Source: JAZDEY01 sp043808325 [NCBI: Candidatus Eiseniibacteriota bacterium] (GTDB lineage Bacteria; Arandabacterota; Arandabacteria; Arandabacterales). Taken from it: a stretch of DNA of 64,000 bases. Under the pieces are notes generated by a model, which worked only from the letters and a program-made list of their open reading frames with translations, was not told where the DNA came from and did not search any database. The stretch covers positions 1-64,000 of the forward strand of contig JAZDEY010000059.1 of NCBI GenBank assembly GCA_043808325.1, given 5' to 3'. A program made the position numbers and the translations under genes. Below, in pieces: positions 1-64,000 of this stretch (position 1 is the first letter of the stretch; every line of letters begins with the position of its first letter).

Positions 1-251
1 CAACCCGTGCTGTAGAACATGGTGGGGTCGCCGATCGTGAACATCTCACCTATAACCGAGTTCACGGGCCACTGGTTCATTGACCAGAACCAGGATGAGG
101 TCGGGCAAGGAATGTAGTAATAGTAATGAAGCGTAGCATTGAAGAGTGGCTCGGTCCCGAAATCTTCCTTCATCTGGAAGGCCCTCTTCTCAAAGGCGAC
201 CGCAGATGTGGCCAGGACGAGCACAAGCGCCAACGCAATTAGGCACCGCAT
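1..251 (-). CDS. Secreted Cys/Tyr-rich protein, 3' part cut by window edge
   Basis: Reading the minus strand from an ATG at 251 gives a signal peptide (about residues 1-19, ending AVA) followed by a mature region that nearly copies the start of the protein at 597-1484, including the block YYYYIPCPTSSWFW and the block GEMFTIGDP. An AGGAGG ribosome site sits 6-7 bases upstream of the ATG, which fixes the start. The frame is open to base 1, so about 83 codons are visible and the rest lies outside the window. I recognise no family. The protein is exported through Sec and, from its paralogue, probably disulfide-rich. A consensus promoter at 446-475 points at it. Confidence 0.85.
   Translation of the reverse strand, partial: MRCLIALALVLVLATSAVAFEKRAFQMKEDFGTEPLFNATLHYYYYIPCPTSSWFWSMNQWPVNSVIGEMFTIGDPTMFYSTG
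24..180 (-). repeat. Direct repeat copy A (5' coding part of the duplicated secreted gene)
   Basis: This stretch aligns without gaps at a constant offset of 1227 bases with 1251-1407 and differs at scattered positions only. It encodes the N-terminal mature region of the secreted paralogue pair. The similarity is protein-coding and marks a fairly recent tandem duplication. Confidence 0.8.
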
Positions 252-445
252 TTTGAAACCTCCTCTTGAGTACTCAGCTCGTGTAAACCTTAAGTGGCTG
301 TATACTCAAAGTTGCTGTTAGACCATTCAAAAAAAGGGTGATTCGGAAACGACCAGAGCAGTTACAACTGTCTCGACTACTCACCCCCTCTCACCCCGCT
401 CACTTGGGCGAGGCTTGTTTAACCTAGCTTCCCTCGACAATCTGG

Positions 446-475
446 ATTATATCATAATCGGTTTTGCTGTGTCAA
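446..475 (-). promoter_or_regulatory. Sigma70-type promoter for the truncated secreted gene
   Basis: On the minus strand a perfect TTGACA (470-475) and a perfect TATAAT (446-451) are separated by 18 bases, and the -10 is preceded by TG one base away (extended -10). Transcription would start near 439 and run into the gene ending off the left edge. Confidence 0.85.
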
Positions 476-559
476 GTGAAAAAGCACCGATGTGGTGGCG
501 GGATTTGCGGTATCGAGTGCGGCCTTGCATCATCCCGCAAGCCCGGCAGGCAACAAGAA

Positions 560-581
560 GGGGGTGCCGTAGGGCACCCCC
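560..581 (-). terminator. Terminator hairpin after the 597-1484 gene
   Basis: A perfect 9-bp stem GGGGGTGCC/GGCACCCCC with a 4-base loop lies 15 bases past the stop codon at 597. On the minus strand it is followed by the T-rich but interrupted TTCTTGTTG, so it is a probable intrinsic terminator with a weak U tract. Confidence 0.65.
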
Positions 582-596
582 CGAAAAACCGGATTG

Positions 597-1484
597 TTAG
601 CGGTACATCGACTTGATGTGGCCCCAGGTACTGGGCTGAGTTGCCGTTGGACCACTGTTGACCAGGTAGATTCTCCAGGCCAACTCGATGAAGCCCGTCA
701 CGTCACCGACCGTGTCGGCGCCATCCAGGAACCACTGCGGCGGGCAATAGGCAAAGTTGATGCCATAGTACCCGGAGTGGATCGTGTTGTAATGGCTGAC
801 ATACGGCCTCGGATACAGAGCCGGGCAGCAACCGTAGTCGTGCATCTGGCATGCCGCGTTCACGTGCGAACCGATGTTATCGAATCCCCACTGCGGATAC
901 ACGGCACTGCTGCCGATCATCTTGGCCGTGACCAGAATTCTCGGATAGCTGGGCGGATCGACAACGGTCTTGCACTTTGTGACACAGATCGGAGGCTGAC
1001 CGGGCGGAGGAGTTACGAGAACGTAGTTCCACCCACCGGCGCAGAGCTCAGCGGGACCGCTCGACCAGAGAGCCGGACCAACGGGGCAGCCACGCTCGTC
1101 CGAACACCAGATCTGGAACTCGACTGTGAAGAGCCCCGGATAGAGCGTCCCGTAGCCCGCGAAATCAAGCACACGGAGCTGCTCAATCTGGTGCGCGTTC
1201 AGCGGATCACAGGTGGTGTACGGCGGGCAACCCTTGCTCGTAAACATGCTGGGGTCGCCGATCGTGAACATCTCACCCACAACCGAGTTCACAGGCCACT
1301 CGTTCATCGACCAGAACCAGGATGAGGTGGGGCAAGGAATGTAGTAATAGTAATTCATGTAGCAATTGTAGAGCGGCTCGGTCCCGAAGTCTTCCTTCAT
1401 CTGGAACGACTTCATTTCCATGGCCGATGCAGACGCGCCAATAACCAGCACCAGCGCCACTGCCAAGACTGTGTAAAGCTTCAT
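597..1484 (-). CDS. Secreted Cys/Tyr-rich protein of unknown family (paralogue copy B)
   Basis: A 295-residue exported protein of unknown function. The start is the ATG at 1484, preceded by GGAGG (AAGGAGGCAACGC) and followed at once by a classic signal peptide ending near ASA (residue 21). The frame stays open further upstream, but that extension lacks a ribosome site and would bury the signal peptide. The mature chain holds 13 cysteines, many in short pairs (CPPYTTC, CVTKC, a CC doublet), and many Tyr, Trp and Pro residues, as expected of a disulfide-stabilised beta-rich extracellular protein. There are no membrane segments after the signal. Its neighbour at 1-251 is a close tandem copy, so this is a lineage-expanded secreted family. 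A terminator hairpin follows it. No convincing own promoter was found. Confidence 0.85.
   Translation of the reverse strand: MKLYTVLAVALVLVIGASASAMEMKSFQMKEDFGTEPLYNCYMNYYYYIPCPTSSWFWSMNEWPVNSVVGEMFTIGDPSMFTSKGCPPYTTCDPLNAHQIEQLRVLDFAGYGTLYPGLFTVEFQIWCSDERGCPVGPALWSSGPAELCAGGWNYVLVTPPPGQPPICVTKCKTVVDPPSYPRILVTAKMIGSSAVYPQWGFDNIGSHVNAACQMHDYGCCPALYPRPYVSHYNTIHSGYYGINFAYCPPQWFLDGADTVGDVTGFIELAWRIYLVNSGPTATQPSTWGHIKSMYR
1251..1407 (-). repeat. Direct repeat copy B (5' coding part of the duplicated secreted gene)
   Basis: Partner of the copy at 24-180, at a constant offset of 1227 bases and without indels. Most differences look like single substitutions, several of them at third codon positions. 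Confidence 0.8.
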
Positions 1485-1817
1485 TGCGTTGCCTCCTTCT
1501 CTTGAAAAGTCCCCCGGAACCTTGAACGATCCCGAAGGAAACTGCGACACCCCATAGATCCTCTCAGGCTCACCCCCTTCCACAAACAGACCTCTTTCCC
1601 AAGTAACGGCTCCTAGTTGTTACAGCCCGTGCAGGCCCATCCCTCTTCCGACTCTTCGCCAGAGCGCGGTCAAGTCGGTTTACAGCACTCTTGTCTCAAT
1701 ATCGGAACGAGGTCCGGCGATCTTTAGGAGTTAATACCGGGCGCCGCTTGCTTGACATCGCCTTCGAGGGCACGCATAATAGTGGTGTCGGACCGGTGTG
1801 TACGAGAGGCGTGCCGC
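1485..1817. other. Divergent intergenic region
   Basis: Spacer between the minus-strand secreted gene and the plus-strand glycosyltransferase. It contains the plus-strand promoter at 1752-1780 and the ribosome sites of both neighbours. I saw no further gene or strong hairpin in it. Confidence 0.6.
1752..1780 (+). promoter_or_regulatory. Sigma70-type promoter for the GT39-like/TPR gene
   Basis: Perfect TTGACA (1752-1757), a 17-base spacer and CATAAT (1775-1780, five of six matches). The predicted transcript begins near 1787. This rules out the TTG at 1752 as a start codon for the gene downstream and supports the TTG at 1818, which has GAGAGG about 9 bases ahead. Confidence 0.8.
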
Positions 1818-4019
1818 TTGGCAAAACAGCTCACACGACGGAAGCTCTACCTGATATCGACCTGCATCTTCGTGCTCGCCCTGGGCTTGAGGCTGATCTA
1901 CCTGGTTCATCTCAGGAAGCTGCCCTTCTTCGACCACCCCGTTATGGATGCGCTCTATCACGATACCTGGGCCAGAGAGATCCTTTCAGGCACCACGCGC
2001 CATGACCCTTTCTTTCGGGGTCCCCTCTATCCCTACTTCCTGGCACTGATCTACCTGGCTGGTAAGGGCTCTTACCTCGTGCCGAGACTGGTTCAGTTCA
2101 TTCTGGGGGGCGCTACGGCTGTCATCACTTTTTCCCTGGCCAGGAGATACTTCGGGCTGCTGGCGGGCGTGGTCGCGGGCGTCCTATGCGCGGTGTATCC
2201 GGTGATAATCTATTTCGACGGAGAGCTCCTGACCGAGACTCTGTTCATCTTTCTATCGATGCTGGGGCTCCTGGCCATTGAGACCGCCGGCGAGCGAAGG
2301 GCCTGGTTCCTCTGGTTTCCCGGCGGGCTCATCCTGGGGCTTGCCCTGATTGCCCGGCCCAATATCGCCCTGTTCCTGCCGGTGGCGGTAGTAGGTGCCG
2401 TCATTCGGTCCGGGCGGAGAATGGTCCCAGGGCTGGTGCTCCTGGCCGGCATGGTGATCCCCCTGGCGCCGGTCACCATCCACAACTATGTCGCCTCGGG
2501 TGAATTGATTCCCCTGGTTTGGCAGGGAGGCATAAACTTCTACCTTGGAAACAATGCAACAGCCACGGGTTGGAGCGCGACAAGCCCCGAAATCCGAAAG
2601 GACTGGTGGGGCGGCTACAACGACATGATAGCCATACCGCGGGAGGTGCTGGGAAGGGAACCATCTTATAACGAGGTATCGGACTACTGGACCAGGAAGG
2701 GATTGACCTTCATCAAGACCCAGCCGCTTGGGTGGCTCAGACTCATACTTAGGAAGACGGCCCTGTTCTGGAGCTCGATGGAGTTTCCCAACAATCAGGA
2801 TTACAGCTTCATGAAACTCTACTCCTGGGTGCTGCGAAATCCACTAGTGACCTTCGGAACCGTGGCCCCACTCTCCCTGGTCGCGCTCTTCGTCTTCTGG
2901 CGGGACGCCCGAAGGCTCGGTTTCCTCTACGGCCTCTTCCTGACCTCGTTCCTGGGCGCCGTGGCATTCTTCGTCTGCGATAGATACCGGCTACCTTCGC
3001 TGCCTCCCATGATGATCTTCGCCGGGGGTCTGGTCGCCTGCCTCGCCCGCCTGGTCGCGGCCAGGCGCAGGGCGAGATTGGGGTTATATGTGGCCTGCCT
3101 CATCGCGGCCGCGCTGATAATGAACCTTAATCTGACCGGCGAACGGCTGCCTGATTTCGCGCAGTCCTATTGCGGCTTGGGCAAGGTCTATGTCTCGATG
3201 GGCAATGATGCCGAGGCTATGGCCTATTTCGATAGGGCCATAGCGGTCAACCCGACCTGGGGCGAGGCTTACGAGCAAATCGGGCTTCTTAAGATGAAAG
3301 AGGGTCAGAACCAGGCGGCGGTTGCCTATCTGCTCCAGGCGGCAAAGGTGTGGCCGGATTTCGCCACCGCACACCGGGCCCTGGCCATGATCTATCTATC
3401 TGAGGACAGGCTGGCCGAAGCCCGGCAAGCGATCCAGAATGCGCTCAGGTTGGCGCCCTTCCTTGAGGACGCCTACAACGTTCTGGGTTCGATCCAGGGG
3501 AAGGCGGGTGAGCCCGACAGTGCGATCGCGGCCTTTACCAAAGAGCTTGAGATAAACCCCTCGAGCTGGAGAGCCTACGCCAATCTCGGGAGCGTTTATG
3601 AGGAGACGGGAAAGAGCGATCAAGCCGTGGAGGCATACCAGAAATCTCTCGATCTCAATCCTGACAATCCCGACGTAGCGCTGGCCCTAGCGACCATCCA
3701 TGCCAAGAGCGGCAGATACGATCTGGCCCGTCCCCTCCTGGACCGGGCAGGGTCGGATTCCGTCAGCAATCTCAACCTTAAGTACAACCGAGCCGCCATT
3801 CTTCAGCAGGGCGGCAAGCTAGATGAGGCGAGGCAGATCTACGAAGGCATCCTTAAGGAAAACGAATACCACGAAGGTGCGCTAGTGAACCTGGGCGTGA
3901 TCTATGCCAAACAGGGCCTGACGGCCGAGGCCCGGGGCTTGTGGCAGAGAGCTCTTGCAATCAATCCCGCCAACCAGACGGCAAAGCGCAACCTTGAGCT
4001 GTTGGGCGAGCCCCAGTAG
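1818..4019 (+). CDS. GT39/PMT-like membrane glycosyltransferase with C-terminal TPR array
   Basis: A 733-residue protein, probably a GT-C-fold transferase that moves a sugar from a polyprenyl-phosphate donor to an acceptor outside the membrane. Residues 1-440 hold about ten hydrophobic segments. The first outer loop has the acidic motif typical of the ArnT/PMT_2 group (MDALYHDTWA). Residues about 445-733 form around eight tetratricopeptide repeats (for example AMAYFDRAIAVNP and AVEAYQKSLDLNP), a protein-binding solenoid. The start is TTG 1818, chosen because a strong promoter overlaps the upstream in-frame codons and GAGAGG precedes this codon. It is the only plus-strand gene in the left half and is convergent with the chaperone gene. 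Acceptor and sugar are unknown. A similar GT39-like/TPR layout recurs at 27223-29505, and DUF2723/TPR at 33316-35658. Confidence 0.8.
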   Translation: MAKQLTRRKLYLISTCIFVLALGLRLIYLVHLRKLPFFDHPVMDALYHDTWAREILSGTTRHDPFFRGPLYPYFLALIYLAGKGSYLVPRLVQFILGGATAVITFSLARRYFGLLAGVVAGVLCAVYPVIIYFDGELLTETLFIFLSMLGLLAIETAGERRAWFLWFPGGLILGLALIARPNIALFLPVAVVGAVIRSGRRMVPGLVLLAGMVIPLAPVTIHNYVASGELIPLVWQGGINFYLGNNATATGWSATSPEIRKDWWGGYNDMIAIPREVLGREPSYNEVSDYWTRKGLTFIKTQPLGWLRLILRKTALFWSSMEFPNNQDYSFMKLYSWVLRNPLVTFGTVAPLSLVALFVFWRDARRLGFLYGLFLTSFLGAVAFFVCDRYRLPSLPPMMIFAGGLVACLARLVAARRRARLGLYVACLIAAALIMNLNLTGERLPDFAQSYCGLGKVYVSMGNDAEAMAYFDRAIAVNPTWGEAYEQIGLLKMKEGQNQAAVAYLLQAAKVWPDFATAHRALAMIYLSEDRLAEARQAIQNALRLAPFLEDAYNVLGSIQGKAGEPDSAIAAFTKELEINPSSWRAYANLGSVYEETGKSDQAVEAYQKSLDLNPDNPDVALALATIHAKSGRYDLARPLLDRAGSDSVSNLNLKYNRAAILQQGGKLDEARQIYEGILKENEYHEGALVNLGVIYAKQGLTAEARGLWQRALAINPANQTAKRNLELLGEPQ

Positions 4020-4046
4020 GGCGATATCGGCCCGCCCGAGCCTGTT

Positions 4047-5717
4047 TTACCCTTCGGTTTCGGTCGGGCTCTCCTTAGCCACCGACTTCCTCCAGGCGGG
4101 TTCAGGCAGGTCGATCTTCTTTAGCAAGTCTTCGTCGAGCGTGTATCCGACCTCGGTCTTCTTCGCATCGACCCAAGCCGCCAAGACTCCATTGATCTTT
4201 GACTCAAGCAGGTCGCCCTCGATAGACTCCCTGGCCTCTTCGAAGGAGAGCTGACTGGGCTCGATCAATTCCTCGACTTTTATTATCTCGAATCCTTCCG
4301 AGGTGGCAAACGGAGAGCTGATTTGTCCGGGTTTGAGAGCGACCAGGACCGAATCGTACTGCCTGAGCATACTCGCGGCCACATAACCGAGATCCCCACC
4401 TTTGGGAGCGGTATATCCGTCGCGGGAAATCTCCTGGGCGAGCTCGGCGAAGTCCTTTCCGGACTTGAGCTCTTTCATCGCCTCTCGCGCGCTTTCCTGG
4501 GAGTCCAGAAGGATTCTGCGGAGTCTGTAGGCCCGTGGCGTCATGAGCTCACTCCGGTGCTCGTTGTAGTAAATCATAGGGTCGTCAGCCGCGAGCGTCA
4601 CCTGACTTCTGAACGACTCCTCGATCTTACCTATGAGGAAGTCCTGCTCGGCTTTCTCCACGTTCCAGATCACATCCCTGGTCCTAGCGAGGTTCATGTC
4701 GTATCCGGCTGCCTTCTCAAGATCGAAAAGGACTGTATCCAGAGCGAACTCCTCGATGGCGTGAAGATCACCGACATACGGCTGCGACTCCGGAGGAAGC
4801 GTCCAGTAGTAGTTGAAAAGATACCCGACCGTGATGCTTCCACCCCGGTAGCTCAGTAGCTCGAAACCCAGGAGGGAATCAGGCGGTATGCTTCCGCCGA
4901 AAGCGATCTCGAAGGACCTGAGGGCCACCCAAGGGCCAAGCGGTGAGTACCGGACATCGTAGAGGCCGATCAATTCTTGTTTCTCTCTATCGATCAGTTC
5001 CGCTTCCCTAAGAGCTCGGACGTATCGCTTCGATCTCAGGTAGATTAGCTTGGGATCGGCTCCCCATACCTGATCTTCAGCCAAGTAGTAAATGCCATAA
5101 CCCATTTTGCCCATGATTATGCCGGTGGTCTGCCCGACCGAGAGATGGAAAAGATCGGGGGCCAAATTGCGGTCAAAATCACGCCACACTTTCCAGCCAT
5201 GATCCCGCACGCTGACATCCGGCTGGCCCTCGAAGCTGGCAGCTATGTCGTCGAAGGACGCCCCCGCCCGCAACCTGGCTAGAGCCTCCGCGGCGCGCGG
5301 GTAGACCAGGAATACCATCTGCTTCAGATGCAACTTCCTATCAAGCTGGTCGTAGGTTTGTTTGGATTCGGCCCTGGGGACACGCACGCTCTTCTGGATT
5401 TTCCACGCGTGGTAGGCCTCTCCAACGGCCTGGGCCTCGGCCGGCTTGGTCTCCGCTGCCAGGTCCTCCTCTCCGTGACCTCGCTTGAGAGCTTCCTCGG
5501 AGAGGAAGAAGCGCGCGGCCAGATGGTCAACCAACTTCTGCCTGTCGGCGAAACTGTCGGTGTAATCATAGGAAGGCCCGAGCTTATAGACTTCAAACCG
5601 CAAATCCTCGGGCAGCAGGACGAAGCCTCCGCCTTCGGCGACGGCGCCGTCGCGGCTGCAGCCATAAGAGGTCAGGCATAAGAAGAGCAAGCCGGCAATC
5701 AGAACGCCCCTGAGCAT
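4047..5717 (-). CDS. Parvulin-type peptidyl-prolyl isomerase, SurA/PrsA-like, probable lipoprotein
   Basis: A 556-residue exported folding factor. The start is ATG 5717, which has GGAGG five bases upstream; an in-frame ATG at 5750 has none. A hydrophobic leader ends at Cys20 in SYGC, an imperfect lipobox, so membrane anchoring is likely but not certain. Residues about 385-480 form a PpiC (rotamase) domain with the usual GGDLGY and GFEIIKVEE blocks. An earlier stretch (about 130-220, LKQMVFLVYP to GYGIYYLAE) resembles a second, degenerate parvulin domain, giving the two-parvulin plan of SurA. It probably helps fold outer-membrane or secreted proteins. A promoter lies at 5790-5818, and the gene is convergent with the GT39-like gene. 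Confidence 0.8.
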   Translation of the reverse strand: MLRGVLIAGLLFLCLTSYGCSRDGAVAEGGGFVLLPEDLRFEVYKLGPSYDYTDSFADRQKLVDHLAARFFLSEEALKRGHGEEDLAAETKPAEAQAVGEAYHAWKIQKSVRVPRAESKQTYDQLDRKLHLKQMVFLVYPRAAEALARLRAGASFDDIAASFEGQPDVSVRDHGWKVWRDFDRNLAPDLFHLSVGQTTGIIMGKMGYGIYYLAEDQVWGADPKLIYLRSKRYVRALREAELIDREKQELIGLYDVRYSPLGPWVALRSFEIAFGGSIPPDSLLGFELLSYRGGSITVGYLFNYYWTLPPESQPYVGDLHAIEEFALDTVLFDLEKAAGYDMNLARTRDVIWNVEKAEQDFLIGKIEESFRSQVTLAADDPMIYYNEHRSELMTPRAYRLRRILLDSQESAREAMKELKSGKDFAELAQEISRDGYTAPKGGDLGYVAASMLRQYDSVLVALKPGQISSPFATSEGFEIIKVEELIEPSQLSFEEARESIEGDLLESKINGVLAAWVDAKKTEVGYTLDEDLLKKIDLPEPAWRKSVAKESPTETEG

Positions 5718-5789
5718 TTTACCCTCCCGGATAGAACATACTTCAAGCATCGCAAGGATGCTCGAACGGAAACAATCCTAGGCAGGATG

Positions 5790-5818
5790 TTCATACCATA
5801 TCTGTGTCTTGGTCTCAA
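5790..5818 (-). promoter_or_regulatory. Probable promoter for the parvulin lipoprotein gene
   Basis: On the minus strand TTGAGA (5813-5818), 17 bases, then TATGAA (5790-5795). The predicted start lies about 65 bases before the ATG at 5717. Confidence 0.5.
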
Positions 5819-5850
5819 TCTCTATCGTAACGCCACTGTAACGCAACAGT

Positions 5851-7722
5851 CTATCTTGTCAGCACCAGCTTACTGACAACCCTGGAGTCGCCGGCTATGA
5901 ATTCGATGAAATATATCCCGCTGGGCGCAAGGCGTCCGGCGGCGTTGCCGTCCCACGCAAGCCTTCCCGGACCGGGGCTGCGCATCTCTTCCATCAGGGT
6001 CGCGACCTGCCTACCCTTGACATCGTAAACGCGCATCGAGGCGGGCAACGCCTTGCCGTATTCCCCGGGCACGCTGTAGGTGATTTCCACCCTGGTACCG
6101 AATGGATTGGGAGACGCGTTGACGCGGATCGCGGTCACGGCAGCCTCCGGACCAACGCCCGAAGCCAGTTCAATCGTGAGTGTGTCCACGGCGGGCGTAA
6201 GATCGATGTTACCGTAACTGTGGTAGGCTCTGGCTTCGAAGACGTGAGGACCCGTTCCAAGTGGGCCGGCGGTGAAGTAGTAATTCTCGCTGCCTCCGCC
6301 CCAGGCGCCGTCTGTCGGAATCGCATCCTGCCACGGCTCGCTGTCCACCCGCCACTCGACCTTGGATATCACGTTGAGCGTGATCTCGTTGCCCTTCCCG
6401 TAGGGATTCAGGTTGGTCAGCTTGGTAACGCTGGCCGAGCCCGAAAACGTGGGCGTCGATGTGGAGCAGGGATCAGGCGAGTAGGGATTAAGCACGGTCT
6501 CAGGGAACGTGTCGTTGACGTCGGCTATGCTGTCATTGTCGGTATCATTCCAGCCGAGGTGTCCCTTGGTATAATTGCAGACCCTCGCAACGCTAAGCTG
6601 GACGCTCCTCATGATGCAGTATCTGACATTGATCAGGCAGCCGCCGGGACCGCCCGGGTATTCGCTGTTCTGGTTCTCGATGTTGAGGTATCCGCATGTC
6701 TCGGTGCAGCCATGCCCGGCTTCCTGATACTCATCCAGGGCATAGAAACTGTGCCCGACCTCGTGGGCAATCACGGCATCCATATTGGCGATTCCCCAGC
6801 CGTCGTTATCATAGGTCATGACGGTCTTGGGGCCGCCCAGGGTCGAATAACCGAACCTGCCGTCGCTGAACATGCCGTCGCCGTCAGCCAGGCTATTGAC
6901 CACCCACACCAGGGTCGCCCAGTCAGTCCCTGCGGAATCCCGGAGCGCATTGACGTAACCGTAGCCGGGGTAACCATTGGTGTATCCCAGCACGCCCAGG
7001 CACTGGTTCTGCCAATAGCTTTCCTCACCCGACGAACGGCTTATGGGCTCGTAGCCGGTCGGCACCGCATAGTTGAACACGGTATAGAAGGTAAGTGCCC
7101 GCCATTCTTTCTTGGTGTAGTACCAGTTCAAGCCGCCGATAACCTCGCTCGTGACCTCGTTCTCCAGGATGGTGGTCCAGTTCTCGGTGTTGGGGTCAAT
7201 CGTACCGTTGCTCTCGGGAAGGATAATGCCCACCATCACCGTGCCCAGCATGAATTCGCTGACGTCGTAGTACTTGGCTCCCGGGGGCTTGAGCGGCAGC
7301 ACGTACTTGTCAAACGGGGCGGCATCATTGATCAGCGGCAGGCGGTCGGGGCTGGGGTCTTCTTCAAGCCCGGCCTGGGCAGCCTTGCCCTTGAAAACGT
7401 TGTTCCAGGCAGCGATCACGTGCTCGGCGGCCTTGCCATACGCTGCAAAGTCGGCGGGATCGGCGACCTGGTCGGTGATCGCCGTAATGGGGCTCGCGGC
7501 TATGAGCGCGGCCTCGGCGCCATCCGGAATGTCCGCAATGATGAAGTGCGGTGGGATCACGAACTTGGCGTGGCCCCCGTAAGCCTCGATCGCCTCCGCA
7601 GCGTCCTTGACGGCGCTCCAATAGGGTGAATCGATTGTGACCAGTTTATCGGAAGCCAACGCATTGAATGCAAAGCAGATACTCAGCACAACGAGCGCTG
7701 TCGCAACTCTCGAGAATGACAT
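5851..7722 (-). CDS. Secreted zinc metalloprotease-like protein with C-terminal sorting domain
   Basis: A 623-residue secreted protein. The start is ATG 7722, with AAGGGGG ahead and a signal peptide ending ALA (about residue 24). Around residues 319-331 it has HEVGHSFYALDEY: an HExxH zinc motif followed by a DEY block, like the M64 (IgA peptidase) arrangement but with one residue less between the two parts. Next come an acidic calcium-loop-like stretch (DTDNDSIADVNDTFP), a beta-rich region and a C-terminal FlgD/T9SS-type domain (ASPNPF, then YDVKGRQVATL, then SGIYFIEF). Such domains direct export and surface attachment in FCB bacteria. No secretion-system gene is in the window. Protease activity is likely but unproven, and the substrate is unknown. 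Confidence 0.75.
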   Translation of the reverse strand: MSFSRVATALVVLSICFAFNALASDKLVTIDSPYWSAVKDAAEAIEAYGGHAKFVIPPHFIIADIPDGAEAALIAASPITAITDQVADPADFAAYGKAAEHVIAAWNNVFKGKAAQAGLEEDPSPDRLPLINDAAPFDKYVLPLKPPGAKYYDVSEFMLGTVMVGIILPESNGTIDPNTENWTTILENEVTSEVIGGLNWYYTKKEWRALTFYTVFNYAVPTGYEPISRSSGEESYWQNQCLGVLGYTNGYPGYGYVNALRDSAGTDWATLVWVVNSLADGDGMFSDGRFGYSTLGGPKTVMTYDNDGWGIANMDAVIAHEVGHSFYALDEYQEAGHGCTETCGYLNIENQNSEYPGGPGGCLINVRYCIMRSVQLSVARVCNYTKGHLGWNDTDNDSIADVNDTFPETVLNPYSPDPCSTSTPTFSGSASVTKLTNLNPYGKGNEITLNVISKVEWRVDSEPWQDAIPTDGAWGGGSENYYFTAGPLGTGPHVFEARAYHSYGNIDLTPAVDTLTIELASGVGPEAAVTAIRVNASPNPFGTRVEITYSVPGEYGKALPASMRVYDVKGRQVATLMEEMRSPGPGRLAWDGNAAGRLAPSGIYFIEFIAGDSRVVSKLVLTR

Positions 7723-7780
7723 TCTGACCCCCTTGCTGAAGGACGCTATGGCTCGTGCTGTATATACTCCATCGCTTACT

Positions 7781-7809
7781 AGTCTACCATAATTGGATGC
7801 CGCTGTCAA
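7781..7809 (-). promoter_or_regulatory. Sigma70-type promoter for the secreted protease gene
   Basis: Perfect TTGACA (7804-7809), a 17-base spacer and TAGACT (7781-7786) on the minus strand. It separates the protease gene from the glycan cluster upstream. Confidence 0.7.
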
Positions 7810-7859
7810 ACCCTAAGGTTCTCGTGGAGTTACGAGTTTAAGGTCAGTCGCCTTATTGC

Positions 7860-9359
7860 TTATTGCAGGTCGCCGGCATCGGAGGAGGATCGCGCCTTCA
7901 CGATTGAGGAAAGCATGACGGCAGCATTCCGCAAGTCCCGCCGCCTCATGCCAAGTATAGTGAAGAGAGCCCAACTGAAGCCGGCAGCGACCAGGAGCCT
8001 GGCCGGCGCGCCACCTGCAAGCGGATATCGCGCGGATGCCAGTTCCACGGCGCCGGCCGCCGCAGCGGCCAACGCCAGCGCCCACACCATCGGCTTCACC
8101 CGGAAAGGAATCCTGAATCGAGCTTGCGCCGAGGCCAGCACCGCCGCCATCATCACCAGATTGGTTACCAGCGTGGCCAAGGCGGCGCCCTGCTTGCCCA
8201 GATGAGGAATAAGAGCGATGTTCAGGACCACGTTGAGAACGCCACACACGGCGACAATCAGGGCGAGAATCCGCGTCTTCGCAGTTACGTAGAGGCCCGA
8301 CGCGAAGATCACCGAGAATCCGTAGAACACCAGGGATCCCGCCAACAAGGGAAGAACCTGGGCGGAGCCCTGATAGTCGGCGCTGCCGACGAGCCCGATT
8401 ATCTGCCGCGCGAAGACCGCAAGCAGAAAGCCGATCTCGATCACGAAGAAGGAGAAATACGAGTGAACCCGCGCAAAGAGCTCGCGTCCCTCCGGCTTAG
8501 AGTAGTTGGAGAACAGGAATTGGGGCCAGGCCAGGTTGAGAGCGCTGATCGGGAGCACAAGCACCAGACATATCTCCTGGGCATACTGGTAGAGCCCCAC
8601 CTCGGACAGAGCCTTTGCGGACACCGCAAGCCGCCTCAAGAGGTAAATGTCGGAAGAACATAGCACCCACATGGACAGGTTCATCGGCACCAGCGGACCT
8701 CCGAACTCGAACACCGAGCGGAGGATTGCTCGTGAAAACCTGATGCCGCAGCGCTTGAGCAGCCGGACATAGATCACGATCCCGATCACGAAGGGCGGCA
8801 GGGCCGCGCCCACAATAAGCCCGCCGGCCCCCTTCTTGAGGAAAACCACCAGGGCAATGGACAGCACCAGCGAGAGCCCGCCCTTGAGCAGCGTATAAAG
8901 GAAGTATCTGAAGGATCTGGCGAAGGCCCGCTCGAAAGAGAGCCCGACCTGGAGCATGGCGTTGCCGACCCCGCCTGCGACGCCGACCAGAACCAGAGCG
9001 CCATACTGGGCCGAACCCAGGAGCAAGCGCGAGAGTTGACCGAAGAGCAGACCGCACACCAGGGCAATCGGCAAAGCGAGCACCAGCGATCCCACAAGTA
9101 TCGTTGCCACCAATCTCTTTTTCTCCTCATCGGTCCGAGCCTCGTTTACGAATTTGATCAACGACGAGGAGAGCCCCATCTCGAACATGATCGACAGGAG
9201 CGCGATGAAGATCAGAACAACCGAGGCTTTGCCGTACTCTTCAGCAGGGATGTATCTCGCGATTATGGGAATCAGCGCGGCTCGCGCGATCCCGCCGACT
9301 ATGGTACCCATTCCATAGACGCCGGCGTGCCTGGCGAGTGAGCCTATCTGAGTTGCCAT
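7860..9359 (-). CDS. Wzx-type polysaccharide/oligosaccharide flippase
   Basis: A 499-residue multi-pass inner-membrane protein with about 12-14 hydrophobic segments, of the MOP superfamily (polysaccharide biosynthesis protein). The opening region (VYGMGTIVGGIARAALIPIIA, with a following EYGKASVV) matches the usual N-terminus of these flippases. It would move a polyprenyl-diphosphate-linked oligosaccharide across the membrane. It is the last gene of the 30-kb glycan cluster and its 5' end overlaps the preceding glycosyltransferase by 16 bases, so the two are translated from one transcript. No Wzy polymerase or Wzz regulator is recognisable in the window. Confidence 0.88.
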   Translation of the reverse strand: MATQIGSLARHAGVYGMGTIVGGIARAALIPIIARYIPAEEYGKASVVLIFIALLSIMFEMGLSSSLIKFVNEARTDEEKKRLVATILVGSLVLALPIALVCGLLFGQLSRLLLGSAQYGALVLVGVAGGVGNAMLQVGLSFERAFARSFRYFLYTLLKGGLSLVLSIALVVFLKKGAGGLIVGAALPPFVIGIVIYVRLLKRCGIRFSRAILRSVFEFGGPLVPMNLSMWVLCSSDIYLLRRLAVSAKALSEVGLYQYAQEICLVLVLPISALNLAWPQFLFSNYSKPEGRELFARVHSYFSFFVIEIGFLLAVFARQIIGLVGSADYQGSAQVLPLLAGSLVFYGFSVIFASGLYVTAKTRILALIVAVCGVLNVVLNIALIPHLGKQGAALATLVTNLVMMAAVLASAQARFRIPFRVKPMVWALALAAAAAGAVELASARYPLAGGAPARLLVAAGFSWALFTILGMRRRDLRNAAVMLSSIVKARSSSDAGDLQ

Positions 9360-10477
9360 GCGCTGCCTGTGGCGGGTATAAAGTTGCCCTGGGTGTCAAC
9401 CCAGCCCAACTCGCGATAAGCGGCGTATATGGTCTTTACCACCTTCTCGGCGCTGTGGTACTTCTCGACGAACTTGCGGCCTTCGGCGCCCTTGCGCCTC
9501 CTCAAGTCCCGATCCACAATCACTTGCTCCAGTTTGTCGGGCAGGTTCTCCGGGTTCACCACTATGAAGGGATGGTCGCTCAGAAAGGCCTCGAACTGGG
9601 GCGTGAAGCTGGTAAGTGTGGGAATGCCCATCGATAGAGTCTCGAGGGAGTTCACGCCGTAGCCTGTTCCTCCGATGTCGCCGATCTGATCTATCGCTAT
9701 GTCGCAGGTCTGCTTTATCTCGAGGGCTTCCCGGTGCGGCCTCCCTTCAATCAGCACAAACTCGATGCCATGCTTGCGCTCCATATCCTTACAGGTCTCC
9801 ATTATTCTCGCGGTCCCCTTGAACAGTCTGTTCCGTGGCGCATGGCATATTCGCAGCCTCCGGTTTTCAGTCTGCCGGGGGCTAAAAGCTTCGACCTCAA
9901 AGGGCAGGAAACCGAATCTCAGGTTGGGATGGAGCGCGAGATGGTCAAACTCGGTGGTTATGTTGAGGTCGCTCAGAGCATCGATGTCGGGAATCACCCC
10001 GCGGTCTCGCAGGTCGGTGCCGATATAGTAGCACACAATCCGTTTGCCCATCGCCTTGATCTTCTTTGCTATCCGCGCGTCTCTGAAGAACTCGGTCCCG
10101 CTCTCCAGATGGTAGATGTCGAAATTCAAGAGATCATAGCGTTCGATGGCACTATAGATCCTGGGCGCCGTCAAGGTATCGCGCATCGTAAAGAGGAACG
10201 CTTCGAAGCGGCTTCGCGGCCTCCACTGCCTGATGCGCTCCCTTTCCACGCTCTTCGGGGCATTCCGATGAAGCAGGCTGACAACCCGCTTGAGGGCCAT
10301 GTCGAAGCTGCTGCCCCGCATCATCGGAAGGTTGAGACATATGTCCTCTTCGAACTCGGTCCTGCAACGGGACAGGGTGACCATGCGGCTGTAGTTTCCA
10401 AGCTTGTTGTGGTACTTCACGAAGGTGGACGCCGTACCCACCCAGTTCTGGTCGCACAGGTGGAGGATCCTCAGCAT
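9344..10477 (-). CDS. GT4-like glycosyltransferase (group 1 fold)
   Basis: A 377-residue soluble protein with the look of a GT-B glycosyltransferase. The N-terminus (LRILHLCDQNWVGTAS) is a first Rossmann strand. The C-terminal half has the nucleotide-sugar pocket pattern (ICHAPRNRLFKGT, DQIGDIGGTGYGVNSLETLSMGIPTL) where the E of NSLE corresponds to the EX7E region. It starts directly after the stop of the amidohydrolase gene, with GAGG upstream of the ATG, and overlaps the flippase by 16 bases. It probably adds a sugar to the lipid-linked glycan on the cytoplasmic face. Sugar and linkage cannot be told from sequence. Similarity to typical GT4 members is modest. Confidence 0.72.
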   Translation of the reverse strand: MLRILHLCDQNWVGTASTFVKYHNKLGNYSRMVTLSRCRTEFEEDICLNLPMMRGSSFDMALKRVVSLLHRNAPKSVERERIRQWRPRSRFEAFLFTMRDTLTAPRIYSAIERYDLLNFDIYHLESGTEFFRDARIAKKIKAMGKRIVCYYIGTDLRDRGVIPDIDALSDLNITTEFDHLALHPNLRFGFLPFEVEAFSPRQTENRRLRICHAPRNRLFKGTARIMETCKDMERKHGIEFVLIEGRPHREALEIKQTCDIAIDQIGDIGGTGYGVNSLETLSMGIPTLTSFTPQFEAFLSDHPFIVVNPENLPDKLEQVIVDRDLRRRKGAEGRKFVEKYHSAEKVVKTIYAAYRELGWVDTQGNFIPATGSAWQLR

Positions 10478-11218
10478 CTACTCCACCTCGCCCAGGAGCC
10501 TCAGGATGTTGCCTCCGAGCACCAGGGCCCGTTCTACCGCGGAGATGCGCAGGGCATCAACCAGGCCGAGGTACATCTTGGGATGCCCCAGCGGATAATC
10601 GCTGCCGAAGATCACCTTCTCCGCGCCGAGCTCGGCAATGGCCCGCTCTACGGCCCAATACTCCCGCACCCCTTCGATGCCGAGGTAAGCGTTTGAGAGC
10701 CTGGCAGCCCGGATCGCGTCGATTGTCGCCATCTCCAGCTCGGCGGTATCGCCCCCCATGTGCGACAGAATGACGTTGACACCGGGGTTCTGGCCGGCGG
10801 CCTCCAGCGCGAAGGTGTAGCTGGCCATCTCCTGCCATCTGCCGCAGTGGACCACCACCGGCAGGTGCTCGTCCCGCGCAAACTCAAGGAAAGGTTTGGC
10901 ACGCTGGTCGGTTATCCTTATCCGGTCGCATGATGGGTGGAACTTGAGCCCGTCAATGTCCCCGCGGTGGCTCTTGAGGTAGGTCAGGTCATCGCGTATG
11001 TCGGGATTGATCCAGGGGAAGAACCAGTAGCGCTTGGCCCTGGGCCGGCGCACAAACTCACCCACCAGCAGGTTCTCTCTAAGATCGGTCGTGGTGAGAA
11101 CGGCCCCGTCAAGCCCACATTCCTCAAGGCAGGCCTCGAGCTCCTCAAAGGGAACCCCCCTGCCAAGGAACTTCTGGGGGCTCCACCGGCCCGCGTGGAT
11201 GTGTCCGTCTATGATCAA
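10478..11218 (-). CDS. Amidohydrolase-2-type TIM-barrel metal hydrolase
   Basis: A 246-residue protein of the amidohydrolase superfamily. Visible metal-site motifs are DGHIHAG near the N-terminus (HxH), VVVHCG, ILSHMGG and FGSDYPLG (final Asp), in the order expected for the barrel. It starts with TTG at 11218, overlapping the stop of the acyltransferase by four bases, with GGAG eight bases upstream. Members cleave amide or ester bonds, open rings or decarboxylate small substrates. In this place it may deacylate or trim a sugar precursor, but this is a guess from context. It abuts the downstream glycosyltransferase with no gap, so all three genes are one translational unit. Confidence 0.8.
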   Translation of the reverse strand: MIIDGHIHAGRWSPQKFLGRGVPFEELEACLEECGLDGAVLTTTDLRENLLVGEFVRRPRAKRYWFFPWINPDIRDDLTYLKSHRGDIDGLKFHPSCDRIRITDQRAKPFLEFARDEHLPVVVHCGRWQEMASYTFALEAAGQNPGVNVILSHMGGDTAELEMATIDAIRAARLSNAYLGIEGVREYWAVERAIAELGAEKVIFGSDYPLGHPKMYLGLVDALRISAVERALVLGGNILRLLGEVE

Positions 11219-12177
11219 GCTCGCGTCTCCTTGAAGCTCAAAGCGTAGTGCTCCCGCACGTAGGTGGTCGGCCGGAACTTGGTCTTGAACCGCACCAATC
11301 CCCAGTTGACTTCGTTTCCAAACGACACCGTGCCGAGATCCAAGTATCTGTAACCGGAGCGCTTGAGCAGGCTCAGCGCACCATATAGGGTCGCCTCGGC
11401 GATCCGCAGATCGCCGTGGTCCCGGTCATCACAGATGTAGAATGCGAGCCCTACCCGCGGATTGCAGAGAAAGAGCAGGCAGCCTCCCACAACCTTCTCC
11501 TGGAGCGCCGCCTCCAACAGGATCAACCTGTCGGGGAAAATTCCGAAGAGTTTCTCCAGCTCATCCAAGGTGTGGGTGGGCGTGGTTCCCTTGGCGGTAA
11601 GACTGCGGCCCAGCACCTCGTAGAAACCGCCGAGAGCCGTAGTGGCGTGGACATAAACCCCGCCCTTCTCGGCCCTGCGCAGACTGCGACGGAGCACAGG
11701 ATCAAGATCATCCTTCTCCGGCGAATCGAGATCCACCACCAGACTGGCGTCCCGGGACACCAGCCGGTAGCCCGCCCTCCCCAACACGAAGGCCAGCCCG
11801 TGATCCTGGCTCGACGAATAGCATAGCGGAGGCAGGACGATTTCGATACCCGCATAGCCCATGCCCCTGACATACTCGGTCAGAGCGTCGACAACATCGG
11901 CCATCGGCCTGAGGGCGCGGTCATCCCTGAAGACCGGTCCCCCGAAGGAAGATCCCACGGGTGACCTGAAGAACCGACCCTCGGCCTCGTCGACGTCACC
12001 TCCGGCGACCACGCACACCAGGTCGTTGCCGTCCTTGACGGCAAGATTGAGCCACTTGAATCTTGAGGAAGGATGATAGCTCAGAAATCTCAATGTACTG
12101 AAGATCGTGCCCCCAGGACTCTCCTCCACAAACCTGTCCCACTCCTGGTTGGCGCCCTGGACACGCAGTATCTCCAT
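11215..12177 (-). CDS. FemAB/GNAT-like acyltransferase
   Basis: A 320-residue protein resembling the FemAB-like branch of the GNAT fold (Acetyltransf_6 type). The pattern includes WLNLAVKDGNDLVCVVAGG early, LRRSLRRAEKGGV in the centre, and the late block ATLYGALSLLKRSGYRYLDLG. The start is ATG 12177 (AGGA upstream); the open frame continues 76 codons further, but those lie over the next gene and read as out-of-frame sequence. Directly upstream are a DegT aminotransferase and an epimerase, so the natural suggestion is N-acylation of the amino sugar made by them. Transfer of an amino acid from a tRNA, as in true FemAB, is an alternative. Confidence 0.7.
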   Translation of the reverse strand: MEILRVQGANQEWDRFVEESPGGTIFSTLRFLSYHPSSRFKWLNLAVKDGNDLVCVVAGGDVDEAEGRFFRSPVGSSFGGPVFRDDRALRPMADVVDALTEYVRGMGYAGIEIVLPPLCYSSSQDHGLAFVLGRAGYRLVSRDASLVVDLDSPEKDDLDPVLRRSLRRAEKGGVYVHATTALGGFYEVLGRSLTAKGTTPTHTLDELEKLFGIFPDRLILLEAALQEKVVGGCLLFLCNPRVGLAFYICDDRDHGDLRIAEATLYGALSLLKRSGYRYLDLGTVSFGNEVNWGLVRFKTKFRPTTYVREHYALSFKETRA

Positions 12178-12196
12178 AGTCTTATTTCCTGCTGAT

Positions 12197-13312
12197 TCAG
12201 CGTCCTGCGGCTGCCTGCCTGAGACACTTCTTGAGACTCGCCGCCACCTGCGCCACGGTCTCTTCCCCCATAGACGGATAGATCGGCAGGGCAAGCGAAT
12301 GCTTGAAAGCATGGCTCGATTGGGGAAGGCTGCCGGGCCTGTAGCCATACTTGTCCCGGTAGAAGGGCTGGAGATGGATTGCGTAGGTGCCGATTGCCGT
12401 TTCAACGCCGTCGGCCTTCATCGCGGCGATCAAGCGATCCCTGTCTATCTTAGAGTGAACCAGCACCACATAGGATTGATAGGTGTGGAAATAGCCGCTG
12501 GGTTCGACCGGAGAGGCAATCTCGTCGACCTCGGCGAGCAGCCTGTCATAGATCCGAGCGACCCTTCGCCGCTTCTCAACCAAATCGGCGATTTGCTCCA
12601 TCTGCACGATTCCCAGGCAGGCTTCGATCTCATTCATCCTGAGATTGTATCCAGCGAGCACGAACTCCGTTATCCCTCGTGTGGTATCGATGCCGTGATT
12701 GCGAAGTCTCCTGACCTGATTGGCCCAGGCTTCGTTGTCGGTGAGCACCATGCCGCCCTCTCCGGTGGTGACAATCTTCCTGGGATGAAAACTGATTACC
12801 GAAGCCTCCCCGAAAGAGCCGCACCTCCTGCCGCCTGCCGCGGACCCGAGGGCGCAGGCCGAATCCTCAATAACCGTCAACCGGCCCCGGCTTGCGACGC
12901 TTCCGATAGCGGCCATGTCGGCAGCAAGGCCAAAGAGATCGACAGGCATGACGGCTCTGGTCTTCGGTGATAGCTTGGCCCTAACCTCTTCCACATCCAG
13001 ATTGAAGGTCGCAAGATCGATGTCCGCGAGCACCGGCACTGCCCCACATGCGACCACCGCATTCGCAGTCGCGGGAAAAGTGAAATCGGGCAGGATCACT
13101 TCGTCCCCCTCCCCGATGCCCAAAGCGGTCAGCGCACACTGGATCGCCGAGGTTCCAGAGCTGACCGCAACCGCGTGCCCACGTCCTACGTAGGAGGCGA
13201 CCATCGTTTCGAACTGCAGGACGCGCTTTCCCTGGACAAGGAAACCGTCTTGGAGAACTGCCTTTACCGCCTCGATGGCTCCTTCGATCTCAGGCCGCGT
13301 GAGTCTGATCAT
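12197..13312 (-). CDS. DegT/DnrJ/EryC1/StrS family sugar aminotransferase
   Basis: A 371-residue PLP enzyme that puts an amino group on a nucleotide-linked keto sugar. The PLP lysine is K179 in SFHPRKIVTTGEGG, the cofactor aspartate is D150 in VIEDSACALG, and SSGTSAIQCAL is the phosphate-binding region. The start is ATG 13312, where the family N-terminus (IRLTRPEIEGAIEAV) begins; longer frames give no homology. It overlaps the epimerase gene by 23 bases. With the neighbouring epimerase and acyltransferase it forms a small amino-sugar module. The exact sugar position (C3 or C4) cannot be read from the sequence. Confidence 0.92.
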   Translation of the reverse strand: MIRLTRPEIEGAIEAVKAVLQDGFLVQGKRVLQFETMVASYVGRGHAVAVSSGTSAIQCALTALGIGEGDEVILPDFTFPATANAVVACGAVPVLADIDLATFNLDVEEVRAKLSPKTRAVMPVDLFGLAADMAAIGSVASRGRLTVIEDSACALGSAAGGRRCGSFGEASVISFHPRKIVTTGEGGMVLTDNEAWANQVRRLRNHGIDTTRGITEFVLAGYNLRMNEIEACLGIVQMEQIADLVEKRRRVARIYDRLLAEVDEIASPVEPSGYFHTYQSYVVLVHSKIDRDRLIAAMKADGVETAIGTYAIHLQPFYRDKYGYRPGSLPQSSHAFKHSLALPIYPSMGEETVAQVAASLKKCLRQAAAGR

Positions 13313-14264
13313 TGATTTGCTTCCTGTACCACTCGATCGTCCGGGCCAAGCCATCCTCCAGGTCGACCTTCGGCCAGTAATCAAGAAGGGTCTGAGCTTT
13401 CCTTATACTGGGGATGCGCAGCTCCACATCGACATAGTCCTTGTAACCGTAGACGATCTTGGAATTGGAGTTCGCGAGCCTGCGCACCACCTGTGCCAGG
13501 TTGGCTACCGTGACAGTCGCTCTGGGGTTTCCGATGTTGAAGACGTGCCCGACCGCTTCTTCCTTCTCAAGGCAAAGCAGGGCCCCGTCAACCATGTCGT
13601 CGACGTAGCACCAGGCTCTGATCTGGTTACCGTCTCCGTGGATCACCAGATCCTTATCCTGAAGGGCATCGACCACGAAGCTGTGGATCGCCCCCACCCC
13701 GACCTGCTGCGGGCCGTAAACATTGAAGGGTCTAATGGTCACCGTGGCAAGGCCATGCTCCTTGTGATAGGAACTGACAAGATGTTCGGCGGCAAGTTTG
13801 GAGACTGCGTAGGTCCATCGCGACTCTCCCACCACGCCAAGGGCTGTCGCGTTATGCTCTTCAGCCATGTAGACATGGCTTCCAAAAACCTCGCTGGTGG
13901 AGAAGTCCACGAACCTTCGGACACCGGCCTTGACCGCAGCATCAAGCGCATTCAGGGTCCCGAAAAGATTGACCTTCATGGTCAAAGTCGGCATCTCCAT
14001 AACGGTATCGACGCCGGCAATCGCGGCCAGGTGGATCAATATGTCGCAGCCCCCCGCCGCAGCAAAGAGATCATCCCGGTTGAGTACGTCCCCTTCAATG
14101 ATGCGGACATTGGGAAAGGAGCCGATGCTGGTATATTTGAGAGCATTCCGGTGAAGATTATCGTAAACAACAATCCGGTTCTTCGCGGCGAGCCTCTTGA
14201 CAAGCTGCGTGCCGATAAAGCCCGCCCCGCCCGTCAACAGTATCGTCCTGTTCTCCAGCAGCAT
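13290..14264 (-). CDS. NAD-dependent sugar epimerase/dehydratase (extended SDR)
   Basis: A 324-residue extended short-chain dehydrogenase. The NAD-binding TGGAGFIG is at residues 11-18, an active-site serine region STSEVFG at about 122-128, and the catalytic pair Y152/K156 in YAVSK. Family members interconvert or dehydrate nucleotide sugars such as UDP-glucose or UDP-GlcNAc. The seven-base gap after the propeller gene and the 23-base overlap with the aminotransferase put it in one operon. It probably makes the 4-keto or epimerised substrate for the DegT enzyme. Confidence 0.9.
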   Translation of the reverse strand: MLLENRTILLTGGAGFIGTQLVKRLAAKNRIVVYDNLHRNALKYTSIGSFPNVRIIEGDVLNRDDLFAAAGGCDILIHLAAIAGVDTVMEMPTLTMKVNLFGTLNALDAAVKAGVRRFVDFSTSEVFGSHVYMAEEHNATALGVVGESRWTYAVSKLAAEHLVSSYHKEHGLATVTIRPFNVYGPQQVGVGAIHSFVVDALQDKDLVIHGDGNQIRAWCYVDDMVDGALLCLEKEEAVGHVFNIGNPRATVTVANLAQVVRRLANSNSKIVYGYKDYVDVELRIPSIRKAQTLLDYWPKVDLEDGLARTIEWYRKQINDQTHAA

Positions 14265-14270
14265 CGCCCC

Positions 14271-16481
14271 TCACCGTACGATTACGAATCGCCCCTTGAA
14301 ATCACTGCCGTCCTGGGCCCGTCCGACGTAAACATAAACGCCCGAGATTATCTCCTTGCCCGCGGCGTTGGTAGTATCCCAAGGTTTCTCAGGATCGAAT
14401 TCACCGAGAAAATCGCCCGCCAGAGTATAGATCCTTATCATCGAACCCGGGCTGAAGCCCGAGAACCCAATTCCCCGCTTGCAGCCATCATTGTCGGCGA
14501 TATATGGATTGGGATATACGTTGATCCAGACCTTCGGCCGCGGCTCGGGGACCTCATGGTGATACCTGTAGATGCCCGCTCCCGCGGTCCCTATCCATAA
14601 TGCCCCATCGGCATCAAATGCAATTGCCTTTACCGGGGCAGCCTCAAGAGGGCTATTGGAATTATCGAAAAACTCGATCTTCCCGAAATGACCCCAGTCC
14701 ACCCCATAGCCCTTGAGAACATAGAGCCCCAGATCACTGCCGACCCACTTGTCGCCGTGGCGATCGATCTTGACATCCCAGACCGAGCCCAATCGGGTAT
14801 AAGTGCGGTGCCATCTGCCGCATCCGGGGTCATAGGCGCCGAGACCACCACCGCTGCCCAGCCACACGATGCCGTAAGGATCAAGTGCGAAGGCATAGGT
14901 AGCGATTCCCTGAGGCCAGCCTGCCGTTGACCCCCATACCTTGCACAGATCGTCGTTCTTGTTTTTGAAATCCCCACCCAGGCCCAGATTCACCACCTCG
15001 GCCTTGCACTCCGTGTCTCCAACGAAGTAATTGCCGATCATGTAGGTGCCGCCGGGCCCCGGGCCGACCGCAGTAACGCACACGCTCGACAGGCAAACCG
15101 GTATCTCGTCTTTCGAATAATGGACGAAGGCCCCGTCCGCACGCCTGACCCCCATCCCCTGGAGGTATTCGCCGAACGCCACGTTGCCCCGGCCATCGAT
15201 GTAAATGTCGGAGATCACGCCGGTTCTGACGCTATCGCGGTACGAGGTCCACACGGAGGCCTGGGGATCGTACTTGATCAGGCCGCCAGGCCGATCAGCC
15301 GTGCTTTCCCAGAAGCCGAACCATACCGAGCCGTCGACGGGGTTGGTCTCGCAAGGGTAGGCTCGGTTGGAGGGAATGTCGGGGTGCATGAGTTGGTTCC
15401 AAGTCAGGGTCGATGGTCGGTAACGCAGGATTCCCTGGTCGCTTCCCGTCGGGCCGCCCCTGAATCTGTAGCCCGTGGTAAACCAGACGTCACCGGTCCC
15501 ATCGATGCACAGATCCTCGATGTAGTTGCTGGCAGGACCCGCGGATTGCACAAGCGTCCACGTATTGCCCTGGAGAAAGGCTGCTCCATTCTTGGTGCCA
15601 ATCCAGGTCTGGCCGCCGGCAAGGCGCACCCGGTGCATGTAGTCGTCCGGCATGCTGGCCGGCAGGCCATCCTTGACCTGAACCCACCATCGGTTCGCCG
15701 AGTCATACCTCCACGGCCCGCTGTTGGCCGCCACCCAGACCGCGGAGCCCTCGGCCCCGATGTCGCGGATGAGTGCGGTCTCTATGAACCTTCTGGATAT
15801 CACACGGAGCAAGCTCCCATCGTAGGTGTACACGGAATCTGAGGCGACAATCCAGAACAAGCTCTGGTTGTCGTATGCGATCCGATAGGCCCGCTTGCGC
15901 TGGATCAGCTGATTCCAGGTCCCGGTGTCGAAGCTGTAGGCGAAGAGCCCGCAGCCGGTTCCCACCAGGGCTGCCTGATCGTTCAAGCCGACCGCCAGCA
16001 CCGAATCGCACCCTGAATTCCCCCAGTCGTTTCCGTTGAAAAAACGGATGAACTGGTCGTTTTGGAACAACGAGACGCCGCCGGAAGTTCCCACGGCCAC
16101 CCTTCCTCCCGAGACCGCAATGTCCAACACATCGTCACTCAACAGGTGGAGGTTCCCGGTGTTCTCAAACTGCCAGCCGCTGTTATCCGAAATGCATACG
16201 CCCTCGTGAGCCGTGCCGATCCAGACCCTACCGCCCGCGTCCGTAGCCACTGCGTTTATCCGGTTGCTGCGCAATTCGCCAACCGATTTCAAGGTCTTCT
16301 GGAACATTTGGGTTGCGGGATCATAAGTCACCAATCCACCGACCGATCCCCACCGGACCCGACCCTCGTCCAGCCACAGCGTTGTCACTCCGTTGGAGTT
16401 GACATAGACCTCCCAGTCGGCAGCCCTGGCCGTCGAGACAAAGACCAAGATCCCCGCAAGCCCCACCATCAGATGCCTCAT
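14271..16481 (-). CDS. Secreted beta-propeller protein with FlgD/T9SS-like C-terminal domain
   Basis: A 736-residue exported protein. A signal peptide (ending ARA near residue 20) is followed by many repeats of the two-component-regulator propeller type, for example AGGRVWIGTAHEG, TGDVWFTTGY and ADGALWIGTAGAG, enough for one or two seven-bladed propellers. The last 90 residues form a FlgD-like/T9SS sorting domain (VYPNPYIADNDG, then IYTLAGDFLGEF, ISGVYVYVG). The start ATG 16481 has GGGAGG upstream. Lacking kinase or output domains, it is not a sensor kinase but a stand-alone surface propeller. Its place inside the glycan cluster, between the GT2 fusion and the epimerase, is unusual. Confidence 0.82.
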   Translation of the reverse strand: MRHLMVGLAGILVFVSTARAADWEVYVNSNGVTTLWLDEGRVRWGSVGGLVTYDPATQMFQKTLKSVGELRSNRINAVATDAGGRVWIGTAHEGVCISDNSGWQFENTGNLHLLSDDVLDIAVSGGRVAVGTSGGVSLFQNDQFIRFFNGNDWGNSGCDSVLAVGLNDQAALVGTGCGLFAYSFDTGTWNQLIQRKRAYRIAYDNQSLFWIVASDSVYTYDGSLLRVISRRFIETALIRDIGAEGSAVWVAANSGPWRYDSANRWWVQVKDGLPASMPDDYMHRVRLAGGQTWIGTKNGAAFLQGNTWTLVQSAGPASNYIEDLCIDGTGDVWFTTGYRFRGGPTGSDQGILRYRPSTLTWNQLMHPDIPSNRAYPCETNPVDGSVWFGFWESTADRPGGLIKYDPQASVWTSYRDSVRTGVISDIYIDGRGNVAFGEYLQGMGVRRADGAFVHYSKDEIPVCLSSVCVTAVGPGPGGTYMIGNYFVGDTECKAEVVNLGLGGDFKNKNDDLCKVWGSTAGWPQGIATYAFALDPYGIVWLGSGGGLGAYDPGCGRWHRTYTRLGSVWDVKIDRHGDKWVGSDLGLYVLKGYGVDWGHFGKIEFFDNSNSPLEAAPVKAIAFDADGALWIGTAGAGIYRYHHEVPEPRPKVWINVYPNPYIADNDGCKRGIGFSGFSPGSMIRIYTLAGDFLGEFDPEKPWDTTNAAGKEIISGVYVYVGRAQDGSDFKGRFVIVR

Positions 16482-16504
16482 GCCCTACCTCCCGGAATTT
16501 AGCT

Positions 16505-18499
16505 CTATGGCGTTTTCGAGCTCCGGAACAAGCGTCCGAGCCGTTTCAGAACTTCAAGCATGATCTCCATATCATAAGACAAAGACCAGTTCTGAACATA
16601 ATATATATCAAGTCGAGTCTTCTCGTCGCCACTGAGATCGGCCGCACCTAGCCAAGGTCCTATCACTCCCGGCCTCAGGCTCTCTCCGCTGATAGGTTGG
16701 CTCGGTCCCGCGAGGCTCATCCCACCACCCAGCACCAGCGTCAGGCGCTTCAGGGAAGCCGACCATGGAGAATAGTTACGGAAAGACAGCATCTGTGCAA
16801 GGAACACCACGGGCGAGATCGCCGCGAGGACCGCGATTCCGAGCAACGCAAAAACGAAGTCGCTGACGCGCTTGGTTGCAAGCCGTATCCCGGCCAGACT
16901 TGCGGGAGGAAACACCACAACCGGAATGCCGCCTATTTCCTCCAGGAGCGAGCCCCGTATCAGGATATCGGTGACCTCGGAGACCACCCGGACCTCGGCG
17001 CCCGACCTTCGAGCAGTAACCACAACGGGTCCGATCTCGGCCCGGGAAATCTGCCTATCGCAGACAAAGACCTCGTGGAGGCGCTGCTCCGCCACCAGAG
17101 CGCCTATGCTTAGGGTGTCGCCGACCAGGGGCTTCATATCGGGGCGCACCTGCCGACCGATAGGAGCCACGTAACCGACAAAATCGTATTCCGCGCCACG
17201 GGATGCAAGCAGCCGTTCCTTGAGATCTACGGCATCCTGGTCTTCCCCAACGATTACTATTCTCCTAAGGTCAAAGAAGCTTCTCCTCAGGGCATGATGG
17301 ATGGATCTGCCCACAGCACGGCCCAGCGTCACCAGGACTACCGATATCGGCCAGAAGATCAGGATGATCGCTCGGGAGTAGGTTATGGTTCGGGTAAGGT
17401 ACGTGGCAGCCATAATCACAAGCGAGGCCAGAAGCAGAGCCCGCGCGATGCCGACCAGATCCCTGGCAAAGGTCGTCGACCTCGGCTTTCGGTAGAAACC
17501 CGAATACACCAGGGAGACCAGGCATACCGCGTTGACGAAGACTATTAAACCCCTGTAGATCGCCAGACCGTAGAGCGGCTTAACGAAGAGGTCCCTGATG
17601 AGATATCTTACCCAGTAGGCCGATACAAAGGCCAGGCTGATCAAGGCCAGATCGGTTAAGGCCGTCGCTGCCAGCGAAAAGATCCACCTCTCACGTTTCA
17701 TGGCAAAAACCGCCGAGCTCCATTTGTCGAGAAAACGGAATGTGCTGAAGAGATGCGCGACCAGCTTGCGATCCGGAAAAAGCCTCGCGCTTTCACGTCT
17801 GTGGAAATGTTTCATCACGGCGGAGGGCACATAGTATACCTTCCAGCCGTGCTTCTTCATCCGGTAGCACCAGTCCACGTCCTCAAGATAGAGAAAGAAC
17901 CGCTCGTCCATTCCCCCAAGGCCCTCGTAGGCTTCCCGCCTCACCATCATGCACGCCCCCAACACCCAATCCACCTGGCGCTCCGAGTTGTGGTCCCAGT
18001 CCAGCATCAGGTGATCCCTCACCGCTCCGGCATTGGGGAAGATCTTCCCAAGCAGCGTGCGCCTGAGGAGCACGGTCTTGAGCGTATAGAAGGTGCGGCT
18101 GGACATCTGAAGCGAACCGTCGGGGTAGACTAATTTCGCTCCGGCGATCCCCACCTGTGCGCTCCGTTGCATAAAGGACCAAAGGTGCCCGACCGAGCCC
18201 TCGGTCACTTCGATGTCGGGATTGAGGATCAGGAAGTAGCGACCCCGGGAACGGTCGATTCCCTGGTTGACCGCCTTGGCGTAACCGTGATTGACAGCGT
18301 TCTTGACAAGCGTCACCTCGGGAAACTCGCGCTCGATCATCTCTGCGCTTCCGTCGGCCGAGGCGTTGTCTATGACGATCACCTCGTAGCTTACATCATG
18401 CGTGCGCTCGCGCAGCGCCCTGAGGCAAGTACTGAGGAAATCGCGGGTATTGTAGGACACGATTATGATCGAAACTTCCACAGGTCTTACGGCTTCCAT
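16505..18499 (-). CDS. GT2 glycosyltransferase fused to a degenerate phosphoglycosyltransferase
   Basis: A 664-residue fusion. Residues about 5-250 are a GT2 domain (VSIIIVSYNTRDF, VIDNASADGSAE, ILNPDIEV; rhamnosyltransferase-like). Residues about 270-400 hold four or five membrane helices as in WbaP/WcaJ proteins, followed by a nucleotide-fold region (IVIVGEDQDAVDL). The end resembles the bacterial sugar transferase domain (MSLAGP, then LRPGVIGPW, YYVQNWSL). However, roughly 65 residues between the re-entrant helix and this block, including the KFRTM region, are missing, and the catalytic Asp-Glu of SLDELPQ is replaced by K584-R585 (SASLKRLTLV). The transferase half is therefore probably inactive or altered. 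Start choice is uncertain: ATG 18499 is closest to the fold, GTG 18544 has a better ribosome site. Confidence 0.82.
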   Translation of the reverse strand: MEAVRPVEVSIIIVSYNTRDFLSTCLRALRERTHDVSYEVIVIDNASADGSAEMIEREFPEVTLVKNAVNHGYAKAVNQGIDRSRGRYFLILNPDIEVTEGSVGHLWSFMQRSAQVGIAGAKLVYPDGSLQMSSRTFYTLKTVLLRRTLLGKIFPNAGAVRDHLMLDWDHNSERQVDWVLGACMMVRREAYEGLGGMDERFFLYLEDVDWCYRMKKHGWKVYYVPSAVMKHFHRRESARLFPDRKLVAHLFSTFRFLDKWSSAVFAMKRERWIFSLAATALTDLALISLAFVSAYWVRYLIRDLFVKPLYGLAIYRGLIVFVNAVCLVSLVYSGFYRKPRSTTFARDLVGIARALLLASLVIMAATYLTRTITYSRAIILIFWPISVVLVTLGRAVGRSIHHALRRSFFDLRRIVIVGEDQDAVDLKERLLASRGAEYDFVGYVAPIGRQVRPDMKPLVGDTLSIGALVAEQRLHEVFVCDRQISRAEIGPVVVTARRSGAEVRVVSEVTDILIRGSLLEEIGGIPVVVFPPASLAGIRLATKRVSDFVFALLGIAVLAAISPVVFLAQMLSFRNYSPWSASLKRLTLVLGGGMSLAGPSQPISGESLRPGVIGPWLGAADLSGDEKTRLDIYYVQNWSLSYDMEIMLEVLKRLGRLFRSSKTP

Positions 18500-18554
18500 A
18501 ACCCTCGTCCGTGGAGCCATCCCGCCACATGGCAGGAAAGACACCCCGCCTTGC

Positions 18555-19271
18555 CTACAGCCGGCCCAAGAGCGCCTCGAGCCTCAGCCACCAGACCTTC
18601 CACATCGCTTCCCAGATTATCTTCTTCGACATCTTTGAGGCCCCGGAGTGCCTGTCAACGAAGACAATCGGTATCTCGGCTATGCTGAAGTGCTTGCGCC
18701 ACGCCCGAAACGTCATCTCAACCTGAAAGCAATAGCCGTCCGAAATCACGTCGTCGAGACTGATGGCCTCGAGCACCTTCCGCCTGAAGCACTTGAAGCC
18801 CGCGGTGGCATCACGCACCGGCATCCCCGTGATTATCATGGTGTAGAGATTGGCGAAGTAACTCAAGAGCAGTCTCGACATCGGCCAGTTGACGACGTTG
18901 ACACCCTTAATGTAACGGGAGCCGATCGCGACGTCATGATCCTTGATCGCCTCCACGAGCTGCGGAACGTACTGCGGATCATGTGAGAGATCCGCATCCA
19001 TTTGGACCACCACTTCCGCCCCTCCTGCCAGTACGTTTTTGAACCCGGTGATATAGGCGGAGCCAAGTCCGAGCTTTCGGGGCCGCCGAATCAGGCGCAC
19101 CCTGGGGTTCTCCCTGCCGATCCTCTCCACCCAGTCGCCGGTGCCGTCGGGCGAGCTGTCATCGACCACCAGGATGTCGATGTCCGGACTCAGATCCAGA
19201 AGCCGCGCTATCACGCACTGGATATTCTCAAGCTCATTGTAGGTAGGGATCACAATGCTGATCTTAGCCAT
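18555..19271 (-). CDS. Polyprenol-phosphate mannose synthase-like GT2 (DPM1-like)
   Basis: A 238-residue soluble GT2 that transfers a sugar, classically mannose from GDP-mannose, to a polyprenyl phosphate on the cytoplasmic face. Motifs: ISIVIPTYNELENI at the N-terminus, VDDSSPDGT, and the metal-binding QMDADLSHDP; RDATAGFKCFRR is the DPM1 signature region. No C-terminal membrane helices are present, as in DPM1 itself. The start is ATG 19271 (GGAG 8-9 bases upstream), overlapping the YfhO gene by eight bases. The product would be the sugar donor for GT-C enzymes in this cluster. Confidence 0.88.
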   Translation of the reverse strand: MAKISIVIPTYNELENIQCVIARLLDLSPDIDILVVDDSSPDGTGDWVERIGRENPRVRLIRRPRKLGLGSAYITGFKNVLAGGAEVVVQMDADLSHDPQYVPQLVEAIKDHDVAIGSRYIKGVNVVNWPMSRLLLSYFANLYTMIITGMPVRDATAGFKCFRRKVLEAISLDDVISDGYCFQVEMTFRAWRKHFSIAEIPIVFVDRHSGASKMSKKIIWEAMWKVWWLRLEALLGRL

Positions 19272-21582
19272 CACGTGATCTCCGTCCGGGCCGCCTGAAG
19301 GCAGTGACCGCGCTCCCGACCACAATCAGGCATGACACCAGGCAAACATAAGCGCCGATTCTGTACCACTTTGAAGAGAACTTCATTTCGATCGAGTGTT
19401 CGCCCGGCTCCAGGTGGACCGCCCTCATAGCTATGTCGCACCGCAGGAGCGGCACCTCTCGGCCGTCCACATAGGCTTTCCAGTAGGGAAGGTAATTCTC
19501 GGTGAAAAAGAGATAGCCGGGGCTTGCGGCCCGGGCCCTGACCTTCACCCTGTCGGGAAGGTAGGTCTCGATCTTTGCCCACTCTTCGGCTCCGGCGTCC
19601 CCGGTTCCCGACATGGCGGCGGCGAACTGATCAGCCGCCAGAACGATGGTGGTTGAAGGGTCAAACGATGGACTCGTGATCATGTTGAGCGCCGCGGAGT
19701 CGCTCTCCGCAACAAGGGCATTGTGCACGATGGAGGCCCGCGGCACGAACCCTCGATTCCTGTAAAGGAAGAGGTTCTTGAAGTCACGCTCCAGAGCGAG
19801 CAAGGGGTGGTTGACCCTCTGGCTCGTGACCACATACTTTACGTTGGTGATGCGCATGATGTTGGGATCGGTGAGATTCTGCTGACCGGTCCCCGTCAGG
19901 GTCTCGTAGTATCTGATCCGGTTATCATAGAATCCATTGGCAGTCTGGATGCCGAACAGCGGCAGGTAGTTGCGGTTGTAGTAGTCGGCACTTGTAGCCG
20001 GCAGAACCCTCGAGATGTCCTTATCGCTTCTGATCTGTTCGATCACGGGATCCCGGCGAAGCCAGTCGCCGAGCCTCAAGTACTGGATGAACCGCATCGA
20101 CTGGGGGAGGCTGGTTGCAAGCACTCCGGCCAGGAGCACCCCCAGCAGGATCTTTCCTTCCCGTGCGCTGCGGTAGCGGCTGGCCGCGAGGAGAAGAGCT
20201 GCCCCGGCACAGAGCCCGAGAATGAGAGCGTCACGTGAGAGTTCTCCGCCGTATTTTTGTATGATCGCGACCTTCTCGCTGCCCGGATTTCCATACAGGC
20301 CTTGCCACATACTGAAGAGGGCGCCTCTCCCCGCAGTGAAAAGGATCGTCGTCGCCGCCGCGAGGACGAGAAGGGCGGTCAGAATCTTCTTCTGATAGGC
20401 CGTGATCTGCTTTGACAGCAGGGAATCCACCAGGAAGGCCGCAAGCACGCTCGAGGCACAGGAGAACATGAACATTATGATGCTCGGAGCCCGCAAGAAC
20501 TTGGCTCCGGGCACGGTGTAGAATGCCGCCTTCAGGAGCGGAGTGTGGGCGCCCAGAGCATAAAGCGGGCAGAAGATGAAGAGCAGGAGCCACGGCCACG
20601 CATCCCTCCTCCTTAAGAGGTATATGAATCCGCCGATCGCCAGCAGCAACACCAAGGGTCCGGGCGATTCCGCATTAAGCTTGAAGGGATTCCGGCCCCA
20701 GTAGGAATCGAGGTACCCGCCGAACATCGGATACATCAGCGAGACGATTTCCTCGGGATGGAGCGACCAGCTTGAGGCGAAGGCGAAGGTCACCCCCCCG
20801 GTCCTCGGGGAGAAATTGGTCGTGTAATAATAAGTCGGCAGGAACTGAACGCAGCCTATGCCGATGCCGAGAAGGAGGGCAATCACTAGGTAAAGGCTGC
20901 CCCTGGCGAGCATCTTGCTCCTCGCCAGCCCGGGGATCTTGAAGAAGAAGTAGATCGCAAGCCCCCACGCGGCGAAATAGGTCATCTGGGGATGCGCCGT
21001 GAGGAACAGGAGCCCCAGCACCGCGCCGAAAACAACGGCGTAGATATATTTTACGTATCGAAGCAGAAGCTCCAGGGCCGCTACACAAAGGGGGAAGAGC
21101 GCCGTAACGAACATCTTGCCGTCGTGGCCGGCGTAGATCAGGGATAGGAAATAGGGAGCCGTCATGTAGCATAATCCCCCCAGGAAAGCCGGCCATCTCT
21201 TCAAGGCCAGTGTTCTGAGGAGCACGTACATACCTATGCCGGCAAGCCAGACGTGCAGCACGATCTTGTATCCCAGAGCCTTGTGCAGGGGCATCACAAG
21301 ATAGAGCAGCGCCGGCGGGTAGAAGAGATCCCCATGCATCGCATCGACAACCGGAAGCCCGCCAAGAATGTAAGGGTCCCACAAGGGTATAGTGCCATTG
21401 GCCCGCCAGTAATCGGCGACCACCTGGCGCATCATGTAGCCCATCGGTATCATGTCGCTGCCGAAGAACATCTTGTCGGTGAAGATGAATCCATGAAAGA
21501 TTATCACTACCAGCACCGCGAAAGCCACGGCGGCATACCAGTCCCATCTGGTAACGTGCTTTGCCACAGACTTGAGCTTCAT
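19264..21582 (-). CDS. YfhO-family multi-pass membrane protein (GT-C-like)
   Basis: A 772-residue membrane protein with about a dozen hydrophobic segments in the first 480 residues, a soluble outer domain (about 500-730) and a final membrane segment. The first outer loop (MMRQVVADYWRANGTIPLWDPYILGG) and the late VDGREVPLLRCDIAMRAV block mark the YfhO family, whose Gram-positive members help glycosylate lipoteichoic acid using a polyprenyl-phosphate sugar. Here it overlaps the DPM1-like gene by eight bases, which fits donor synthesis paired with outer transfer. The acceptor is unknown. Confidence 0.82.
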   Translation of the reverse strand: MKLKSVAKHVTRWDWYAAVAFAVLVVIIFHGFIFTDKMFFGSDMIPMGYMMRQVVADYWRANGTIPLWDPYILGGLPVVDAMHGDLFYPPALLYLVMPLHKALGYKIVLHVWLAGIGMYVLLRTLALKRWPAFLGGLCYMTAPYFLSLIYAGHDGKMFVTALFPLCVAALELLLRYVKYIYAVVFGAVLGLLFLTAHPQMTYFAAWGLAIYFFFKIPGLARSKMLARGSLYLVIALLLGIGIGCVQFLPTYYYTTNFSPRTGGVTFAFASSWSLHPEEIVSLMYPMFGGYLDSYWGRNPFKLNAESPGPLVLLLAIGGFIYLLRRRDAWPWLLLFIFCPLYALGAHTPLLKAAFYTVPGAKFLRAPSIIMFMFSCASSVLAAFLVDSLLSKQITAYQKKILTALLVLAAATTILFTAGRGALFSMWQGLYGNPGSEKVAIIQKYGGELSRDALILGLCAGAALLLAASRYRSAREGKILLGVLLAGVLATSLPQSMRFIQYLRLGDWLRRDPVIEQIRSDKDISRVLPATSADYYNRNYLPLFGIQTANGFYDNRIRYYETLTGTGQQNLTDPNIMRITNVKYVVTSQRVNHPLLALERDFKNLFLYRNRGFVPRASIVHNALVAESDSAALNMITSPSFDPSTTIVLAADQFAAAMSGTGDAGAEEWAKIETYLPDRVKVRARAASPGYLFFTENYLPYWKAYVDGREVPLLRCDIAMRAVHLEPGEHSIEMKFSSKWYRIGAYVCLVSCLIVVGSAVTAFRRPGRRSRDG

Positions 21583-22496
21583 CTCCTCGTCCTCAACATC
21601 AAGACCAGTCCGATTGCCCCAACCTCGGCTACGGTCACCCAGACCCTGGCGACCAGCGGAATGAGGGAAGGATAAGGCTTATCAAGCAGGCTTAAAAGCA
21701 AAAAAGTCGCGACGCCTTCGCGAATACCCAAACCCGCGGGAGTAATGACGCTCACAAACCCGACGGTCCAGGCAAGCGCGTTGATGCCGATCATCTCGGG
21801 CAGCAGCCTCGCGGTGAGGACCGAGTGGGGACCCGCCGCGGTCCCCGTGACCACCAGTGATGTCCCGATCAGATAGAAACCGACTCCATAGATGCACCAG
21901 CAGACCACGTAGATCACAAGAAGCTTGAGGATGTCCAAGTAGCTCATCTTGAACTCCCCATGGCCTTTGCCCAACCGGGCAAGCACGGCCTTGACGATCC
22001 TGGGATGGACGCCGATGACGATCAAGGGCACCAGGCCTAGGCTCCACGCATAAGGATGGCCGGCCAGAGACCCCCGGATGTAGGTTGCCAGTCCGAAGAC
22101 CAGAACGGAACTACCAAGAACAAGCGCAAGTTCAAGCGCCATCGCGACCGTGGTTACGCTCTTGGGCACTCCCTCACGTTCCGCCAAATAGATTCGGCCA
22201 AGCGCAAACCAGACCTTGCCGGGCACGTACCGGCCTGCCTGGGAGAGCAGCCATATTCTGGTGCTCTTGGCAAAGCTCAAAGGGTAACCGAATTTCCGTG
22301 TGATGTATTGCCACACGGCGCCGTAGATGGGGAAAAGCAATACAAAGACGGCGAAGGCCCCACCGATCCTCCATGGCGATATCGCGAACCGGTAGCTGCC
22401 CAGTTCCCCGAGACTTGACCTGAGGCTTCGGACAATGAAAAAGAGCGCCACACAGGCAATTATGGTTCCCAGTGCGCTCCGCCAGGTCAGCCTCAC
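21579..22496 (-). CDS. LPG-synthase-TM family flippase-like membrane protein
   Basis: A 305-residue protein with about eight hydrophobic segments. Hallmarks of the lysylphosphatidylglycerol synthase TM region (UPF0104) are LLSQAGRYVPGKVWFALGR near residue 85 and ITPAGLGIREGVATF near residue 260. There is no C-terminal lysyl-transfer domain, so lysine transfer is unlikely. Stand-alone members are suspected lipid or lipid-sugar translocators. It starts with GTG 22496 and overlaps both neighbours by four bases. It is one of three such proteins in the cluster (with 30585-31622 and 35639-36664). Confidence 0.82.
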   Translation of the reverse strand: MRLTWRSALGTIIACVALFFIVRSLRSSLGELGSYRFAISPWRIGGAFAVFVLLFPIYGAVWQYITRKFGYPLSFAKSTRIWLLSQAGRYVPGKVWFALGRIYLAEREGVPKSVTTVAMALELALVLGSSVLVFGLATYIRGSLAGHPYAWSLGLVPLIVIGVHPRIVKAVLARLGKGHGEFKMSYLDILKLLVIYVVCWCIYGVGFYLIGTSLVVTGTAAGPHSVLTARLLPEMIGINALAWTVGFVSVITPAGLGIREGVATFLLLSLLDKPYPSLIPLVARVWVTVAEVGAIGLVLMLRTRR

Positions 22497-23641
22497 TTGC
22501 GAGATCCTTTCCGCTCGCCCAACCGATCCAGGATTATTTTGACGATTCGCCGTGAAGTCTTGCCGTCGCCGTACGGGTTCCTGCCGATCGTCATCCGCCG
22601 ATACTGCTTCCCGGAGTCGAGCAGCGAGGCCGCCGAACGGACGATCTTGTGGAAATCGGTCCCGACGATCTTCACGGCCCCGGCCCGGACCGCCTCAGGT
22701 CTTTCGGTAACCTCGCGCATCAACAGCACCGGCTTCTTCAAGGAGGGGGCCTCCTCCTGGATCCCACCCGAGTCGGTTATGATCATATAGCAGGACCGCA
22801 GCAGTTTGACGAAATCCCTGTAATCCAGGGGCTCGGTCAGCACGACTCCCCTGGCGTTGCCGAGAATCCGTGCGACCGGTTTCCCGACGTTGGGATTGGG
22901 ATGGACCGGAAACACCACGAGGACGTCATCGTGAGTGGCCGCAATCTCCCTCAAGGCCCGCAGCATTCTCTCGAAGGGCCTTCCCCAGCTCTCCCTGCGA
23001 TGGGCGGTGACCGCTATCACGCGCTTGCCTCGGAAATCAAGGTCCCTCAGCACCCTGTTCTTGAACGGATAGCGCTTGGACGAGACGTGGAGGAGGGCGT
23101 CGATCACGGGATTTCCGACAACAAACACGTCACGCTTAGGTACGCCTTCCCTCGCGAGGGCGCGGGCCGCGACCCGGGTCGGTGCAAAGTGCAAATCCGC
23201 GATCGCGCTTGTCAGGCGCCGGTTTATCTCCTCGGGAAACGGACTGTATTTCCTGTAGGTCCGCAGGCCCGCCTCAACGTGGCCCACCGGTATGCGCAAG
23301 TAATAGGCACAGAGGCTTCCAACAAAGGTGCTGGTGGTATCGCCCTGGACCAGCACGCAATCGGGTCTCTCTCTTGAGAGCACACCTTCGAGCTCTTCGA
23401 CAAGACTTGCCGTCACCTGGAAGAGCGACTGATTGGGTCTCATTATGTCGAGGTCGTAGTCGGGTTTGAGGGAGAAGACATCGAGCACATCATCGCACAT
23501 CTCACGATGCTGTGCGGTAAGCACGAGGATCGGCCTGGTCCGCCTGTGCTTCTTCAGCTCCAGCAGGATCGGAGCCATCTTGATGGCTTCCGGCCTGGTT
23601 CCAATAATGACCGCGACTTTAAGCATCGCGCGCGACTTCAT
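22493..23641 (-). CDS. wecB: UDP-N-acetylglucosamine 2-epimerase (non-hydrolysing)
   Basis: A 382-residue cytoplasmic enzyme that converts UDP-GlcNAc to UDP-ManNAc. Visible motifs: GTRPEAIK at the N-terminus, VQGDTTSTFVGSL, HVEAGLRT, PEEINRRLTS, and the active-site block DSGGIQEEAPSLKKPVL with EVTERPEAV. The start is ATG 23641 because AGGAG lies about seven bases ahead, better than ATG 23656 or 23626. It overlaps the upstream GT4 gene by 23 bases. No UDP-ManNAc dehydrogenase (WecC) is seen here, so ManNAc itself, or further changes by the epimerase and aminotransferase, may be used. Confidence 0.94.
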   Translation of the reverse strand: MKSRAMLKVAVIIGTRPEAIKMAPILLELKKHRRTRPILVLTAQHREMCDDVLDVFSLKPDYDLDIMRPNQSLFQVTASLVEELEGVLSRERPDCVLVQGDTTSTFVGSLCAYYLRIPVGHVEAGLRTYRKYSPFPEEINRRLTSAIADLHFAPTRVAARALAREGVPKRDVFVVGNPVIDALLHVSSKRYPFKNRVLRDLDFRGKRVIAVTAHRRESWGRPFERMLRALREIAATHDDVLVVFPVHPNPNVGKPVARILGNARGVVLTEPLDYRDFVKLLRSCYMIITDSGGIQEEAPSLKKPVLLMREVTERPEAVRAGAVKIVGTDFHKIVRSAASLLDSGKQYRRMTIGRNPYGDGKTSRRIVKIILDRLGERKGSRK

Positions 23642-24737
23642 GATAGATCTCCTCATGGATGTCCGTCATCCTTGCTATGCTCCAGTTGGCCTGCACTCGC
23701 CGCCGGGCCTCTCTTCCCAGATCACTTCGGTCGGACCGCCGCGCCATCGTCAAGACGGCATCTGCAATCGCCTGCGGCGACCCCGACTCAAAGAGAACTC
23801 CGACGAGATCGTCTATGATCTCGGGGAGCCCTCCCACCCGGGAAGCCGCGACCACTCTCTCACAGGCCATCGCTTCCAGGGCGGCGATAGAGGTCGCCTC
23901 GACGAGCGACGGTATAACCACAAGATCGGCCGAGGCAAAGACCGAGGGCATTCTGGCGTTATCGACCGAACCCATGAAGACCACCTGGTCTGCGACGCCC
24001 AGCTGGCGAACCAGCGCCTCAAGATGATGTCTCAGGGGGCCGTCTCCCACGCTGTAAACCTTGACCCTGAGCCTACCTTTAAGCAGAGGAAGCGCTCGCA
24101 GGAGATACTCCACGCCGTTCTTCTCCACCAGCCTGCGCGGACAGACGATCACAAACTCCCCGTCGTCCTTGGCAAGACCCGGGGCAACCGCCTTGAACAT
24201 CTCGGTATCGATGCCGTTGACGATAGGCAGAGTCCGTGCCCGGGGAAGCAGTCCACGTGTGACACCGTCGATCTCCTTGCTTGTGGAGAGCAGTATAGAT
24301 GCCCGCCTGAGCGGCAGGCGTAAGAAGGGGCGCATCAGCTTCTTCTTGGCAAACCGCAGGAAATGCGATTCGTGAACCGTCACCACCAGCGGGCGGCGCG
24401 CAAGCAGGTTGGCCACGGTGCCGCTCAATGCGAAAGCGAAGGTATGGCAATGGATCACGTCGCACTTGCGGGCAAGCGAGAGCACCTTGGGGATGATGTA
24501 GATACTGCTTAGGACCCAGCCCAACGGATGCTTGCCGAATGAGGGCAGTCTCAAGACCTTTATACCGTCGATGGTTTCGACCTTCGGAGACGCCTTCTCG
24601 GTCCGAGTCGTGACGATTTCGACCAGGTTGCCCCTTCGTGCCAACTCCTTCGCCAGGTAATAGACGTGGCTCTCTATGCCGCCGACGCGCGGCGGGAAAT
24701 AGATCGAAGGCATCAGGATACGCAAGTTGCGTTTCAT
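23619..24737 (-). CDS. GT4 family glycosyltransferase
   Basis: A 372-residue GT-B glycosyltransferase. The N-terminal PSIYFPPRVGGIESHVYYLA motif is the acceptor-side glycine loop. The C-terminal domain has IVCPRRLVEKNGVEYLLRAL and the EX7E nucleotide-sugar site EATSIAALEAMACERVV. The start is ATG 24737, overlapping the upstream gene by four bases; the longer frame over the preceding gene has no family features. It probably adds one sugar to the lipid-linked intermediate in the cytoplasm. Confidence 0.9.
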   Translation of the reverse strand: MKRNLRILMPSIYFPPRVGGIESHVYYLAKELARRGNLVEIVTTRTEKASPKVETIDGIKVLRLPSFGKHPLGWVLSSIYIIPKVLSLARKCDVIHCHTFAFALSGTVANLLARRPLVVTVHESHFLRFAKKKLMRPFLRLPLRRASILLSTSKEIDGVTRGLLPRARTLPIVNGIDTEMFKAVAPGLAKDDGEFVIVCPRRLVEKNGVEYLLRALPLLKGRLRVKVYSVGDGPLRHHLEALVRQLGVADQVVFMGSVDNARMPSVFASADLVVIPSLVEATSIAALEAMACERVVAASRVGGLPEIIDDLVGVLFESGSPQAIADAVLTMARRSDRSDLGREARRRVQANWSIARMTDIHEEIYHEVARDA

Positions 24738-26281
24738 CTGCCGCTCCCGGGGCCGGAAGGCAAGTGTCTCAACACCAGATTGATGGGTTCGGGGGTCGAG
24801 TAGACCGACGTGATCCTGTCCGGCATCGCGAGAAGCACCGGCACCAGGTAAGTCGCGGTCTGCGGGAAACCTATGCTGTTGTCGACCACGATGTAGTCGG
24901 GGCGCCACCTGTCAAGATACGTACGCATAGCCTCGGCGTCGCGCGTGAACGGGTACTGGATGGTCCTTCTTTCACTGAAAATGTAGTAGAGGAAGGGACT
25001 TCGGGTCAGTACCACCGCGTCAGGTTTGGTACTATCCCGCACCCAGATCGCCGTCTCAAAGTAGTTGTTCCAGCCCGGTGGGTAGCCGTGCGGCCGGCTC
25101 GCGTATTGCACCAGGGAGTAGAGATTGGTGGCGGCAAGGCTTATGCAGATAAGGAGGACCGCCATCTGTCTTAGGCTGAAATACGCGCAGATACGCTCGA
25201 TGCCTGCCAGAAAGTAGACCGCGACCAGCGGCGCAATGGGGAGCATGAAGCGCTCGCTCCGCCAGACCTCAGGCCACACCAGGCAAACCGCCATGTAGGC
25301 CAGCAAATAAAGATTGACGAGGGCAGCCCTCTTCCGCAGGGAGAAGCCCCCCAGGCCCGCAACTCCAAGGAGCACCAGCGAAACAAATGCGCGTGCCGAG
25401 AAATCCGTGATGTATCCCACAATCGAAGGAAGGAAATCCAGCGGGAGCATGCCGGTTATATAGGTCCAGAGATTGACCATGACCCGCTTGAGGAAGCCCA
25501 GGATCGTGATTCTCCCCAGGTCAGGCTCGTAGGGGTTCGCGGCAAAGAAGACGCTCAGGTAGCGGCTGCCTTCGCCCGCAGCCAGGCGATTGCGAAGCAT
25601 CCATGCGGCGGAGAAGATGACAAAGGCGGCGATCAAGAGACACGCCTCTCTCCTCCTATGCCTGAGCAGCAGGAAGAGAGCGACTGCGCCCACCAGACTC
25701 ACGCCTGCGGTCCTTACCACATAGGCCCAGATGCAGACCGCCAAGCCTATGAGGAGCGGCATCCGCCTCGCATGGTAGTTGATCACCAAGAGCAGCCCCA
25801 GGAGGCTGAAGAGGGCATAGGGCAGATCGGAAAGCACCTCGTGGGAATACGGCAGGACCGCCGCCGATGTCGCGATCATCAGAGCCCCGATCAGGCTCAG
25901 ATTCTCTTCGATCAGTTTCCTGCCAAGCAGGAAGGCGACCATCACCAAGAGCACGTAGCAGACCACCACCTCGACCTTCATCACCACCATCGAACCGCCG
26001 AACAGCGGAATCAACATTGCGAGCATCAGCGGGAATCCCGGCGGATACTTGGTCGCCGGCAGAAGAGCGGGATGATTCAGATAGTGGAGACCCTCACCGG
26101 CAGCCAGGGACCTGGCAAGGATTGCGAATTCAGCGTTGTCCCCGATCGTGGACGGCAGGCTGTCGAACGATATCGCACCGATCAGGGCCGAGACGGCGCC
26201 GAGCGAGAGCAGCACCAGAGCAAGCCGGCGGCCACCACGACGCTTTCCCTCCGTCGCATCAGGTGGCCTGGGTATCAGCAT
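24734..26281 (-). CDS. GT39/ArnT-like membrane glycosyltransferase
   Basis: A 515-residue integral membrane protein with about ten hydrophobic segments. The first outer loop carries the GT-C acidic motif (IGDNAEFAILARSLAAGEG followed by KYPPGFPLML), as in the PMT_2 group. The C-terminal part (about 400-515) is a soluble outer domain. The start ATG 26281 has GGGGAG just upstream; ATG 26299 is an alternative. It overlaps the preceding GT2 gene by 23 bases. It probably transfers a polyprenyl-phosphate-linked sugar made by that GT2 to an extracytoplasmic acceptor. Confidence 0.83.
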   Translation of the reverse strand: MLIPRPPDATEGKRRGGRRLALVLLSLGAVSALIGAISFDSLPSTIGDNAEFAILARSLAAGEGLHYLNHPALLPATKYPPGFPLMLAMLIPLFGGSMVVMKVEVVVCYVLLVMVAFLLGRKLIEENLSLIGALMIATSAAVLPYSHEVLSDLPYALFSLLGLLLVINYHARRMPLLIGLAVCIWAYVVRTAGVSLVGAVALFLLLRHRRREACLLIAAFVIFSAAWMLRNRLAAGEGSRYLSVFFAANPYEPDLGRITILGFLKRVMVNLWTYITGMLPLDFLPSIVGYITDFSARAFVSLVLLGVAGLGGFSLRKRAALVNLYLLAYMAVCLVWPEVWRSERFMLPIAPLVAVYFLAGIERICAYFSLRQMAVLLICISLAATNLYSLVQYASRPHGYPPGWNNYFETAIWVRDSTKPDAVVLTRSPFLYYIFSERRTIQYPFTRDAEAMRTYLDRWRPDYIVVDNSIGFPQTATYLVPVLLAMPDRITSVYSTPEPINLVLRHLPSGPGSGR

Positions 26282-27230
26282 CGCTCCCCACCTCGCCATG
26301 CGAAAGCCGCGCCTTGACGCTGTATTCCTTCTTGCCCCTGTGGCCGGCTCGAGTTATCAACTCCGCCAGGAGCCCCGTGGTGACCAACATGACGCCCAAG
26401 ATCATCAGGAGCACTCCTAGCATCAAGAGGGGCGTCCGGCCCTGGATGTTGTGATGCTTGAGCCATATGCCCAGGAGGACGCCGTTGATCCCGAAGCCCA
26501 CGAAAGCAAAAATCCCTCCGATCGTGCCGAAGAAGTGGAGCGGACTTCGAGTGTAGCCTGTCACCATTATCACCGTCAGAAGGTCCAGGAATCCGTGCAG
26601 GAACCTGCGGATGCCGTACTTGGTCTTGCCGAACTTGCGCGCATGGTGGGTCACCGGGATCTCGCCGACCCTGAATTTTTCCTTGTACGCGAAGACCGGC
26701 AGGAACCTATGGAGCTCCCCGTAGAGCTTTATCTCATCGGTCACCTCTCTGCGATAGGCCTTAAGCCCGCAATTGATGTCATGGAGCCTGAGCCCGGTCG
26801 CCCACGCTACAACTGTGTTAAAGATCTTCGAGGGAATCGTCTTGGACAGGGGATCCTCCCGGTGCCTCTTCCAGCCCGAGACCAGATCGTAGCCGCGCCC
26901 CAGCTGCCGGATCAGGTTGGGAATCTCGCGCGGATCGTCCTGGAGATCGGCATCGATGGTCACTATTATCCCGCCCGAGGCTTCCTCGAAGCCAATGGCC
27001 AGGGCCGCGCTCTTCCCATAACGCCGTCTGAAGCTCACCACCTTGGCGTGCGGATCCTGTTCGTATATCTCCTCGAGACGCTTGAGCGACCCGTCACGGC
27101 TCCCATCGTCCACATAGACGATCTCATAGGAACGTCCGAACTGGCTCATCACATCGGTCAGCCTGCGATGAAGCTCCACGAGAGAGCCTTCCTCGTCAAA
27201 CACGGGGACAACGATTGAGACATCAGTCAT
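26259..27230 (-). CDS. Polyprenyl-phosphate sugar synthase-like GT2 with two TM helices
   Basis: A 323-residue GT2 of the ArnC/GtrB type. The catalytic domain (1-230) has VSIVVPVFDEEGS, VDDGSRDGSL and TIDADLQDDP. Two C-terminal membrane helices follow (HFFGTIGGIFAFVGFGING and LLMLGVLLMILGVMLVTTG). The family moves glucose or a similar sugar from a nucleotide to undecaprenyl phosphate. The start ATG 27230 follows GGGGAG and overlaps the preceding gene by eight bases; the longer frame upstream lacks homology. It is translationally coupled to the GT39-like gene downstream, a donor-acceptor pairing also seen in arnC-arnT. Confidence 0.9.
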   Translation of the reverse strand: MTDVSIVVPVFDEEGSLVELHRRLTDVMSQFGRSYEIVYVDDGSRDGSLKRLEEIYEQDPHAKVVSFRRRYGKSAALAIGFEEASGGIIVTIDADLQDDPREIPNLIRQLGRGYDLVSGWKRHREDPLSKTIPSKIFNTVVAWATGLRLHDINCGLKAYRREVTDEIKLYGELHRFLPVFAYKEKFRVGEIPVTHHARKFGKTKYGIRRFLHGFLDLLTVIMVTGYTRSPLHFFGTIGGIFAFVGFGINGVLLGIWLKHHNIQGRTPLLMLGVLLMILGVMLVTTGLLAELITRAGHRGKKEYSVKARLSHGEVGSDADTQAT

Positions 27231-29505
27231 TGGCTTCGCTCCCCTCATAGCCCAGTTTGCGCAGAAGCCTGCGACTGTCCGGATTGAGCCGGCGGGCCCG
27301 CTCGAAGGCTCCTTGCGCCAGGTAACGCTCGCCACTGGCACTCAGTATATCGCCGTAGAGCTCATAGGATAAGGCATCCCGCTTGGTGACTTCAAGAGCT
27401 CTTTCCGCCGTAGCCTTAGCCTGCAAGTCTTCTCTCATCTGGAACTGACAGACTGAAAGCCCCCAGAGCGCTTCATAGAAGTCGGGCTTCTGCCTGACAA
27501 GGCCGCCGAAGATGGCCTCTGCGCCCTCAGTCTGCCCGGCATTCATCAGGTCGATCGCCTGTTCATATTGGCTTGGGCGGTAGCCTGACTTGGCGTATCC
27601 GGGCCACTGTTCGAACCTGAGCAAGGTGGCTTCCCGACCGCAAAGCCCGAAGAGCCGAATCGGTGCGGCCTGGGTTGAGAAGTCAGGGTAGTTCTGCGTC
27701 AGGTACTCATAGAGCGTGGGAAAACGCATCAGAAAGTGAGTGATCGGATACTGCTCGAACTCGCTTGTCTCCTTGTATCGCATAAGGTCCCCGTAGGCAG
27801 GAAGCGTCTTAAAATCGGTCTCCAGAGCAACGGTGGTCGCGCAGTCCCCGACCAAGAAGACATTGCCCGAGAGAACCCGCTTGATGCTCTGCGCCGCCTC
27901 TATGATCGAGTACTCCCTGTGGACCGCGTATCGCACGAATCTGGCCGAATTGAAAGCCACCACGGCGATGATGCATGCCCAGAAGATCCGCCTCGCCGTC
28001 CGGCTGGAGAGGCTTGTGACCGCAGCCACGATCCGCTTCTTGAAGAAGAAGGTGACGACGAAACTCGCGCCTCCAAAGATCAGCAGCTGGAGCGTGGTGG
28101 CGAACTGATAATCATAGAGCGCCTGCTGAAAATCGCTGAGAGCGCCGATCAGGACGTTCTTGCCTCCGGTCATCATCGTGAACGCCACGTCCTGTTGGAA
28201 GTGAAGCAGGAGCGAAGCAAGCCAGACACCGAAGGCCCAGATGAACCATCGCGGCCTCGGCGAGCCCAGGATAGGCTCGCCCCGCGCCAGCCGCAGCAGC
28301 AGAGACGATGCCAGCAAGCAGACGCTGGGCGTCAGCAGCACAAGATAGCGCAGGGGCCTGTAGCCCAGGAGGCTCATCGCGAAACCAAGCCCGACGAACC
28401 AAATCCCGGCCAGCACCTCCCATCGCGCAGCCGTGGGCTTCTTGAAAGAGAATCGCGACATCACTCCCAGTAGCCCCACGAAGGCCAGCAGCGACAGTTC
28501 AGGCATTTTCCCGAAATAGCCGTCTCGGCCGCTACCGACGTGCATCAAACCGTCAAGACGTCTCACCAACGCGTCCCTGAGCGAGAGATCGCGATAATCG
28601 GCGCTTTGCGAGAGCAGGATGTTGCTCTTGAAGTACTTCGCCACGACCGCGGGATGCTCGGCATAGACAGTGGCCAGCCATAACCCGACGGCCACACCCA
28701 GGCCGCCGAGGAAACTCAGGATCAGGTGCGATCTGCGGGCCCCGTCATGACGGCCTTGGGGCGAGCCGATCAGCATGAAAACCAGGACAATCGGGACGAA
28801 ATGAAGGGCGTGCATCTTGACCATGAAGGAAGCAAGCCCGACCAGGAGCCCCGAAAGGAAAAGAGCACGCCTCCCGCCGAAAGCGAGCCAGAAGGAGCCC
28901 AGGAGCATCAGCACCAGCAGCGTTTCGACAAGCGCCACCCGGCTGAAGATAACGTGGACATATGAGAAGCCGAGCACCACCGCCCCGATGAACCCGGCGA
29001 GGTTGCCCTCCAGTTTCCGCATCGCCAAATAGATCAGGCCTAACGAGGCCAGCGCCGGCAGGGCGCCGGTCAGATTGGCCTGTAGAAGGCCGACGCCCGC
29101 GATCTTGAAGACCACCCAGGCTATCAGACTGGAGATGGGATAGAAGAGAAACAGCGGCGAGCGGCGATCGATTATCCAATGGCCGAAAAGCAGCTTGTTC
29201 CGTGCGGCGTCAACCACTCGGGCTCCATCGGTGAAAAGATCCTGGCTCCAGGTAAATTCCCAGGGCGGATCGGCCGCCAGAAAGGCAAGTCTGAAGAAGG
29301 CGGACGCCGCAACGGCAAGCCCTAAGATGATCCAATAGTTGCGCCGGTTGTCCTCAAAAGCGACCGTCTTCCCCACCGGCTCGCCGGCCACACCGGCAGG
29401 CTCCTGGGCCTCGGACCTATGGTCGCCCGGTCTCCGGGCTTCAGATCCCGAAAGCCCATGCCCGTTGCTCTCCGGTATCTTCTTATCGGCATCTCGCGCA
29501 GTCAC
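27223..29505 (-). CDS. GT39-like membrane protein with C-terminal TPR repeats
   Basis: A 760-residue membrane protein. Residues 1-55 are hydrophilic and charged. About a dozen hydrophobic segments follow (60-530), with the GT-C type outer loop DLFTDGARVVDAARNKLLFG. Residues about 640-760 contain three or so tetratricopeptide repeats (ATAERALEVTKRDALSYEL, GAFERARRLNPDSRRL). The membrane part resembles the dolichyl-phosphate-mannose protein mannosyltransferase-like group. It overlaps both neighbours (four and eight bases). The TPR tail suggests that it docks a protein partner or substrate. The acceptor is unknown. Confidence 0.75.
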   Translation of the reverse strand: MTARDADKKIPESNGHGLSGSEARRPGDHRSEAQEPAGVAGEPVGKTVAFEDNRRNYWIILGLAVAASAFFRLAFLAADPPWEFTWSQDLFTDGARVVDAARNKLLFGHWIIDRRSPLFLFYPISSLIAWVVFKIAGVGLLQANLTGALPALASLGLIYLAMRKLEGNLAGFIGAVVLGFSYVHVIFSRVALVETLLVLMLLGSFWLAFGGRRALFLSGLLVGLASFMVKMHALHFVPIVLVFMLIGSPQGRHDGARRSHLILSFLGGLGVAVGLWLATVYAEHPAVVAKYFKSNILLSQSADYRDLSLRDALVRRLDGLMHVGSGRDGYFGKMPELSLLAFVGLLGVMSRFSFKKPTAARWEVLAGIWFVGLGFAMSLLGYRPLRYLVLLTPSVCLLASSLLLRLARGEPILGSPRPRWFIWAFGVWLASLLLHFQQDVAFTMMTGGKNVLIGALSDFQQALYDYQFATTLQLLIFGGASFVVTFFFKKRIVAAVTSLSSRTARRIFWACIIAVVAFNSARFVRYAVHREYSIIEAAQSIKRVLSGNVFLVGDCATTVALETDFKTLPAYGDLMRYKETSEFEQYPITHFLMRFPTLYEYLTQNYPDFSTQAAPIRLFGLCGREATLLRFEQWPGYAKSGYRPSQYEQAIDLMNAGQTEGAEAIFGGLVRQKPDFYEALWGLSVCQFQMREDLQAKATAERALEVTKRDALSYELYGDILSASGERYLAQGAFERARRLNPDSRRLLRKLGYEGSEAND

Positions 29506-29843
29506 TCTCTTGATCTCTCCTCGGATAGAAGCGTGATTGTCTGTGCCAGATCCTTCACTTGCTCACTCAACTCCGATATGCGTGTGGTCATCCAGAGCGA
29601 TGTGAATATCAGGAACATAAGAGCGCCGAAGAACAGGACCGAAACCGGGTAGGTCGCTCCTATCAATCTGGTGAAGAGCACCAGGGGTTTTACCCAGATC
29701 GCGATCACAAAGATCGCGAGGCCCGCCAAGATCCATAGGAAGGAATCGGTCTCACGCAACTTCCGGTTTCGCACAAGCCAGATGACGTAGACCACGAAGA
29801 ACACACTGATCACCAGAGACATGATCCTCACCTGTAGAATCAC
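29502..29843 (-). CDS. DUF2304 small membrane protein
   Basis: A 113-residue protein with three hydrophobic segments and a C-terminal coiled-coil-like tail (TRISELSEQVKDLAQTI). The pattern RNRKLRETDSFLWILAGL matches DUF2304, a family commonly encoded next to DPM1-like GT2 proteins and thought to anchor or assist them. Here it overlaps such a GT2 gene by four bases on its upstream side and a GT39-like gene by four bases on its downstream side, fitting a membrane adaptor between donor synthesis and transfer. Confidence 0.82.
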   Translation of the reverse strand: MILQVRIMSLVISVFFVVYVIWLVRNRKLRETDSFLWILAGLAIFVIAIWVKPLVLFTRLIGATYPVSVLFFGALMFLIFTSLWMTTRISELSEQVKDLAQTITLLSEERSRE

Positions 29844-30568
29844 CCGGCATCCCCTCCCTTCTGAGTGGTTGGGATTCTTAGGATCGTCACCAGAATGGCA
29901 AGCGGCATCTTGACAGCATACTTGAGTGACGAGCCTATACCTGAAATCATCGACTTGCCTGCAACCCTGGGGTGCATCACCACCGGGATCTCGCCGACCC
30001 TGAGGCCGTGCCGCGCGACCCAGACCAGGGTGTCCGCATCGGGGAAGTCCACGGGGTATGAGCCCAACGCAAAGATGGTGAAGGCCTTTCTCGTGACTGC
30101 TTGGAAGCCGGAGCTGGTGTCCGTCAGCTCGAGTCCGGTGATAGCCGAAGCGATCCGGCTGAAGAGCTTCATGCCGACCAGACGCACAAATGAAATCTTG
30201 TATGACGCCTTGCCCCTGAACCTGGAACCTACCACCAGATCATATCGGTCGGACGCTTCAACCAGCGGCTGGATGTAGTCCGGGTCATGCTGCCCGTCCG
30301 CATCCAGCAGCACCACGAGGTCGTACTCCCGGGCATAGGCATACTTGAAGCCGGTCTGAACCGCGCCACCGTAACCCAGCCTGATCGGAGCTCGCAGGAT
30401 CTTGGCCCCGGCCCGGCCGGCGACCTCGGCGGTCCCGTCCTGGGAGGCATCGTCGATTACAATCACGTCGAAATCAGGGTGCAGGGTCCGCACTTTCGAG
30501 ACCACGGACGCTACCGAGACCTCCTCGTTGCGTGCCGGGATAACTACGGCTACTTTGCGTTCGGGCAT
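29840..30568 (-). CDS. GT2 glycosyltransferase, DPM1/DPG synthase-like
   Basis: A 242-residue GT2. Motifs are VAVVIPARNEEVSV, VIDDASQDGT and LLDADGQHDP; LTDTSSGFQAVTRKAF is the polyprenol-phosphate sugar synthase signature region. No clear terminal membrane helices, so membrane contact may rely on the DUF2304 partner encoded next. The start ATG 30568 has AGGAAGG upstream; the longer frame runs over the neighbouring gene. It is the third DPM1-like enzyme of the cluster and probably charges polyprenyl phosphate with another sugar. Confidence 0.87.
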   Translation of the reverse strand: MPERKVAVVIPARNEEVSVASVVSKVRTLHPDFDVIVIDDASQDGTAEVAGRAGAKILRAPIRLGYGGAVQTGFKYAYAREYDLVVLLDADGQHDPDYIQPLVEASDRYDLVVGSRFRGKASYKISFVRLVGMKLFSRIASAITGLELTDTSSGFQAVTRKAFTIFALGSYPVDFPDADTLVWVARHGLRVGEIPVVMHPRVAGKSMISGIGSSLKYAVKMPLAILVTILRIPTTQKGGDAG

Positions 30569-30584
30569 CCGGCCTTCCTGTGTG

Positions 30585-31622
30585 CTACCTTTCCGGCGCA
30601 ATACCGGGCTCCGGCGTGGGTTCGGTTCCCGTCTCGGCTGCTTGCGGTCCCCCCGACCCGGCGTGCACCGGCGCATGCGGTCTTCTGTAAAGTAATCTCG
30701 ATAGACCGGCAAGCACAAGGACCGAGAACCAGATGGCCAACCTCAGCGAGACCAGGTACGGCACGACGTCGGCCTGATCGACCCTGATCTTCATCAAGAT
30801 CAGCGACCACAACCAGTCTACAATGCCTATGCCCCCGGGCGTAACTGCAAAAACAGCTGCGGCCTGCGCTCCGGGAGTAAAGAGCAGCATATCGGCGGTG
30901 CGGCCTATCATTCCCATTGCCAGGGCTATCGAAGCGAAGCGGAATGACGTGCACAGAAATTTCATGCCGCTCAGGAGATAGAGCTTGGGCGTGACCGATG
31001 GAAAGCTGCTGGCCACCAGGAACTTGCTCTCGGCATCGGCGTCGACCCTGCTGCGGATGCCGGGGATCCTGCAGACGGCCTTGAACAGGAAGTGAAATAT
31101 CAGAACAACAAAATCCATGCTCTGGCGGCCCCAGAGGACGAAACACAGGTAGCCCGCGGCGAAGGCGAGACCGTAAAGGACCAGACCCAGTCCCGGCTGG
31201 ATCACACCCAAAATGAAAAGCAGCGACGGCACAAAAAGAAACGCGGCCACGACCACATCGAAGGTGCGGTCAAGGTAGACCGAATACGAGGCCTTCCCTA
31301 TGGGTATGGCGTGGTCGAACTTGAGCGACATAGTGCGTGCCGCAAAGTCACCGAAGTCCATGGGAACAACAAGCCCGAGAACACGGCCGATCATGAAGTA
31401 GTGCAAGAGCGACCCGAAGTGTGTCGCGCGCGCCTCGCCCATCGAATGGAGACAGACTCGCCACTTAAGAGCCGACGACAGAGCGATGCCCGCGGTACAC
31501 AGGAAGCAAACCACGAGAGGCATAAGATGGAGCGAACCGATCTTGCCGAGGTCGTGGCGCCCCCAAAAGAGGAGCGCCGCCATCAGGACTATCCCCAGCA
31601 CCCACAGCCGGCGATTCCTCAC
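30585..31622 (-). CDS. LPG-synthase-TM family flippase-like membrane protein
   Basis: A 345-residue protein with about eight hydrophobic segments. The family blocks are HYFMIGRVLGLVVPMDFGDF (about 75-95) and VTPGGIGIVDWLWSL (about 265-280). The start is GTG 31622 with GGGAGG upstream. The C-terminus is a short Pro/Thr-rich cytosolic tail. No lysyl-transfer domain is attached. It is probably a translocator-type protein for a lipid or lipid-linked sugar, encoded between the DPM1-like GT2 and the phosphatase-superfamily gene. Confidence 0.8.
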   Translation of the reverse strand: MRNRRLWVLGIVLMAALLFWGRHDLGKIGSLHLMPLVVCFLCTAGIALSSALKWRVCLHSMGEARATHFGSLLHYFMIGRVLGLVVPMDFGDFAARTMSLKFDHAIPIGKASYSVYLDRTFDVVVAAFLFVPSLLFILGVIQPGLGLVLYGLAFAAGYLCFVLWGRQSMDFVVLIFHFLFKAVCRIPGIRSRVDADAESKFLVASSFPSVTPKLYLLSGMKFLCTSFRFASIALAMGMIGRTADMLLFTPGAQAAAVFAVTPGGIGIVDWLWSLILMKIRVDQADVVPYLVSLRLAIWFSVLVLAGLSRLLYRRPHAPVHAGSGGPQAAETGTEPTPEPGIAPER

Positions 31623-31633
31623 TAAGCCTCCCG

Positions 31634-33301
31634 TCAGGAAATATAGCCCAAGCCCTTCAGCCTCTGTTTGATGCTCTCATCATCGGTGGTCTGCCGTTGC
31701 CCCCGGGGGGGGACGGGAGTGTCTTCCATCTTGAAGTAGGCCGGGGGCCGCCGCGCTATCTCGGCCTGATCGATAATGCCGACAGGCAGTTTGCCATCGA
31801 GGCCTTCGGGTATGGGAAGACCCATCAGGTAAAGCACCAGCGGGACCGTGTCCAGTACTGTGAGGTCCTTAACCTCGGCTCCCCGCTTGATTCCGGGCCC
31901 CTTGGCGATCAGTATGCCGTCCATCCTGTGTTGTGCCGATATCGCATGTGAGGCCGCCTCCACCACCTTGTTTGAAGAGAACTCAAAATCCCCAAAGACC
32001 GCCTGGGTAGGCTCGCTCGGAAGAAAGTAGAGGTCCGGCAGCTCGCCCAGGTACTTACCCTTGTAGATCTCCTCCCTCATCACAACCTGCTTCATGAGAG
32101 GCTTGCCGGTCCCGGGATGCCGCACCCCAACCAGCATGCTCCTCAGGGAATCCCGCGTGCGCTCATATTCTTCTTGCGGGACCACGCCCGAGGGCTCCCG
32201 GCCCTTCAGGTTTATGAAGACGCCACCGTAGACCCCACCACTCATGGCATAAGCGGTCGATCGCTCCCAGTCGATATCCGAGAATGAAAAGAAGAACCGG
32301 CGCAAGAGACCGTAGCCCTTGCTGGTCCACCTGAGACCCATCCTCACTTTGCCGAGCTTCGCCGCAGCCCCCACCCGGTATACATTGAGAGGGGTGAGCC
32401 CGGCCCTGAAAAACGCGTACTTGAGCCAGGACCGAAGACTCCGTCTCACCTTAAGCACGCCCTGCTTAAGAAAGAGATTATTGGCATGGATGAACTCGTG
32501 GAGCGGACCCGCGCCGTGATCCGACAACACGATCACGGGGACATCCTCTCCCACCGACTCGGTAACGTCCGCGAGCATCGTATCGATCGTCTTATAGAAG
32601 TCAACTATCCGCCGGCCGTACTTTTTCGCGTCCTTTGCCCGGTAGCGGGGATGCGCCGGATCGATCAGATGCCACAGGGCATGCTGAAGGAAATCCGTCT
32701 CGCTGAAGACCTGCATAGCAAACGCCCAATCCACCTGCTTCAGAAGCTCTCTCAAGACACGCCCCTTGATCTTGAGAATAGCGGTCACTTCATCCAGGAA
32801 GGCGTCGGCCCGCCCCGGAACATAGGCTTGATCGGGGACTATCCTGTAGGACGGCTCGATCGTTCTTATTGTGTCGAAGAATACCGGCGGATAAGTGCAC
32901 TCGGTACTCCCCAAGGGCGTCGTTAGCCCGGTCACCATGTAGCCGTTGACTTCCCGTGGCGGGTAGGTCATCGGCACATTGAGCACCAGGACCTTGCCGC
33001 CGAAATGCCCGACGATATCCCAGATCGCAGGTGCTCTCAAAGAAGATCCGTTGAGAAAGGCCAGATCATAAGAGGTCTCGGCCCTGACGATCAGATCGGC
33101 GATCCCGTGGTTGCTTGGATCGAGGCCGGTTACGATCGACGACCAGGCAGGCCCGGTGCCCGGTGGGACAACGGTGCGGAGCCTGCCCCAAACACCGGCA
33201 TCCATAAGCGCCTTGAGAGCGGGCATCTCGCCTTTCTCAATCAGGGGCAAGAGCAGATCAAAAGTGCCCCCGTCGAGCCCTATCACGAGTGCCTTGCGCA
33301 A
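31634..33301 (-). CDS. Alkaline-phosphatase-superfamily phosphodiesterase/phosphatase
   Basis: A 555-residue member of the type I phosphodiesterase/nucleotide pyrophosphatase group. The metal-binding Asp10 is in VIGLDGGTFD, the probable nucleophile is T49 in PGTGPAW, and the second metal site is in VIVLSDHGAG. No signal peptide or strong membrane helix is seen, so it may work in the cytoplasm, perhaps releasing sugar phosphates or recycling nucleotide or lipid phosphates. The first codon appears to be TTG 33301, 15 bases after the preceding gene; the ribosome site is poor and GTG 33286 is an alternative. Substrate unknown. Confidence 0.83.
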   Translation of the reverse strand: MRKALVIGLDGGTFDLLLPLIEKGEMPALKALMDAGVWGRLRTVVPPGTGPAWSSIVTGLDPSNHGIADLIVRAETSYDLAFLNGSSLRAPAIWDIVGHFGGKVLVLNVPMTYPPREVNGYMVTGLTTPLGSTECTYPPVFFDTIRTIEPSYRIVPDQAYVPGRADAFLDEVTAILKIKGRVLRELLKQVDWAFAMQVFSETDFLQHALWHLIDPAHPRYRAKDAKKYGRRIVDFYKTIDTMLADVTESVGEDVPVIVLSDHGAGPLHEFIHANNLFLKQGVLKVRRSLRSWLKYAFFRAGLTPLNVYRVGAAAKLGKVRMGLRWTSKGYGLLRRFFFSFSDIDWERSTAYAMSGGVYGGVFINLKGREPSGVVPQEEYERTRDSLRSMLVGVRHPGTGKPLMKQVVMREEIYKGKYLGELPDLYFLPSEPTQAVFGDFEFSSNKVVEAASHAISAQHRMDGILIAKGPGIKRGAEVKDLTVLDTVPLVLYLMGLPIPEGLDGKLPVGIIDQAEIARRPPAYFKMEDTPVPPRGQRQTTDDESIKQRLKGLGYIS

Positions 33302-33315
33302 AGGGGTAATTGTAG

Positions 33316-35658
33316 CTACTCTCCTCTTACCTTCTTCTCCAGGGACTGCAGTAGGTTCGCGGCAGACTTGTCGTTGGGATGGAGGTCAAGCCAGCGCCTG
33401 ACGATATCAGCCGCCTTTACGTGGGCTCCTTGCTCTTCGTAGAATGAGGCAAGCATCGAAAATCCGTCGGGATTGTCGGGGAGTGCGTTGATGAGGCGCA
33501 TCAGGATGCCCTCGGCACCTTGCTGATTGTTGGCCCTCCGGTAGACCCTGAAAAGCTGCAGATAGATGTTGACGTTCCTGGGCTCCGCGGCAAGGAACGA
33601 GTACGCCAGACTCTCAGCCTTGGCAATCTGGCCGGCATACCCGTAAGTAGCCACGGCAATCTCCTTGTAGCCTTCAAAGCCCGGGGAGACTAGAATCGCC
33701 CGTTCGAGCTCGCGCATCGCATTATCGAACTCGGCATTCTGAAGGTAATAGACGCAAAGTTTAAGGTGGGCAGCGGCGTAATTGGTCACCAGCCGCTGGG
33801 TGTTTGTGTCCTTATAGACCTTGGTGTCGTACACGTACCTGGAGGCAAAGTCCGTAGAATCCGCGCCGCCCCATTTTCGGACATCGGTGAACTGGGGAGC
33901 CGAGGCCGGCCCGCCGGCCGCCGGCAGAAGCAGTCCTCGATACTTGTAAACGCTGTAAAGGTTGTATAGCGTCCGCGTGAGATCGATCGACTCCGAGACT
34001 TCCTTGGGTTCGTACCTGAACGCAAGACCCTCCAGTACAAGATGCGGATCATAGCCCATATAGTCCGCCACCGTTACCGCAAAGTAGATCGGCCGGTTGC
34101 CCTGGTTCCGGTCGATGATGTCCTTGGCGGCGATGTCTTTCACCATCACGATCTTGCCGTCTCGGTCCCTGAAGGGCCGCAGCTCGTTGACTTCCTTGTC
34201 GGTGAAGCTGATGTCCAACTTGGGCTCGATATGCTTGAGCTGCCAGATGTACCACGGCGTATTGAGCAGACTCAGATTGACAACACGCACATCCTTCCGG
34301 AAGTTCTTGACCTCCTGGATGAACCACAGCGGGAAAGTATCGTTGTCCCCGTTGGTGAATATCAGGCCGTTAGGGGCAACCGTGGCCAGCATGTTGTAGC
34401 CGTAATCGTGGGCGTTATAGTCCCCCCGCCGGTCATGGGTCCTGAAGTTCACGAAGTAGGATGAGAAGGTAAAAGCGATCATCACCGCCAGCGCGACCGG
34501 CGTGAGCCACCGCGACCACTTGGTGGAGGCGGTAAGATCGGCCAGATAAGCAAAGGCTACCCCGATCCAGGGGCAGAAGAAAATGAAACCGTGGGCATAG
34601 AAGTAATCCCGATCTCTGACCTCGTGGTCGGTGAAATTCATGTAGACTATGAGGAACAGAGTCAGCATCAGGAAGAGGCCCGCAATCAGTATGAAGGTTC
34701 TCCTGTGCTTGAGGTAGTGAATCACCGCGCCGAATGCGCCTGCGAGCATCAGGAGGATCGTCCAGCTGCCTCCCGCGCCGGTCCACTGCTCACTGAAATA
34801 TCGCCAGAACATGCCGAACTGGAACGACCAGGGGGCCTGCCTCACAAAAATCGTCATCGGCTTGTACTGCTTCCTCAAGATGCAATCCTTGAACGCCGCC
34901 CATCTCTGGGGATCAGCCTCGTCTATCCTGGGGTTAAGCGACGATCGAATGGGCAGGTAGAGATGATCGCTGAGTCCCAGAATTATGGCAAAGACCGCCA
35001 GCACGACCAGCCTGGCGTCGGTAAAGATCCGCCAGTCCACCACGAGAGCGAATACGACGAACGCGGGAAACACCAGAGCTGTCCCAAGATGAAGCCCGAC
35101 GCTGATCGCGATCAGAAAACAGATCAGGACCAGGCTGTTCCGGCTGCCGGGCTCGCGATAGCGCTCGCCCCACCTGACCATCAACCACGTGATGAAAGTC
35201 ATGATGAACGCTGAAGGCGCATAGACTTCGGCCTCTATGGCGTCGGACCAATGGCTGCTGGAGAAAGCGGCCGCAAGCGCCGCACAGGCCGCTGACGAGT
35301 ACATGATCATCCGGTCTCGCGGTCCTTTGGGTGTTCCTCTCCACTGGACCAGGATCTTCACGGTGATCAGGTAAATGAAGAGAGCCGTGAGAGCTCCCGT
35401 GATGGTGGACATCAGGTTGACGCTAAAGGCCTTCTCCTGGAAAGGCAGCATCGTGAAAAGATGCGCCACAAGCTGGTAAAGAGGGGTGCCGGGCGGATGC
35501 GGGACACCCAGAATGTAGGCGGTTGCTATGAACTCTCCGCAGTCCCAGAACGCAAGCGTTGAACCTATGGTAGTGAGATAGCAGGAGAAAGCCGTGACGA
35601 AAACCGCGGCCCCGGCAATCATGTTCCATCTGCGATGGCTAGCTTCCATCTCCGTCAC
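33316..35658 (-). CDS. DUF2723 membrane protein with TPR-like C-terminus
   Basis: A 780-residue multi-pass protein. The DUF2723 signature FWDCGEFIATAYILGVPHPPG lies near residues 38-58 and is the GT-C first loop with its acidic pair. Related eukaryotic TMEM260 is a protein O-mannosyltransferase, and other DUF2723 proteins are linked to sugar transfer. About ten hydrophobic segments precede an outer soluble region and a set of tetratricopeptide-like repeats (about 640-775, AMRELERAILVSP). The start GTG 35658 has GGAGG eight bases upstream. It overlaps the preceding gene by 20 bases. Acceptor unknown; protein glycosylation is possible. Confidence 0.83.
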   Translation of the reverse strand: MTEMEASHRRWNMIAGAAVFVTAFSCYLTTIGSTLAFWDCGEFIATAYILGVPHPPGTPLYQLVAHLFTMLPFQEKAFSVNLMSTITGALTALFIYLITVKILVQWRGTPKGPRDRMIMYSSAACAALAAAFSSSHWSDAIEAEVYAPSAFIMTFITWLMVRWGERYREPGSRNSLVLICFLIAISVGLHLGTALVFPAFVVFALVVDWRIFTDARLVVLAVFAIILGLSDHLYLPIRSSLNPRIDEADPQRWAAFKDCILRKQYKPMTIFVRQAPWSFQFGMFWRYFSEQWTGAGGSWTILLMLAGAFGAVIHYLKHRRTFILIAGLFLMLTLFLIVYMNFTDHEVRDRDYFYAHGFIFFCPWIGVAFAYLADLTASTKWSRWLTPVALAVMIAFTFSSYFVNFRTHDRRGDYNAHDYGYNMLATVAPNGLIFTNGDNDTFPLWFIQEVKNFRKDVRVVNLSLLNTPWYIWQLKHIEPKLDISFTDKEVNELRPFRDRDGKIVMVKDIAAKDIIDRNQGNRPIYFAVTVADYMGYDPHLVLEGLAFRYEPKEVSESIDLTRTLYNLYSVYKYRGLLLPAAGGPASAPQFTDVRKWGGADSTDFASRYVYDTKVYKDTNTQRLVTNYAAAHLKLCVYYLQNAEFDNAMRELERAILVSPGFEGYKEIAVATYGYAGQIAKAESLAYSFLAAEPRNVNIYLQLFRVYRRANNQQGAEGILMRLINALPDNPDGFSMLASFYEEQGAHVKAADIVRRWLDLHPNDKSAANLLQSLEKKVRGE

Positions 35659-36664
35659 CGAGCTTCCCTCCTCGAAACTCCCGCTCGATCTGGGCCGGCG
35701 CCAGACCCCGAATCAGATATGTCAGGCCGCCGGCCAGGCTCACTATGACTCCGACCAAGTAAGCCAGCAGTCCCATCACCAAGGCCTGTTCCCGTGTCAC
35801 ACTCGGAACTGCCGTGCAGAAAAAGAGTATCCCCAACCCTTCCCGTACGCCCAGTCCGCCTATGGATATGGGCAACGCTATGAAGATAGCAATAACCGGC
35901 ACAAAAAGGAAGAAGTAGATTGCCGGAATCGGAAGGCCCATCGCCATCGAGACCTGGTAGTGCACCAGGGTTCTCAGTGCCTGGACCACGAGCGATACAA
36001 GGAGCACCCACACAAGTGTGCTGCCGCTCTTGCTATATAGGTAAAAGGACTCGTAGATCCGCTTGAACCTGTCGTGAAGGCCCCGGATCAGTATCGGCCG
36101 GGCCAGGTTGCGGAGCGTACGGGCAAGCCGCCTCGAGAAGAGCACCAGGAACGCCAGGGCCAGAATACCCATAAAGGCGAGCACGATAACCAGACTTCCC
36201 AGTCCGAATCTCCGCTCGAGGCCGAGGGTCCGGTAGCTGGCCGCAACATAGATGCCCGCGGGCACAGCCAGGAGCGCGAGGGTTACCATGCCTACAAGCC
36301 TGTCGGTCACGGTTGCAGCTATGGCCTGGTCCGGCTGGCCTGAGTCCTTGTAGACATCATAGATCCTTACCACATCACCCCCGATGTTGGCCGGCAGGAA
36401 ATTGTTGAAGAAGGCCCCCACGAAGTAGAAGGAGAGCGTCCTGCGGAACCGGATGTGAATGCCCTGCAGCGCGAGGAGCATCGCCCATTGGACGTTTCCC
36501 AGCACCAGGGACGCCGCGAAAGTCACCAACGAGAGCACCAGCCAGGGCCAGCGTACGGTCAACAGGGCCTGGGCGGTCTGCCTCAGATCCAACTTGGTAA
36601 GAATCAACAGGATCAGCGCTGCGCTGATCGCGATCCGGGCATATCGCGTCTGGAAGTATTTCAC
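35639..36664 (-). CDS. LPG-synthase-TM family flippase-like membrane protein
   Basis: A membrane protein of about 341 residues with eight or so hydrophobic segments. Clear family blocks are FYFVGAFFNNFLPANIGGDV and LPISIGGLGVREGLGIL. The start is uncertain: GTG 36664 begins just before the first hydrophobic segment, while the strong GGAAGGAGG lies 17 bases ahead of it and would suit a CTG at 36673; a TTG at 36757 is also in frame. It heads the long overlapping cluster after a 231-base gap, so a promoter could lie upstream, although none is convincing. Confidence 0.8.
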   Translation of the reverse strand: MKYFQTRYARIAISAALILLILTKLDLRQTAQALLTVRWPWLVLSLVTFAASLVLGNVQWAMLLALQGIHIRFRRTLSFYFVGAFFNNFLPANIGGDVVRIYDVYKDSGQPDQAIAATVTDRLVGMVTLALLAVPAGIYVAASYRTLGLERRFGLGSLVIVLAFMGILALAFLVLFSRRLARTLRNLARPILIRGLHDRFKRIYESFYLYSKSGSTLVWVLLVSLVVQALRTLVHYQVSMAMGLPIPAIYFFLFVPVIAIFIALPISIGGLGVREGLGILFFCTAVPSVTREQALVMGLLAYLVGVIVSLAGGLTYLIRGLAPAQIEREFRGGKLGDGDGS

Positions 36665-36895
36665 GGCTCTCAGGTGACCTGCCTCCTTCCAATCCCCAAT
36701 CCCGAAGGGTATCCGGGGCAACCACACCCGCCTATGGCGGGCACCGACCGTCGGCAAGCATACAGTTTATGGGTGCGATAGTCACACTTATTTTCCACAG
36801 CCGGGGCCGAGCACAGTTCCCACCGGGCGCGCCGCGCCTGCAACCGGGGGAACGAGGGTTACCTGTCTCGCGACGTGCGGGGACGGAAGGTAGAA
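36665..36895. other. Intergenic gap with two hairpins inside the cluster
   Basis: The gap divides the GT4 gene from the large overlapping gene block. It holds an imperfect inverted repeat GTTCCC...GGGAAC with flanking CCGG/CCGG arms (36816-36853) and a perfect small hairpin CCCGCC-TAT-GGCGGG (36727-36741). Neither is followed by a T run on the minus strand, so they are not standard intrinsic terminators. No gene is seen. Confidence 0.5.
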
Positions 36896-38008
36896 CTACT
36901 CGTTCTTCTGGAGGCGATCTATAATGCCGAGTATTGCTTCAGCCGAGTGGTCCCAATTGAACTTCTGCGACCAGGTAACGGCGGCGTCACTCAATCTCTC
37001 GCGCAGCGCCTGATCGGCCAGGATCTCGGCGATCCGATCCGCAAAGCCCCGGACATCACCATGGGCAACCAGGAAGCCTGTCTTGCCGTCAAGGATCGCG
37101 TCCCTCAAACCAGGAACGTCGCTGGCGACCACCGGTGTGCCGCAGGCATTGGCCTCGGTCACGGTTACCCCCCAGCCTTCCTTGCTCGAGGGATTGACCA
37201 CGACGTGAGCCTTTCTCAGAATCTCGATCTTCCGGTCCTCGCTCACGAATCCCGGGAAATCGACGCGGTCGGCGATACCCATGCTCTTGGCCTGACGCAC
37301 AAGCGCCGGCAAGTAATCCCCCGAACCGACTATGACAAGGCGAGCCGTGGGGAACCTCTCGAAAACCAGCTTGGCAGCCGATAGGACCAGGTTGACGCAC
37401 TTGTAGCGCTTGATTCTGCCCAGATAGGCAATCAGCGGCTCGGGTGATTTCGGCAGGTCGCCCGGAGTATACCGGGTGTGATCCACCGCGTTATGAACCA
37501 CCTCGATATTGGCGGCCGGTATGCCGCGTCGCACGAGTTCCTGCCTGGTGCTTTCGGAGACTGCGACAAACCTGGTCTTCCGGTACACCAGGGGGATCAG
37601 GGCTTCGCTCAGATAAACATAAGCCGCCAGAGGAAATGCGGTCTCAAGGAATATGGTCCCGGCAAAAAGGTGATGGGAGATTGCGAGGATCGGCTTCCTG
37701 ATGTAGAGCGGCGTATAGAAGGGAATCTTGTTGATGTCATCGACAACCAGGTCGAAGCCGTGATCCCTGATCAGAGTCTTGGATGCGGACCTCACGTGGA
37801 AATTGAACGAGTACTTGCCGCCCGATCGCACGATCCTTACGCCATCGATCGTCTCCTCGGCAGGCGCCCCCTCAAACCGGGAAGCAAGCACCGTCACCTG
37901 GTGCCCTCGAGCTGCGATCCGTTTGGAGATCTCGTGGAGATGGACCTCGGCTCCTCCGGCTTCGGGGTTCCTGATGTCTCTCCAATTGATCATGAGAATC
38001 TTGAGCAT
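36896..38008 (-). CDS. GT4 family glycosyltransferase
   Basis: A 370-residue GT-B enzyme. The N-terminus LKILMINWRDIRNPEAGGAEVH contains the acceptor loop. The C-terminal half has YLGRIKRYKCVNLVL and the EX7E site in EGWGVTVTEANACGTPVVA. It follows the metallophosphoesterase gene with a two-base gap, so it shares its transcript with the riboflavin-nusB genes upstream. It probably works on the same glycan as the genes downstream; alternatively it makes a glycolipid on its own. Confidence 0.9.
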   Translation of the reverse strand: MLKILMINWRDIRNPEAGGAEVHLHEISKRIAARGHQVTVLASRFEGAPAEETIDGVRIVRSGGKYSFNFHVRSASKTLIRDHGFDLVVDDINKIPFYTPLYIRKPILAISHHLFAGTIFLETAFPLAAYVYLSEALIPLVYRKTRFVAVSESTRQELVRRGIPAANIEVVHNAVDHTRYTPGDLPKSPEPLIAYLGRIKRYKCVNLVLSAAKLVFERFPTARLVIVGSGDYLPALVRQAKSMGIADRVDFPGFVSEDRKIEILRKAHVVVNPSSKEGWGVTVTEANACGTPVVASDVPGLRDAILDGKTGFLVAHGDVRGFADRIAEILADQALRERLSDAAVTWSQKFNWDHSAEAILGIIDRLQKNE

Positions 38009-38010
38009 CG

Positions 38011-38739
38011 CTATTCCCCATAGGCAAGGCGATTGGCGAGGACCGCAGGTAGTCCGGCACTGATAATCCTCTTCTGGGCGGCCTTCACGTCATAATCGAC
38101 TCGGACCATCGCCACCCCGCCGGTATCGCTGTCATAGGTGCACAGGCAGGCCCGGGAGTCGCCGTCCCGCGGCTGGCCGACGCTGCCGACGTTGATTATG
38201 TACTTCCGCCCCGCAACCACCTCGATCGTGCTCACATCCCGTTCGACCCCTCCGTCCTCATCCATTCGAAAAATGCCGGCCTGATGCGAGTGGCCGACAA
38301 AGCATATCTGCTCGGGGAAAGCACCGAACTCCCGGAGCGCCTGCTCCCGACTGAAAATATAGTCCCAGATGGCGGGATCGGAAGGTGTGGCATGAACGAT
38401 CCTGAAGCGGCCGTCTTCAACATGGGTCAAGGGCAAGCTTCCCAGATAGGCAAGGTGTTCAGGCTCGAGAGCCCCCACCGTCCACAGCACGGCATGCCGC
38501 GCATAGCTATTGAAGTATCTGATGTTGGTTCGGCCCGCCACCCCGAAGTCGTGATTTCCGGCGACGGTAACGCCGGCCAGTTGCTTGACCGCCTCAATGC
38601 ACTCGACGGGGGAGGCTCCATAACCCACGATGTCGCCCAAGCAAAGAACCCTGTCGGGTGAAATCCTCTTGATCTCGACCCGGGCAGCCTCAAGAGCTTC
38701 CAGGTTGGCATGTATGTCAGATATCATTACGTAGCGCAC
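38011..38739 (-). CDS. Calcineurin-like metallophosphoesterase
   Basis: A 242-residue cytoplasmic enzyme. Metal ligands are visible in order: SDIHANLEAL, CLGDIVGYG, AGNHDFG, VHATPSD, VGHSHQAG, and the C-terminal block NVGSVGQPRDGD. This places it in the YfcE/MJ0936-like group, which hydrolyses phosphodiesters or dinucleotides such as Ap4A. It overlaps the nusB gene by 23 bases and lies two bases from a GT4 gene. Substrate not determinable from sequence. Confidence 0.88.
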   Translation of the reverse strand: MRYVMISDIHANLEALEAARVEIKRISPDRVLCLGDIVGYGASPVECIEAVKQLAGVTVAGNHDFGVAGRTNIRYFNSYARHAVLWTVGALEPEHLAYLGSLPLTHVEDGRFRIVHATPSDPAIWDYIFSREQALREFGAFPEQICFVGHSHQAGIFRMDEDGGVERDVSTIEVVAGRKYIINVGSVGQPRDGDSRACLCTYDSDTGGVAMVRVDYDVKAAQKRIISAGLPAVLANRLAYGE

Positions 38740-39154
38740 GCTTCATCCTTGCGACTTTATCCAGAATGCCATTCACGAACCTGCCCGAGTTTTCAGTAGA
38801 GAACTTCTTCGCAACCTCGATAGCCTCGTTTATGGCCACCTTAGCCGGCACGCCGCAAAACAGGATCTCCGCCACACCCAGCCGGAGTGTGTTTTTGTCG
38901 ATCACCGCCATCCTCGAAAGATCCCAGTTCTCGGCGACCTCCGCTATTATCTTATCAATCTCCGCCAGATTCTCAAGTGTTTGATTGACAAGAGTCAAGG
39001 CAAACTTGCGCTCTTCGGGCCGCCTGAGCCTCCGGGTTACCCTCCCGGCGGCCTCCTGCGGGCTGAGGTCGCCCATCTCGGCCTCATAGAGGGTTTTGAG
39101 TGCCACCTCCCGGGCGTGGCGTCGTAGCTGCGCTAATGAATCCCTCTGTTTCAC
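38717..39154 (-). CDS. nusB: Transcription antitermination factor NusB
   Basis: A 145-residue all-helical RNA-binding factor that with NusE (S10) binds boxA in antitermination complexes on rRNA operons. Family features: RRHAREVALKTLYEAEMG at the N-terminus, DLSRMAVIDKNTLRLGVAEIL and VAINEAIEVAKKFSTENSGRFVNGIL. Length is normal. The start appears to be GTG 39154 with only a weak ribosome site. Position directly after ribH is a widely conserved order. It probably shares the FMN-riboswitch-controlled transcript unless an internal promoter exists. Confidence 0.95.
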   Translation of the reverse strand: MKQRDSLAQLRRHAREVALKTLYEAEMGDLSPQEAAGRVTRRLRRPEERKFALTLVNQTLENLAEIDKIIAEVAENWDLSRMAVIDKNTLRLGVAEILFCGVPAKVAINEAIEVAKKFSTENSGRFVNGILDKVARMKRALRNDI

Positions 39155-39171
39155 TGTCCGCTTCCGTTCTC

Positions 39172-39219
39172 CCGCGCCTGCCTTCTCCAGGCCTGGGTAG
39201 CTTCCTTGTGCAGGCGCGG
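39172..39219. other. Perfect 10-bp inverted repeat between ribH and nusB
   Basis: CCGCGCCTGC (39172-39181) is matched by GCAGGCGCGG (39210-39219) across a 28-base loop that itself contains the palindrome CCAGGCCTGG. No T run follows on the minus strand, so it is a strong RNA hairpin without terminator character. It may be a processing or stability element. Confidence 0.55.
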
Positions 39220-39256
39220 TTCCACCCAGTTCTTGGTCTCAAGTAGATCCGATGAC

Positions 39257-39736
39257 CTACCGTGACTTCCGCTTCATGCTTGCAAAGAGATTGCTCATCT
39301 CGAGAGCCGCCAGAGCTGCATTCCATCCCTTGTTGCCGCTCTTGCCTCCCGATCTCTCAATAGCCTGCTCGATCGAGTCAGCCGTGATCACCCCGAATAT
39401 CACCGGGACACCGGTGTCCTCGGCGACCCGCCCTATTCCCTTGGCGACCTCGTGGGCGATTATATCGAAATGGGGAGTTGCACCGCGCACCAGGGCGCCG
39501 AGGCAAATCACCGCATCGTAGCCGCCCCCGTCTGCCAGCTTGCGCGCCGCCAGCGGAATCTCAAATGAGCCGGGCACCCAGGCGATCTCAATAGCATCGT
39601 CCTCGGTATTGTGCCTGCGGAGGCAATCGAGGGCCCCGTCCAGCAGCCTAACCGAGATTGCCTCATTGAACCTGCTCACCACAATCGCAAACTTCCTGCC
39701 TTTGCCGTCAAGCACACCTTCGAACACCTTGGCCAT
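39257..39736 (-). CDS. ribH: 6,7-dimethyl-8-ribityllumazine synthase
   Basis: A 159-residue enzyme that condenses ribityl-aminouracil with dihydroxybutanone phosphate, the penultimate step of riboflavin synthesis. Motifs: [33 protein letters not shown] (substrate contact and catalytic His) and [10 protein letters not shown] normal-length family member. It follows ribBA after 95 bases and belongs to the riboswitch-controlled rib operon. Confidence 0.97.
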
Positions 39737-39831
39737 ACTGCGCCTCCTCTCCGGTCTCTCATCCGATCTTCGGTCTCTGCTCTTCTGTCTCCGGTCCGGT
39801 CTCCGCGGCTCCCCCGGTACTTCTCAGCCGC

Positions 39832-41049
39832 CTACTCGTCAACTGAGATATTCTCCAGCAAGTGACCCAGCTTCGCCCGTTTTGTCGCCAGGTAATCGGC
39901 GTTGTTGGGATTGGGACAGATCTCGATCGGCACTCGTTCCACCACTTCGAGCCCATAGGCCTCCAGGCCCACGATCTTGCGTGGGTTGTTGGTCAAGAGC
40001 CGGATCTTGGTGAGGCCCAGATCGGCTAGAATCTGAGCGCCGATGCCGTAGTCTCTAGGATCGGCGGGGAAACCGAGATCTTCGTTGGCTTCCACGGTGT
40101 CCCGGCCTTGGTCCTGCAACGCGTATGCCTTTATCTTGTTTGCCAAGCCGATGCTGCGTCCCTCCTGGCGCATATAAAGGAAAACGCCGGCACCGCTGGC
40201 TTCGATCATCTTCAGAGCCTTGCCCAGTTGCTCGCCGCAATCGCACCTCAGGGAACCGAAGATGTCGCCCGTAAGACACTGGGAGTGCACCCTGACCAGA
40301 GGCTTGCCCGCCTTGGCCGGGTCGCCCTTGACGAGCGCGACATGGTGGTGATCGCTTTCCTCACTCTCGTAGAGATAGAGATCGAAATCGCCGTACTTGC
40401 TGGGCAGCCGGGTCTTGGCGATACGCTTGACCAGGACCTCGCGCCTTCTTCGGGATTCAATCAGATCCGCGATCGTTACGATCTTGAGGCCGTGCTCCCC
40501 GGCGATATCCAAGAGCCTCGGAACTCGGGCCATTTTGCCGTCCTCGTCCATAATCTCGCACAGAACACCCGCCGGATAGAGCCCGGCGAGCTTTGCAAGA
40601 TCCACTACTGCCTCGGTGTGACCTGCCCTGCGCAGGACTCCGCCATCCATCGCCCGCAACGGAAATATGTGTCCCGGCTTAGCGAGATCGGTGGGCCTGG
40701 TCGCCGGATCGACGAGAGTAGCTATTGTGACCGCTCGATCGTGCGCCGAGCTGCCGGTCGTGGTGTTGCGGACCGCGTCGACCGAGATTGTGAACGGAGT
40801 CCCCATCTTGGACGTGTTATCGACCACCATCGGAGTGACGCCGATATCGTCGAGCCTCTGCTTGGTCATCGCAACGCAGATCAGTCCCCGGCCGTACTTG
40901 GCCATGAAGTTTATGGCCTCCGGCGTTACCTTCTCGGCGGCCTGAATGAAATCACCCTCGTTCTCACGATCCTCGTCATCGACCACGATCACGATCTTAC
41001 CGTCCCGGATGTCCCCGACCGCTTCCTCGATTGTGTCGAATGCTTTCAC
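39832..41049 (-). CDS. ribBA: Bifunctional DHBP synthase / GTP cyclohydrolase II
   Basis: A 405-residue bifunctional enzyme. The N-terminal half (RibB) turns ribulose 5-phosphate into dihydroxybutanone phosphate, with [12 protein letters not shown], the GSSAHDRA loop and GHTEAVVDL. The C-terminal half (RibA) opens GTP, with the zinc site in [18 protein letters not shown] and [12 protein letters not shown]. Both sets of residues are intact. The start GTG 41049 is preferred because GAGG lies eight bases ahead; GTG 41058 is in frame too. It sits 10 bases after ribE. Confidence 0.97.
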
Positions 41050-41059
41050 CCTTCCCACC

Positions 41060-41653
41060 TCACTTTGTCCCAGGCTTCGGACTCAGATACTTCGCAATCT
41101 GATCCACTTCCACATTGACCACGCTCCCAACCCGCCAGTTCCTGATAATTGTGCCCTCAAGGGTAAACGGTATCACCGTGACTTCGACCATGGAGCCGCG
41201 GACCGCCTTCACGGTGAGGCTCACGCCGTCCAGGCTTATCGATCCTTTCTCGCGAACGTAGATGCGGCAGTCGTCCGGCACCTGCACGGCGAAATCGTAG
41301 TTATTGTGTCCGACGCTGCGCTTGGCCCTGACAGTGCCCGTCCCGTCCACGTGCCCGGAGACCAGGTGACCCGAGATCCGATCTCCCAGGCGAAGTGCCG
41401 CTTCCAGGTTGACCGGCGAGCCCATGGCGAGCAGCGAGAGATTGGTCTTCTTCAGGGTCTCGGCAACCGAATCGCAAGAGAACTCCCGTTCTCTTACGCC
41501 TGTCACCGTCTGGCATGCGCCGTTTACAGCGACACTTGCTCCCGGCTTGAGCTGAGGTGCAACCTCGGGAGCAGCAACCGTGAAGCAGACGGTCCCTTCC
41601 CGTCTGGCAATCCCGGTAACCTTGCCGACCTCGGCAACGATTCCGCTAAACAC
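41060..41653 (-). CDS. ribE: Riboflavin synthase, alpha subunit
   Basis: A 197-residue enzyme that dismutates two lumazine molecules to riboflavin. It has the two tandem lumazine-binding repeats: [13 protein letters not shown] to GACQTVTG, and [14 protein letters not shown] to DGVSLTV. The start is GTG 41653, where AGGAGG precedes by four bases and the family N-terminus (xFSGIV) begins; longer frames are the out-of-frame 3' end of ribD. It overlaps ribD by eight bases. This enzyme is named RibE in Bacillus-type and RibC in E. coli nomenclature. Confidence 0.96.
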
Positions 41654-42854
41654 GGCGCCTCCTTCCCGGGCTCGCGCCTGTACCGCCGCCTTTGCGCAGT
41701 TTGCTCCCCACCGGCCGGGTCCCCAGGGGATAAACGGTGACCATAAGATCGCCGCCCACGCATTCAAGCGCCTCGATCTTGAAATCCCGGCAGTCATCCG
41801 GTACCCTCACCCTCAGGTCGCCGAAAGATCCCAGGCTCTTGCCCCCACCCATAATTCGCGGGGCGACAAAAGCGATCATCCTATCGACCAGCCCACCCCT
41901 AAGAAAAGACGTAAAAACGGCACTGCCGCCTTCGACCCAGATATGCATCGTTTTCATCGCTGCGAGAGTATCGACAACGTCCTTGAGATCAAGCATCCCT
42001 GGGCGAGCCACCCTTACCGGCTCGACAATTGCGCCGCTTCGCTCCAGCCGGTGTCTTCGCCTGGCGAATTCCTTGGCGTGCCATCGATCGGGCTTCCCCG
42101 AGAAGACGACCAAGGGGAATTCCCCGGCGCTCCTCACGAGAGCGCTTCCCGGCGGCGTTGAAAGATAGGTATCCAGAACACACCGATAGTAGTGGCCGGC
42201 TCTTCGGGGCTCGGGTAGCAGCGTGGGATCATCGAGGATCACGGTTCTGGCCCCTACTATGATTGCCTGAGCCTCAGCCCGCAAGGCTCGGACTCGCCTC
42301 CGGGAGGCCATCGATGTGATCCATCTCGCATTTCCAGTGGACGTCGCGATCTTGCCGTCAAGCGTTTGAGCCACCTTCAGAGTGACAAAAGGCTTCCCCG
42401 TTTTCATGAACTTGAAGTAGGCTTCGTTAAGCGCGGTCGCCGCTTGAGCCTCCAGGCCGACGTCGACGCGAATGCCCGCAGCCGCAAGGGCCTTGATTCC
42501 TTCTCCATTGACCAGAGGGTTGGGATCGAGCGTCGATGTTAAGACCTGCCTGATGCCGCTTCCTTTGACGGCCTCGCTGCAGGGCGGCGTCTGCCCGAAA
42601 TGGCAGCAGGGCTCGAGACTGACATAAAGGTCCGCGCCTCGGGAGCGTCTGCCGGCATCCTTGATCGCCTCGATTTCGGCATGATCCCGGCCCCACCCCC
42701 GGTGGAAGCCGCGGCCCACAATCTCACCGTTCTTAACGAGAACCGCTCCCACCGCAGGATTGGGATAGGTCTTGCCCTTGCCCAAGCGAGCAAGTTCGAG
42801 GGCGGTCCTCATCACGCCGTGCTGCCATTCCTGCCAGGGTCCCCTGGTTCGCAC
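41646..42854 (-). CDS. ribD: Bifunctional riboflavin deaminase/reductase RibD
   Basis: A 402-residue bifunctional enzyme. The N-terminal deaminase (1-145) has the zinc motifs HAEIEAIKDA and PCCHFGQTPPC. The C-terminal reductase (about 150-375) has KVAQTLDGKIAT, VGARTVILDDPTLL and VEGGSAVFTSFL. The last 25 residues are a Gly/Arg-rich extension with no family counterpart. The start is GTG 42854 with GAAGG upstream. It is the first gene after the FMN riboswitch. Confidence 0.96.
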   Translation of the reverse strand: MRTRGPWQEWQHGVMRTALELARLGKGKTYPNPAVGAVLVKNGEIVGRGFHRGWGRDHAEIEAIKDAGRRSRGADLYVSLEPCCHFGQTPPCSEAVKGSGIRQVLTSTLDPNPLVNGEGIKALAAAGIRVDVGLEAQAATALNEAYFKFMKTGKPFVTLKVAQTLDGKIATSTGNARWITSMASRRRVRALRAEAQAIIVGARTVILDDPTLLPEPRRAGHYYRCVLDTYLSTPPGSALVRSAGEFPLVVFSGKPDRWHAKEFARRRHRLERSGAIVEPVRVARPGMLDLKDVVDTLAAMKTMHIWVEGGSAVFTSFLRGGLVDRMIAFVAPRIMGGGKSLGSFGDLRVRVPDDCRDFKIEALECVGGDLMVTVYPLGTRPVGSKLRKGGGTGASPGRRRRV

Positions 42855-42904
42855 GCAAGCCTTCTTTCGTAGCTAGCTCACTCGTGATCCCGCGGCCGGC
42901 CCCC

Positions 42905-42937
42905 AAAAACGCAAAACCCGAAGTCGGCCTTCGGGTT
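42905..42937 (-). terminator. Intrinsic terminator of the FMN riboswitch
   Basis: A perfect 9-bp stem AACCCGAAG/CTTCGGGTT with a five-base loop (42915-42937), followed on the minus strand by TTGCG and then five T residues. It lies 18 bases past the aptamer and about 50 bases ahead of ribD, so FMN binding can be expected to favour termination. An anti-terminator pairing with the aptamer's 3' side was not modelled. Confidence 0.85.
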
Positions 42938-42954
42938 CACACACACTTCACCAG

Positions 42955-43075
42955 AACCTTCTCCCTTCCGGACTCTACCGTCGGCCCCGGAATTTCGCCG
43001 GGTCTGCGGTCCAGCGTCTGGACCGCTCGCGGGCTCTAACCGCCGGTGGGGACTTTCACCCCGCCCCGAAGGCCC
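42955..43075 (-). ncRNA. FMN riboswitch (RFN element)
   Basis: On the minus strand the conserved RFN parts appear in order: CCTTCGGGGCGGGGTGAAAG, CCCCACCGGCGGT, AGAGCCCGCGAGC, a variable hairpin (GCGGTCCAGACGCTGGACCGC), CCCGGCGAAATTCCGG, GCCGACGGTAGAGTCCGGA, then GGGAGAAGG closing P1. It is placed between a consensus promoter and ribD, with a terminator after it. It senses FMN and shuts off the rib operon by premature termination. The gap 42855-43208 holds this element, its terminator and its promoter, and no gene. Confidence 0.96.
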
Positions 43076-43089
43076 CTATTTCACGCTCG

Positions 43090-43118
43090 AAGTTAACACA
43101 CCGACCGCAAGGTGTCAA
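43090..43118 (-). promoter_or_regulatory. Promoter of the riboflavin operon
   Basis: Perfect TTGACA (43113-43118), 17 bases, then TAACTT (43090-43095) on the minus strand. Transcription would begin a few bases before the riboswitch P1 helix. The -10 is weak, but the location fits exactly. Confidence 0.65.
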
Positions 43119-43208
43119 CTACAGATTGCCCGTCGCACTCAAGTGTTGGCACCTGCCGGGGATCCGGACCAACGGCCGTTCCGGGTGTCCCCTGGGCCCC
43201 CAACAAGC

Positions 43209-44123
43209 TCACCCCAGCAGAGCCTCCGCAAAAGCTGCTGCATCGAAGGTCTCGAGATCTTCAAGAGACTCGCCGGTCCCGATGTAGTCAATCGGTATGC
43301 CCAGCTCTTTGGCGATCGCGACAACGATGCCGCCCTTGGCAGTGCCGTCCAATTTCGCGACCACGATGCCGGTGACGCCGCAGGCTTTGGAGAAGGCCAG
43401 AGCCTGGGAAATCGCGTTCTGCCCGGTGGTCGCATCCAGAACAAGCAGAACCTCTTGGGGGGCACCCTCGACCACCTTGCCCACCACCCGACCGATCTTG
43501 GAGACCTCCTCCATCAGGTTCTTCTTGGTCTGGAGTCTTCCGGCGGTATCTATGATCACCACGTCCGTCCCGCGGGCCTTGGCCGCCGTGCACGCATCGT
43601 AGGCCACCGAGGCGGCATCTGCCCCGAGCTTGTGCTTAACAACAGCGGCGCCTACTCGGCCGGCCCAGACTTCCAGCTGTTCGATCGCGGCGGCCCTGTA
43701 GGTATCTGCCGCAGCCAAGAGGACGCTCTTCCCTTCACTCTTGTAGCGATGGGCAAGCTTGGCAATAGTTGTGGTCTTGCCCGTGCCGTTGACGCCCACA
43801 ACCATGACCACGCGGGGCGTGCTCTCGGAGGCCGCGGCGCACGGCTCCGCCGAGTGGAGTATCCGTACAATCTCCTGCTTGATGGAGTCTCTTATGGCGT
43901 CGGCGTCAGGCGGCACCTGACCCGATTTGACGCGCTCTACGATCTCGCCTGCCGTGCGGACTCCAACATCGGCGCCCACTAGGAGCTCCTCAATGTCCTC
44001 GAGGATCTTGCTCTTATCCCCGCCGGAGCTCAGGATGCGGGTGAGTCCGCCGGTTAAGGCTTCACTGGTCTTCTTGAGGCCGGCCTTGAAGATCTTGAAT
44101 CTCTTGGAGAAGATATCGACCAC
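43209..44123 (-). CDS. ftsY: Signal recognition particle receptor FtsY
   Basis: A 304-residue GTPase that docks SRP-bound ribosomes at the membrane. The NG domain is complete: GVNGTGKTTTIAKLA (G1), DTYRAAAIEQL (G2), IIDTAGRLQTKKNL (G3), AKLDGTAKGG (G4) and IGTGESLEDLETFD near the end. The acidic A domain of E. coli FtsY is absent, as in many bacteria. The start is GTG 44123 with GGGAG upstream; a TTG at 44132 overlaps the smc stop but its ribosome site would be too close. It is the last gene of selA-smc-ftsY. Confidence 0.95.
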   Translation of the reverse strand: MVDIFSKRFKIFKAGLKKTSEALTGGLTRILSSGGDKSKILEDIEELLVGADVGVRTAGEIVERVKSGQVPPDADAIRDSIKQEIVRILHSAEPCAAASESTPRVVMVVGVNGTGKTTTIAKLAHRYKSEGKSVLLAAADTYRAAAIEQLEVWAGRVGAAVVKHKLGADAASVAYDACTAAKARGTDVVIIDTAGRLQTKKNLMEEVSKIGRVVGKVVEGAPQEVLLVLDATTGQNAISQALAFSKACGVTGIVVAKLDGTAKGGIVVAIAKELGIPIDYIGTGESLEDLETFDAAAFAEALLG

Positions 44124-44128
44124 GGCTA

Positions 44129-47100
44129 TCAAGCTCCCGGCGTTCCGGCAACCGCCTCCTTGGCACGCTCCAACTTGACCGAGACGATCCGCGAAATCCC
44201 GGGCTCCTGCATGGTGACGCCGTAAAGACTCGATGCGCTTTCCATGGTTCTCTTGTTGTGAGTTACCATCAAGAACTGAGTTCTGCCTGAGAAATTCTTA
44301 AGCAGATTGATGAATCGCACCACGTTGGCATCATCAAGCGGGGCGTCCACCTCATCCAAGAGACAGAACGGGCTTGGCTTGGTGTAGTACACGGCAAAGA
44401 TGAATGCGATCGCCGTCAGGGCACGTTCCCCACCGGACAGGAGCGAGATGTGATCCAATTTCTTGCCGCTCGGCTGGGCAAGGACCTCAACCGGCGACTC
44501 CAGCGGATCATTCTCGTCCTGGAGCCTTAAGTCGGCATCGCCCCCCGCGAAGAGAGTCTGGAAGTTCTTGCGGAAATCCTGTCGCACCTTGGCGAAGGTA
44601 TCGGTGAACTCAGCCCTGGCGCGTTTGTTGATCTGGAGGATCGCCTCATCCAGGCTCTCACGGGCCTTCACCAGATCGTCGCGCTGGGCCTTAAGGAAGT
44701 CATAGCGCTGTTTCTCGACGTCGTATTCCTCAAGCGCCACGAGATTGACCGGCCCAAGATTCCGCAGGTGATCCCTGAGCTTTCTCAGTTCGTCTTCGCA
44801 GTTGTCGATCGCCTCGAGACCTTCGAAATCGATGGAATCGATATCGATCTCGTACTCCTCGAGCATCCGCTGCTTGAGGGTATCGCACTTGACCCCGAGA
44901 AGATTAAGTTCCGATTGGAGAGACTGCCTGGCGGAAAGAAACTGCTCTCTCTCGGCGTGGGCAGTCCTGATCCGGCCGCGCGCACCCTCAACCGCCACTT
45001 CGAGATCGCGTTTCTTCGCAACCACGTCGTTCCGCTGGCGTTCAAGATCGCTCAAGGCCCCGAGCAGTCTATGGATCTCGGCAACCAGTTTCTGATGGCC
45101 CTCCGCAAGCTGTCGCTTTTTCTCGACCATTTCCCGCTCGATCTGATCAAGATCGGCGAGTTCCCTATCCACGGCCTCGATTTCGCCCTTCACGCGCGCA
45201 ATGGTGTCGTTTATGAAGCTCCCGGCCGCCTCCAGCCTTAACATCTCCACGTTGGTCTCCTCAAGCCGCCGCCCCAGGGCGTCCACTTGCTGCTCGAGGT
45301 CGTCATGACTCTCAACCCTGGAAAAGAGGTCAGCCTGGTCGGTCGACGGAAGACCTGGATCGCGGGCCAGGTTCGCGATCTCCTGATCGGCCGCTCCAAT
45401 CAGGTTCCGGAGACGCTCAATCTCGCCGTCAAGTTCTTGGCGCGATCTCTCGAGTAAGTCTCTCTCCGCGATCCTGCTTTCAAGCAGCTTCTCCAGATCG
45501 GTAAGCGATCGTCTCCCGTCCTCATGACTCTTCTGCTTTGCCTCACGCTCGGCCTGTAAGGCCGCCCGGCTCGCACGCAACTCCTCGAAGCCCCTTTCCT
45601 GCTCCTCGGAGAGCTTCCTCAGAGCCTCGACCCGGTCGGCGAGCTCACACAGCTTCTGCTTCCGGCCTATGAAGACGCCCGAAGAGTCCCCGTTGCTGCC
45701 GGCCCTCACTATGTTGCCGCGGAGCACCGCATCGCCGTCGGGGGTAACGTAGTCATGGTCGCCGTTGCCTTCTTGCCTGGAGAGCGTAAAGGCCCGGTCG
45801 AGATCCTCCACAATCACAAAGTCCCGGAGCAGATATTCGATGGCCCCTCTGTATCTGGGTTCGCAGTCGACAAAATCCGTAACTCTGCCCATGATGCCTT
45901 CCCCACCGGGATCGGCAGACCCGCCCCTGCCCTCGGGAATTCTATCCAGTAAGAGTAGCGTGGCCGGTCCCTTCTTCTCTGCTTTGAGCATGCGGACCGA
46001 GTCGATCGCATGTTCTTTGCCGTCCACAATCACATACTGAAGGGCGTTATGCAGAGCGGCAGCAAGCGCCGGCTCGAAACGCGGCTCGGTGCACCGCACG
46101 ATGTCGCCAACGACCCCGTGTACGCCCCGGCGCTCAGTCTCGCCTTGCATCAGCGCCCGGACACCGTTCTCATACCCTTCATAGCGCTCCATGAATTCCT
46201 TGAAGAGATCGTGGCGTGACGACGCCCGCGCTCCTTCCTCGGCAAGTTTCTGGAGCTCGTCCCTTATCAGATCAACTTTGTGGGTCACCTCGTCAATCAC
46301 GCGTGCGAGATCGTCGATGGCGATCCCCTCGGCCGCGAAGGCAGCGCTGAGGTTCTTGAGGTCACCCCCGGCCCACTCGATCTCCTCATCCAGGTCCTTC
46401 AGGCGGCCTACCACCGCCCCGCGCTTGGCCAGGGACTTCTCGAGCGTCTCCTCCAGGTGACCCTTCCGGGCCCGCATCTCGGTGAGCGAGGAGGCCGCAT
46501 CTATGGTGCGTTTCATGTCTTCAAGGCGCTTCCTCGCGGAGGCCACCGATTCCTCTCTCCGCGATCTCAGCTCCGCGTCAAGCCGCCGGTATTCATCCTG
46601 AAGCTCGCGATAGGTCTTGGAGAGCCCTTCGATTCGCCGGGCGGTCTCACCCGCTTCCCCGGTCTTGGCAGCGGCCAGATCGGATTTGGCCTTGACGAGA
46701 CCCTGCTTCTCACTTCTATCTCGAGCCAGCTCGGCAAGTCTCTCATCGATCGATCGAGCGCGCTCAGCCAGGACGCCCTTGTCGCTCTCCAGCTTCTGAG
46801 TCTCCTGAGTGGTCCGGGCGATCCGCCGGCCTTGCTGGTTTATCTCTTCATCGAGGCCCACGATCGCAAGCCGGGAATTCTCGATCTCCGCCTCAAGCGT
46901 TGAGATCCGGCCGGCTTGCTCGGCCATACTGGTATCTATGGTTTCCTGGTCCTTCGCCACTTCACCCTGACGCTTCTTCATCGAGTCGTATTCTTGGGCC
47001 GAAGCATAGGTGGCGACCTGCTTGATGCGATCGGTCAGCCGCTCGTAACGTCTTGCCTTGGCGGCCTGCCGAGCAAGCTGGCCGACCCTGCGTTCGACTT

Positions 47101-47689
47101 CGCTTATCAGGTCGTGGACACGCTCGAGATCCCGCTGGGTGAGCTCCAGCTTGCTCTGGGTTTCCCTGCGGCGCGACTTGTACTTGCTGATCCCGGCGGC
47201 TTCCTCGATGATCTTCCTGCGCTGCCCCGAGGTGTCATCCAGAATCCACTCGATCATTTCGCGTTCCATCACCGAATAAGCACGCCTCCCCAGGCCGGTA
47301 CCAAGGAAGAGGTCGACGATGTCCTTGAGCCTAGATGGAACATTGTTAATCAAGAAATCGCTGTCGCCCGATCTGTAAAAGCGGCGTGTGATTGTTACAT
47401 CGTTGTACTCCACCGGGAGGCAATCCCGGACATCGGAGAGTGTGAGCGAAACCTCGGCGAAGCCGACGGGTTTCCTCAGCGCGGTCCCCGCGAAGATCAC
47501 ATCCTCGACACGGGTGCCCCGCAGCAGCCGTACGTTCTCCTCACCCAGCACCCATCTTATGGCATCGCAAATGTTGGTCTTACCACACCCGTTGGGGCCG
47601 ACCACTGCGGTAATCCCCGATTCCAAGTCGACGACGGTCTTGTCCACAAACGACTTGAATCCGACCATCTCGATCCTGCTAACAATCAC
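44129..47689 (-). CDS. smc: Chromosome segregation protein SMC
   Basis: A 1186-residue condensin ATPase. Walker A GPNGCGKTN is at residues 31-39, the signature LLSGGERAL at about 1083 and Walker B FCLLDEVDAPLDD at about 1108. Two long coiled coils flank a hinge around 520-640 (ENGVRALMQGE through DFVIVEDLDRA). The Q-loop neighbourhood reads YSVMEREMIEWILDD, a variant of the usual form. The start is GTG 47689 with AGGAG ahead. It lies 28 bases after selA and practically touches ftsY; smc-ftsY coupling is common. No scpA or scpB is in the window. Confidence 0.97.
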   Translation of the reverse strand: MIVSRIEMVGFKSFVDKTVVDLESGITAVVGPNGCGKTNICDAIRWVLGEENVRLLRGTRVEDVIFAGTALRKPVGFAEVSLTLSDVRDCLPVEYNDVTITRRFYRSGDSDFLINNVPSRLKDIVDLFLGTGLGRRAYSVMEREMIEWILDDTSGQRRKIIEEAAGISKYKSRRRETQSKLELTQRDLERVHDLISEVERRVGQLARQAAKARRYERLTDRIKQVATYASAQEYDSMKKRQGEVAKDQETIDTSMAEQAGRISTLEAEIENSRLAIVGLDEEINQQGRRIARTTQETQKLESDKGVLAERARSIDERLAELARDRSEKQGLVKAKSDLAAAKTGEAGETARRIEGLSKTYRELQDEYRRLDAELRSRREESVASARKRLEDMKRTIDAASSLTEMRARKGHLEETLEKSLAKRGAVVGRLKDLDEEIEWAGGDLKNLSAAFAAEGIAIDDLARVIDEVTHKVDLIRDELQKLAEEGARASSRHDLFKEFMERYEGYENGVRALMQGETERRGVHGVVGDIVRCTEPRFEPALAAALHNALQYVIVDGKEHAIDSVRMLKAEKKGPATLLLLDRIPEGRGGSADPGGEGIMGRVTDFVDCEPRYRGAIEYLLRDFVIVEDLDRAFTLSRQEGNGDHDYVTPDGDAVLRGNIVRAGSNGDSSGVFIGRKQKLCELADRVEALRKLSEEQERGFEELRASRAALQAEREAKQKSHEDGRRSLTDLEKLLESRIAERDLLERSRQELDGEIERLRNLIGAADQEIANLARDPGLPSTDQADLFSRVESHDDLEQQVDALGRRLEETNVEMLRLEAAGSFINDTIARVKGEIEAVDRELADLDQIEREMVEKKRQLAEGHQKLVAEIHRLLGALSDLERQRNDVVAKKRDLEVAVEGARGRIRTAHAEREQFLSARQSLQSELNLLGVKCDTLKQRMLEEYEIDIDSIDFEGLEAIDNCEDELRKLRDHLRNLGPVNLVALEEYDVEKQRYDFLKAQRDDLVKARESLDEAILQINKRARAEFTDTFAKVRQDFRKNFQTLFAGGDADLRLQDENDPLESPVEVLAQPSGKKLDHISLLSGGERALTAIAFIFAVYYTKPSPFCLLDEVDAPLDDANVVRFINLLKNFSGRTQFLMVTHNKRTMESASSLYGVTMQEPGISRIVSVKLERAKEAVAGTPGA

Positions 47690-47717
47690 CTGATATCAGC
47701 TCCTCTCTCGCTCCCGC

Positions 47718-49157
47718 CTATCCTGCCGGCCTTCCCCCCTGATTATTCCCCCCCCCCGCAAACGCCGTCGTGACCTGCCGGGTAAGCAGGTCGTCCTCAC
47801 CGGGCTGGACCGTCCTGAAATCTATGTAGACTCTGCCTTCAACTATCCTTGCTATGATCGGCACTTCGCACCGTCTTAAGATGTCGATGATCTCATCCGC
47901 GGAGTGCTCGCTCGCCTCCAGGCTCACAACGCAGGTTTCGAGATCGGCCAGAGGAAGCGAGCCTCCGCCAACCTGAGAAGTGGATCTAGCGACCCCAACC
48001 TTGAACGCCTTCCCCAGCTTCGGCGCCAGGGTCTCGGCTGCGCGCCTCGCGCGATGCTCGAGATCGCCAAGCGGGCATGCCAGCATCCTCAAAGTCGGAA
48101 TCATCTGGGGCAGGTTGTCGGGTTCGAGATAGAGCCGCAAGGTCTCCTCCAGGGCAGCAAGGGTCATCTTATCAAGGCGAAGCGCTCTGGCGAGCGGATT
48201 GAGCTTCATCTTCTCGATCGCACTCTGCTTGCCAACGATAAGGCCTGCCTGCGGCCCTCCCAGCAGCTTGTCTCCACTGAAGGTCACCACGTCGGCTCCG
48301 TCGGCGATGCAATCCTCGGGCATCGGCTCCCTGGGGATCCCCATCGTTGATAGGTCAACCAGCGCACCACTGCCGAGATCCTCGATCAGGACGAGCCCGT
48401 GCCCGTGCGCGAGACCCGCAAGTTCCCTGCGTGAAGGAGACTCGACATATCCGGTCATCGCGAAATTGGAATGATGGACTTTGAGAATCACTGCGGTCGC
48501 TTGGGTGATTGCGGCTTCGTAGTCTTGGAGCCGCGTCCGGTTGGTGGTGCCCACCTCGACCAGCTCGGTGCCGCTCTTTTCCATCACATCGGGAAGCCGG
48601 AAGGATCCGCCGATTTCCACCAGCTCTCCACGGGAGACAATCGACTGCTTACCGAAGGCCAGCGTGTTCATAGCCAGGAGGAGTGCGGCTGCATTGTTGT
48701 TGACCGCAAACCCGTCCTCGGAGCCGGCGACACGGGAGACGAGAGCATCGATGGTTGCTGTCCTCGAGGTCCTCGTTCCTTCAACCAAGTCGAATTCGAG
48801 ACTGGAATAGGATCGCGCAACTTCCTTGACCGCGGCGATCGCGGCCTCCGCGAGGATCGATCTGCCGAGATTGGTGTGGATCACCACCCCGGTCGCATTT
48901 ATCACTCTGCGGATTCCGCGCTGTGATAGGATGCGAGCTTTCACTCTGACCTGTTCAGCAAGATCGTCCGGTTCCGGCGCTTTGGCGACTCGGCCCTCGG
49001 TTATGGCTTGCCTGGTCTCAGCCAGCACGTCCCGCACCGCGTCCACCACAATCCATCGTGGCAAGCTATCAGCGAGGCCCACAATCGCTGGGTCCCCCAG
49101 CAGGCGTTCCACCGACGGGATCGCCCGCAGAAGCTCCGCTTTAGGCCCGTTTGCCAC
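47718..49157 (-). CDS. selA: L-seryl-tRNA(Sec) selenium transferase
   Basis: A 479-residue PLP enzyme that converts seryl-tRNA(Sec) to selenocysteinyl-tRNA(Sec) with selenophosphate. Motifs: INATGVVIHTNLGRSILAE, EFDLVEGTRTSR, VEVGTTNRTRLQDYE, and the PLP lysine in TFSGDKLLGGPQAG. The start is GTG 49157, reached through AAGGAGG; the fold begins a few residues later (LLRAIPSVERLLGD), as in E. coli SelA. A promoter at 49186-49214 precedes it. selB, selD and tRNA-Sec are not in this window, so completeness of the pathway cannot be judged. Confidence 0.95.
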   Translation of the reverse strand: MANGPKAELLRAIPSVERLLGDPAIVGLADSLPRWIVVDAVRDVLAETRQAITEGRVAKAPEPDDLAEQVRVKARILSQRGIRRVINATGVVIHTNLGRSILAEAAIAAVKEVARSYSSLEFDLVEGTRTSRTATIDALVSRVAGSEDGFAVNNNAAALLLAMNTLAFGKQSIVSRGELVEIGGSFRLPDVMEKSGTELVEVGTTNRTRLQDYEAAITQATAVILKVHHSNFAMTGYVESPSRRELAGLAHGHGLVLIEDLGSGALVDLSTMGIPREPMPEDCIADGADVVTFSGDKLLGGPQAGLIVGKQSAIEKMKLNPLARALRLDKMTLAALEETLRLYLEPDNLPQMIPTLRMLACPLGDLEHRARRAAETLAPKLGKAFKVGVARSTSQVGGGSLPLADLETCVVSLEASEHSADEIIDILRRCEVPIIARIVEGRVYIDFRTVQPGEDDLLTRQVTTAFAGGGNNQGGRPAG

Positions 49158-49185
49158 TTTTGCCGCAACCTCCTTATTTTTTGCC

Positions 49186-49214
49186 AATTTAACAGAACCC
49201 TGCTGATCCGTCAA
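49186..49214 (-). promoter_or_regulatory. Promoter for selA-smc-ftsY
   Basis: Minus strand TTGACG (49209-49214), a 17-base spacer and TAAATT (49186-49191), ending about 28 bases before the GTG start, with AAGGAGG in between. It is divergent from the amidase promoter. Confidence 0.6.
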
Positions 49215-49238
49215 GTCAATAGATTTCAATAAATTGTG

Positions 49239-49266
49239 TTGAATTTGTGCATAGCATTCTGATAAT
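49239..49266 (+). promoter_or_regulatory. Promoter for the amidase lipoprotein gene
   Basis: Plus strand TTGAAT (49239-49244), a 16-base spacer and GATAAT (49261-49266). The local sequence is notably AT-rich. Transcription would begin near 49273, about 33 bases ahead of the TTG start codon. Confidence 0.6.
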
Positions 49267-49305
49267 AAGTTTGTAACCCTTTGCGTATTAAAGGAGAAGA
49301 TTGCG

Positions 49306-51699
49306 TTGATCAAGTTCCAGATTACGACGATGGCGATTCTGGTGGTTTTTTGCATGCTCGGATGCGCGCCGGGCCCCAAGCCGACGATCAAGCGTTTCTA
49401 CGAGGGTCTGAGAGAACCGCTTGAGGGGCTCGACCTTTCGGGCCTCGAGGCAAGGAAGATCGTGATCGATCCCGGACACGGAGGCGCGTTCCGAGGCGCC
49501 CGTGGAATCTCGGGCACGGATGAGGCCGACGTCAATCTCGGCGTGGCGCTTCACCTGGCGGCTCTGCTTGAGAAAGCCGGAGCCCGGGTCACGCTCACGC
49601 GAAGGATCGACATGGATTTCGTGGGCGGTGATTCACTTCGCCTCAGGGACGATCTTCGGGCGCGTGTCGAGATTGCCGGCAAGATCGATCCCGACGTTTT
49701 CATATCGCTTCATCACAACGCCGACCTCCGGCGCGATCCAGCCTTCAATGAGGTCCAGGTCTACTACAAGTTCGGCGACGACGGGCCGTCGCTGGACATT
49801 GCTCGAGCGATCGCGCGGCACCTTCTTCAGAATCTCGGCGAGGACACGGGCCGGATCGTGGCCGGCAATTACTACGTGCTGAGGAACCTCGCTTGCCCTG
49901 CTGTCCTGTGCGAGCCGTCGTTCATCACCAATCCCGAAGTTGAGAATGAGATCAAGATTGCCGAGAAGCAATGGCTCGAGGCAGCCGCCTATTTTCTTGG
50001 GATAGTGGATTACTTCTCCAGGGGAGTGCCGCAGATAGTGAGAGTCGCGCCGGCCGGGGAAGCCAAGAGCGAACTGCCGACGATCGAGGTCGTGTTCGAC
50101 GATAAGACCATAGTTGATGTCTCGACTGTCGACATCCGGATCGATGATGAGAGCCTGCAGGCGGCGCGGGCCTTTCTCAATCGCTTTGTGGCAGCACCTG
50201 CGGTCCCTCTGAGAGGCGGAAAACACACGATCCGCGCGAGCGGCAGAGCCTTCAGCGGGAACGCGAGCCGCAAGGCAACCTCCCGATTCCAGGTTCACAC
50301 CGACCCCGCCCTTATTGAGGTCATGGTCGATCCCGAGGTCCCGGCGGAAGGCTATCCGCAGAAGGTGACAGCCCTTGTCCTTGATCACAACTGCAATCCT
50401 GTCGCGGATTCTACTTCGGCCGTCTTCTCGTGGAAGACCGGGTCTACGACCCGAGCGACGAGATCAGGAAGAGCTTCGGTTTTCGTGGGCAGGGATCTTC
50501 CTTTGAGGGAAAAGGAGATCGCCGTGAAGTGTGGCGGCCTTGCGGCAACCATGAAGCTTGGTGCAAGCCTCCCTCCTGCCTCGCCGACAGCTTCAAGAGC
50601 CAACGAGAAAGAGCCTTCGCCATCTCAGCCCGGGGCCGGCGGGAGTATACCTCACTACATCTCGGGCTTCGTTGTCGATAGTGAGGGCGAACCTCTTAGA
50701 GGAGCGACGGTTGTCGGTCGCGGCGAGGATATCAAACCCGAAACTTCGCCTGCCGCCGTCGATAGCGCTTCCGGCAGATCTGCCGCCACCGACGAGGACG
50801 GCTTCTTTGTGATCGCCTCCGAAGAGAAGATCCATGCCCTGAGCGCCTCCAAGCTCGGGTTCAAAACAAGCTCCGCACGTCTCGACGATACGCACTACCC
50901 GACAATCCGCCTTGACGGATTCTATCGCGGCCTTGCCCGCGACATTTCCGTGGCAATAGATGCCGAGGGTGGTGGCGAGGCAACCGGTTGGGTCGGTCCC
51001 ACCGGTATCACGGCGTCGAATCTGAATCTTGCTGTGGCCAAGAAACTCCAGAGGCTGCTGCAATCTGTGGGCATCAACGCGCATGTCACGCGAGAGAGTG
51101 ACCGGAACGTTGCCAAGGAAGAGCGGGTGGCCGAGGTTGAATCTCACCCGTCCGCCCTGCTGATCTCCGTTGCCCACGAGGTCGGCGAAACCCAAGGGGC
51201 GGTGGTCGGCCGCTACCCGACAAGCACCGGTGGAGCTAGCCTTTCCAAGTTTCTCCAGGAGGAGATGAAGTCCTCATTCGGCTATGAGGTTCCGGTAGCT
51301 GACAACGCTGAATACGTCATACGGCAGACCAGCTGCCCCGCAGTCAAGATCACCTTTGTTGCTCCGCGAACCATCGGCGAGGATGCGGTGCTCTCAGAAC
51401 CTCACCAAGTGTGGATGCGCTCCTACGCCCTGCTATGCTCAATCCTTCGATTCCTCGGCCTCGACGAAAAGGCCACGTTCTCCGTCCGGGGGCGCGTTAC
51501 CGAGGCGGGCATGCCGGGTGAGGGCGTTCTTGTCATTGTGGACGGCACATTGGAAACCACAACGGACGCCAACGGGGAATTCGACTTGCGTCTTCTGGAA
51601 AACTGCCCTCACACCGCGCGCATCTTCCCAAGATCAGGAAGGGCGAGCAGCATCGCTTTCGATGAGAAGACAGGTTCAATCCGGGTCGACCTGGATTGA
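49306..51699 (+). CDS. N-acetylmuramoyl-L-alanine amidase lipoprotein with a second, degenerate amidase domain
   Basis: A 797-residue cell-wall hydrolase. The start is TTG 49306, with AAGGAG nine bases upstream. A short leader ends at Cys20 (CMLGC, lipobox-like). Residues about 50-235 are an Amidase_3 domain with zinc ligands H58 (DPGHGG), E73 and H136 (ISLHHNAD) and catalytic E203 (CEPSFITN). A beta-rich linker and a carboxypeptidase-regulatory-like domain follow (about 450-535, SGFVVDSEGEPLRGATVVG). Residues about 545-700 repeat the amidase pattern, but the zinc His is lost (DAEGGG), as is the catalytic Glu (CPAVKITF); VTRESDRN and SVAHE remain. A last short beta domain closes the chain. 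The second domain probably only binds peptidoglycan. Confidence 0.88.
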   Translation: MIKFQITTMAILVVFCMLGCAPGPKPTIKRFYEGLREPLEGLDLSGLEARKIVIDPGHGGAFRGARGISGTDEADVNLGVALHLAALLEKAGARVTLTRRIDMDFVGGDSLRLRDDLRARVEIAGKIDPDVFISLHHNADLRRDPAFNEVQVYYKFGDDGPSLDIARAIARHLLQNLGEDTGRIVAGNYYVLRNLACPAVLCEPSFITNPEVENEIKIAEKQWLEAAAYFLGIVDYFSRGVPQIVRVAPAGEAKSELPTIEVVFDDKTIVDVSTVDIRIDDESLQAARAFLNRFVAAPAVPLRGGKHTIRASGRAFSGNASRKATSRFQVHTDPALIEVMVDPEVPAEGYPQKVTALVLDHNCNPVADSTSAVFSWKTGSTTRATRSGRASVFVGRDLPLREKEIAVKCGGLAATMKLGASLPPASPTASRANEKEPSPSQPGAGGSIPHYISGFVVDSEGEPLRGATVVGRGEDIKPETSPAAVDSASGRSAATDEDGFFVIASEEKIHALSASKLGFKTSSARLDDTHYPTIRLDGFYRGLARDISVAIDAEGGGEATGWVGPTGITASNLNLAVAKKLQRLLQSVGINAHVTRESDRNVAKEERVAEVESHPSALLISVAHEVGETQGAVVGRYPTSTGGASLSKFLQEEMKSSFGYEVPVADNAEYVIRQTSCPAVKITFVAPRTIGEDAVLSEPHQVWMRSYALLCSILRFLGLDEKATFSVRGRVTEAGMPGEGVLVIVDGTLETTTDANGEFDLRLLENCPHTARIFPRSGRASSIAFDEKTGSIRVDLD

Positions 51700-51754
51700 C
51701 AAGCCGATTCCTACATCCACATACCGGCCGGATTGGCACAACGGACCCTGAGGG

Positions 51755-52450
51755 TCATTGGTGTTCGACGCGCTTCCTCTTGAGAACTTTCCTCATGACC
51801 GTGATGAGGCCAACAATCACGAAAACGACGAAGATGACAAGCAGAACCCAGTTAGGCATTCCTACCGCTTTGCCGAACACGGCGAGGATATAGAACCGGG
51901 GCGTGCGCGAGGTCGCAACGGCGAGGATGTATTTCCATAGAGGATACCGGGCCAGGACGACCAAGAACCGACATGGGTAAAAGGGGATGGGCGTGAAACC
52001 GGCCACCCAGAGAACCGCGAAAGGGGCCTTCTTGAACCAAAGCAAGGTTTTGCGAACGATCCGACTCTCGAGCATTCCTTGGAGGATCTTCAGGTCCGCA
52101 ACGTATTTGAACATGGTATAATTGAGGATCTCGACCAGGATTGTGCCCGCGAGGGAAACCAGGCAGATCGTAAGCGGCGGGTGGAACCTGCTGAAATAGA
52201 GGAGAACGGGCTCAATAGGCACCGTCGCGACAATGAATTGTGCCGGAAAGCAGTAAAGGAAGAGAAACCAGAGGTTCTGGCTTGCACGGGCCGATTCTGA
52301 GCTGAGCCAGAAGACCAGGAGGCCCACAACGAAGGCCAGCTCGGCAGCGAAAATAATCGCCTTGAGCCGCGCGGACCAAGGCTTGGTCTCCGGAGCCGGG
52401 AACGTTTCCAATCCGGTCTTGCCGATTGCACCGGTCGATTCGGTCGGCAT
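51755..52450 (-). CDS. VTT/DedA-like integral membrane protein
   Basis: A 231-residue protein with about five hydrophobic segments. The stretch GFTPIPFYPCRFLVVLARYPL followed by YILAVATSRTPRFYILAVFG resembles the conserved loop of VTT/SNARE-associated (DedA-like) proteins, now known in other organisms as lipid scramblases. The start is ATG 52450 with GAGG eight bases upstream; a much longer open frame upstream lies over the radical SAM gene and is not real. It is the last gene of a three-gene unit with a CDP-alcohol phosphatidyltransferase and a radical SAM enzyme. A lipid transport role fits this company. Confidence 0.72.
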   Translation of the reverse strand: MPTESTGAIGKTGLETFPAPETKPWSARLKAIIFAAELAFVVGLLVFWLSSESARASQNLWFLFLYCFPAQFIVATVPIEPVLLYFSRFHPPLTICLVSLAGTILVEILNYTMFKYVADLKILQGMLESRIVRKTLLWFKKAPFAVLWVAGFTPIPFYPCRFLVVLARYPLWKYILAVATSRTPRFYILAVFGKAVGMPNWVLLVIFVVFVIVGLITVMRKVLKRKRVEHQ

Positions 52451-52460
52451 AAACTTCACC

Positions 52461-53426
52461 TCAGCGGCGGCGCTTAAGGTTGTCGGTGATGAGATACCGC
52501 AGCGGGCGCTCGGTCCCGGCGCGGATGCTGGTGTAGCAGTCGACGCAGGCGTTGGATTTGGAGAACCTTTGCTGCACATCCTCGAGACTACGATAGTCCC
52601 GCATGATGAGACCGCACGGGGAAAGCGTTCCGTCGGCATTGACGATGCAGAAGCGTTCGCCGGCAAGGCAGTTCGGTAGCCCGCCATTTGTGAAATACTC
52701 GACCATCTTCCCAAAGATGTAATCGGAGGTGGTGACGGTACCGTCGCGCTTCCTGAACTGCGATAGGCTATCCAGGACCCGCCGGAACTCGGGAAGATCC
52801 TCCTTGCGAAGCATGTAATCCTTGTTGCCAGTGCGGAGCCACGTATAGGTGCTGAGATTCACGAGCATGCCCCAGTCGCGGGCGGTCTCAACCAGGCGGG
52901 GAATGTCGCGGAAATTGTCTCGCTGGATGACGCAGGATAGGGTTATGGCGCACTCGCCATTCTCGGCAAGATCACGGACCAAGGACTCAATCTTCCTGAA
53001 GAGGCCCGGAATGCCCCGGAACTCGTCGTGACGCTCATCGGGGTAATCGAAGGACACCGAAAACTCGTCCACACCGGCCCGGCGCAGGGCATAGTACTTC
53101 TCGCTGGTGAGCAGGGCGGCATTCGTGGTGAGAGCTATCAAGGGCTCCCGGTTTGGCTGCCCGATTTCCCGGATGATGTCCTCCAAGTCACTGCGAAGCA
53201 GCGGCTCACCGCCCGAGACCAACGCAACCAACGGCCTGAGCTCGCGGCGCAGCTCGCCGTAGCGGCGGGGCTCGATTCTGGTCTCCTCAACCTGGCCTCC
53301 AAGATGGCAGTGCTTGCACCGCGCGTTGCAGGCGTGGGTGACCTCAAACGAGACACAGACGGGGCGCTTCGCGAGAAGATTCGCGGCCCCGCGGCAGGCC
53401 ATTGCAAGGTTGCGGGCGAGACTCAT
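52461..53426 (-). CDS. Radical SAM protein with SPASM-like C-terminal cysteines
   Basis: A 321-residue radical SAM enzyme. The [4Fe-4S] motif CNARCKHC (C33, C37, C40) is followed by LVSGGEPLLRSDL, the SAM-binding GGEP motif. The C-terminal part has five cysteines (NCLAGERFC, LSPCG, ACVDC) like a SPASM or twitch auxiliary cluster, with the typical VNADGTLSPCG. Related enzymes modify peptides, sugars or lipids. It overlaps the CDP-alcohol phosphatidyltransferase gene by four bases and lies 10 bases before the VTT gene. I see no small precursor-peptide gene beside it, so a lipid or head-group substrate is a reasonable guess. Confidence 0.88.
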   Translation of the reverse strand: MSLARNLAMACRGAANLLAKRPVCVSFEVTHACNARCKHCHLGGQVEETRIEPRRYGELRRELRPLVALVSGGEPLLRSDLEDIIREIGQPNREPLIALTTNAALLTSEKYYALRRAGVDEFSVSFDYPDERHDEFRGIPGLFRKIESLVRDLAENGECAITLSCVIQRDNFRDIPRLVETARDWGMLVNLSTYTWLRTGNKDYMLRKEDLPEFRRVLDSLSQFRKRDGTVTTSDYIFGKMVEYFTNGGLPNCLAGERFCIVNADGTLSPCGLIMRDYRSLEDVQQRFSKSNACVDCYTSIRAGTERPLRYLITDNLKRRR

Positions 53427-54079
53427 GCCGGGCTTCCTTCGTTTCCAGCAGGTCCACCCACCAGTGGCGGGTGCCCCGGTCTTCGATACAGGCGATAGAT
53501 CGAGTAGATCTTCACCCCGATCAAGCCCGCGGCAAGGACAGAGGTCGCCACGATGGTGAGCCCAACGTGCACCTTCGGTAAGAAGATGAGCATCCCGGCG
53601 ACCACGGCTGAGTTCATAACTTTAGCTGTCCAGCTGTAGTTAAGACGAAAAACGACATCATCGACCTTGTAGAAGTAGTTAGGTGAGATGATGCCGAACT
53701 TGAAGGACTGGTTGCTCAGGTAGAAATCTATGAACGCGAAATCGACTAGGTAGATCACGACGGGCAAATAGAGGATAGGATGAAAGAAAAGGAAATTCAC
53801 ATAGAAGAATATGGCTTCCACCCGATCGGCGATGATGTCGATCTCTGCGCCGAAGATGGTCTCCTGCTTGAAAACGCGGGCAACCTTACCGTCCACCACA
53901 TCACCGATCCAATGGATGAGGATGCCGATGAAGTTATAGAGCTCCCGCTGCTCCGTGACGGCGAGCACAAAGAAGACGAGGCAGGCGACAAGGCGCACAT
54001 ATGTGAGGAGGTTGGCCTCACTGTGGAAGCTTGCGGGATCACGAGGCTTGAACCACACCGACCTGGCTTCTCGCGCCAC
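53423..54079 (-). CDS. CDP-alcohol phosphatidyltransferase family protein
   Basis: A 218-residue membrane enzyme that joins a CDP-activated lipid or alcohol to a second alcohol. The full family motif is present: D60xxD63G64xxA67R68, eight residues, G77xxxD81xxxD85. About six hydrophobic segments are visible. The substrate (inositol phosphate, glycerol phosphate, serine or other) cannot be read from the motif. The start is GTG 54079 with GGGAGG some distance upstream. A near-consensus promoter lies at 54129-54157. It heads the unit with the radical SAM and VTT-like genes. Confidence 0.9.
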   Translation of the reverse strand: MAREARSVWFKPRDPASFHSEANLLTYVRLVACLVFFVLAVTEQRELYNFIGILIHWIGDVVDGKVARVFKQETIFGAEIDIIADRVEAIFFYVNFLFFHPILYLPVVIYLVDFAFIDFYLSNQSFKFGIISPNYFYKVDDVVFRLNYSWTAKVMNSAVVAGMLIFLPKVHVGLTIVATSVLAAGLIGVKIYSIYRLYRRPGHPPLVGGPAGNEGSPA

Positions 54080-54128
54080 CTGCTGCAGTATCCTCCCTCA
54101 TCTGAAATGAATCTGGTATGAGGTTTCA

Positions 54129-54157
54129 TTTATACGGGGACCGGCGGCAAAAGTCAA
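54129..54157 (-). promoter_or_regulatory. Sigma70-type promoter of the phosphatidyltransferase/radical SAM unit
   Basis: Minus strand TTGACT (54152-54157), 17 bases, then TATAAA (54129-54134). The predicted transcript begins about 43 bases ahead of the GTG at 54079. Confidence 0.75.
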
Positions 54158-54250
54158 CCCAGAATCTTGCGTGGAGAAGAGGCTTGGCACACCTTCGTTA
54201 CCCCGGGTGACGCTCCAGGTGACGGCGTGAGGCCGCGGGATCATCAGGAT

Positions 54251-54874
54251 TCACCACGTATCGGCAGACATGGAAGACAAGAAATACACGAGTATGCCAA
54301 CAATCTGTACCACCACTAATATGGGGGATGCCCAGCTGCCGCAGCGGACGCCCAGATACGGGCACAGGCGCGTGCCCCCGTGCCTCCGATTCACCACTTC
54401 AGTCCCCAAGGTGGCTGCGACTATGTCGCGATACGTGAGCCCAACCCCAATCGCCCCATTTAACCCGTCAGACCGTAGTACTTCCGGGATTACGTCCAGA
54501 CCGACCTCGGGAGTCAACCATCTCCGGTAGCGGAAGGCCACTCCTGCGCGCGCAGCGTCCCAGTCACCCCGAAGCACAAGGCTTCCGCCGAGCGCCGTAT
54601 TCGGACTGCGGTTGAACATCAGACCGAGATGTGCATCCACAAACGGCACGATGTTATCGCTCTCGCCGTAGGTAAGATGGAGACCAAGGCCCGCCTCGGT
54701 CACAACAAAGGTCTTACACTCCGGGGCGGGATGCCCCCCCCAACACAGATCGGCATGCGCAGTCACAGGGGCAAAGACAGCACTGACTACGAGTATGGCT
54801 AGGCTGGCCTTGGTGAACCGCCAGGGCTGCGCGGCCGAAGTCGCACTAGATCTCGAATCCCGGATCCGTCTCAC
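54251..54874 (-). CDS. Hypothetical secreted beta-rich protein
   Basis: A 207-residue protein of unknown function. A leader with a long n-region ends AHA (about residue 40). The mature part alternates hydrophobic and polar residues (VDAHLGLMFNRSPN, ALGGSLVLRGDW, AGVAFRYRRW, GAIGVGLTYRDIV), as in a small beta-barrel outer-membrane protein, but the end carries a hydrophobic helix-like segment (ILVVVQIVGILVYFL), which is odd for a barrel. Four cysteines are present in the mature part. The start GTG 54874 follows AGGAGG by five bases. It lies 31 bases after the gamma-carbonic anhydrase gene. Confidence 0.65.
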   Translation of the reverse strand: MRRIRDSRSSATSAAQPWRFTKASLAILVVSAVFAPVTAHADLCWGGHPAPECKTFVVTEAGLGLHLTYGESDNIVPFVDAHLGLMFNRSPNTALGGSLVLRGDWDAARAGVAFRYRRWLTPEVGLDVIPEVLRSDGLNGAIGVGLTYRDIVAATLGTEVVNRRHGGTRLCPYLGVRCGSWASPILVVVQIVGILVYFLSSMSADTW

Positions 54875-54905
54875 CAAACCCTCCTTTCACGTCCTTCTTC
54901 AGAGA

Positions 54906-55427
54906 TCACCTCGCTGAGGATCTCAGATACTCCAGGGCGTATTCCGAATAGATCCTTGCGGAGTCAAGGATGGCGGCAATTTCGTCGTTGGTGAGTTCCC
55001 GCTTGAGTTTCGCAGGCACCCCAAGGTAAAGCGTGCCGGGAGGGACGATGTCATTCTGTTTCACGAGAGAGCCCGCGCCGATCACCACGTCGGGGCCTAC
55101 CACGGCCCCGTCGAGGATCACCGATCCCATGCCTATCAGGCACCGGTCCTTCACGGTGCAGCCGTGCAAGATACAGCCGTGACCCACCGTCACATCCTCG
55201 CCGATTACCAGCGGAGTGTCTAGGTTGACGTGCAGGACGGCGTTGTCCTGGATGTTGGCGCGCCTACCGATCCGGATCGCGTTGACGTCACCGCGAGCGG
55301 ATACACCGGGCCAGATGCTGGCATAATCGCCGATCTCGATCCGTCCCGTGAGGGAGGCACTCTTTGCAATGAAGACGTCTTTGCCGATCCGAGGCTTGCT
55401 ATGAAGAAAGGTTTTCCAGTCTGTCAA
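54906..55427 (-). CDS. Gamma-carbonic anhydrase family protein
   Basis: A 173-residue left-handed beta-helix protein of the YrdA/CaiE/Cam group. Hexapeptide repeats run from residue 15 to 130 (for example IGDYASIWPG, IGEDVTVGHG, IGAGSLV). The three zinc histidines of the family are visible in NAVLHV, TVGHGCILHG. Members hydrate carbon dioxide or have lost this activity; the proton-shuttle loop of archaeal Cam is absent, so activity is uncertain. It lies between the bifunctional nuclease gene and the small secreted protein gene. Confidence 0.9.
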   Translation of the reverse strand: MTDWKTFLHSKPRIGKDVFIAKSASLTGRIEIGDYASIWPGVSARGDVNAIRIGRRANIQDNAVLHVNLDTPLVIGEDVTVGHGCILHGCTVKDRCLIGMGSVILDGAVVGPDVVIGAGSLVKQNDIVPPGTLYLGVPAKLKRELTNDEIAAILDSARIYSEYALEYLRSSAR

Positions 55428-55505
55428 TCGGAGCTCCTAGGGGACGCGATCCTCAACCCGCACTCTGCAGCACGGCCCCAGGGCCGGCCCCTCCCGGACC
55501 CGAAC

Positions 55506-55985
55506 CTACAGCGGGAATTTCCCAAAATCCTCCGGGTTTAGCTCGTCCAAATACTTCCTGAGGGCCTCGGCTCTCTCGTCCTCGCTAAGTTCTTCGGCGG
55601 GCTGCTCCCGAAGCAACTCCTCGGCGACGAACACGGGCGCCTTGCTCTTCAGGGCCAGTGCAATCGAGTCGCTGGGCCTTGCATCTATTCCAATTATCTC
55701 CTCGCCTTTTTCAATAAAGAGCTTGGCGAAGAAGGTGTTCTCCTTAAGATCGGTGATCACTATCTTCCTGACCGCACCCTGGAGGCCATCAATTATGGTC
55801 TTCAGAAGATCATGCGTAAGCGGCCGCTGGAACTTCTGGCCCGCCAGTTCCATGGCGATCGCCCGCGCCTCAGAGCGTCCGATCCAGATGGGCAAGACAC
55901 GCTTCCCGTTGACTTCCTGAAGCACCACCACCGGAGTATCGGTCCTGCCGTCGAGCGCCAGCCTCCACACTTTCATTTCTACCAC
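55506..55985 (-). CDS. Bifunctional nuclease domain (DUF151) protein
   Basis: A 159-residue protein. The DUF151/BFN fold is recognisable from LPIWIGRSEARAIAMEL, RPLTHDLLKTIIDGL and IDARPSDSIALALK, ending in an acidic tail. Plant and bacterial relatives have DNase and RNase activity, though the cellular role is poorly known. The start GTG 55985 lies about 24 bases after the SurA-like gene's stop; ATG 55976 is an alternative. Confidence 0.9.
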   Translation of the reverse strand: MVEMKVWRLALDGRTDTPVVVLQEVNGKRVLPIWIGRSEARAIAMELAGQKFQRPLTHDLLKTIIDGLQGAVRKIVITDLKENTFFAKLFIEKGEEIIGIDARPSDSIALALKSKAPVFVAEELLREQPAEELSEDERAEALRKYLDELNPEDFGKFPL

Positions 55986-56009
55986 GCGGCCTACCCCTCC
56001 CGGACAACC

Positions 56010-57191
56010 TTACTTCAGGTCGGGATGCTTACCCGACCGCATGTTATCGACCATCCACTTGGCATCATCGCTCAGGTCGGTATTTGGGTACTCCGCCAGG
56101 AAATCCTTAAACTCCTTCTCGGCGGCATCGTAATCCTTGAGCTCCTCGGCCTGAGTGAAACCGATCATGAACTTGGCCTCGTAGGCCCGCTCGTCGGTCG
56201 GATATTTCTGAATGAATTGCCGGTAGTACTTGATCTTGTCCTTACCATCGGCGGTCTCACCGGCCATCCGGAACAACTCCTCAGGAGTTGCCGGCGCTGC
56301 CGAAGCCTGCTCCGACTCCGTCATGTACACGACCTTGTACTTCGACTTCAGAGAATTGATGGTCTCATCCCGGACGGTCTTCCGCTTGGAATACGTCAGC
56401 TTCGATACTATGTCGTTCCGCGCTTCCTCCAGGCTTTTTGTGGTCTCGGGAGTGCGCTTTTCCACCCGAAGGATGTCATATCCCTTGGAGGTTTTGATCG
56501 GTTGGCTCATCTGGCCTTCCTTGAGCTCAAAGGCAGCGGCCACCAGTTCCGGCATGGCCCCCAGCCCCTTCACGTTCGCACCGCGCTGAATCGGTCCCCC
56601 GATCAAGCCGCCGCTGGACTTGGAGGATGCATCGAGAGAGTACTTGCCGGCTTCCTGGGCGAAATCCGCACCCTTCTCGAGTCCCTTCCTTAGCTGGGCA
56701 GCTTCCTCTTTGGTCTTGACCAGGATGTGCCTGGCGGTCACGCCCTCGGGAACCATGAATTCGCTCTTGTTGGAGTTATAGTACTGCTCGACTTCGGCAT
56801 CGGAAGGCACCGCCTTGGCCTCGACAACTTTGTCGTAATAAGCTCGTATCAAGAGATCCCGCCTCGTTCGTTCGAGCTCCTTACTGTATTCCTCGCTCTT
56901 ATCGAGGCCCATGGCCGTAGCATCCCGATAGACCAACTCTTCCTCGATGAGGGCATCGAGCAGGCGCTTCCTGCCGTCGGGGGTACTAAGCTGCTGCTTC
57001 ATAAAGGGCGGCATCTCCTGAAGCCTTGACTGCATGTCGGCCTCGGTGATCGCCTTGCTGCCGATCCTGGCGACCGTCTGACCACCGCTGCCTTTGTCCT
57101 TCCCGCAGCCGCCGAGAAAGGCCGCCAGGGCCAGCGCCGGAAGCACAAGGCCGATTGCCAATCCGATGCGAGCTAATCTCTTGGTTCCCAT
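56010..57191 (-). CDS. SurA/PrsA-like peptidyl-prolyl isomerase lipoprotein with TPR-like tail
   Basis: A 393-residue lipoprotein. The leader ends in LGGC, a good lipobox (C about residue 28). Residues about 40-150 are the SurA N-terminal helical domain (VARIGSKAITEADMQSRL), about 155-260 the PpiC domain (TARHILVKTKEEAAQL, SSGGLIGG, GYDILRVEKRTP), and the last 85 residues form tetratricopeptide-like helices (YYRQFIQKYPTDERAYEA, DAAEKEFKDFLAEYPN). The start ATG 57191 begins the leader; the frame upstream is longer but without features. It is the second parvulin lipoprotein in the window and follows rplI after 159 bases. Confidence 0.88.
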   Translation of the reverse strand: MGTKRLARIGLAIGLVLPALALAAFLGGCGKDKGSGGQTVARIGSKAITEADMQSRLQEMPPFMKQQLSTPDGRKRLLDALIEEELVYRDATAMGLDKSEEYSKELERTRRDLLIRAYYDKVVEAKAVPSDAEVEQYYNSNKSEFMVPEGVTARHILVKTKEEAAQLRKGLEKGADFAQEAGKYSLDASSKSSGGLIGGPIQRGANVKGLGAMPELVAAAFELKEGQMSQPIKTSKGYDILRVEKRTPETTKSLEEARNDIVSKLTYSKRKTVRDETINSLKSKYKVVYMTESEQASAAPATPEELFRMAGETADGKDKIKYYRQFIQKYPTDERAYEAKFMIGFTQAEELKDYDAAEKEFKDFLAEYPNTDLSDDAKWMVDNMRSGKHPDLK

Positions 57192-57350
57192 CAAACGCCT
57201 GACCCTCCTTCTTTCAGACCCACTCTCATCAAACGGATTCAGCTCGGACTTCTCTCTTGCAGGCTGCGTTGCCCCCAGCCAATCATCTGAGATTAGGGTA
57301 CCGCAGCCTGACTTCCACCAGGGTGATTCCCGCAAAATGAGGCCAACGGG

Positions 57351-57800
57351 TCAGATGGACTTCTTCACCACCCAAACCTTGACCTTGGCCTCAACATCCG
57401 CGTGGAGCCTTACCGTGATGGTATAGACGCCGAGGGCCTTCAGAGGTTCGTCGATCACGATCTTGCGCTTGTCGATGTCGAAGCCCTGGGCTTTCAGGAG
57501 CTCGCCAACGTCGGCGCTGGTGACCGACCCAAAAACGCGGTCATCTTCGCCGGCCTGGACTTCGGCGGTGCACGAAACCTTGTTCAAGGCCTTGGCAAGT
57601 TCCTCAGCCTCCCTATGGACCTTAATCTCCCGCACGGTCCGCATCTTCTCCGCCTGCTCGAGCATCTTGACACCCCGTGGCGTGGCCGGCAGAGCAAGCT
57701 TCCGCGGAAGCAAGTAGTTCCTGGCAAAGCCGTCCTTGACCGCGATCCTTTCGCCTCGCTTGCCCAGATCTTTAACGTCCTCAAGCAATATCAGTTCCAT
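57351..57800 (-). CDS. rplI: 50S ribosomal protein L9
   Basis: A 149-residue ribosomal protein of normal length and two-domain plan. The N-terminal signature MELILLEDVKDLGKRGERIAV and DGFARNYLLPRKLA is clear; a long connecting helix and the C-terminal domain (FGSVTSADVGELL) follow. It binds 23S rRNA domain V. It closes the conserved rpsF-ssb-rpsR-rplI run. Confidence 0.98.
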   Translation of the reverse strand: MELILLEDVKDLGKRGERIAVKDGFARNYLLPRKLALPATPRGVKMLEQAEKMRTVREIKVHREAEELAKALNKVSCTAEVQAGEDDRVFGSVTSADVGELLKAQGFDIDKRKIVIDEPLKALGVYTITVRLHADVEAKVKVWVVKKSI

Positions 57801-57812
57801 CCGGGGCCTCCC

Positions 57813-58046
57813 CTACCTAAACTGTTCTGAGGTGAAAGGAATTATGCCGGCGTGCCTTGCCCGCTTGATCGCCCGGGTCAGTACCCGCTGGTGCTTAGCG
57901 CAGGTCCCCGATATCCTCCGGGGCACGATCTTGCCGCGGTCGGTTATGAAACGGGACAGCCTCCGGTCCTCCTTGTAGTCGATCATGGTCTCGTCGTGAG
58001 CGCAGAACCTGCAAACTTTCCTCCGTCGTCTTTCTTCCCTCGGCAT
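57813..58046 (-). CDS. rpsR: 30S ribosomal protein S18
   Basis: A 77-residue protein with the S18 core [22 protein letters not shown] and [14 protein letters not shown]. It keeps the metal-ligand type cysteines (CRFC and CAKH), so this is the zinc-binding (C+) form. It lies 12 bases before rplI. Confidence 0.98.
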
Positions 58047-58071
58047 CTATTACCTCCACTATAATCGGCCG

Positions 58072-58503
58072 CTAGAACGGAACCTCTTCGTCGGCATCCG
58101 GTGCCGGTCCGCTCTCTCCGGCTTCAACAAACTCCTCTTCCATCCCTTCAGGCTTGGCTATCCGATCGAGGAACTGGATTCTGTCGGCCACTACCTCGAT
58201 CGCGCTTCGCTTCTGGCCGTCCTCAGTCTGCCAGCTGCGGCTGCTGAGCCTGCCTTCGACAAACGCGGCGCTGCCCTTCTTCAAGTACTCGTTCGTGAGC
58301 ACCGCCAGCTTGCCCCACGCCGCCACGTTTACAAAGGCGACCTGCTGTTTCCATTGGCCGTCCTGGCCCTTGTAGCCCCTGTTTACCGCAAGCGAGAATG
58401 ATGAAACAGATGCTCCGTTCGGGGTGTACCGCAGCTCCGGATCCCTGGTCAGCCTACCGCTGAGCAACACTTTGTTGAGTTGAGCCAATCTTACGTCAGC
58501 CAT
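58072..58503 (-). CDS. ssb: Single-stranded DNA-binding protein
   Basis: A 143-residue OB-fold protein. Motifs LNKVLLSGRLTRDPELRYTPNG, FVNVAAWGKLA and the acidic C-terminal tip DADEEVPF, which binds partner proteins, are all present. The start is ATG 58503 rather than TTG 58509, by spacing from GGGGG. It lies between rpsF and rpsR, the classic order. Confidence 0.97.
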   Translation of the reverse strand: MADVRLAQLNKVLLSGRLTRDPELRYTPNGASVSSFSLAVNRGYKGQDGQWKQQVAFVNVAAWGKLAVLTNEYLKKGSAAFVEGRLSSRSWQTEDGQKRSAIEVVADRIQFLDRIAKPEGMEEEFVEAGESGPAPDADEEVPF

Positions 58504-58540
58504 CGTCAACCCCCCTGTCCACTACCACACTTGAGCCAAC

Positions 58541-58867
58541 CTACGCCCTGGCTTCCTTGCTTTCCTCAGGAACCGCCGGTTTCTTGGCCGAAACCACGAC
58601 GATGTGCCTCAGGACCCGTTCGTTGAGTCTGTAGGCTCTTTCCATCTCGGCTATCGTGGTGGGCTCCGTCCTGAAGATTATCAGGGCGTAATACCCTTCG
58701 GTCTTGCCTCCGATTTCGTACGGAAGCCTCTTTCTGATTGGAGGTTCGGCGCTAGTGACTTCGCCACCCAGGCTCGTGATGAGAGTCTTGACCTTGTCGG
58801 TCTCTTCCTTGACCTGATTCTCATCAAGAGTAGGATCCAGGATGAACACTGTTTCGTATTCCCGCAT
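58541..58867 (-). CDS. rpsF: 30S ribosomal protein S6
   Basis: A 108-residue protein with the S6 pattern: YETVFILDPTLDE at the start, KRLPYEIGGKTEGYYALI and RLNERVLRHIVV. Pairs with S18 on the 30S platform. First of rpsF-ssb-rpsR-rplI. Confidence 0.98.
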   Translation of the reverse strand: MREYETVFILDPTLDENQVKEETDKVKTLITSLGGEVTSAEPPIRKRLPYEIGGKTEGYYALIIFRTEPTTIAEMERAYRLNERVLRHIVVVSAKKPAVPEESKEARA

Positions 58868-58879
58868 TCTATCCCCCCT

Positions 58880-59974
58880 TCACTTTCCAAATTTGATCAA
58901 CACAATGTCCCCATCCCTGACGATATAATTCTTACCTTCGGTTCGCACAAGTCCTTTCTCTCTTGCCGGACCCATGCCTCCGCAGGCCTTGAATTCCTCA
59001 AGCGAGATCGCTTCAGCGCAGACGAACTTGTCATACATGTCGGTGTGAATCTTTCCCGCCGCGTCTCGGACTGCTGTTCCTCGCTTGACCGTCCAGCCTC
59101 GGGTTTCTTCACCCTTAATCGTAAAGAATGTTACCACTTGGAGCAGGTCATAGCAAGCTCTTACGAATCTATGGATCGCGCTGGCATCAAGACCCATCTC
59201 CTTGAGGAACGCCTCTGCTTCCTCGGCCGGCAGCTCCCCCAGCTCGGCTTCCAGCTTGGCGCAGATCGGTATCACGACCGAATGCCGGTCGTGGGCAAGC
59301 CTCTCCACCTTGCCCAGGAGCGCGCGTGTCGCAGCCGAGCCCAGATTCTCATCGACGTTGGCGACAAAGACCACAGGCTTGGAGGAGAGAAGCTTCAAGT
59401 CCTTGAGCGCGGCGTCAATCTCGTGGTCCAGTGCGTCCACGCCCTCAAACCGTTTGCCCTGATCAAGCATTGCCCTCAGGGAGGTGAGGAAGCTCAATTC
59501 CTTTCGGGCGTGCTCGTCGCCGCTCTTGGCGAGGTTGTGTATCTTGGCGATCCTCCGATCGACGATCTCGATGTCGGAAAGAAAAAGCTCGGCCTCGATG
59601 ATCTCGATGTCACGCTGGGGATCGATCTCGCCTTCGACGTGGATCACGCTGGTATCCGCAAAACAGCGGACCGTGTGAGCTATGGCATCGACATTCCTTA
59701 TGTGGGATAGGAACATGTTGCCGAGGCCCTCGCCTTTGGATGCTCCCCTGGCGAGGCCCGCGATGTCGACGAACTTGAGCAAGGGATGCGAGATCTTCTT
59801 AGGTCTGACCAGCTGAGCAAGGATATCAAGCCTCTCATCCCTGACCTCGACCACGGCGATATTGGGATCGATCGTGCAATAGGGGTAATTGCTGGCGGCT
59901 GCCTGGGCTTCGGCAAGTGCATTGAAGAGAGTGGATTTGCCTACGTTGGGAAGCCCTACGATTCCGATTTCCAC
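58880..59974 (-). CDS. ychF: YchF/OLA1-type ribosome-binding ATPase
   Basis: A 364-residue Obg-related P-loop protein. G1 GLPNVGKST is near the N-terminus, followed by VDIAGLARGASKGEGLGN (G3). The G4 motif reads NVDE instead of NKxD, the change that gives this family ATP preference. A C-terminal TGS domain (about 280-364) is present. It binds ribosomes and affects translation and stress responses. It lies between pth and rpsF, an order often conserved. Confidence 0.97.
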   Translation of the reverse strand: MEIGIVGLPNVGKSTLFNALAEAQAAASNYPYCTIDPNIAVVEVRDERLDILAQLVRPKKISHPLLKFVDIAGLARGASKGEGLGNMFLSHIRNVDAIAHTVRCFADTSVIHVEGEIDPQRDIEIIEAELFLSDIEIVDRRIAKIHNLAKSGDEHARKELSFLTSLRAMLDQGKRFEGVDALDHEIDAALKDLKLLSSKPVVFVANVDENLGSAATRALLGKVERLAHDRHSVVIPICAKLEAELGELPAEEAEAFLKEMGLDASAIHRFVRACYDLLQVVTFFTIKGEETRGWTVKRGTAVRDAAGKIHTDMYDKFVCAEAISLEEFKACGGMGPAREKGLVRTEGKNYIVRDGDIVLIKFGK

Positions 59975-59980
59975 GTCGCG

Positions 59981-60562
59981 CTAAGCCTCTTGGCTGTCGG
60001 TATCATTCCTCTTATTGAAGACGTTCATTGCGCTGTCAAGGCCGTCGGCAGCAATCCCAAGTAACGCCTCCACCGCGGCGGTCTTAGCCTTTTCAATCAG
60101 GGCCTCCTCCTCGGGCTTGAACCCGAGGAGGACGAAGTCCACAGGATCAACGCCACCTGACAGGGGGCCGATGCCTACTCTCAGCCTCGGAAAAGCTTGC
60201 GAGCCCAACTCGTATATGATGGAACCCAGGCCGTTGTGCCCGCCGTCGCTGCCCTGCTTCCTTATCCTCAGCGTCCCCAGGGGAAGATTGAAATCGTCAC
60301 AGACCACAAGCAGGCTTTCGGCCGGCGCGCCGTAATGCCGGAGCACCTGGGAGGCAACCCGGCCGCTGGTGTTCATATAGGTTGCCGGTATTACGAGGGC
60401 AAGGTCCCTCGAATGGTCCTCGGCGTAGTAGTAGTCACCGTGGCCGGGTGAGGCGCGCAGCCCGAGCTTCTCTATCGTATATGCCACGACCCCCTTGCCG
60501 ACATTGTGTCTTGTCCCCGAGTAACGCTCGCCAGGATTCCCAAGCCCCAATGCGACAAGCAC
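59981..60562 (-). CDS. pth: Peptidyl-tRNA hydrolase
   Basis: A 193-residue enzyme that frees tRNA from peptidyl-tRNA dropped by ribosomes. Catalytic features: GLGNPGERYSGTRHNVG (N and catalytic His), PATYMNTSG, and DDFNLPLGTLRIRKQGSDGGHNGL. The start is GTG 60562, four bases after the rplY stop; a longer frame upstream is the out-of-frame charged tail of rplY. The order rplY-pth-ychF is common in bacteria. Confidence 0.96.
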   Translation of the reverse strand: MLVALGLGNPGERYSGTRHNVGKGVVAYTIEKLGLRASPGHGDYYYAEDHSRDLALVIPATYMNTSGRVASQVLRHYGAPAESLLVVCDDFNLPLGTLRIRKQGSDGGHNGLGSIIYELGSQAFPRLRVGIGPLSGGVDPVDFVLLGFKPEEEALIEKAKTAAVEALLGIAADGLDSAMNVFNKRNDTDSQEA

Positions 60563-60566
60563 ACCC

Positions 60567-61313
60567 CTACTTCTCCGCTCCGCCCTTGCCTCTCGGCTTT
60601 CCTTCTCTTGCTTCTTTCCCTTCCTTCCCCTCTCGCCCTTCCTTGCCTTCCTTCTCTTCCTTCTTCTCGCCGGCCTCGCCCACGGCCTCACCTTCGGCAG
60701 GCGCAGCCTCGGCGCCCTCGGCCGCGGCCTCAACCTTGACCTCTTCAATCACGGTCGGAGCGACCACCGTCATCACGGAGGAGTCGGGATCGGTCACCAG
60801 CTTAAGGCCTTCGATCATCAGGTGCTTGACCTGGAGCGAGTCGCCGATATCGAGATTGGAGACGTCGACCGTCACCTGATCGGGTATCGCGGTAGGAAGA
60901 CACTGGATCTCAATCTCTCTCAAGAGGTGTTCGAGGATGCCGCCGTGGGCCTTGACCCCGACGGATTCGCCGACCACTACGATCGGCACCTTGACCACAA
61001 TCTCTTTGGTCATGGAGATGTGCTGGAAATCCACATGAAGGATGTCCCGCCTGACCGGATGATACTGAATCTCCCTTATGATCGCCTTATAGTCTCCGTG
61101 GTCGGCCCCTTCGATTGCAAGATCGAGGATCACGTTCTCACGGGCGCGGGTGTGGAGAACCGGATAGAACTCCTTGTAGTTGACCGCAAGCGGGAGCGGT
61201 TCCTCCCCCTCACCATAGAGGACAGCCGGTATGAAGCCGGCCAACCGTACCCTGTTCGCACTCTGCTTGCCTACACCCTCTCTGACCTTCGCTTTAAGTC
61301 CTACTGTCGCCAT
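60567..61313 (-). CDS. rplY: 50S ribosomal protein L25, CTC form with low-complexity tail
   Basis: A 248-residue L25/TL5/Ctc protein that binds 5S rRNA. The N-terminal L25 domain (about 1-90) has RVRLAGFIPAVLYG and REIQYHPVRRDILHVDF. The C-terminal TL5 domain (about 95-190) has CLPTAIPDQVTVDVSNLDIGD. The last 55 residues are a charged tail: an acidic Ala/Glu part followed by repeats of EGKEG type ending in a basic Lys/Arg/Gly tip. The start ATG 61313 is preferred to GTG 61322. It lies 15 bases after prs. Confidence 0.95.
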   Translation of the reverse strand: MATVGLKAKVREGVGKQSANRVRLAGFIPAVLYGEGEEPLPLAVNYKEFYPVLHTRARENVILDLAIEGADHGDYKAIIREIQYHPVRRDILHVDFQHISMTKEIVVKVPIVVVGESVGVKAHGGILEHLLREIEIQCLPTAIPDQVTVDVSNLDIGDSLQVKHLMIEGLKLVTDPDSSVMTVVAPTVIEEVKVEAAAEGAEAAPAEGEAVGEAGEKKEEKEGKEGREGKEGKEAREGKPRGKGGAEK

Positions 61314-61328
61314 GTTGTCCACCTAACC

Positions 61329-62252
61329 TCAGATGAAAAGTGAACTGACTGACTCTCCAAGGTGAATCCTCCGCATCGCTTCACCCAGAAGATCAGCAAC
61401 CGATAACACCCGGAGCTTCCCGGCGGGCCCTTTGGTGTTGAGCGGAATCGTGTCCGTCACCGCGAGCTCCTTTATGGGTGAATTCTCTATGTTGGAAAGC
61501 GCATCTCCCGAGAAAACCCCGTGAGTGCAGCCAACATAAACGTCCTTCGCTCCTCGCTTGGCCAGTTCCTTCGCCGCGAGAACGATGGTCCCGGCGGTAT
61601 CGATAAGATCATCGACCACTATCACGTTCCGGCCGTCGACATCGCCGATAACACTCAAAACCTCCACGGCGTTAGGCATCGGCCGCCTCTTATCTATCAG
61701 GGCAAAGGGCGCCCTCAACTTGCTGGCGAATGCCCGCGCCATCCGGGCGCTGCCGATGTCGGGTGCGACAACCGTCAGGTCCGCAAGCCCGAGGCTTTTA
61801 AAGTAATCAATTAGCACCGGGGATGCAAACAGATGATCAAGGGGTATATCAAAGAAACCCTGGATCTGCCCCGCATGAAGATCCATCGTAAGGACCCTGT
61901 TGGCGCCGGCCACCGTTATCAGATTGGCGACCAGCTTCGCGGTTATCGGCACCCGAGGCTGGTCCTTGCGATCCTGCCTGGCGTAACCGTAGTAAGGTAA
62001 GACCGCCGAGATTCGGGAAGCGGACGCACGCGAGGCGGCATCTATCATTATCAAGAGCTCCAGCAGATTCTCCGCGGGCGGGAAGGTCGACTGTATGATA
62101 AAGACGTCGACCCCTCTGACGTTCTCGTTGAACTTCATGGATATTTCCCCGTCGGAGAACTTCCTTATCTCACTATCACCGAGCTTGGTCCCCAGATACT
62201 CGGCAATCTTTTCTGCAAGAGATCTGTTTGCCCTGCCTGCGAATATCTTCAT
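61329..62252 (-). CDS. prs: Ribose-phosphate pyrophosphokinase
   Basis: A 307-residue enzyme that makes PRPP from ribose 5-phosphate and ATP for nucleotide, histidine and tryptophan synthesis. Motifs: RKFSDGEISMKFNENVRG, YYGYARQDRKDQPR, LTMDLHAGQIQGFFDIPLDH and the PRPP loop VVDDLIDTAGT. Full length. It lies 60 bases downstream of tRNA-Gln and before rplY. Confidence 0.98.
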   Translation of the reverse strand: MKIFAGRANRSLAEKIAEYLGTKLGDSEIRKFSDGEISMKFNENVRGVDVFIIQSTFPPAENLLELLIMIDAASRASASRISAVLPYYGYARQDRKDQPRVPITAKLVANLITVAGANRVLTMDLHAGQIQGFFDIPLDHLFASPVLIDYFKSLGLADLTVVAPDIGSARMARAFASKLRAPFALIDKRRPMPNAVEVLSVIGDVDGRNVIVVDDLIDTAGTIVLAAKELAKRGAKDVYVGCTHGVFSGDALSNIENSPIKELAVTDTIPLNTKGPAGKLRVLSVADLLGEAMRRIHLGESVSSLFI

Positions 62253-62312
62253 GGTCGCTCTTCCCTTTCTTACAGCGAACAGTTTCTTACAGTGAACAGT
62301 CCGGGGGACCTA

Positions 62313-62386
62313 TGGCTGGGGCGGGAGGATTCGAACCTCCGATGCAGGATCCAAAGTCCTGTGTCTTACCACTTGACGACGCCCCA
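62313..62386 (-). tRNA. tRNA-Gln (anticodon UUG)
   Basis: On the minus strand a 74-base cloverleaf: acceptor stem TGGGGCG paired with CGCCCCA, anticodon loop CTTTGGA with TTG as anticodon, T-loop GGTTCGAATCC and an encoded CCA end (62313-62315). It lies between spoVG and prs, as in several other bacteria. Confidence 0.97.
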
Positions 62387-62405
62387 AGGCAGCCTTAAGT
62401 TCCGT

Positions 62406-62981
62406 TCAGTTGCCGTCCGTTCCCTCCAACGCTTTCTTGAATTCCCGAAAGATCGTCTCTTCAATCAGCTGCCTCGTCTCGGGCTTCGTCGGAAAAGCCA
62501 GGTCGCGGAGCTTCCCGCTTTTCCTTCTAACATTAGGCATCTGAACGAAGCTCTTGCGCTCGCCCGCGATTATCTTGATCCCGGTTATCGCAAGAGCATC
62601 ATCAACCACAAGGGAGGCAAAGCCCCGGAGCTTTACTCCCTCAAAGCACCTGACGCGGACGTTAGTTATGATGAAATCCGCGCAATTGCTGCCGAGGTAA
62701 CACAGTCCGTCGGGCCCGCTTGAAACCCCTGCAAGTCTCCGCTCATATTCCTTTACTATGATTTCTTCCAGTCCGTCCCGTGTCTGCTTGTTGATCGGGT
62801 GGAAGACTTCGAAGATCTCTCCCGTCTTCGATTGCCTGATCGGCATAGCCACATACTTCCGCTGGTGGCCGTCGACAAGACGCATCGCCCGCAGAACGAA
62901 GCAGTCGCACAGTGTGACGCTGGCAACAGCCAGCAGTCGGTCTTTCCCGACAGGCGTGACTCTGACAGATGTGACAACCAT
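62406..62981 (-). CDS. Tandem SpoVG-domain protein
   Basis: A 191-residue protein made of two SpoVG domains, about residues 1-85 (TSVRVTPVGKDRLLAVASVTL, RQSKTGEIFEVFHPIN) and 103-185 (TNVRVRCFEGVKLRGFASLVV, RRKSGKLRDLAFPTKPE). Ordinary SpoVG is a single domain of about 95 residues that binds nucleic acid and affects cell-wall, septation and virulence genes. The start is ATG 62981 with GGAGG five bases ahead; the longer frame upstream is not supported. It lies directly after ispE, as single-domain spoVG often does. Confidence 0.88.
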   Translation of the reverse strand: MVVTSVRVTPVGKDRLLAVASVTLCDCFVLRAMRLVDGHQRKYVAMPIRQSKTGEIFEVFHPINKQTRDGLEEIIVKEYERRLAGVSSGPDGLCYLGSNCADFIITNVRVRCFEGVKLRGFASLVVDDALAITGIKIIAGERKSFVQMPNVRRKSGKLRDLAFPTKPETRQLIEETIFREFKKALEGTDGN

Positions 62982-63049
62982 TGTGCCCTCCCGACGTCTG
63001 CCACATGAGGCCCTCTTCGCAAGAGCCTCTCCGTACCAGCGGCAATACC

Positions 63050-63976
63050 TCACCTGGGAGTCGTCACGCCCCGCACAGCAAGACTTGCAACAAATACCTT
63101 GAGGCCGTGCCGCACCAAGACCTCGCCGGTAGCCTTTGCATCACCTGTCTCTGAAAATATCCCGTACACGGACGAACCCGATCCCGACATCAGCGCCCCT
63201 CGTGCGCCCAGGCCAATCAGTTCGTCCTTGATTCTCTTGACGATCGGGAATCTTCCGAAAACCAGCCTCTCAAAATCGTTTTCGAGGAGGTCGCACAAGC
63301 CGGCGACGTCCTCTTTCCTGAGAGCGTCCGCCATCATAGTAAGATGGGTGTCCTCTCTTGTCAACTCCATTTTGAGCGACTCATAAGCCCAAGCGGTGCT
63401 TATAGTTAACTCGGGCACAACAACCACGATCGGCAAAGGAGGAAGTGCGGGCAGCCATTCCAGTTCCGCGCCTCTCCCCCGACCGATCGCGCAGCCTCCT
63501 CGTACCATGAACTTAACGTCCGATCCGATCGCCTCAGCCAGCCTCTCAAGCTTCGATGCGGTAAGGCCGAGGCCAAAGAGGCGGTCAACCGCAACCAGGC
63601 TCCCTGCCGCGTCGGCACTGCCTCCACCCAGACCCGCCCCCATGGGAACTCGCTTGGCTATATCTATGTGGAGCCCGCGAACGCCGGCAGCGCCGCTCGG
63701 CCCGGCAGCGGCCTGCGGGAGAGCTTCTCCGAGCGCCATCGCCGCCGCTCGAACCGCCAGGTTTGAATCGTCTCGAGGCACCGCATGGTCATCACAGGAG
63801 ACCGAGAGCCCGGTCTTACTGGGGGTCACGGTCACAATGTCGGCCAGGCTTATGGAGTGGTAGACAGTCTCGATTTCGTGAAAACCGTCGCTGCGCCTGG
63901 CTTTTACCCTGAGGAAGAGGTTTATCTTGGCGTTACACAGAGCGGTAACGGATTGAGGTAGGCCGTTAGGTTCCAT
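63050..63976 (-). CDS. ispE: 4-diphosphocytidyl-2-C-methyl-D-erythritol kinase
   Basis: A 308-residue GHMP kinase of the non-mevalonate isoprenoid pathway. Motifs: CNAKINLFLRVKARRSDGFHE at the N-terminus, the ATP loop PMGAGLGGGSADAAG and the C-terminal GALMSGSGSSVYGIF. Complete. The 24 bases between its start and the window end hold no visible promoter. It supplies isoprenoids, including the polyprenyl phosphates that the glycan cluster would use. Confidence 0.97.
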   Translation of the reverse strand: MEPNGLPQSVTALCNAKINLFLRVKARRSDGFHEIETVYHSISLADIVTVTPSKTGLSVSCDDHAVPRDDSNLAVRAAAMALGEALPQAAAGPSGAAGVRGLHIDIAKRVPMGAGLGGGSADAAGSLVAVDRLFGLGLTASKLERLAEAIGSDVKFMVRGGCAIGRGRGAELEWLPALPPLPIVVVVPELTISTAWAYESLKMELTREDTHLTMMADALRKEDVAGLCDLLENDFERLVFGRFPIVKRIKDELIGLGARGALMSGSGSSVYGIFSETGDAKATGEVLVRHGLKVFVASLAVRGVTTPR

Positions 63977-64000
63977 CGTCAGGACTTATAGAGCACGATG

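What the first reader, a model, noticed from the sequence alone, without database searches (positions are those of the whole stretch)
7860..38008. Candidate extracytoplasmic glycosylation system built on polyprenyl-phosphate single-sugar donors
Three DPM1/GtrB-like GT2 genes (18555, 26259, 29840) are each coupled by overlap or short spacing to multi-pass GT-C-type or YfhO genes (19264, 24734, 27223, with DUF2723 at 33316), and three LPG-synthase-TM proteins (21579, 30585, 35639) lie between them. Seen: the motifs, overlaps and order. Known: DPM1-type enzymes make donors that GT-C enzymes use outside the membrane. Inferred: the LPG-synthase-TM proteins flip these donors, and the set forms one pathway separate from, or added to, the Wzx route ending at 7860. 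No Wzy, Wzz or O-antigen ligase was recognised, so an ordinary O-antigen locus does not explain it.
Basis: partly seen in the sequence, partly recalled or inferred. Interest (0 to 1): 0.65.

Follow-up and report, generated by a model that had tools for sequence, protein, structure and literature searches.

The report
Bacterial outer-face sugar-attachment gene cluster
An uncultured bacterium carries a conserved gene block that appears to load single sugars onto a membrane lipid, flip them outward and attach them to surface molecules, using an enzyme related to the animal protein-mannosylating enzyme TMEM260 and probable flipping proteins of the MprF type instead of the usual GtrA type.

Summary
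In detail: all named genes are present, on one strand, with overlapping ends. Seven of eight close relatives keep the order on every contig read, and one 344-kb contig (G005) keeps it from selA past Wzx.

Refinements: "DUF2723" gene 33316 is a TMEM260-type GT-C with a TPR tail (PF11028 E 1e-48; aligns to solved TMEM260 9RQL, E 4e-16, DxGE and HPPG kept). 18555 is DPM1-like, 26259 ArnC-like, 29840+29502 GacI-GacJ-like. LPG-TM 35639 models onto the MprF flippase domain (Z 20-21; next fold 5.1).

New is the pairing: a same-strand LPG_synthase_TM gene lies within 1.5 kb of the TMEM260 gene in 20 of 58 loci (chance about 0.1). The linked LPG-TM proteins do not form one clade (AU p 1e-52). GtrA is missing in 8 of 8 close relatives. 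In genomes taken by kinship the linkage is weaker (3 of 15), and housekeeping genes are conserved neighbours too.

Best reading: a periplasmic polyprenyl-phosphate-sugar system in which UPF0104/LPG-TM proteins stand in for GtrA. Flipping, sugars and acceptors are inferred; the flippase idea itself dates from 2015. "Separate from Wzx" is not shown.

The parts
36896..38008 (-). GT4 glycosyltransferase, first gene of the block
   Evidence: Pfam 146.5 bits; conserved next to LPG-TM/TMEM260 in relatives
35639..36757 (-). LPG_synthase_TM / UPF0104 protein, putative flippase paired with TMEM260
   Evidence: Pfam 141.6 bits; model matches MprF, Z 19.9-20.8
33316..35658 (-). TMEM260-type GT-C (PF11028) with TPR tail
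31634..33301 (-). Alkaline-phosphatase-superfamily phosphodiesterase, role unknown
   Evidence: PF01663 123.6 bits; acidic, His and Thr positions invariant in 10 sequences
30585..31622 (-). second LPG_synthase_TM protein
   Evidence: Pfam 59.1 bits
29840..30718 (-). DPM-type GT2, GacI-like position before DUF2304; probable start about 30568
29502..29843 (-). DUF2304, GacJ-family membrane partner of the GT2
   Evidence: Pfam 77.0 bits; GacJ link in PMC8327497
27223..29505 (-). PMT_2 GT-C with TPR tail
   Evidence: Pfam
26259..27341 (-). ArnC-like GT2; probable start about 27230
   Evidence: ArnC 4.5e-55
24734..26299 (-). PMT_2 GT-C next to the ArnC-like gene
   Evidence: Pfam; Asp54 invariant in 5 sequences
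23619..24908 (-). GT4 glycosyltransferase
   Evidence: Pfam
22493..23656 (-). WecB-type UDP-GlcNAc 2-epimerase
   Evidence: TIGR00236 475.7 bits, cut-off 210
21579..22496 (-). third, divergent LPG_synthase_TM protein
   Evidence: 27.8 bits, below cut-off; counterparts above it
19264..21582 (-). YfhO-family GT-C
   Evidence: Pfam; Asp43 invariant in 6 sequences
18555..19325 (-). DPM1-like GT2; probable start about 19271
   Evidence: 5MLZ 5.6e-40
16505..18544 (-). GT2 fused to a WcaJ-like region lacking the usual catalytic stretch
7860..14264 (-). Wzx, GT, amidohydrolase, GNAT, DegT and GalE-type genes, same conserved block
1752..4019 (+). PMT_2 GT-C with TPR tail, opposite strand, conserved at the block's end in G005

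Best explanation
The block encodes a periplasmic glycosylation system fed by single-sugar polyprenyl-phosphate donors. Three GT2 enzymes (18555 DPM1-like; 26259 ArnC-like; 29840 with its DUF2304 partner) charge polyprenyl phosphate with sugars inside the cell. UPF0104/LPG_synthase_TM proteins (35639, 30585, 21579) carry the donors to the outer leaflet in place of GtrA. GT-C enzymes (TMEM260-type 33316; TPR-tailed 27223; PMT_2 24734; YfhO 19264) transfer the sugars to acceptors outside. The TMEM260-type enzyme most likely puts mannose on folded domains of exported proteins. Shown: gene families, fold of 33316 and 35639, order, conservation, linkage. Inferred: flipping, the sugars, protein acceptors, and which donor feeds which GT-C.
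For: Donor synthases nearest to solved DPM synthase, ArnC and sll0501. TMEM260-type enzyme: Pfam, 9RQL alignment with DxGE and HPPG, 28-sequence invariants, OST/PMT/ArnT fold at Z 24-26. 35639 has the MprF flippase fold, Z 19.9-20.8 against 5.1 for the next; MprF is reported to scramble many lipids (PMC11980842, abstract and outline). LPG-TM within 1.5 kb of TMEM260 in 20 of 58 loci; all 30 LPG-TM genes found within 5 kb (29 of 80 loci) on the TMEM260 strand; chance for the 20 about 0.1. Several arrangements; one clade rejected for the linked proteins. GtrA family absent in 8 of 8 close relatives and 19 of 21 genomes. A second locus in G001, G005 and G010 repeats the kit: phosphodiesterase, DPM-like GT2, LPG-TM, YfhO, PMT_2. 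Precedents: CsbB-GtcA-YfhO (PMC11898649, passages) and the Pgf system that modifies surface proteins (PMC5856776, passages).
Against: No biochemistry. In genomes taken by kinship only 3 of 15 with both families are linked. Marinimicrobia, Chlorobiaceae and Bacteroidales loci show no LPG-TM within 5 kb. Housekeeping genes are conserved neighbours too (RecG in 20 of 80 loci, valyl-tRNA synthetase in 16), so part of the adjacency may be inherited gene order. The neighbouring cytosolic enzyme is often a GT4. G010 lacks the 21579 counterpart. No GT2-LPG-TM fusion was found. GtrA is not the only donor flippase type; others were not searched, and the genomes may be incomplete.
Confidence: 0.55

Rival explanations
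1. The LPG-TM proteins flip a glycolipid (a glycosylated phospholipid or diacylglycerol made by the neighbouring GT4), not a polyprenyl-phosphate sugar; the GT-C enzymes extend that lipid outside.
For: A GT4 lies within 1.5 kb of TMEM260 in 14 of 58 loci and between TMEM260 and LPG-TM in Zixibacteria. GT4 GpgS with the UPF0104 protein GpgF makes and possibly moves glucosaminyl-phosphatidylglycerol (PMC12713373, passages).
Against: The LPG-TM/TMEM260 pair persists without a GT4 in Calditrichota loci such as L023, L024, L037 and L038 and beside a GT2 in L054. 36896 scores only 42.4 bits against the GlcN-PG synthase model, cut-off 480. The TPR tail suggests a protein acceptor (inference).
Confidence: 0.18
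2. An ordinary surface-polysaccharide locus: the glycan is flipped by Wzx, and the GT-C enzymes only decorate it; polymerase and ligase lie elsewhere in the genome.
For: Wzx, GTs and nucleotide-sugar genes belong to the same conserved block; Wzy_C-family genes exist in 7 of 8 relatives.
Against: The block is fixed across relatives, unlike variable O-antigen loci; no Wzy_C gene on a locus contig; the only initiating-enzyme-like domain lacks its catalytic stretch in 7 of 7 orthologues; the core GT4/LPG-TM/TMEM260 set occurs without the Wzx part in other phyla within the 10-kb flanks seen.
Confidence: 0.17
3. The LPG-TM/TMEM260 adjacency is inherited gene order without a functional link.
For: Housekeeping genes are conserved neighbours as well; RibBA lies near the set both in the window group and in Zixibacteria.
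Against: Order and partners vary between phyla, two LPG-TM lineages are involved, and a second locus repeats LPG-TM with GT-C and GT2 genes.
Confidence: 0.08

Closest known systems
Animal TMEM260 (GT117) O-mannosyltransferase
   Same: PF11028 domain, DxGE and HPPG motifs, GT-C core aligned over residues 11-477 to 9RQL; C-terminal TPR (in the animal enzyme recalled)
   Different: bacterial, inside a sugar-donor gene block; donor and acceptor unknown
Three-component polyprenyl-phosphate systems (CsbB-GtcA-YfhO; GtrABC)
   Same: GT2 donor synthase plus GT-C transferase, YfhO included
   Different: no GtrA-family gene in 8 of 8 close relatives; LPG_synthase_TM genes instead; several donor and transferase genes in one block
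GacI-GacJ of group A streptococci
   Same: GT2 with a DUF2304 partner (29840, 29502)
   Different: followed by a TPR-tailed PMT_2 enzyme and preceded by an LPG-TM gene
Archaeal arCOG00899 (UPF0104) glycosylation neighbourhoods and AglD
   Same: UPF0104 beside an AglD-like GT and a PMT/STT3-like enzyme; flippase role predicted in 2015 (PMC5898192, passages)
   Different: bacterial; the partner is TMEM260 or YfhO; no GT2 fusion found
MprF flippase domain
   Same: fold (Z 19.9-20.8)
   Different: no lysyl-transferase domain; no PDB sequence match at E 1
Pgf system of Streptococcus mutans
   Same: glycosyltransferase plus two membrane proteins modifying surface proteins (PMC5856776, passages); 19264 matches PgfM2 weakly
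   Different: 25.6 bits against a cut-off of 1500; many more genes here

Membership tests
TMEM260 / GT117 | PF11028 over the curated cut-off | tested here: met
   165.9 bits against 24.2
TMEM260 / GT117 | GT-C fold with DxGE motif near the N-terminus | tested here: met
TMEM260 / GT117 | C-terminal TPR | tested here: met
   TPR_19 40.4 bits; helical repeats 618-779 in the model
TMEM260 / GT117 | transfers mannose from a lipid phosphate to Ig-like protein domains | not testable with these tools
   needs biochemistry
GtrA-type three-component system | polyprenyl-phosphate-sugar synthase (GT2) | tested here: met
   by nearest solved relatives
GtrA-type three-component system | GT-C transferase | tested here: met
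GtrA-type three-component system | GtrA-family (PF04138) flippase | tested here: not met
   none among the 40 window proteins scanned; 0 of 8 close relatives; own genome not held
LPG_synthase_TM / UPF0104 | PF03706 over the curated cut-off | tested here: met
   35639 and 30585 met; 21579 not met (27.8 of 33.4)
LPG_synthase_TM / UPF0104 | MprF flippase fold | tested here: met
   35639 only
LPG_synthase_TM / UPF0104 | flips a polyprenyl-phosphate sugar | not testable with these tools
   needs a transport assay
GacI/GacJ pair | DUF2304 gene beside a GT2 donor synthase | tested here: met
Wzx/Wzy O-antigen locus | Wzy polymerase and ligase at the locus | tested here: not met
   in relatives only on other contigs
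Wzx/Wzy O-antigen locus | initiating phosphoglycosyl transferase with its catalytic pair at the locus | tested here: not met
   stretch absent in 7 of 7 orthologues of 16505; position of the Asp-Glu pair recalled
STT3/PglB oligosaccharyltransferase | PF02516 gene over cut-off in the genome | tested here: not met
   0 of 8 relatives over cut-off, one weak partial match in G004; own genome not held

The most novel reading that the evidence does not exclude
UPF0104/LPG_synthase_TM proteins are the missing flippases (scramblases) of polyprenyl-phosphate single sugars in FCB-group bacteria, each working with a GT-C partner, and the TMEM260-type partner is a bacterial protein O-mannosyltransferase acting on exported proteins with folded beta-sandwich domains like those it serves in animals. 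The pairing was set up from more than one LPG-TM lineage.
Probability: 0.35. Interest if true: 0.8.

Novelty: new variant of a known kind. Interest (0 to 1): 0.55.

Why it matters
Which protein flips dolichol- or polyprenyl-phosphate mannose is, as far as I recall, unsettled in most organisms. A gene pair (LPG-TM plus TMEM260) found side by side in several bacterial phyla gives a small, named candidate for a direct transport assay. It would also give bacterial models for TMEM260, whose mutation causes a human syndrome (title of a reference seen in PMC11292533), and would suggest a role for part of a very large, mostly uncharacterised membrane family.

Tried and rejected
GT2-LPG-TM fusion as direct proof: four PF03706 frames of 586-624 aa in G055, G101, G105 and G113 were read; none has a DPM match, and the extra part follows the LPG-TM part. 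The longer frames in G018, G035 and G050 gave no fusion either.

PDB sequence search with LPG-TM, single and as a profile: nothing at E 1; only the fold comparison links it to MprF. The TMEM260 profile search was swamped by TPR proteins, so the GT-C part was searched alone. 9RQL was not in the rows shown by the fold searches, whose library ends in April 2026.

The 28-of-31 genome linkage count is not used as a frequency. Of its 23 genomes outside the window group, 17 were known to be linked when chosen. Of the 6 chosen as unlinked at the fetched locus, 3 proved linked at another TMEM260 copy (G104, G115, G120) and 3 not (G103, G106, G111). The figures used are 20 of 58 loci (from the best 80 of 590 confirmed stretches, 22 of the 80 dropped for short flanks) and 3 of 15 genomes.

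Trees: 76 LPG-TM rows, 75 used, 59 (16 dropped: long branches, near duplicates and others; L119_71 relabelled as 'other' because it is the counterpart of 30585). The linked label was set before the first tree, but rows were dropped after it, so the AU p-value should be read with that. L129, 'other' by the 1.6-kb rule, lies about 2 kb from its TMEM260 and groups with linked rows.

Neighbour clustering also brought up housekeeping genes, which weakens linkage as evidence and is told in the Against line.

Literature, all in an open-licence library: DUF2723 0 papers; TMEM260 with mannosyltransferase and bacteri 4 papers, of which PMC11292533 was opened by passages, which describe no bacterial homologue; GT117 2 papers, listing only; UPF0104/COG0392/YbhN/AglD2/PF03706 19 papers, three opened by passages or abstract. 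That the LPG-TM/TMEM260 pairing was not seen in print rests on these searches alone.

The organism could not be named: no whole genome is held for the window. The nearest named record is JALGZP010000069.1 (MAG: bacterium isolate M3-30_Bin_374), 65% identical in the TMEM260-type protein.
Full report
Observation. They lie on the minus strand between the NusB and riboflavin genes (38717-42854) and a PPIase gene (4047-5750). The three GT2 genes differ in kind. 18555 is nearest to dolichol-phosphate mannose synthase 5MLZ (5.6e-40). 26259 is nearest to ArnC (4.5e-55) and then sll0501. 29840 is a more distant DPM-type enzyme (1.3e-13) whose end overlaps a DUF2304 gene by four bases. DUF2304 is the family of GacJ, the membrane helper of the Und-P-GlcNAc synthase GacI (PMC8327497, one passage). 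The DUF2723 gene 33316 belongs to the family that Pfam now calls TMEM260-like.

Conservation. The nearest relatives were found with 33316. In G005 one contig of 344 kb carries the counterparts of the window from selA to past the Wzx gene in the same order. In G001, G004, G006, G007, G008 and G009 the contigs are short, but each one read keeps the order. Most counterparts are about 42 to 82% identical. G010 (45% in the TMEM260-type protein) keeps the core in order on two contigs, has a stretch with YfhO matches between LPG-TM and GT4, and lacks a 21579 counterpart at the expected place. This is a fixed locus. In G001, G005 and G010 a second locus carries phosphodiesterase, DPM-like GT2, LPG-TM, YfhO and PMT_2 genes together.

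TMEM260. The GT-C part (residues 11-477) aligns with solved TMEM260 9RQL at E 4e-16, with D39-x-G-E42 and HPPG kept. These positions are invariant or nearly so in 28 sequences. The model (pLDDT 87.5) matches oligosaccharyltransferases, Pmt enzymes and ArnT at Z 24-26 (Foldseek). Human TMEM260 serves IPT domains, an Ig-like fold (PMC11292533, passages).

LPG-TM. The model of 35639 (pLDDT 87.2) matches six MprF entries at Z 19.9-20.8 over 300-307 residues; the next fold scores 5.1. MprF of P. aeruginosa is reported as a promiscuous lipid scramblase (PMC11980842, abstract and outline). A 2015 study proposed that all COG0392 members are likely flippases, with roles in archaeal glycosylation (PMC5898192, passages). 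So the flippase idea is not new; the bacterial TMEM260 partner is what the data here add.

Linkage. Among 80 loci fetched by TMEM260 similarity (the best 80 of 590), 58 have at least 4 kb on both sides. An LPG-TM gene lies within 1.5 kb in 20 of 58, a DPM-like GT2 in 22, either in 36, a GT4 in 14. Chance for the LPG-TM figure is about 0.1 locus (at 4.2 copies per 3.9 Mb). The arrangement varies: LPG-TM upstream (window group, L028, L030), directly downstream (KSB1 and Calditrichota loci), after a GT4 (Zixibacteria, L043, L068) or after a GT2 (L054, L063). A tree of 59 LPG-TM proteins rejects one clade for the TMEM260-linked ones (AU p 1.4e-52; first tree). The pairing therefore involves at least two LPG-TM lineages, by two origins or by one origin with losses.

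Results against. In genomes taken by kinship only (G011-G050) 17 of 40 have TMEM260-type genes, 15 have both families, and 3 are linked within 6 kb on one strand (G016, G019, G035; expected 0.27, P 0.003). Marinimicrobia, Chlorobiaceae and Bacteroidales loci have no LPG-TM within 5 kb. Housekeeping genes such as RecG (20 of 80 loci) and valyl-tRNA synthetase (16) are conserved neighbours too, so inherited gene order contributes. No GT2-LPG-TM fusion was found.

Flippase gap. PF04138 (GtrA) is absent in 8 of 8 close relatives and in 19 of 21 genomes searched, while PF03706 was present in 31 of 31 and in 30 of the 40 kinship genomes. Genomes may be incomplete, and other flippase types were not searched.

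Wzx side. Wzx and the nucleotide-sugar genes belong to the same conserved block. 16505 fuses a GT2 to a WcaJ-like region whose catalytic stretch is missing in 7 of 7 orthologues (position of the Asp-Glu pair recalled), so an active initiator probably lies elsewhere. Wzy_C genes occur in 7 of 8 relatives, on other contigs; STT3 is not found over its cut-off in 8 relatives. Whether the Wzx glycan and the single-sugar donors meet on one acceptor cannot be told.

Mechanism. Most likely each GT2 loads polyprenyl phosphate, an LPG-TM protein carries the donor across the membrane, and a GT-C partner uses it outside. Sets suggested by gene contact are 35639/33316, 30585/29840/29502/27223, 26259/24734 and 21579/19264/18555. 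Families, two folds, order and linkage are shown; sugar, acceptor, direction and pairing are inferred. SprA_N, a T9SS family, is found in 8 of 8 relatives, so exported proteins with beta-sandwich ends are plausible acceptors, but none was tested.

Verdict. A real, conserved locus of a known general kind with an unusual flippase candidate: a new variant. It works like a three-component system but is not filed as a GtrA-type one, since the GtrA feature was tested and not met.

Noticed in passing
window 16505-18544: GT2 fused to a WcaJ-type region; the phosphoglycosyl-transferase part lacks the catalytic Asp-Glu stretch in all 7 orthologues compared: a conserved, probably inactive or repurposed domain.
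   Followed up: partly
window 31634-33301; also L152, L154, L158: A phosphodiesterase of the alkaline-phosphatase superfamily with invariant likely metal-site residues occurs in both the main and the second glycosylation locus; it might recycle or trim a lipid-phosphate sugar.
   Followed up: partly
L152 2025-15732, L154 1690-14820, L158 3764-11838: Second locus in relatives with phosphodiesterase, DPM-like GT2, YfhO, LPG-TM and PMT_2 genes.
   Followed up: partly
L145 6657-10831: Four tandem matches to the window protein 597-1583 in G005; that protein has no Pfam match.
   Followed up: no
L185-L188: LPG_synthase_TM with an extra C-terminal region of about 250 aa in four genomes; its family was not determined.
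   Followed up: no
window 10478-12405: An amidohydrolase and a GNAT-type gene inside a sugar locus, conserved in G005 and G006.
   Followed up: no
window 5851-7809: C-terminal end with weak T9SS sorting-domain similarity, below the cut-off; SprA_N family present in 8 of 8 relatives.
   Followed up: partly
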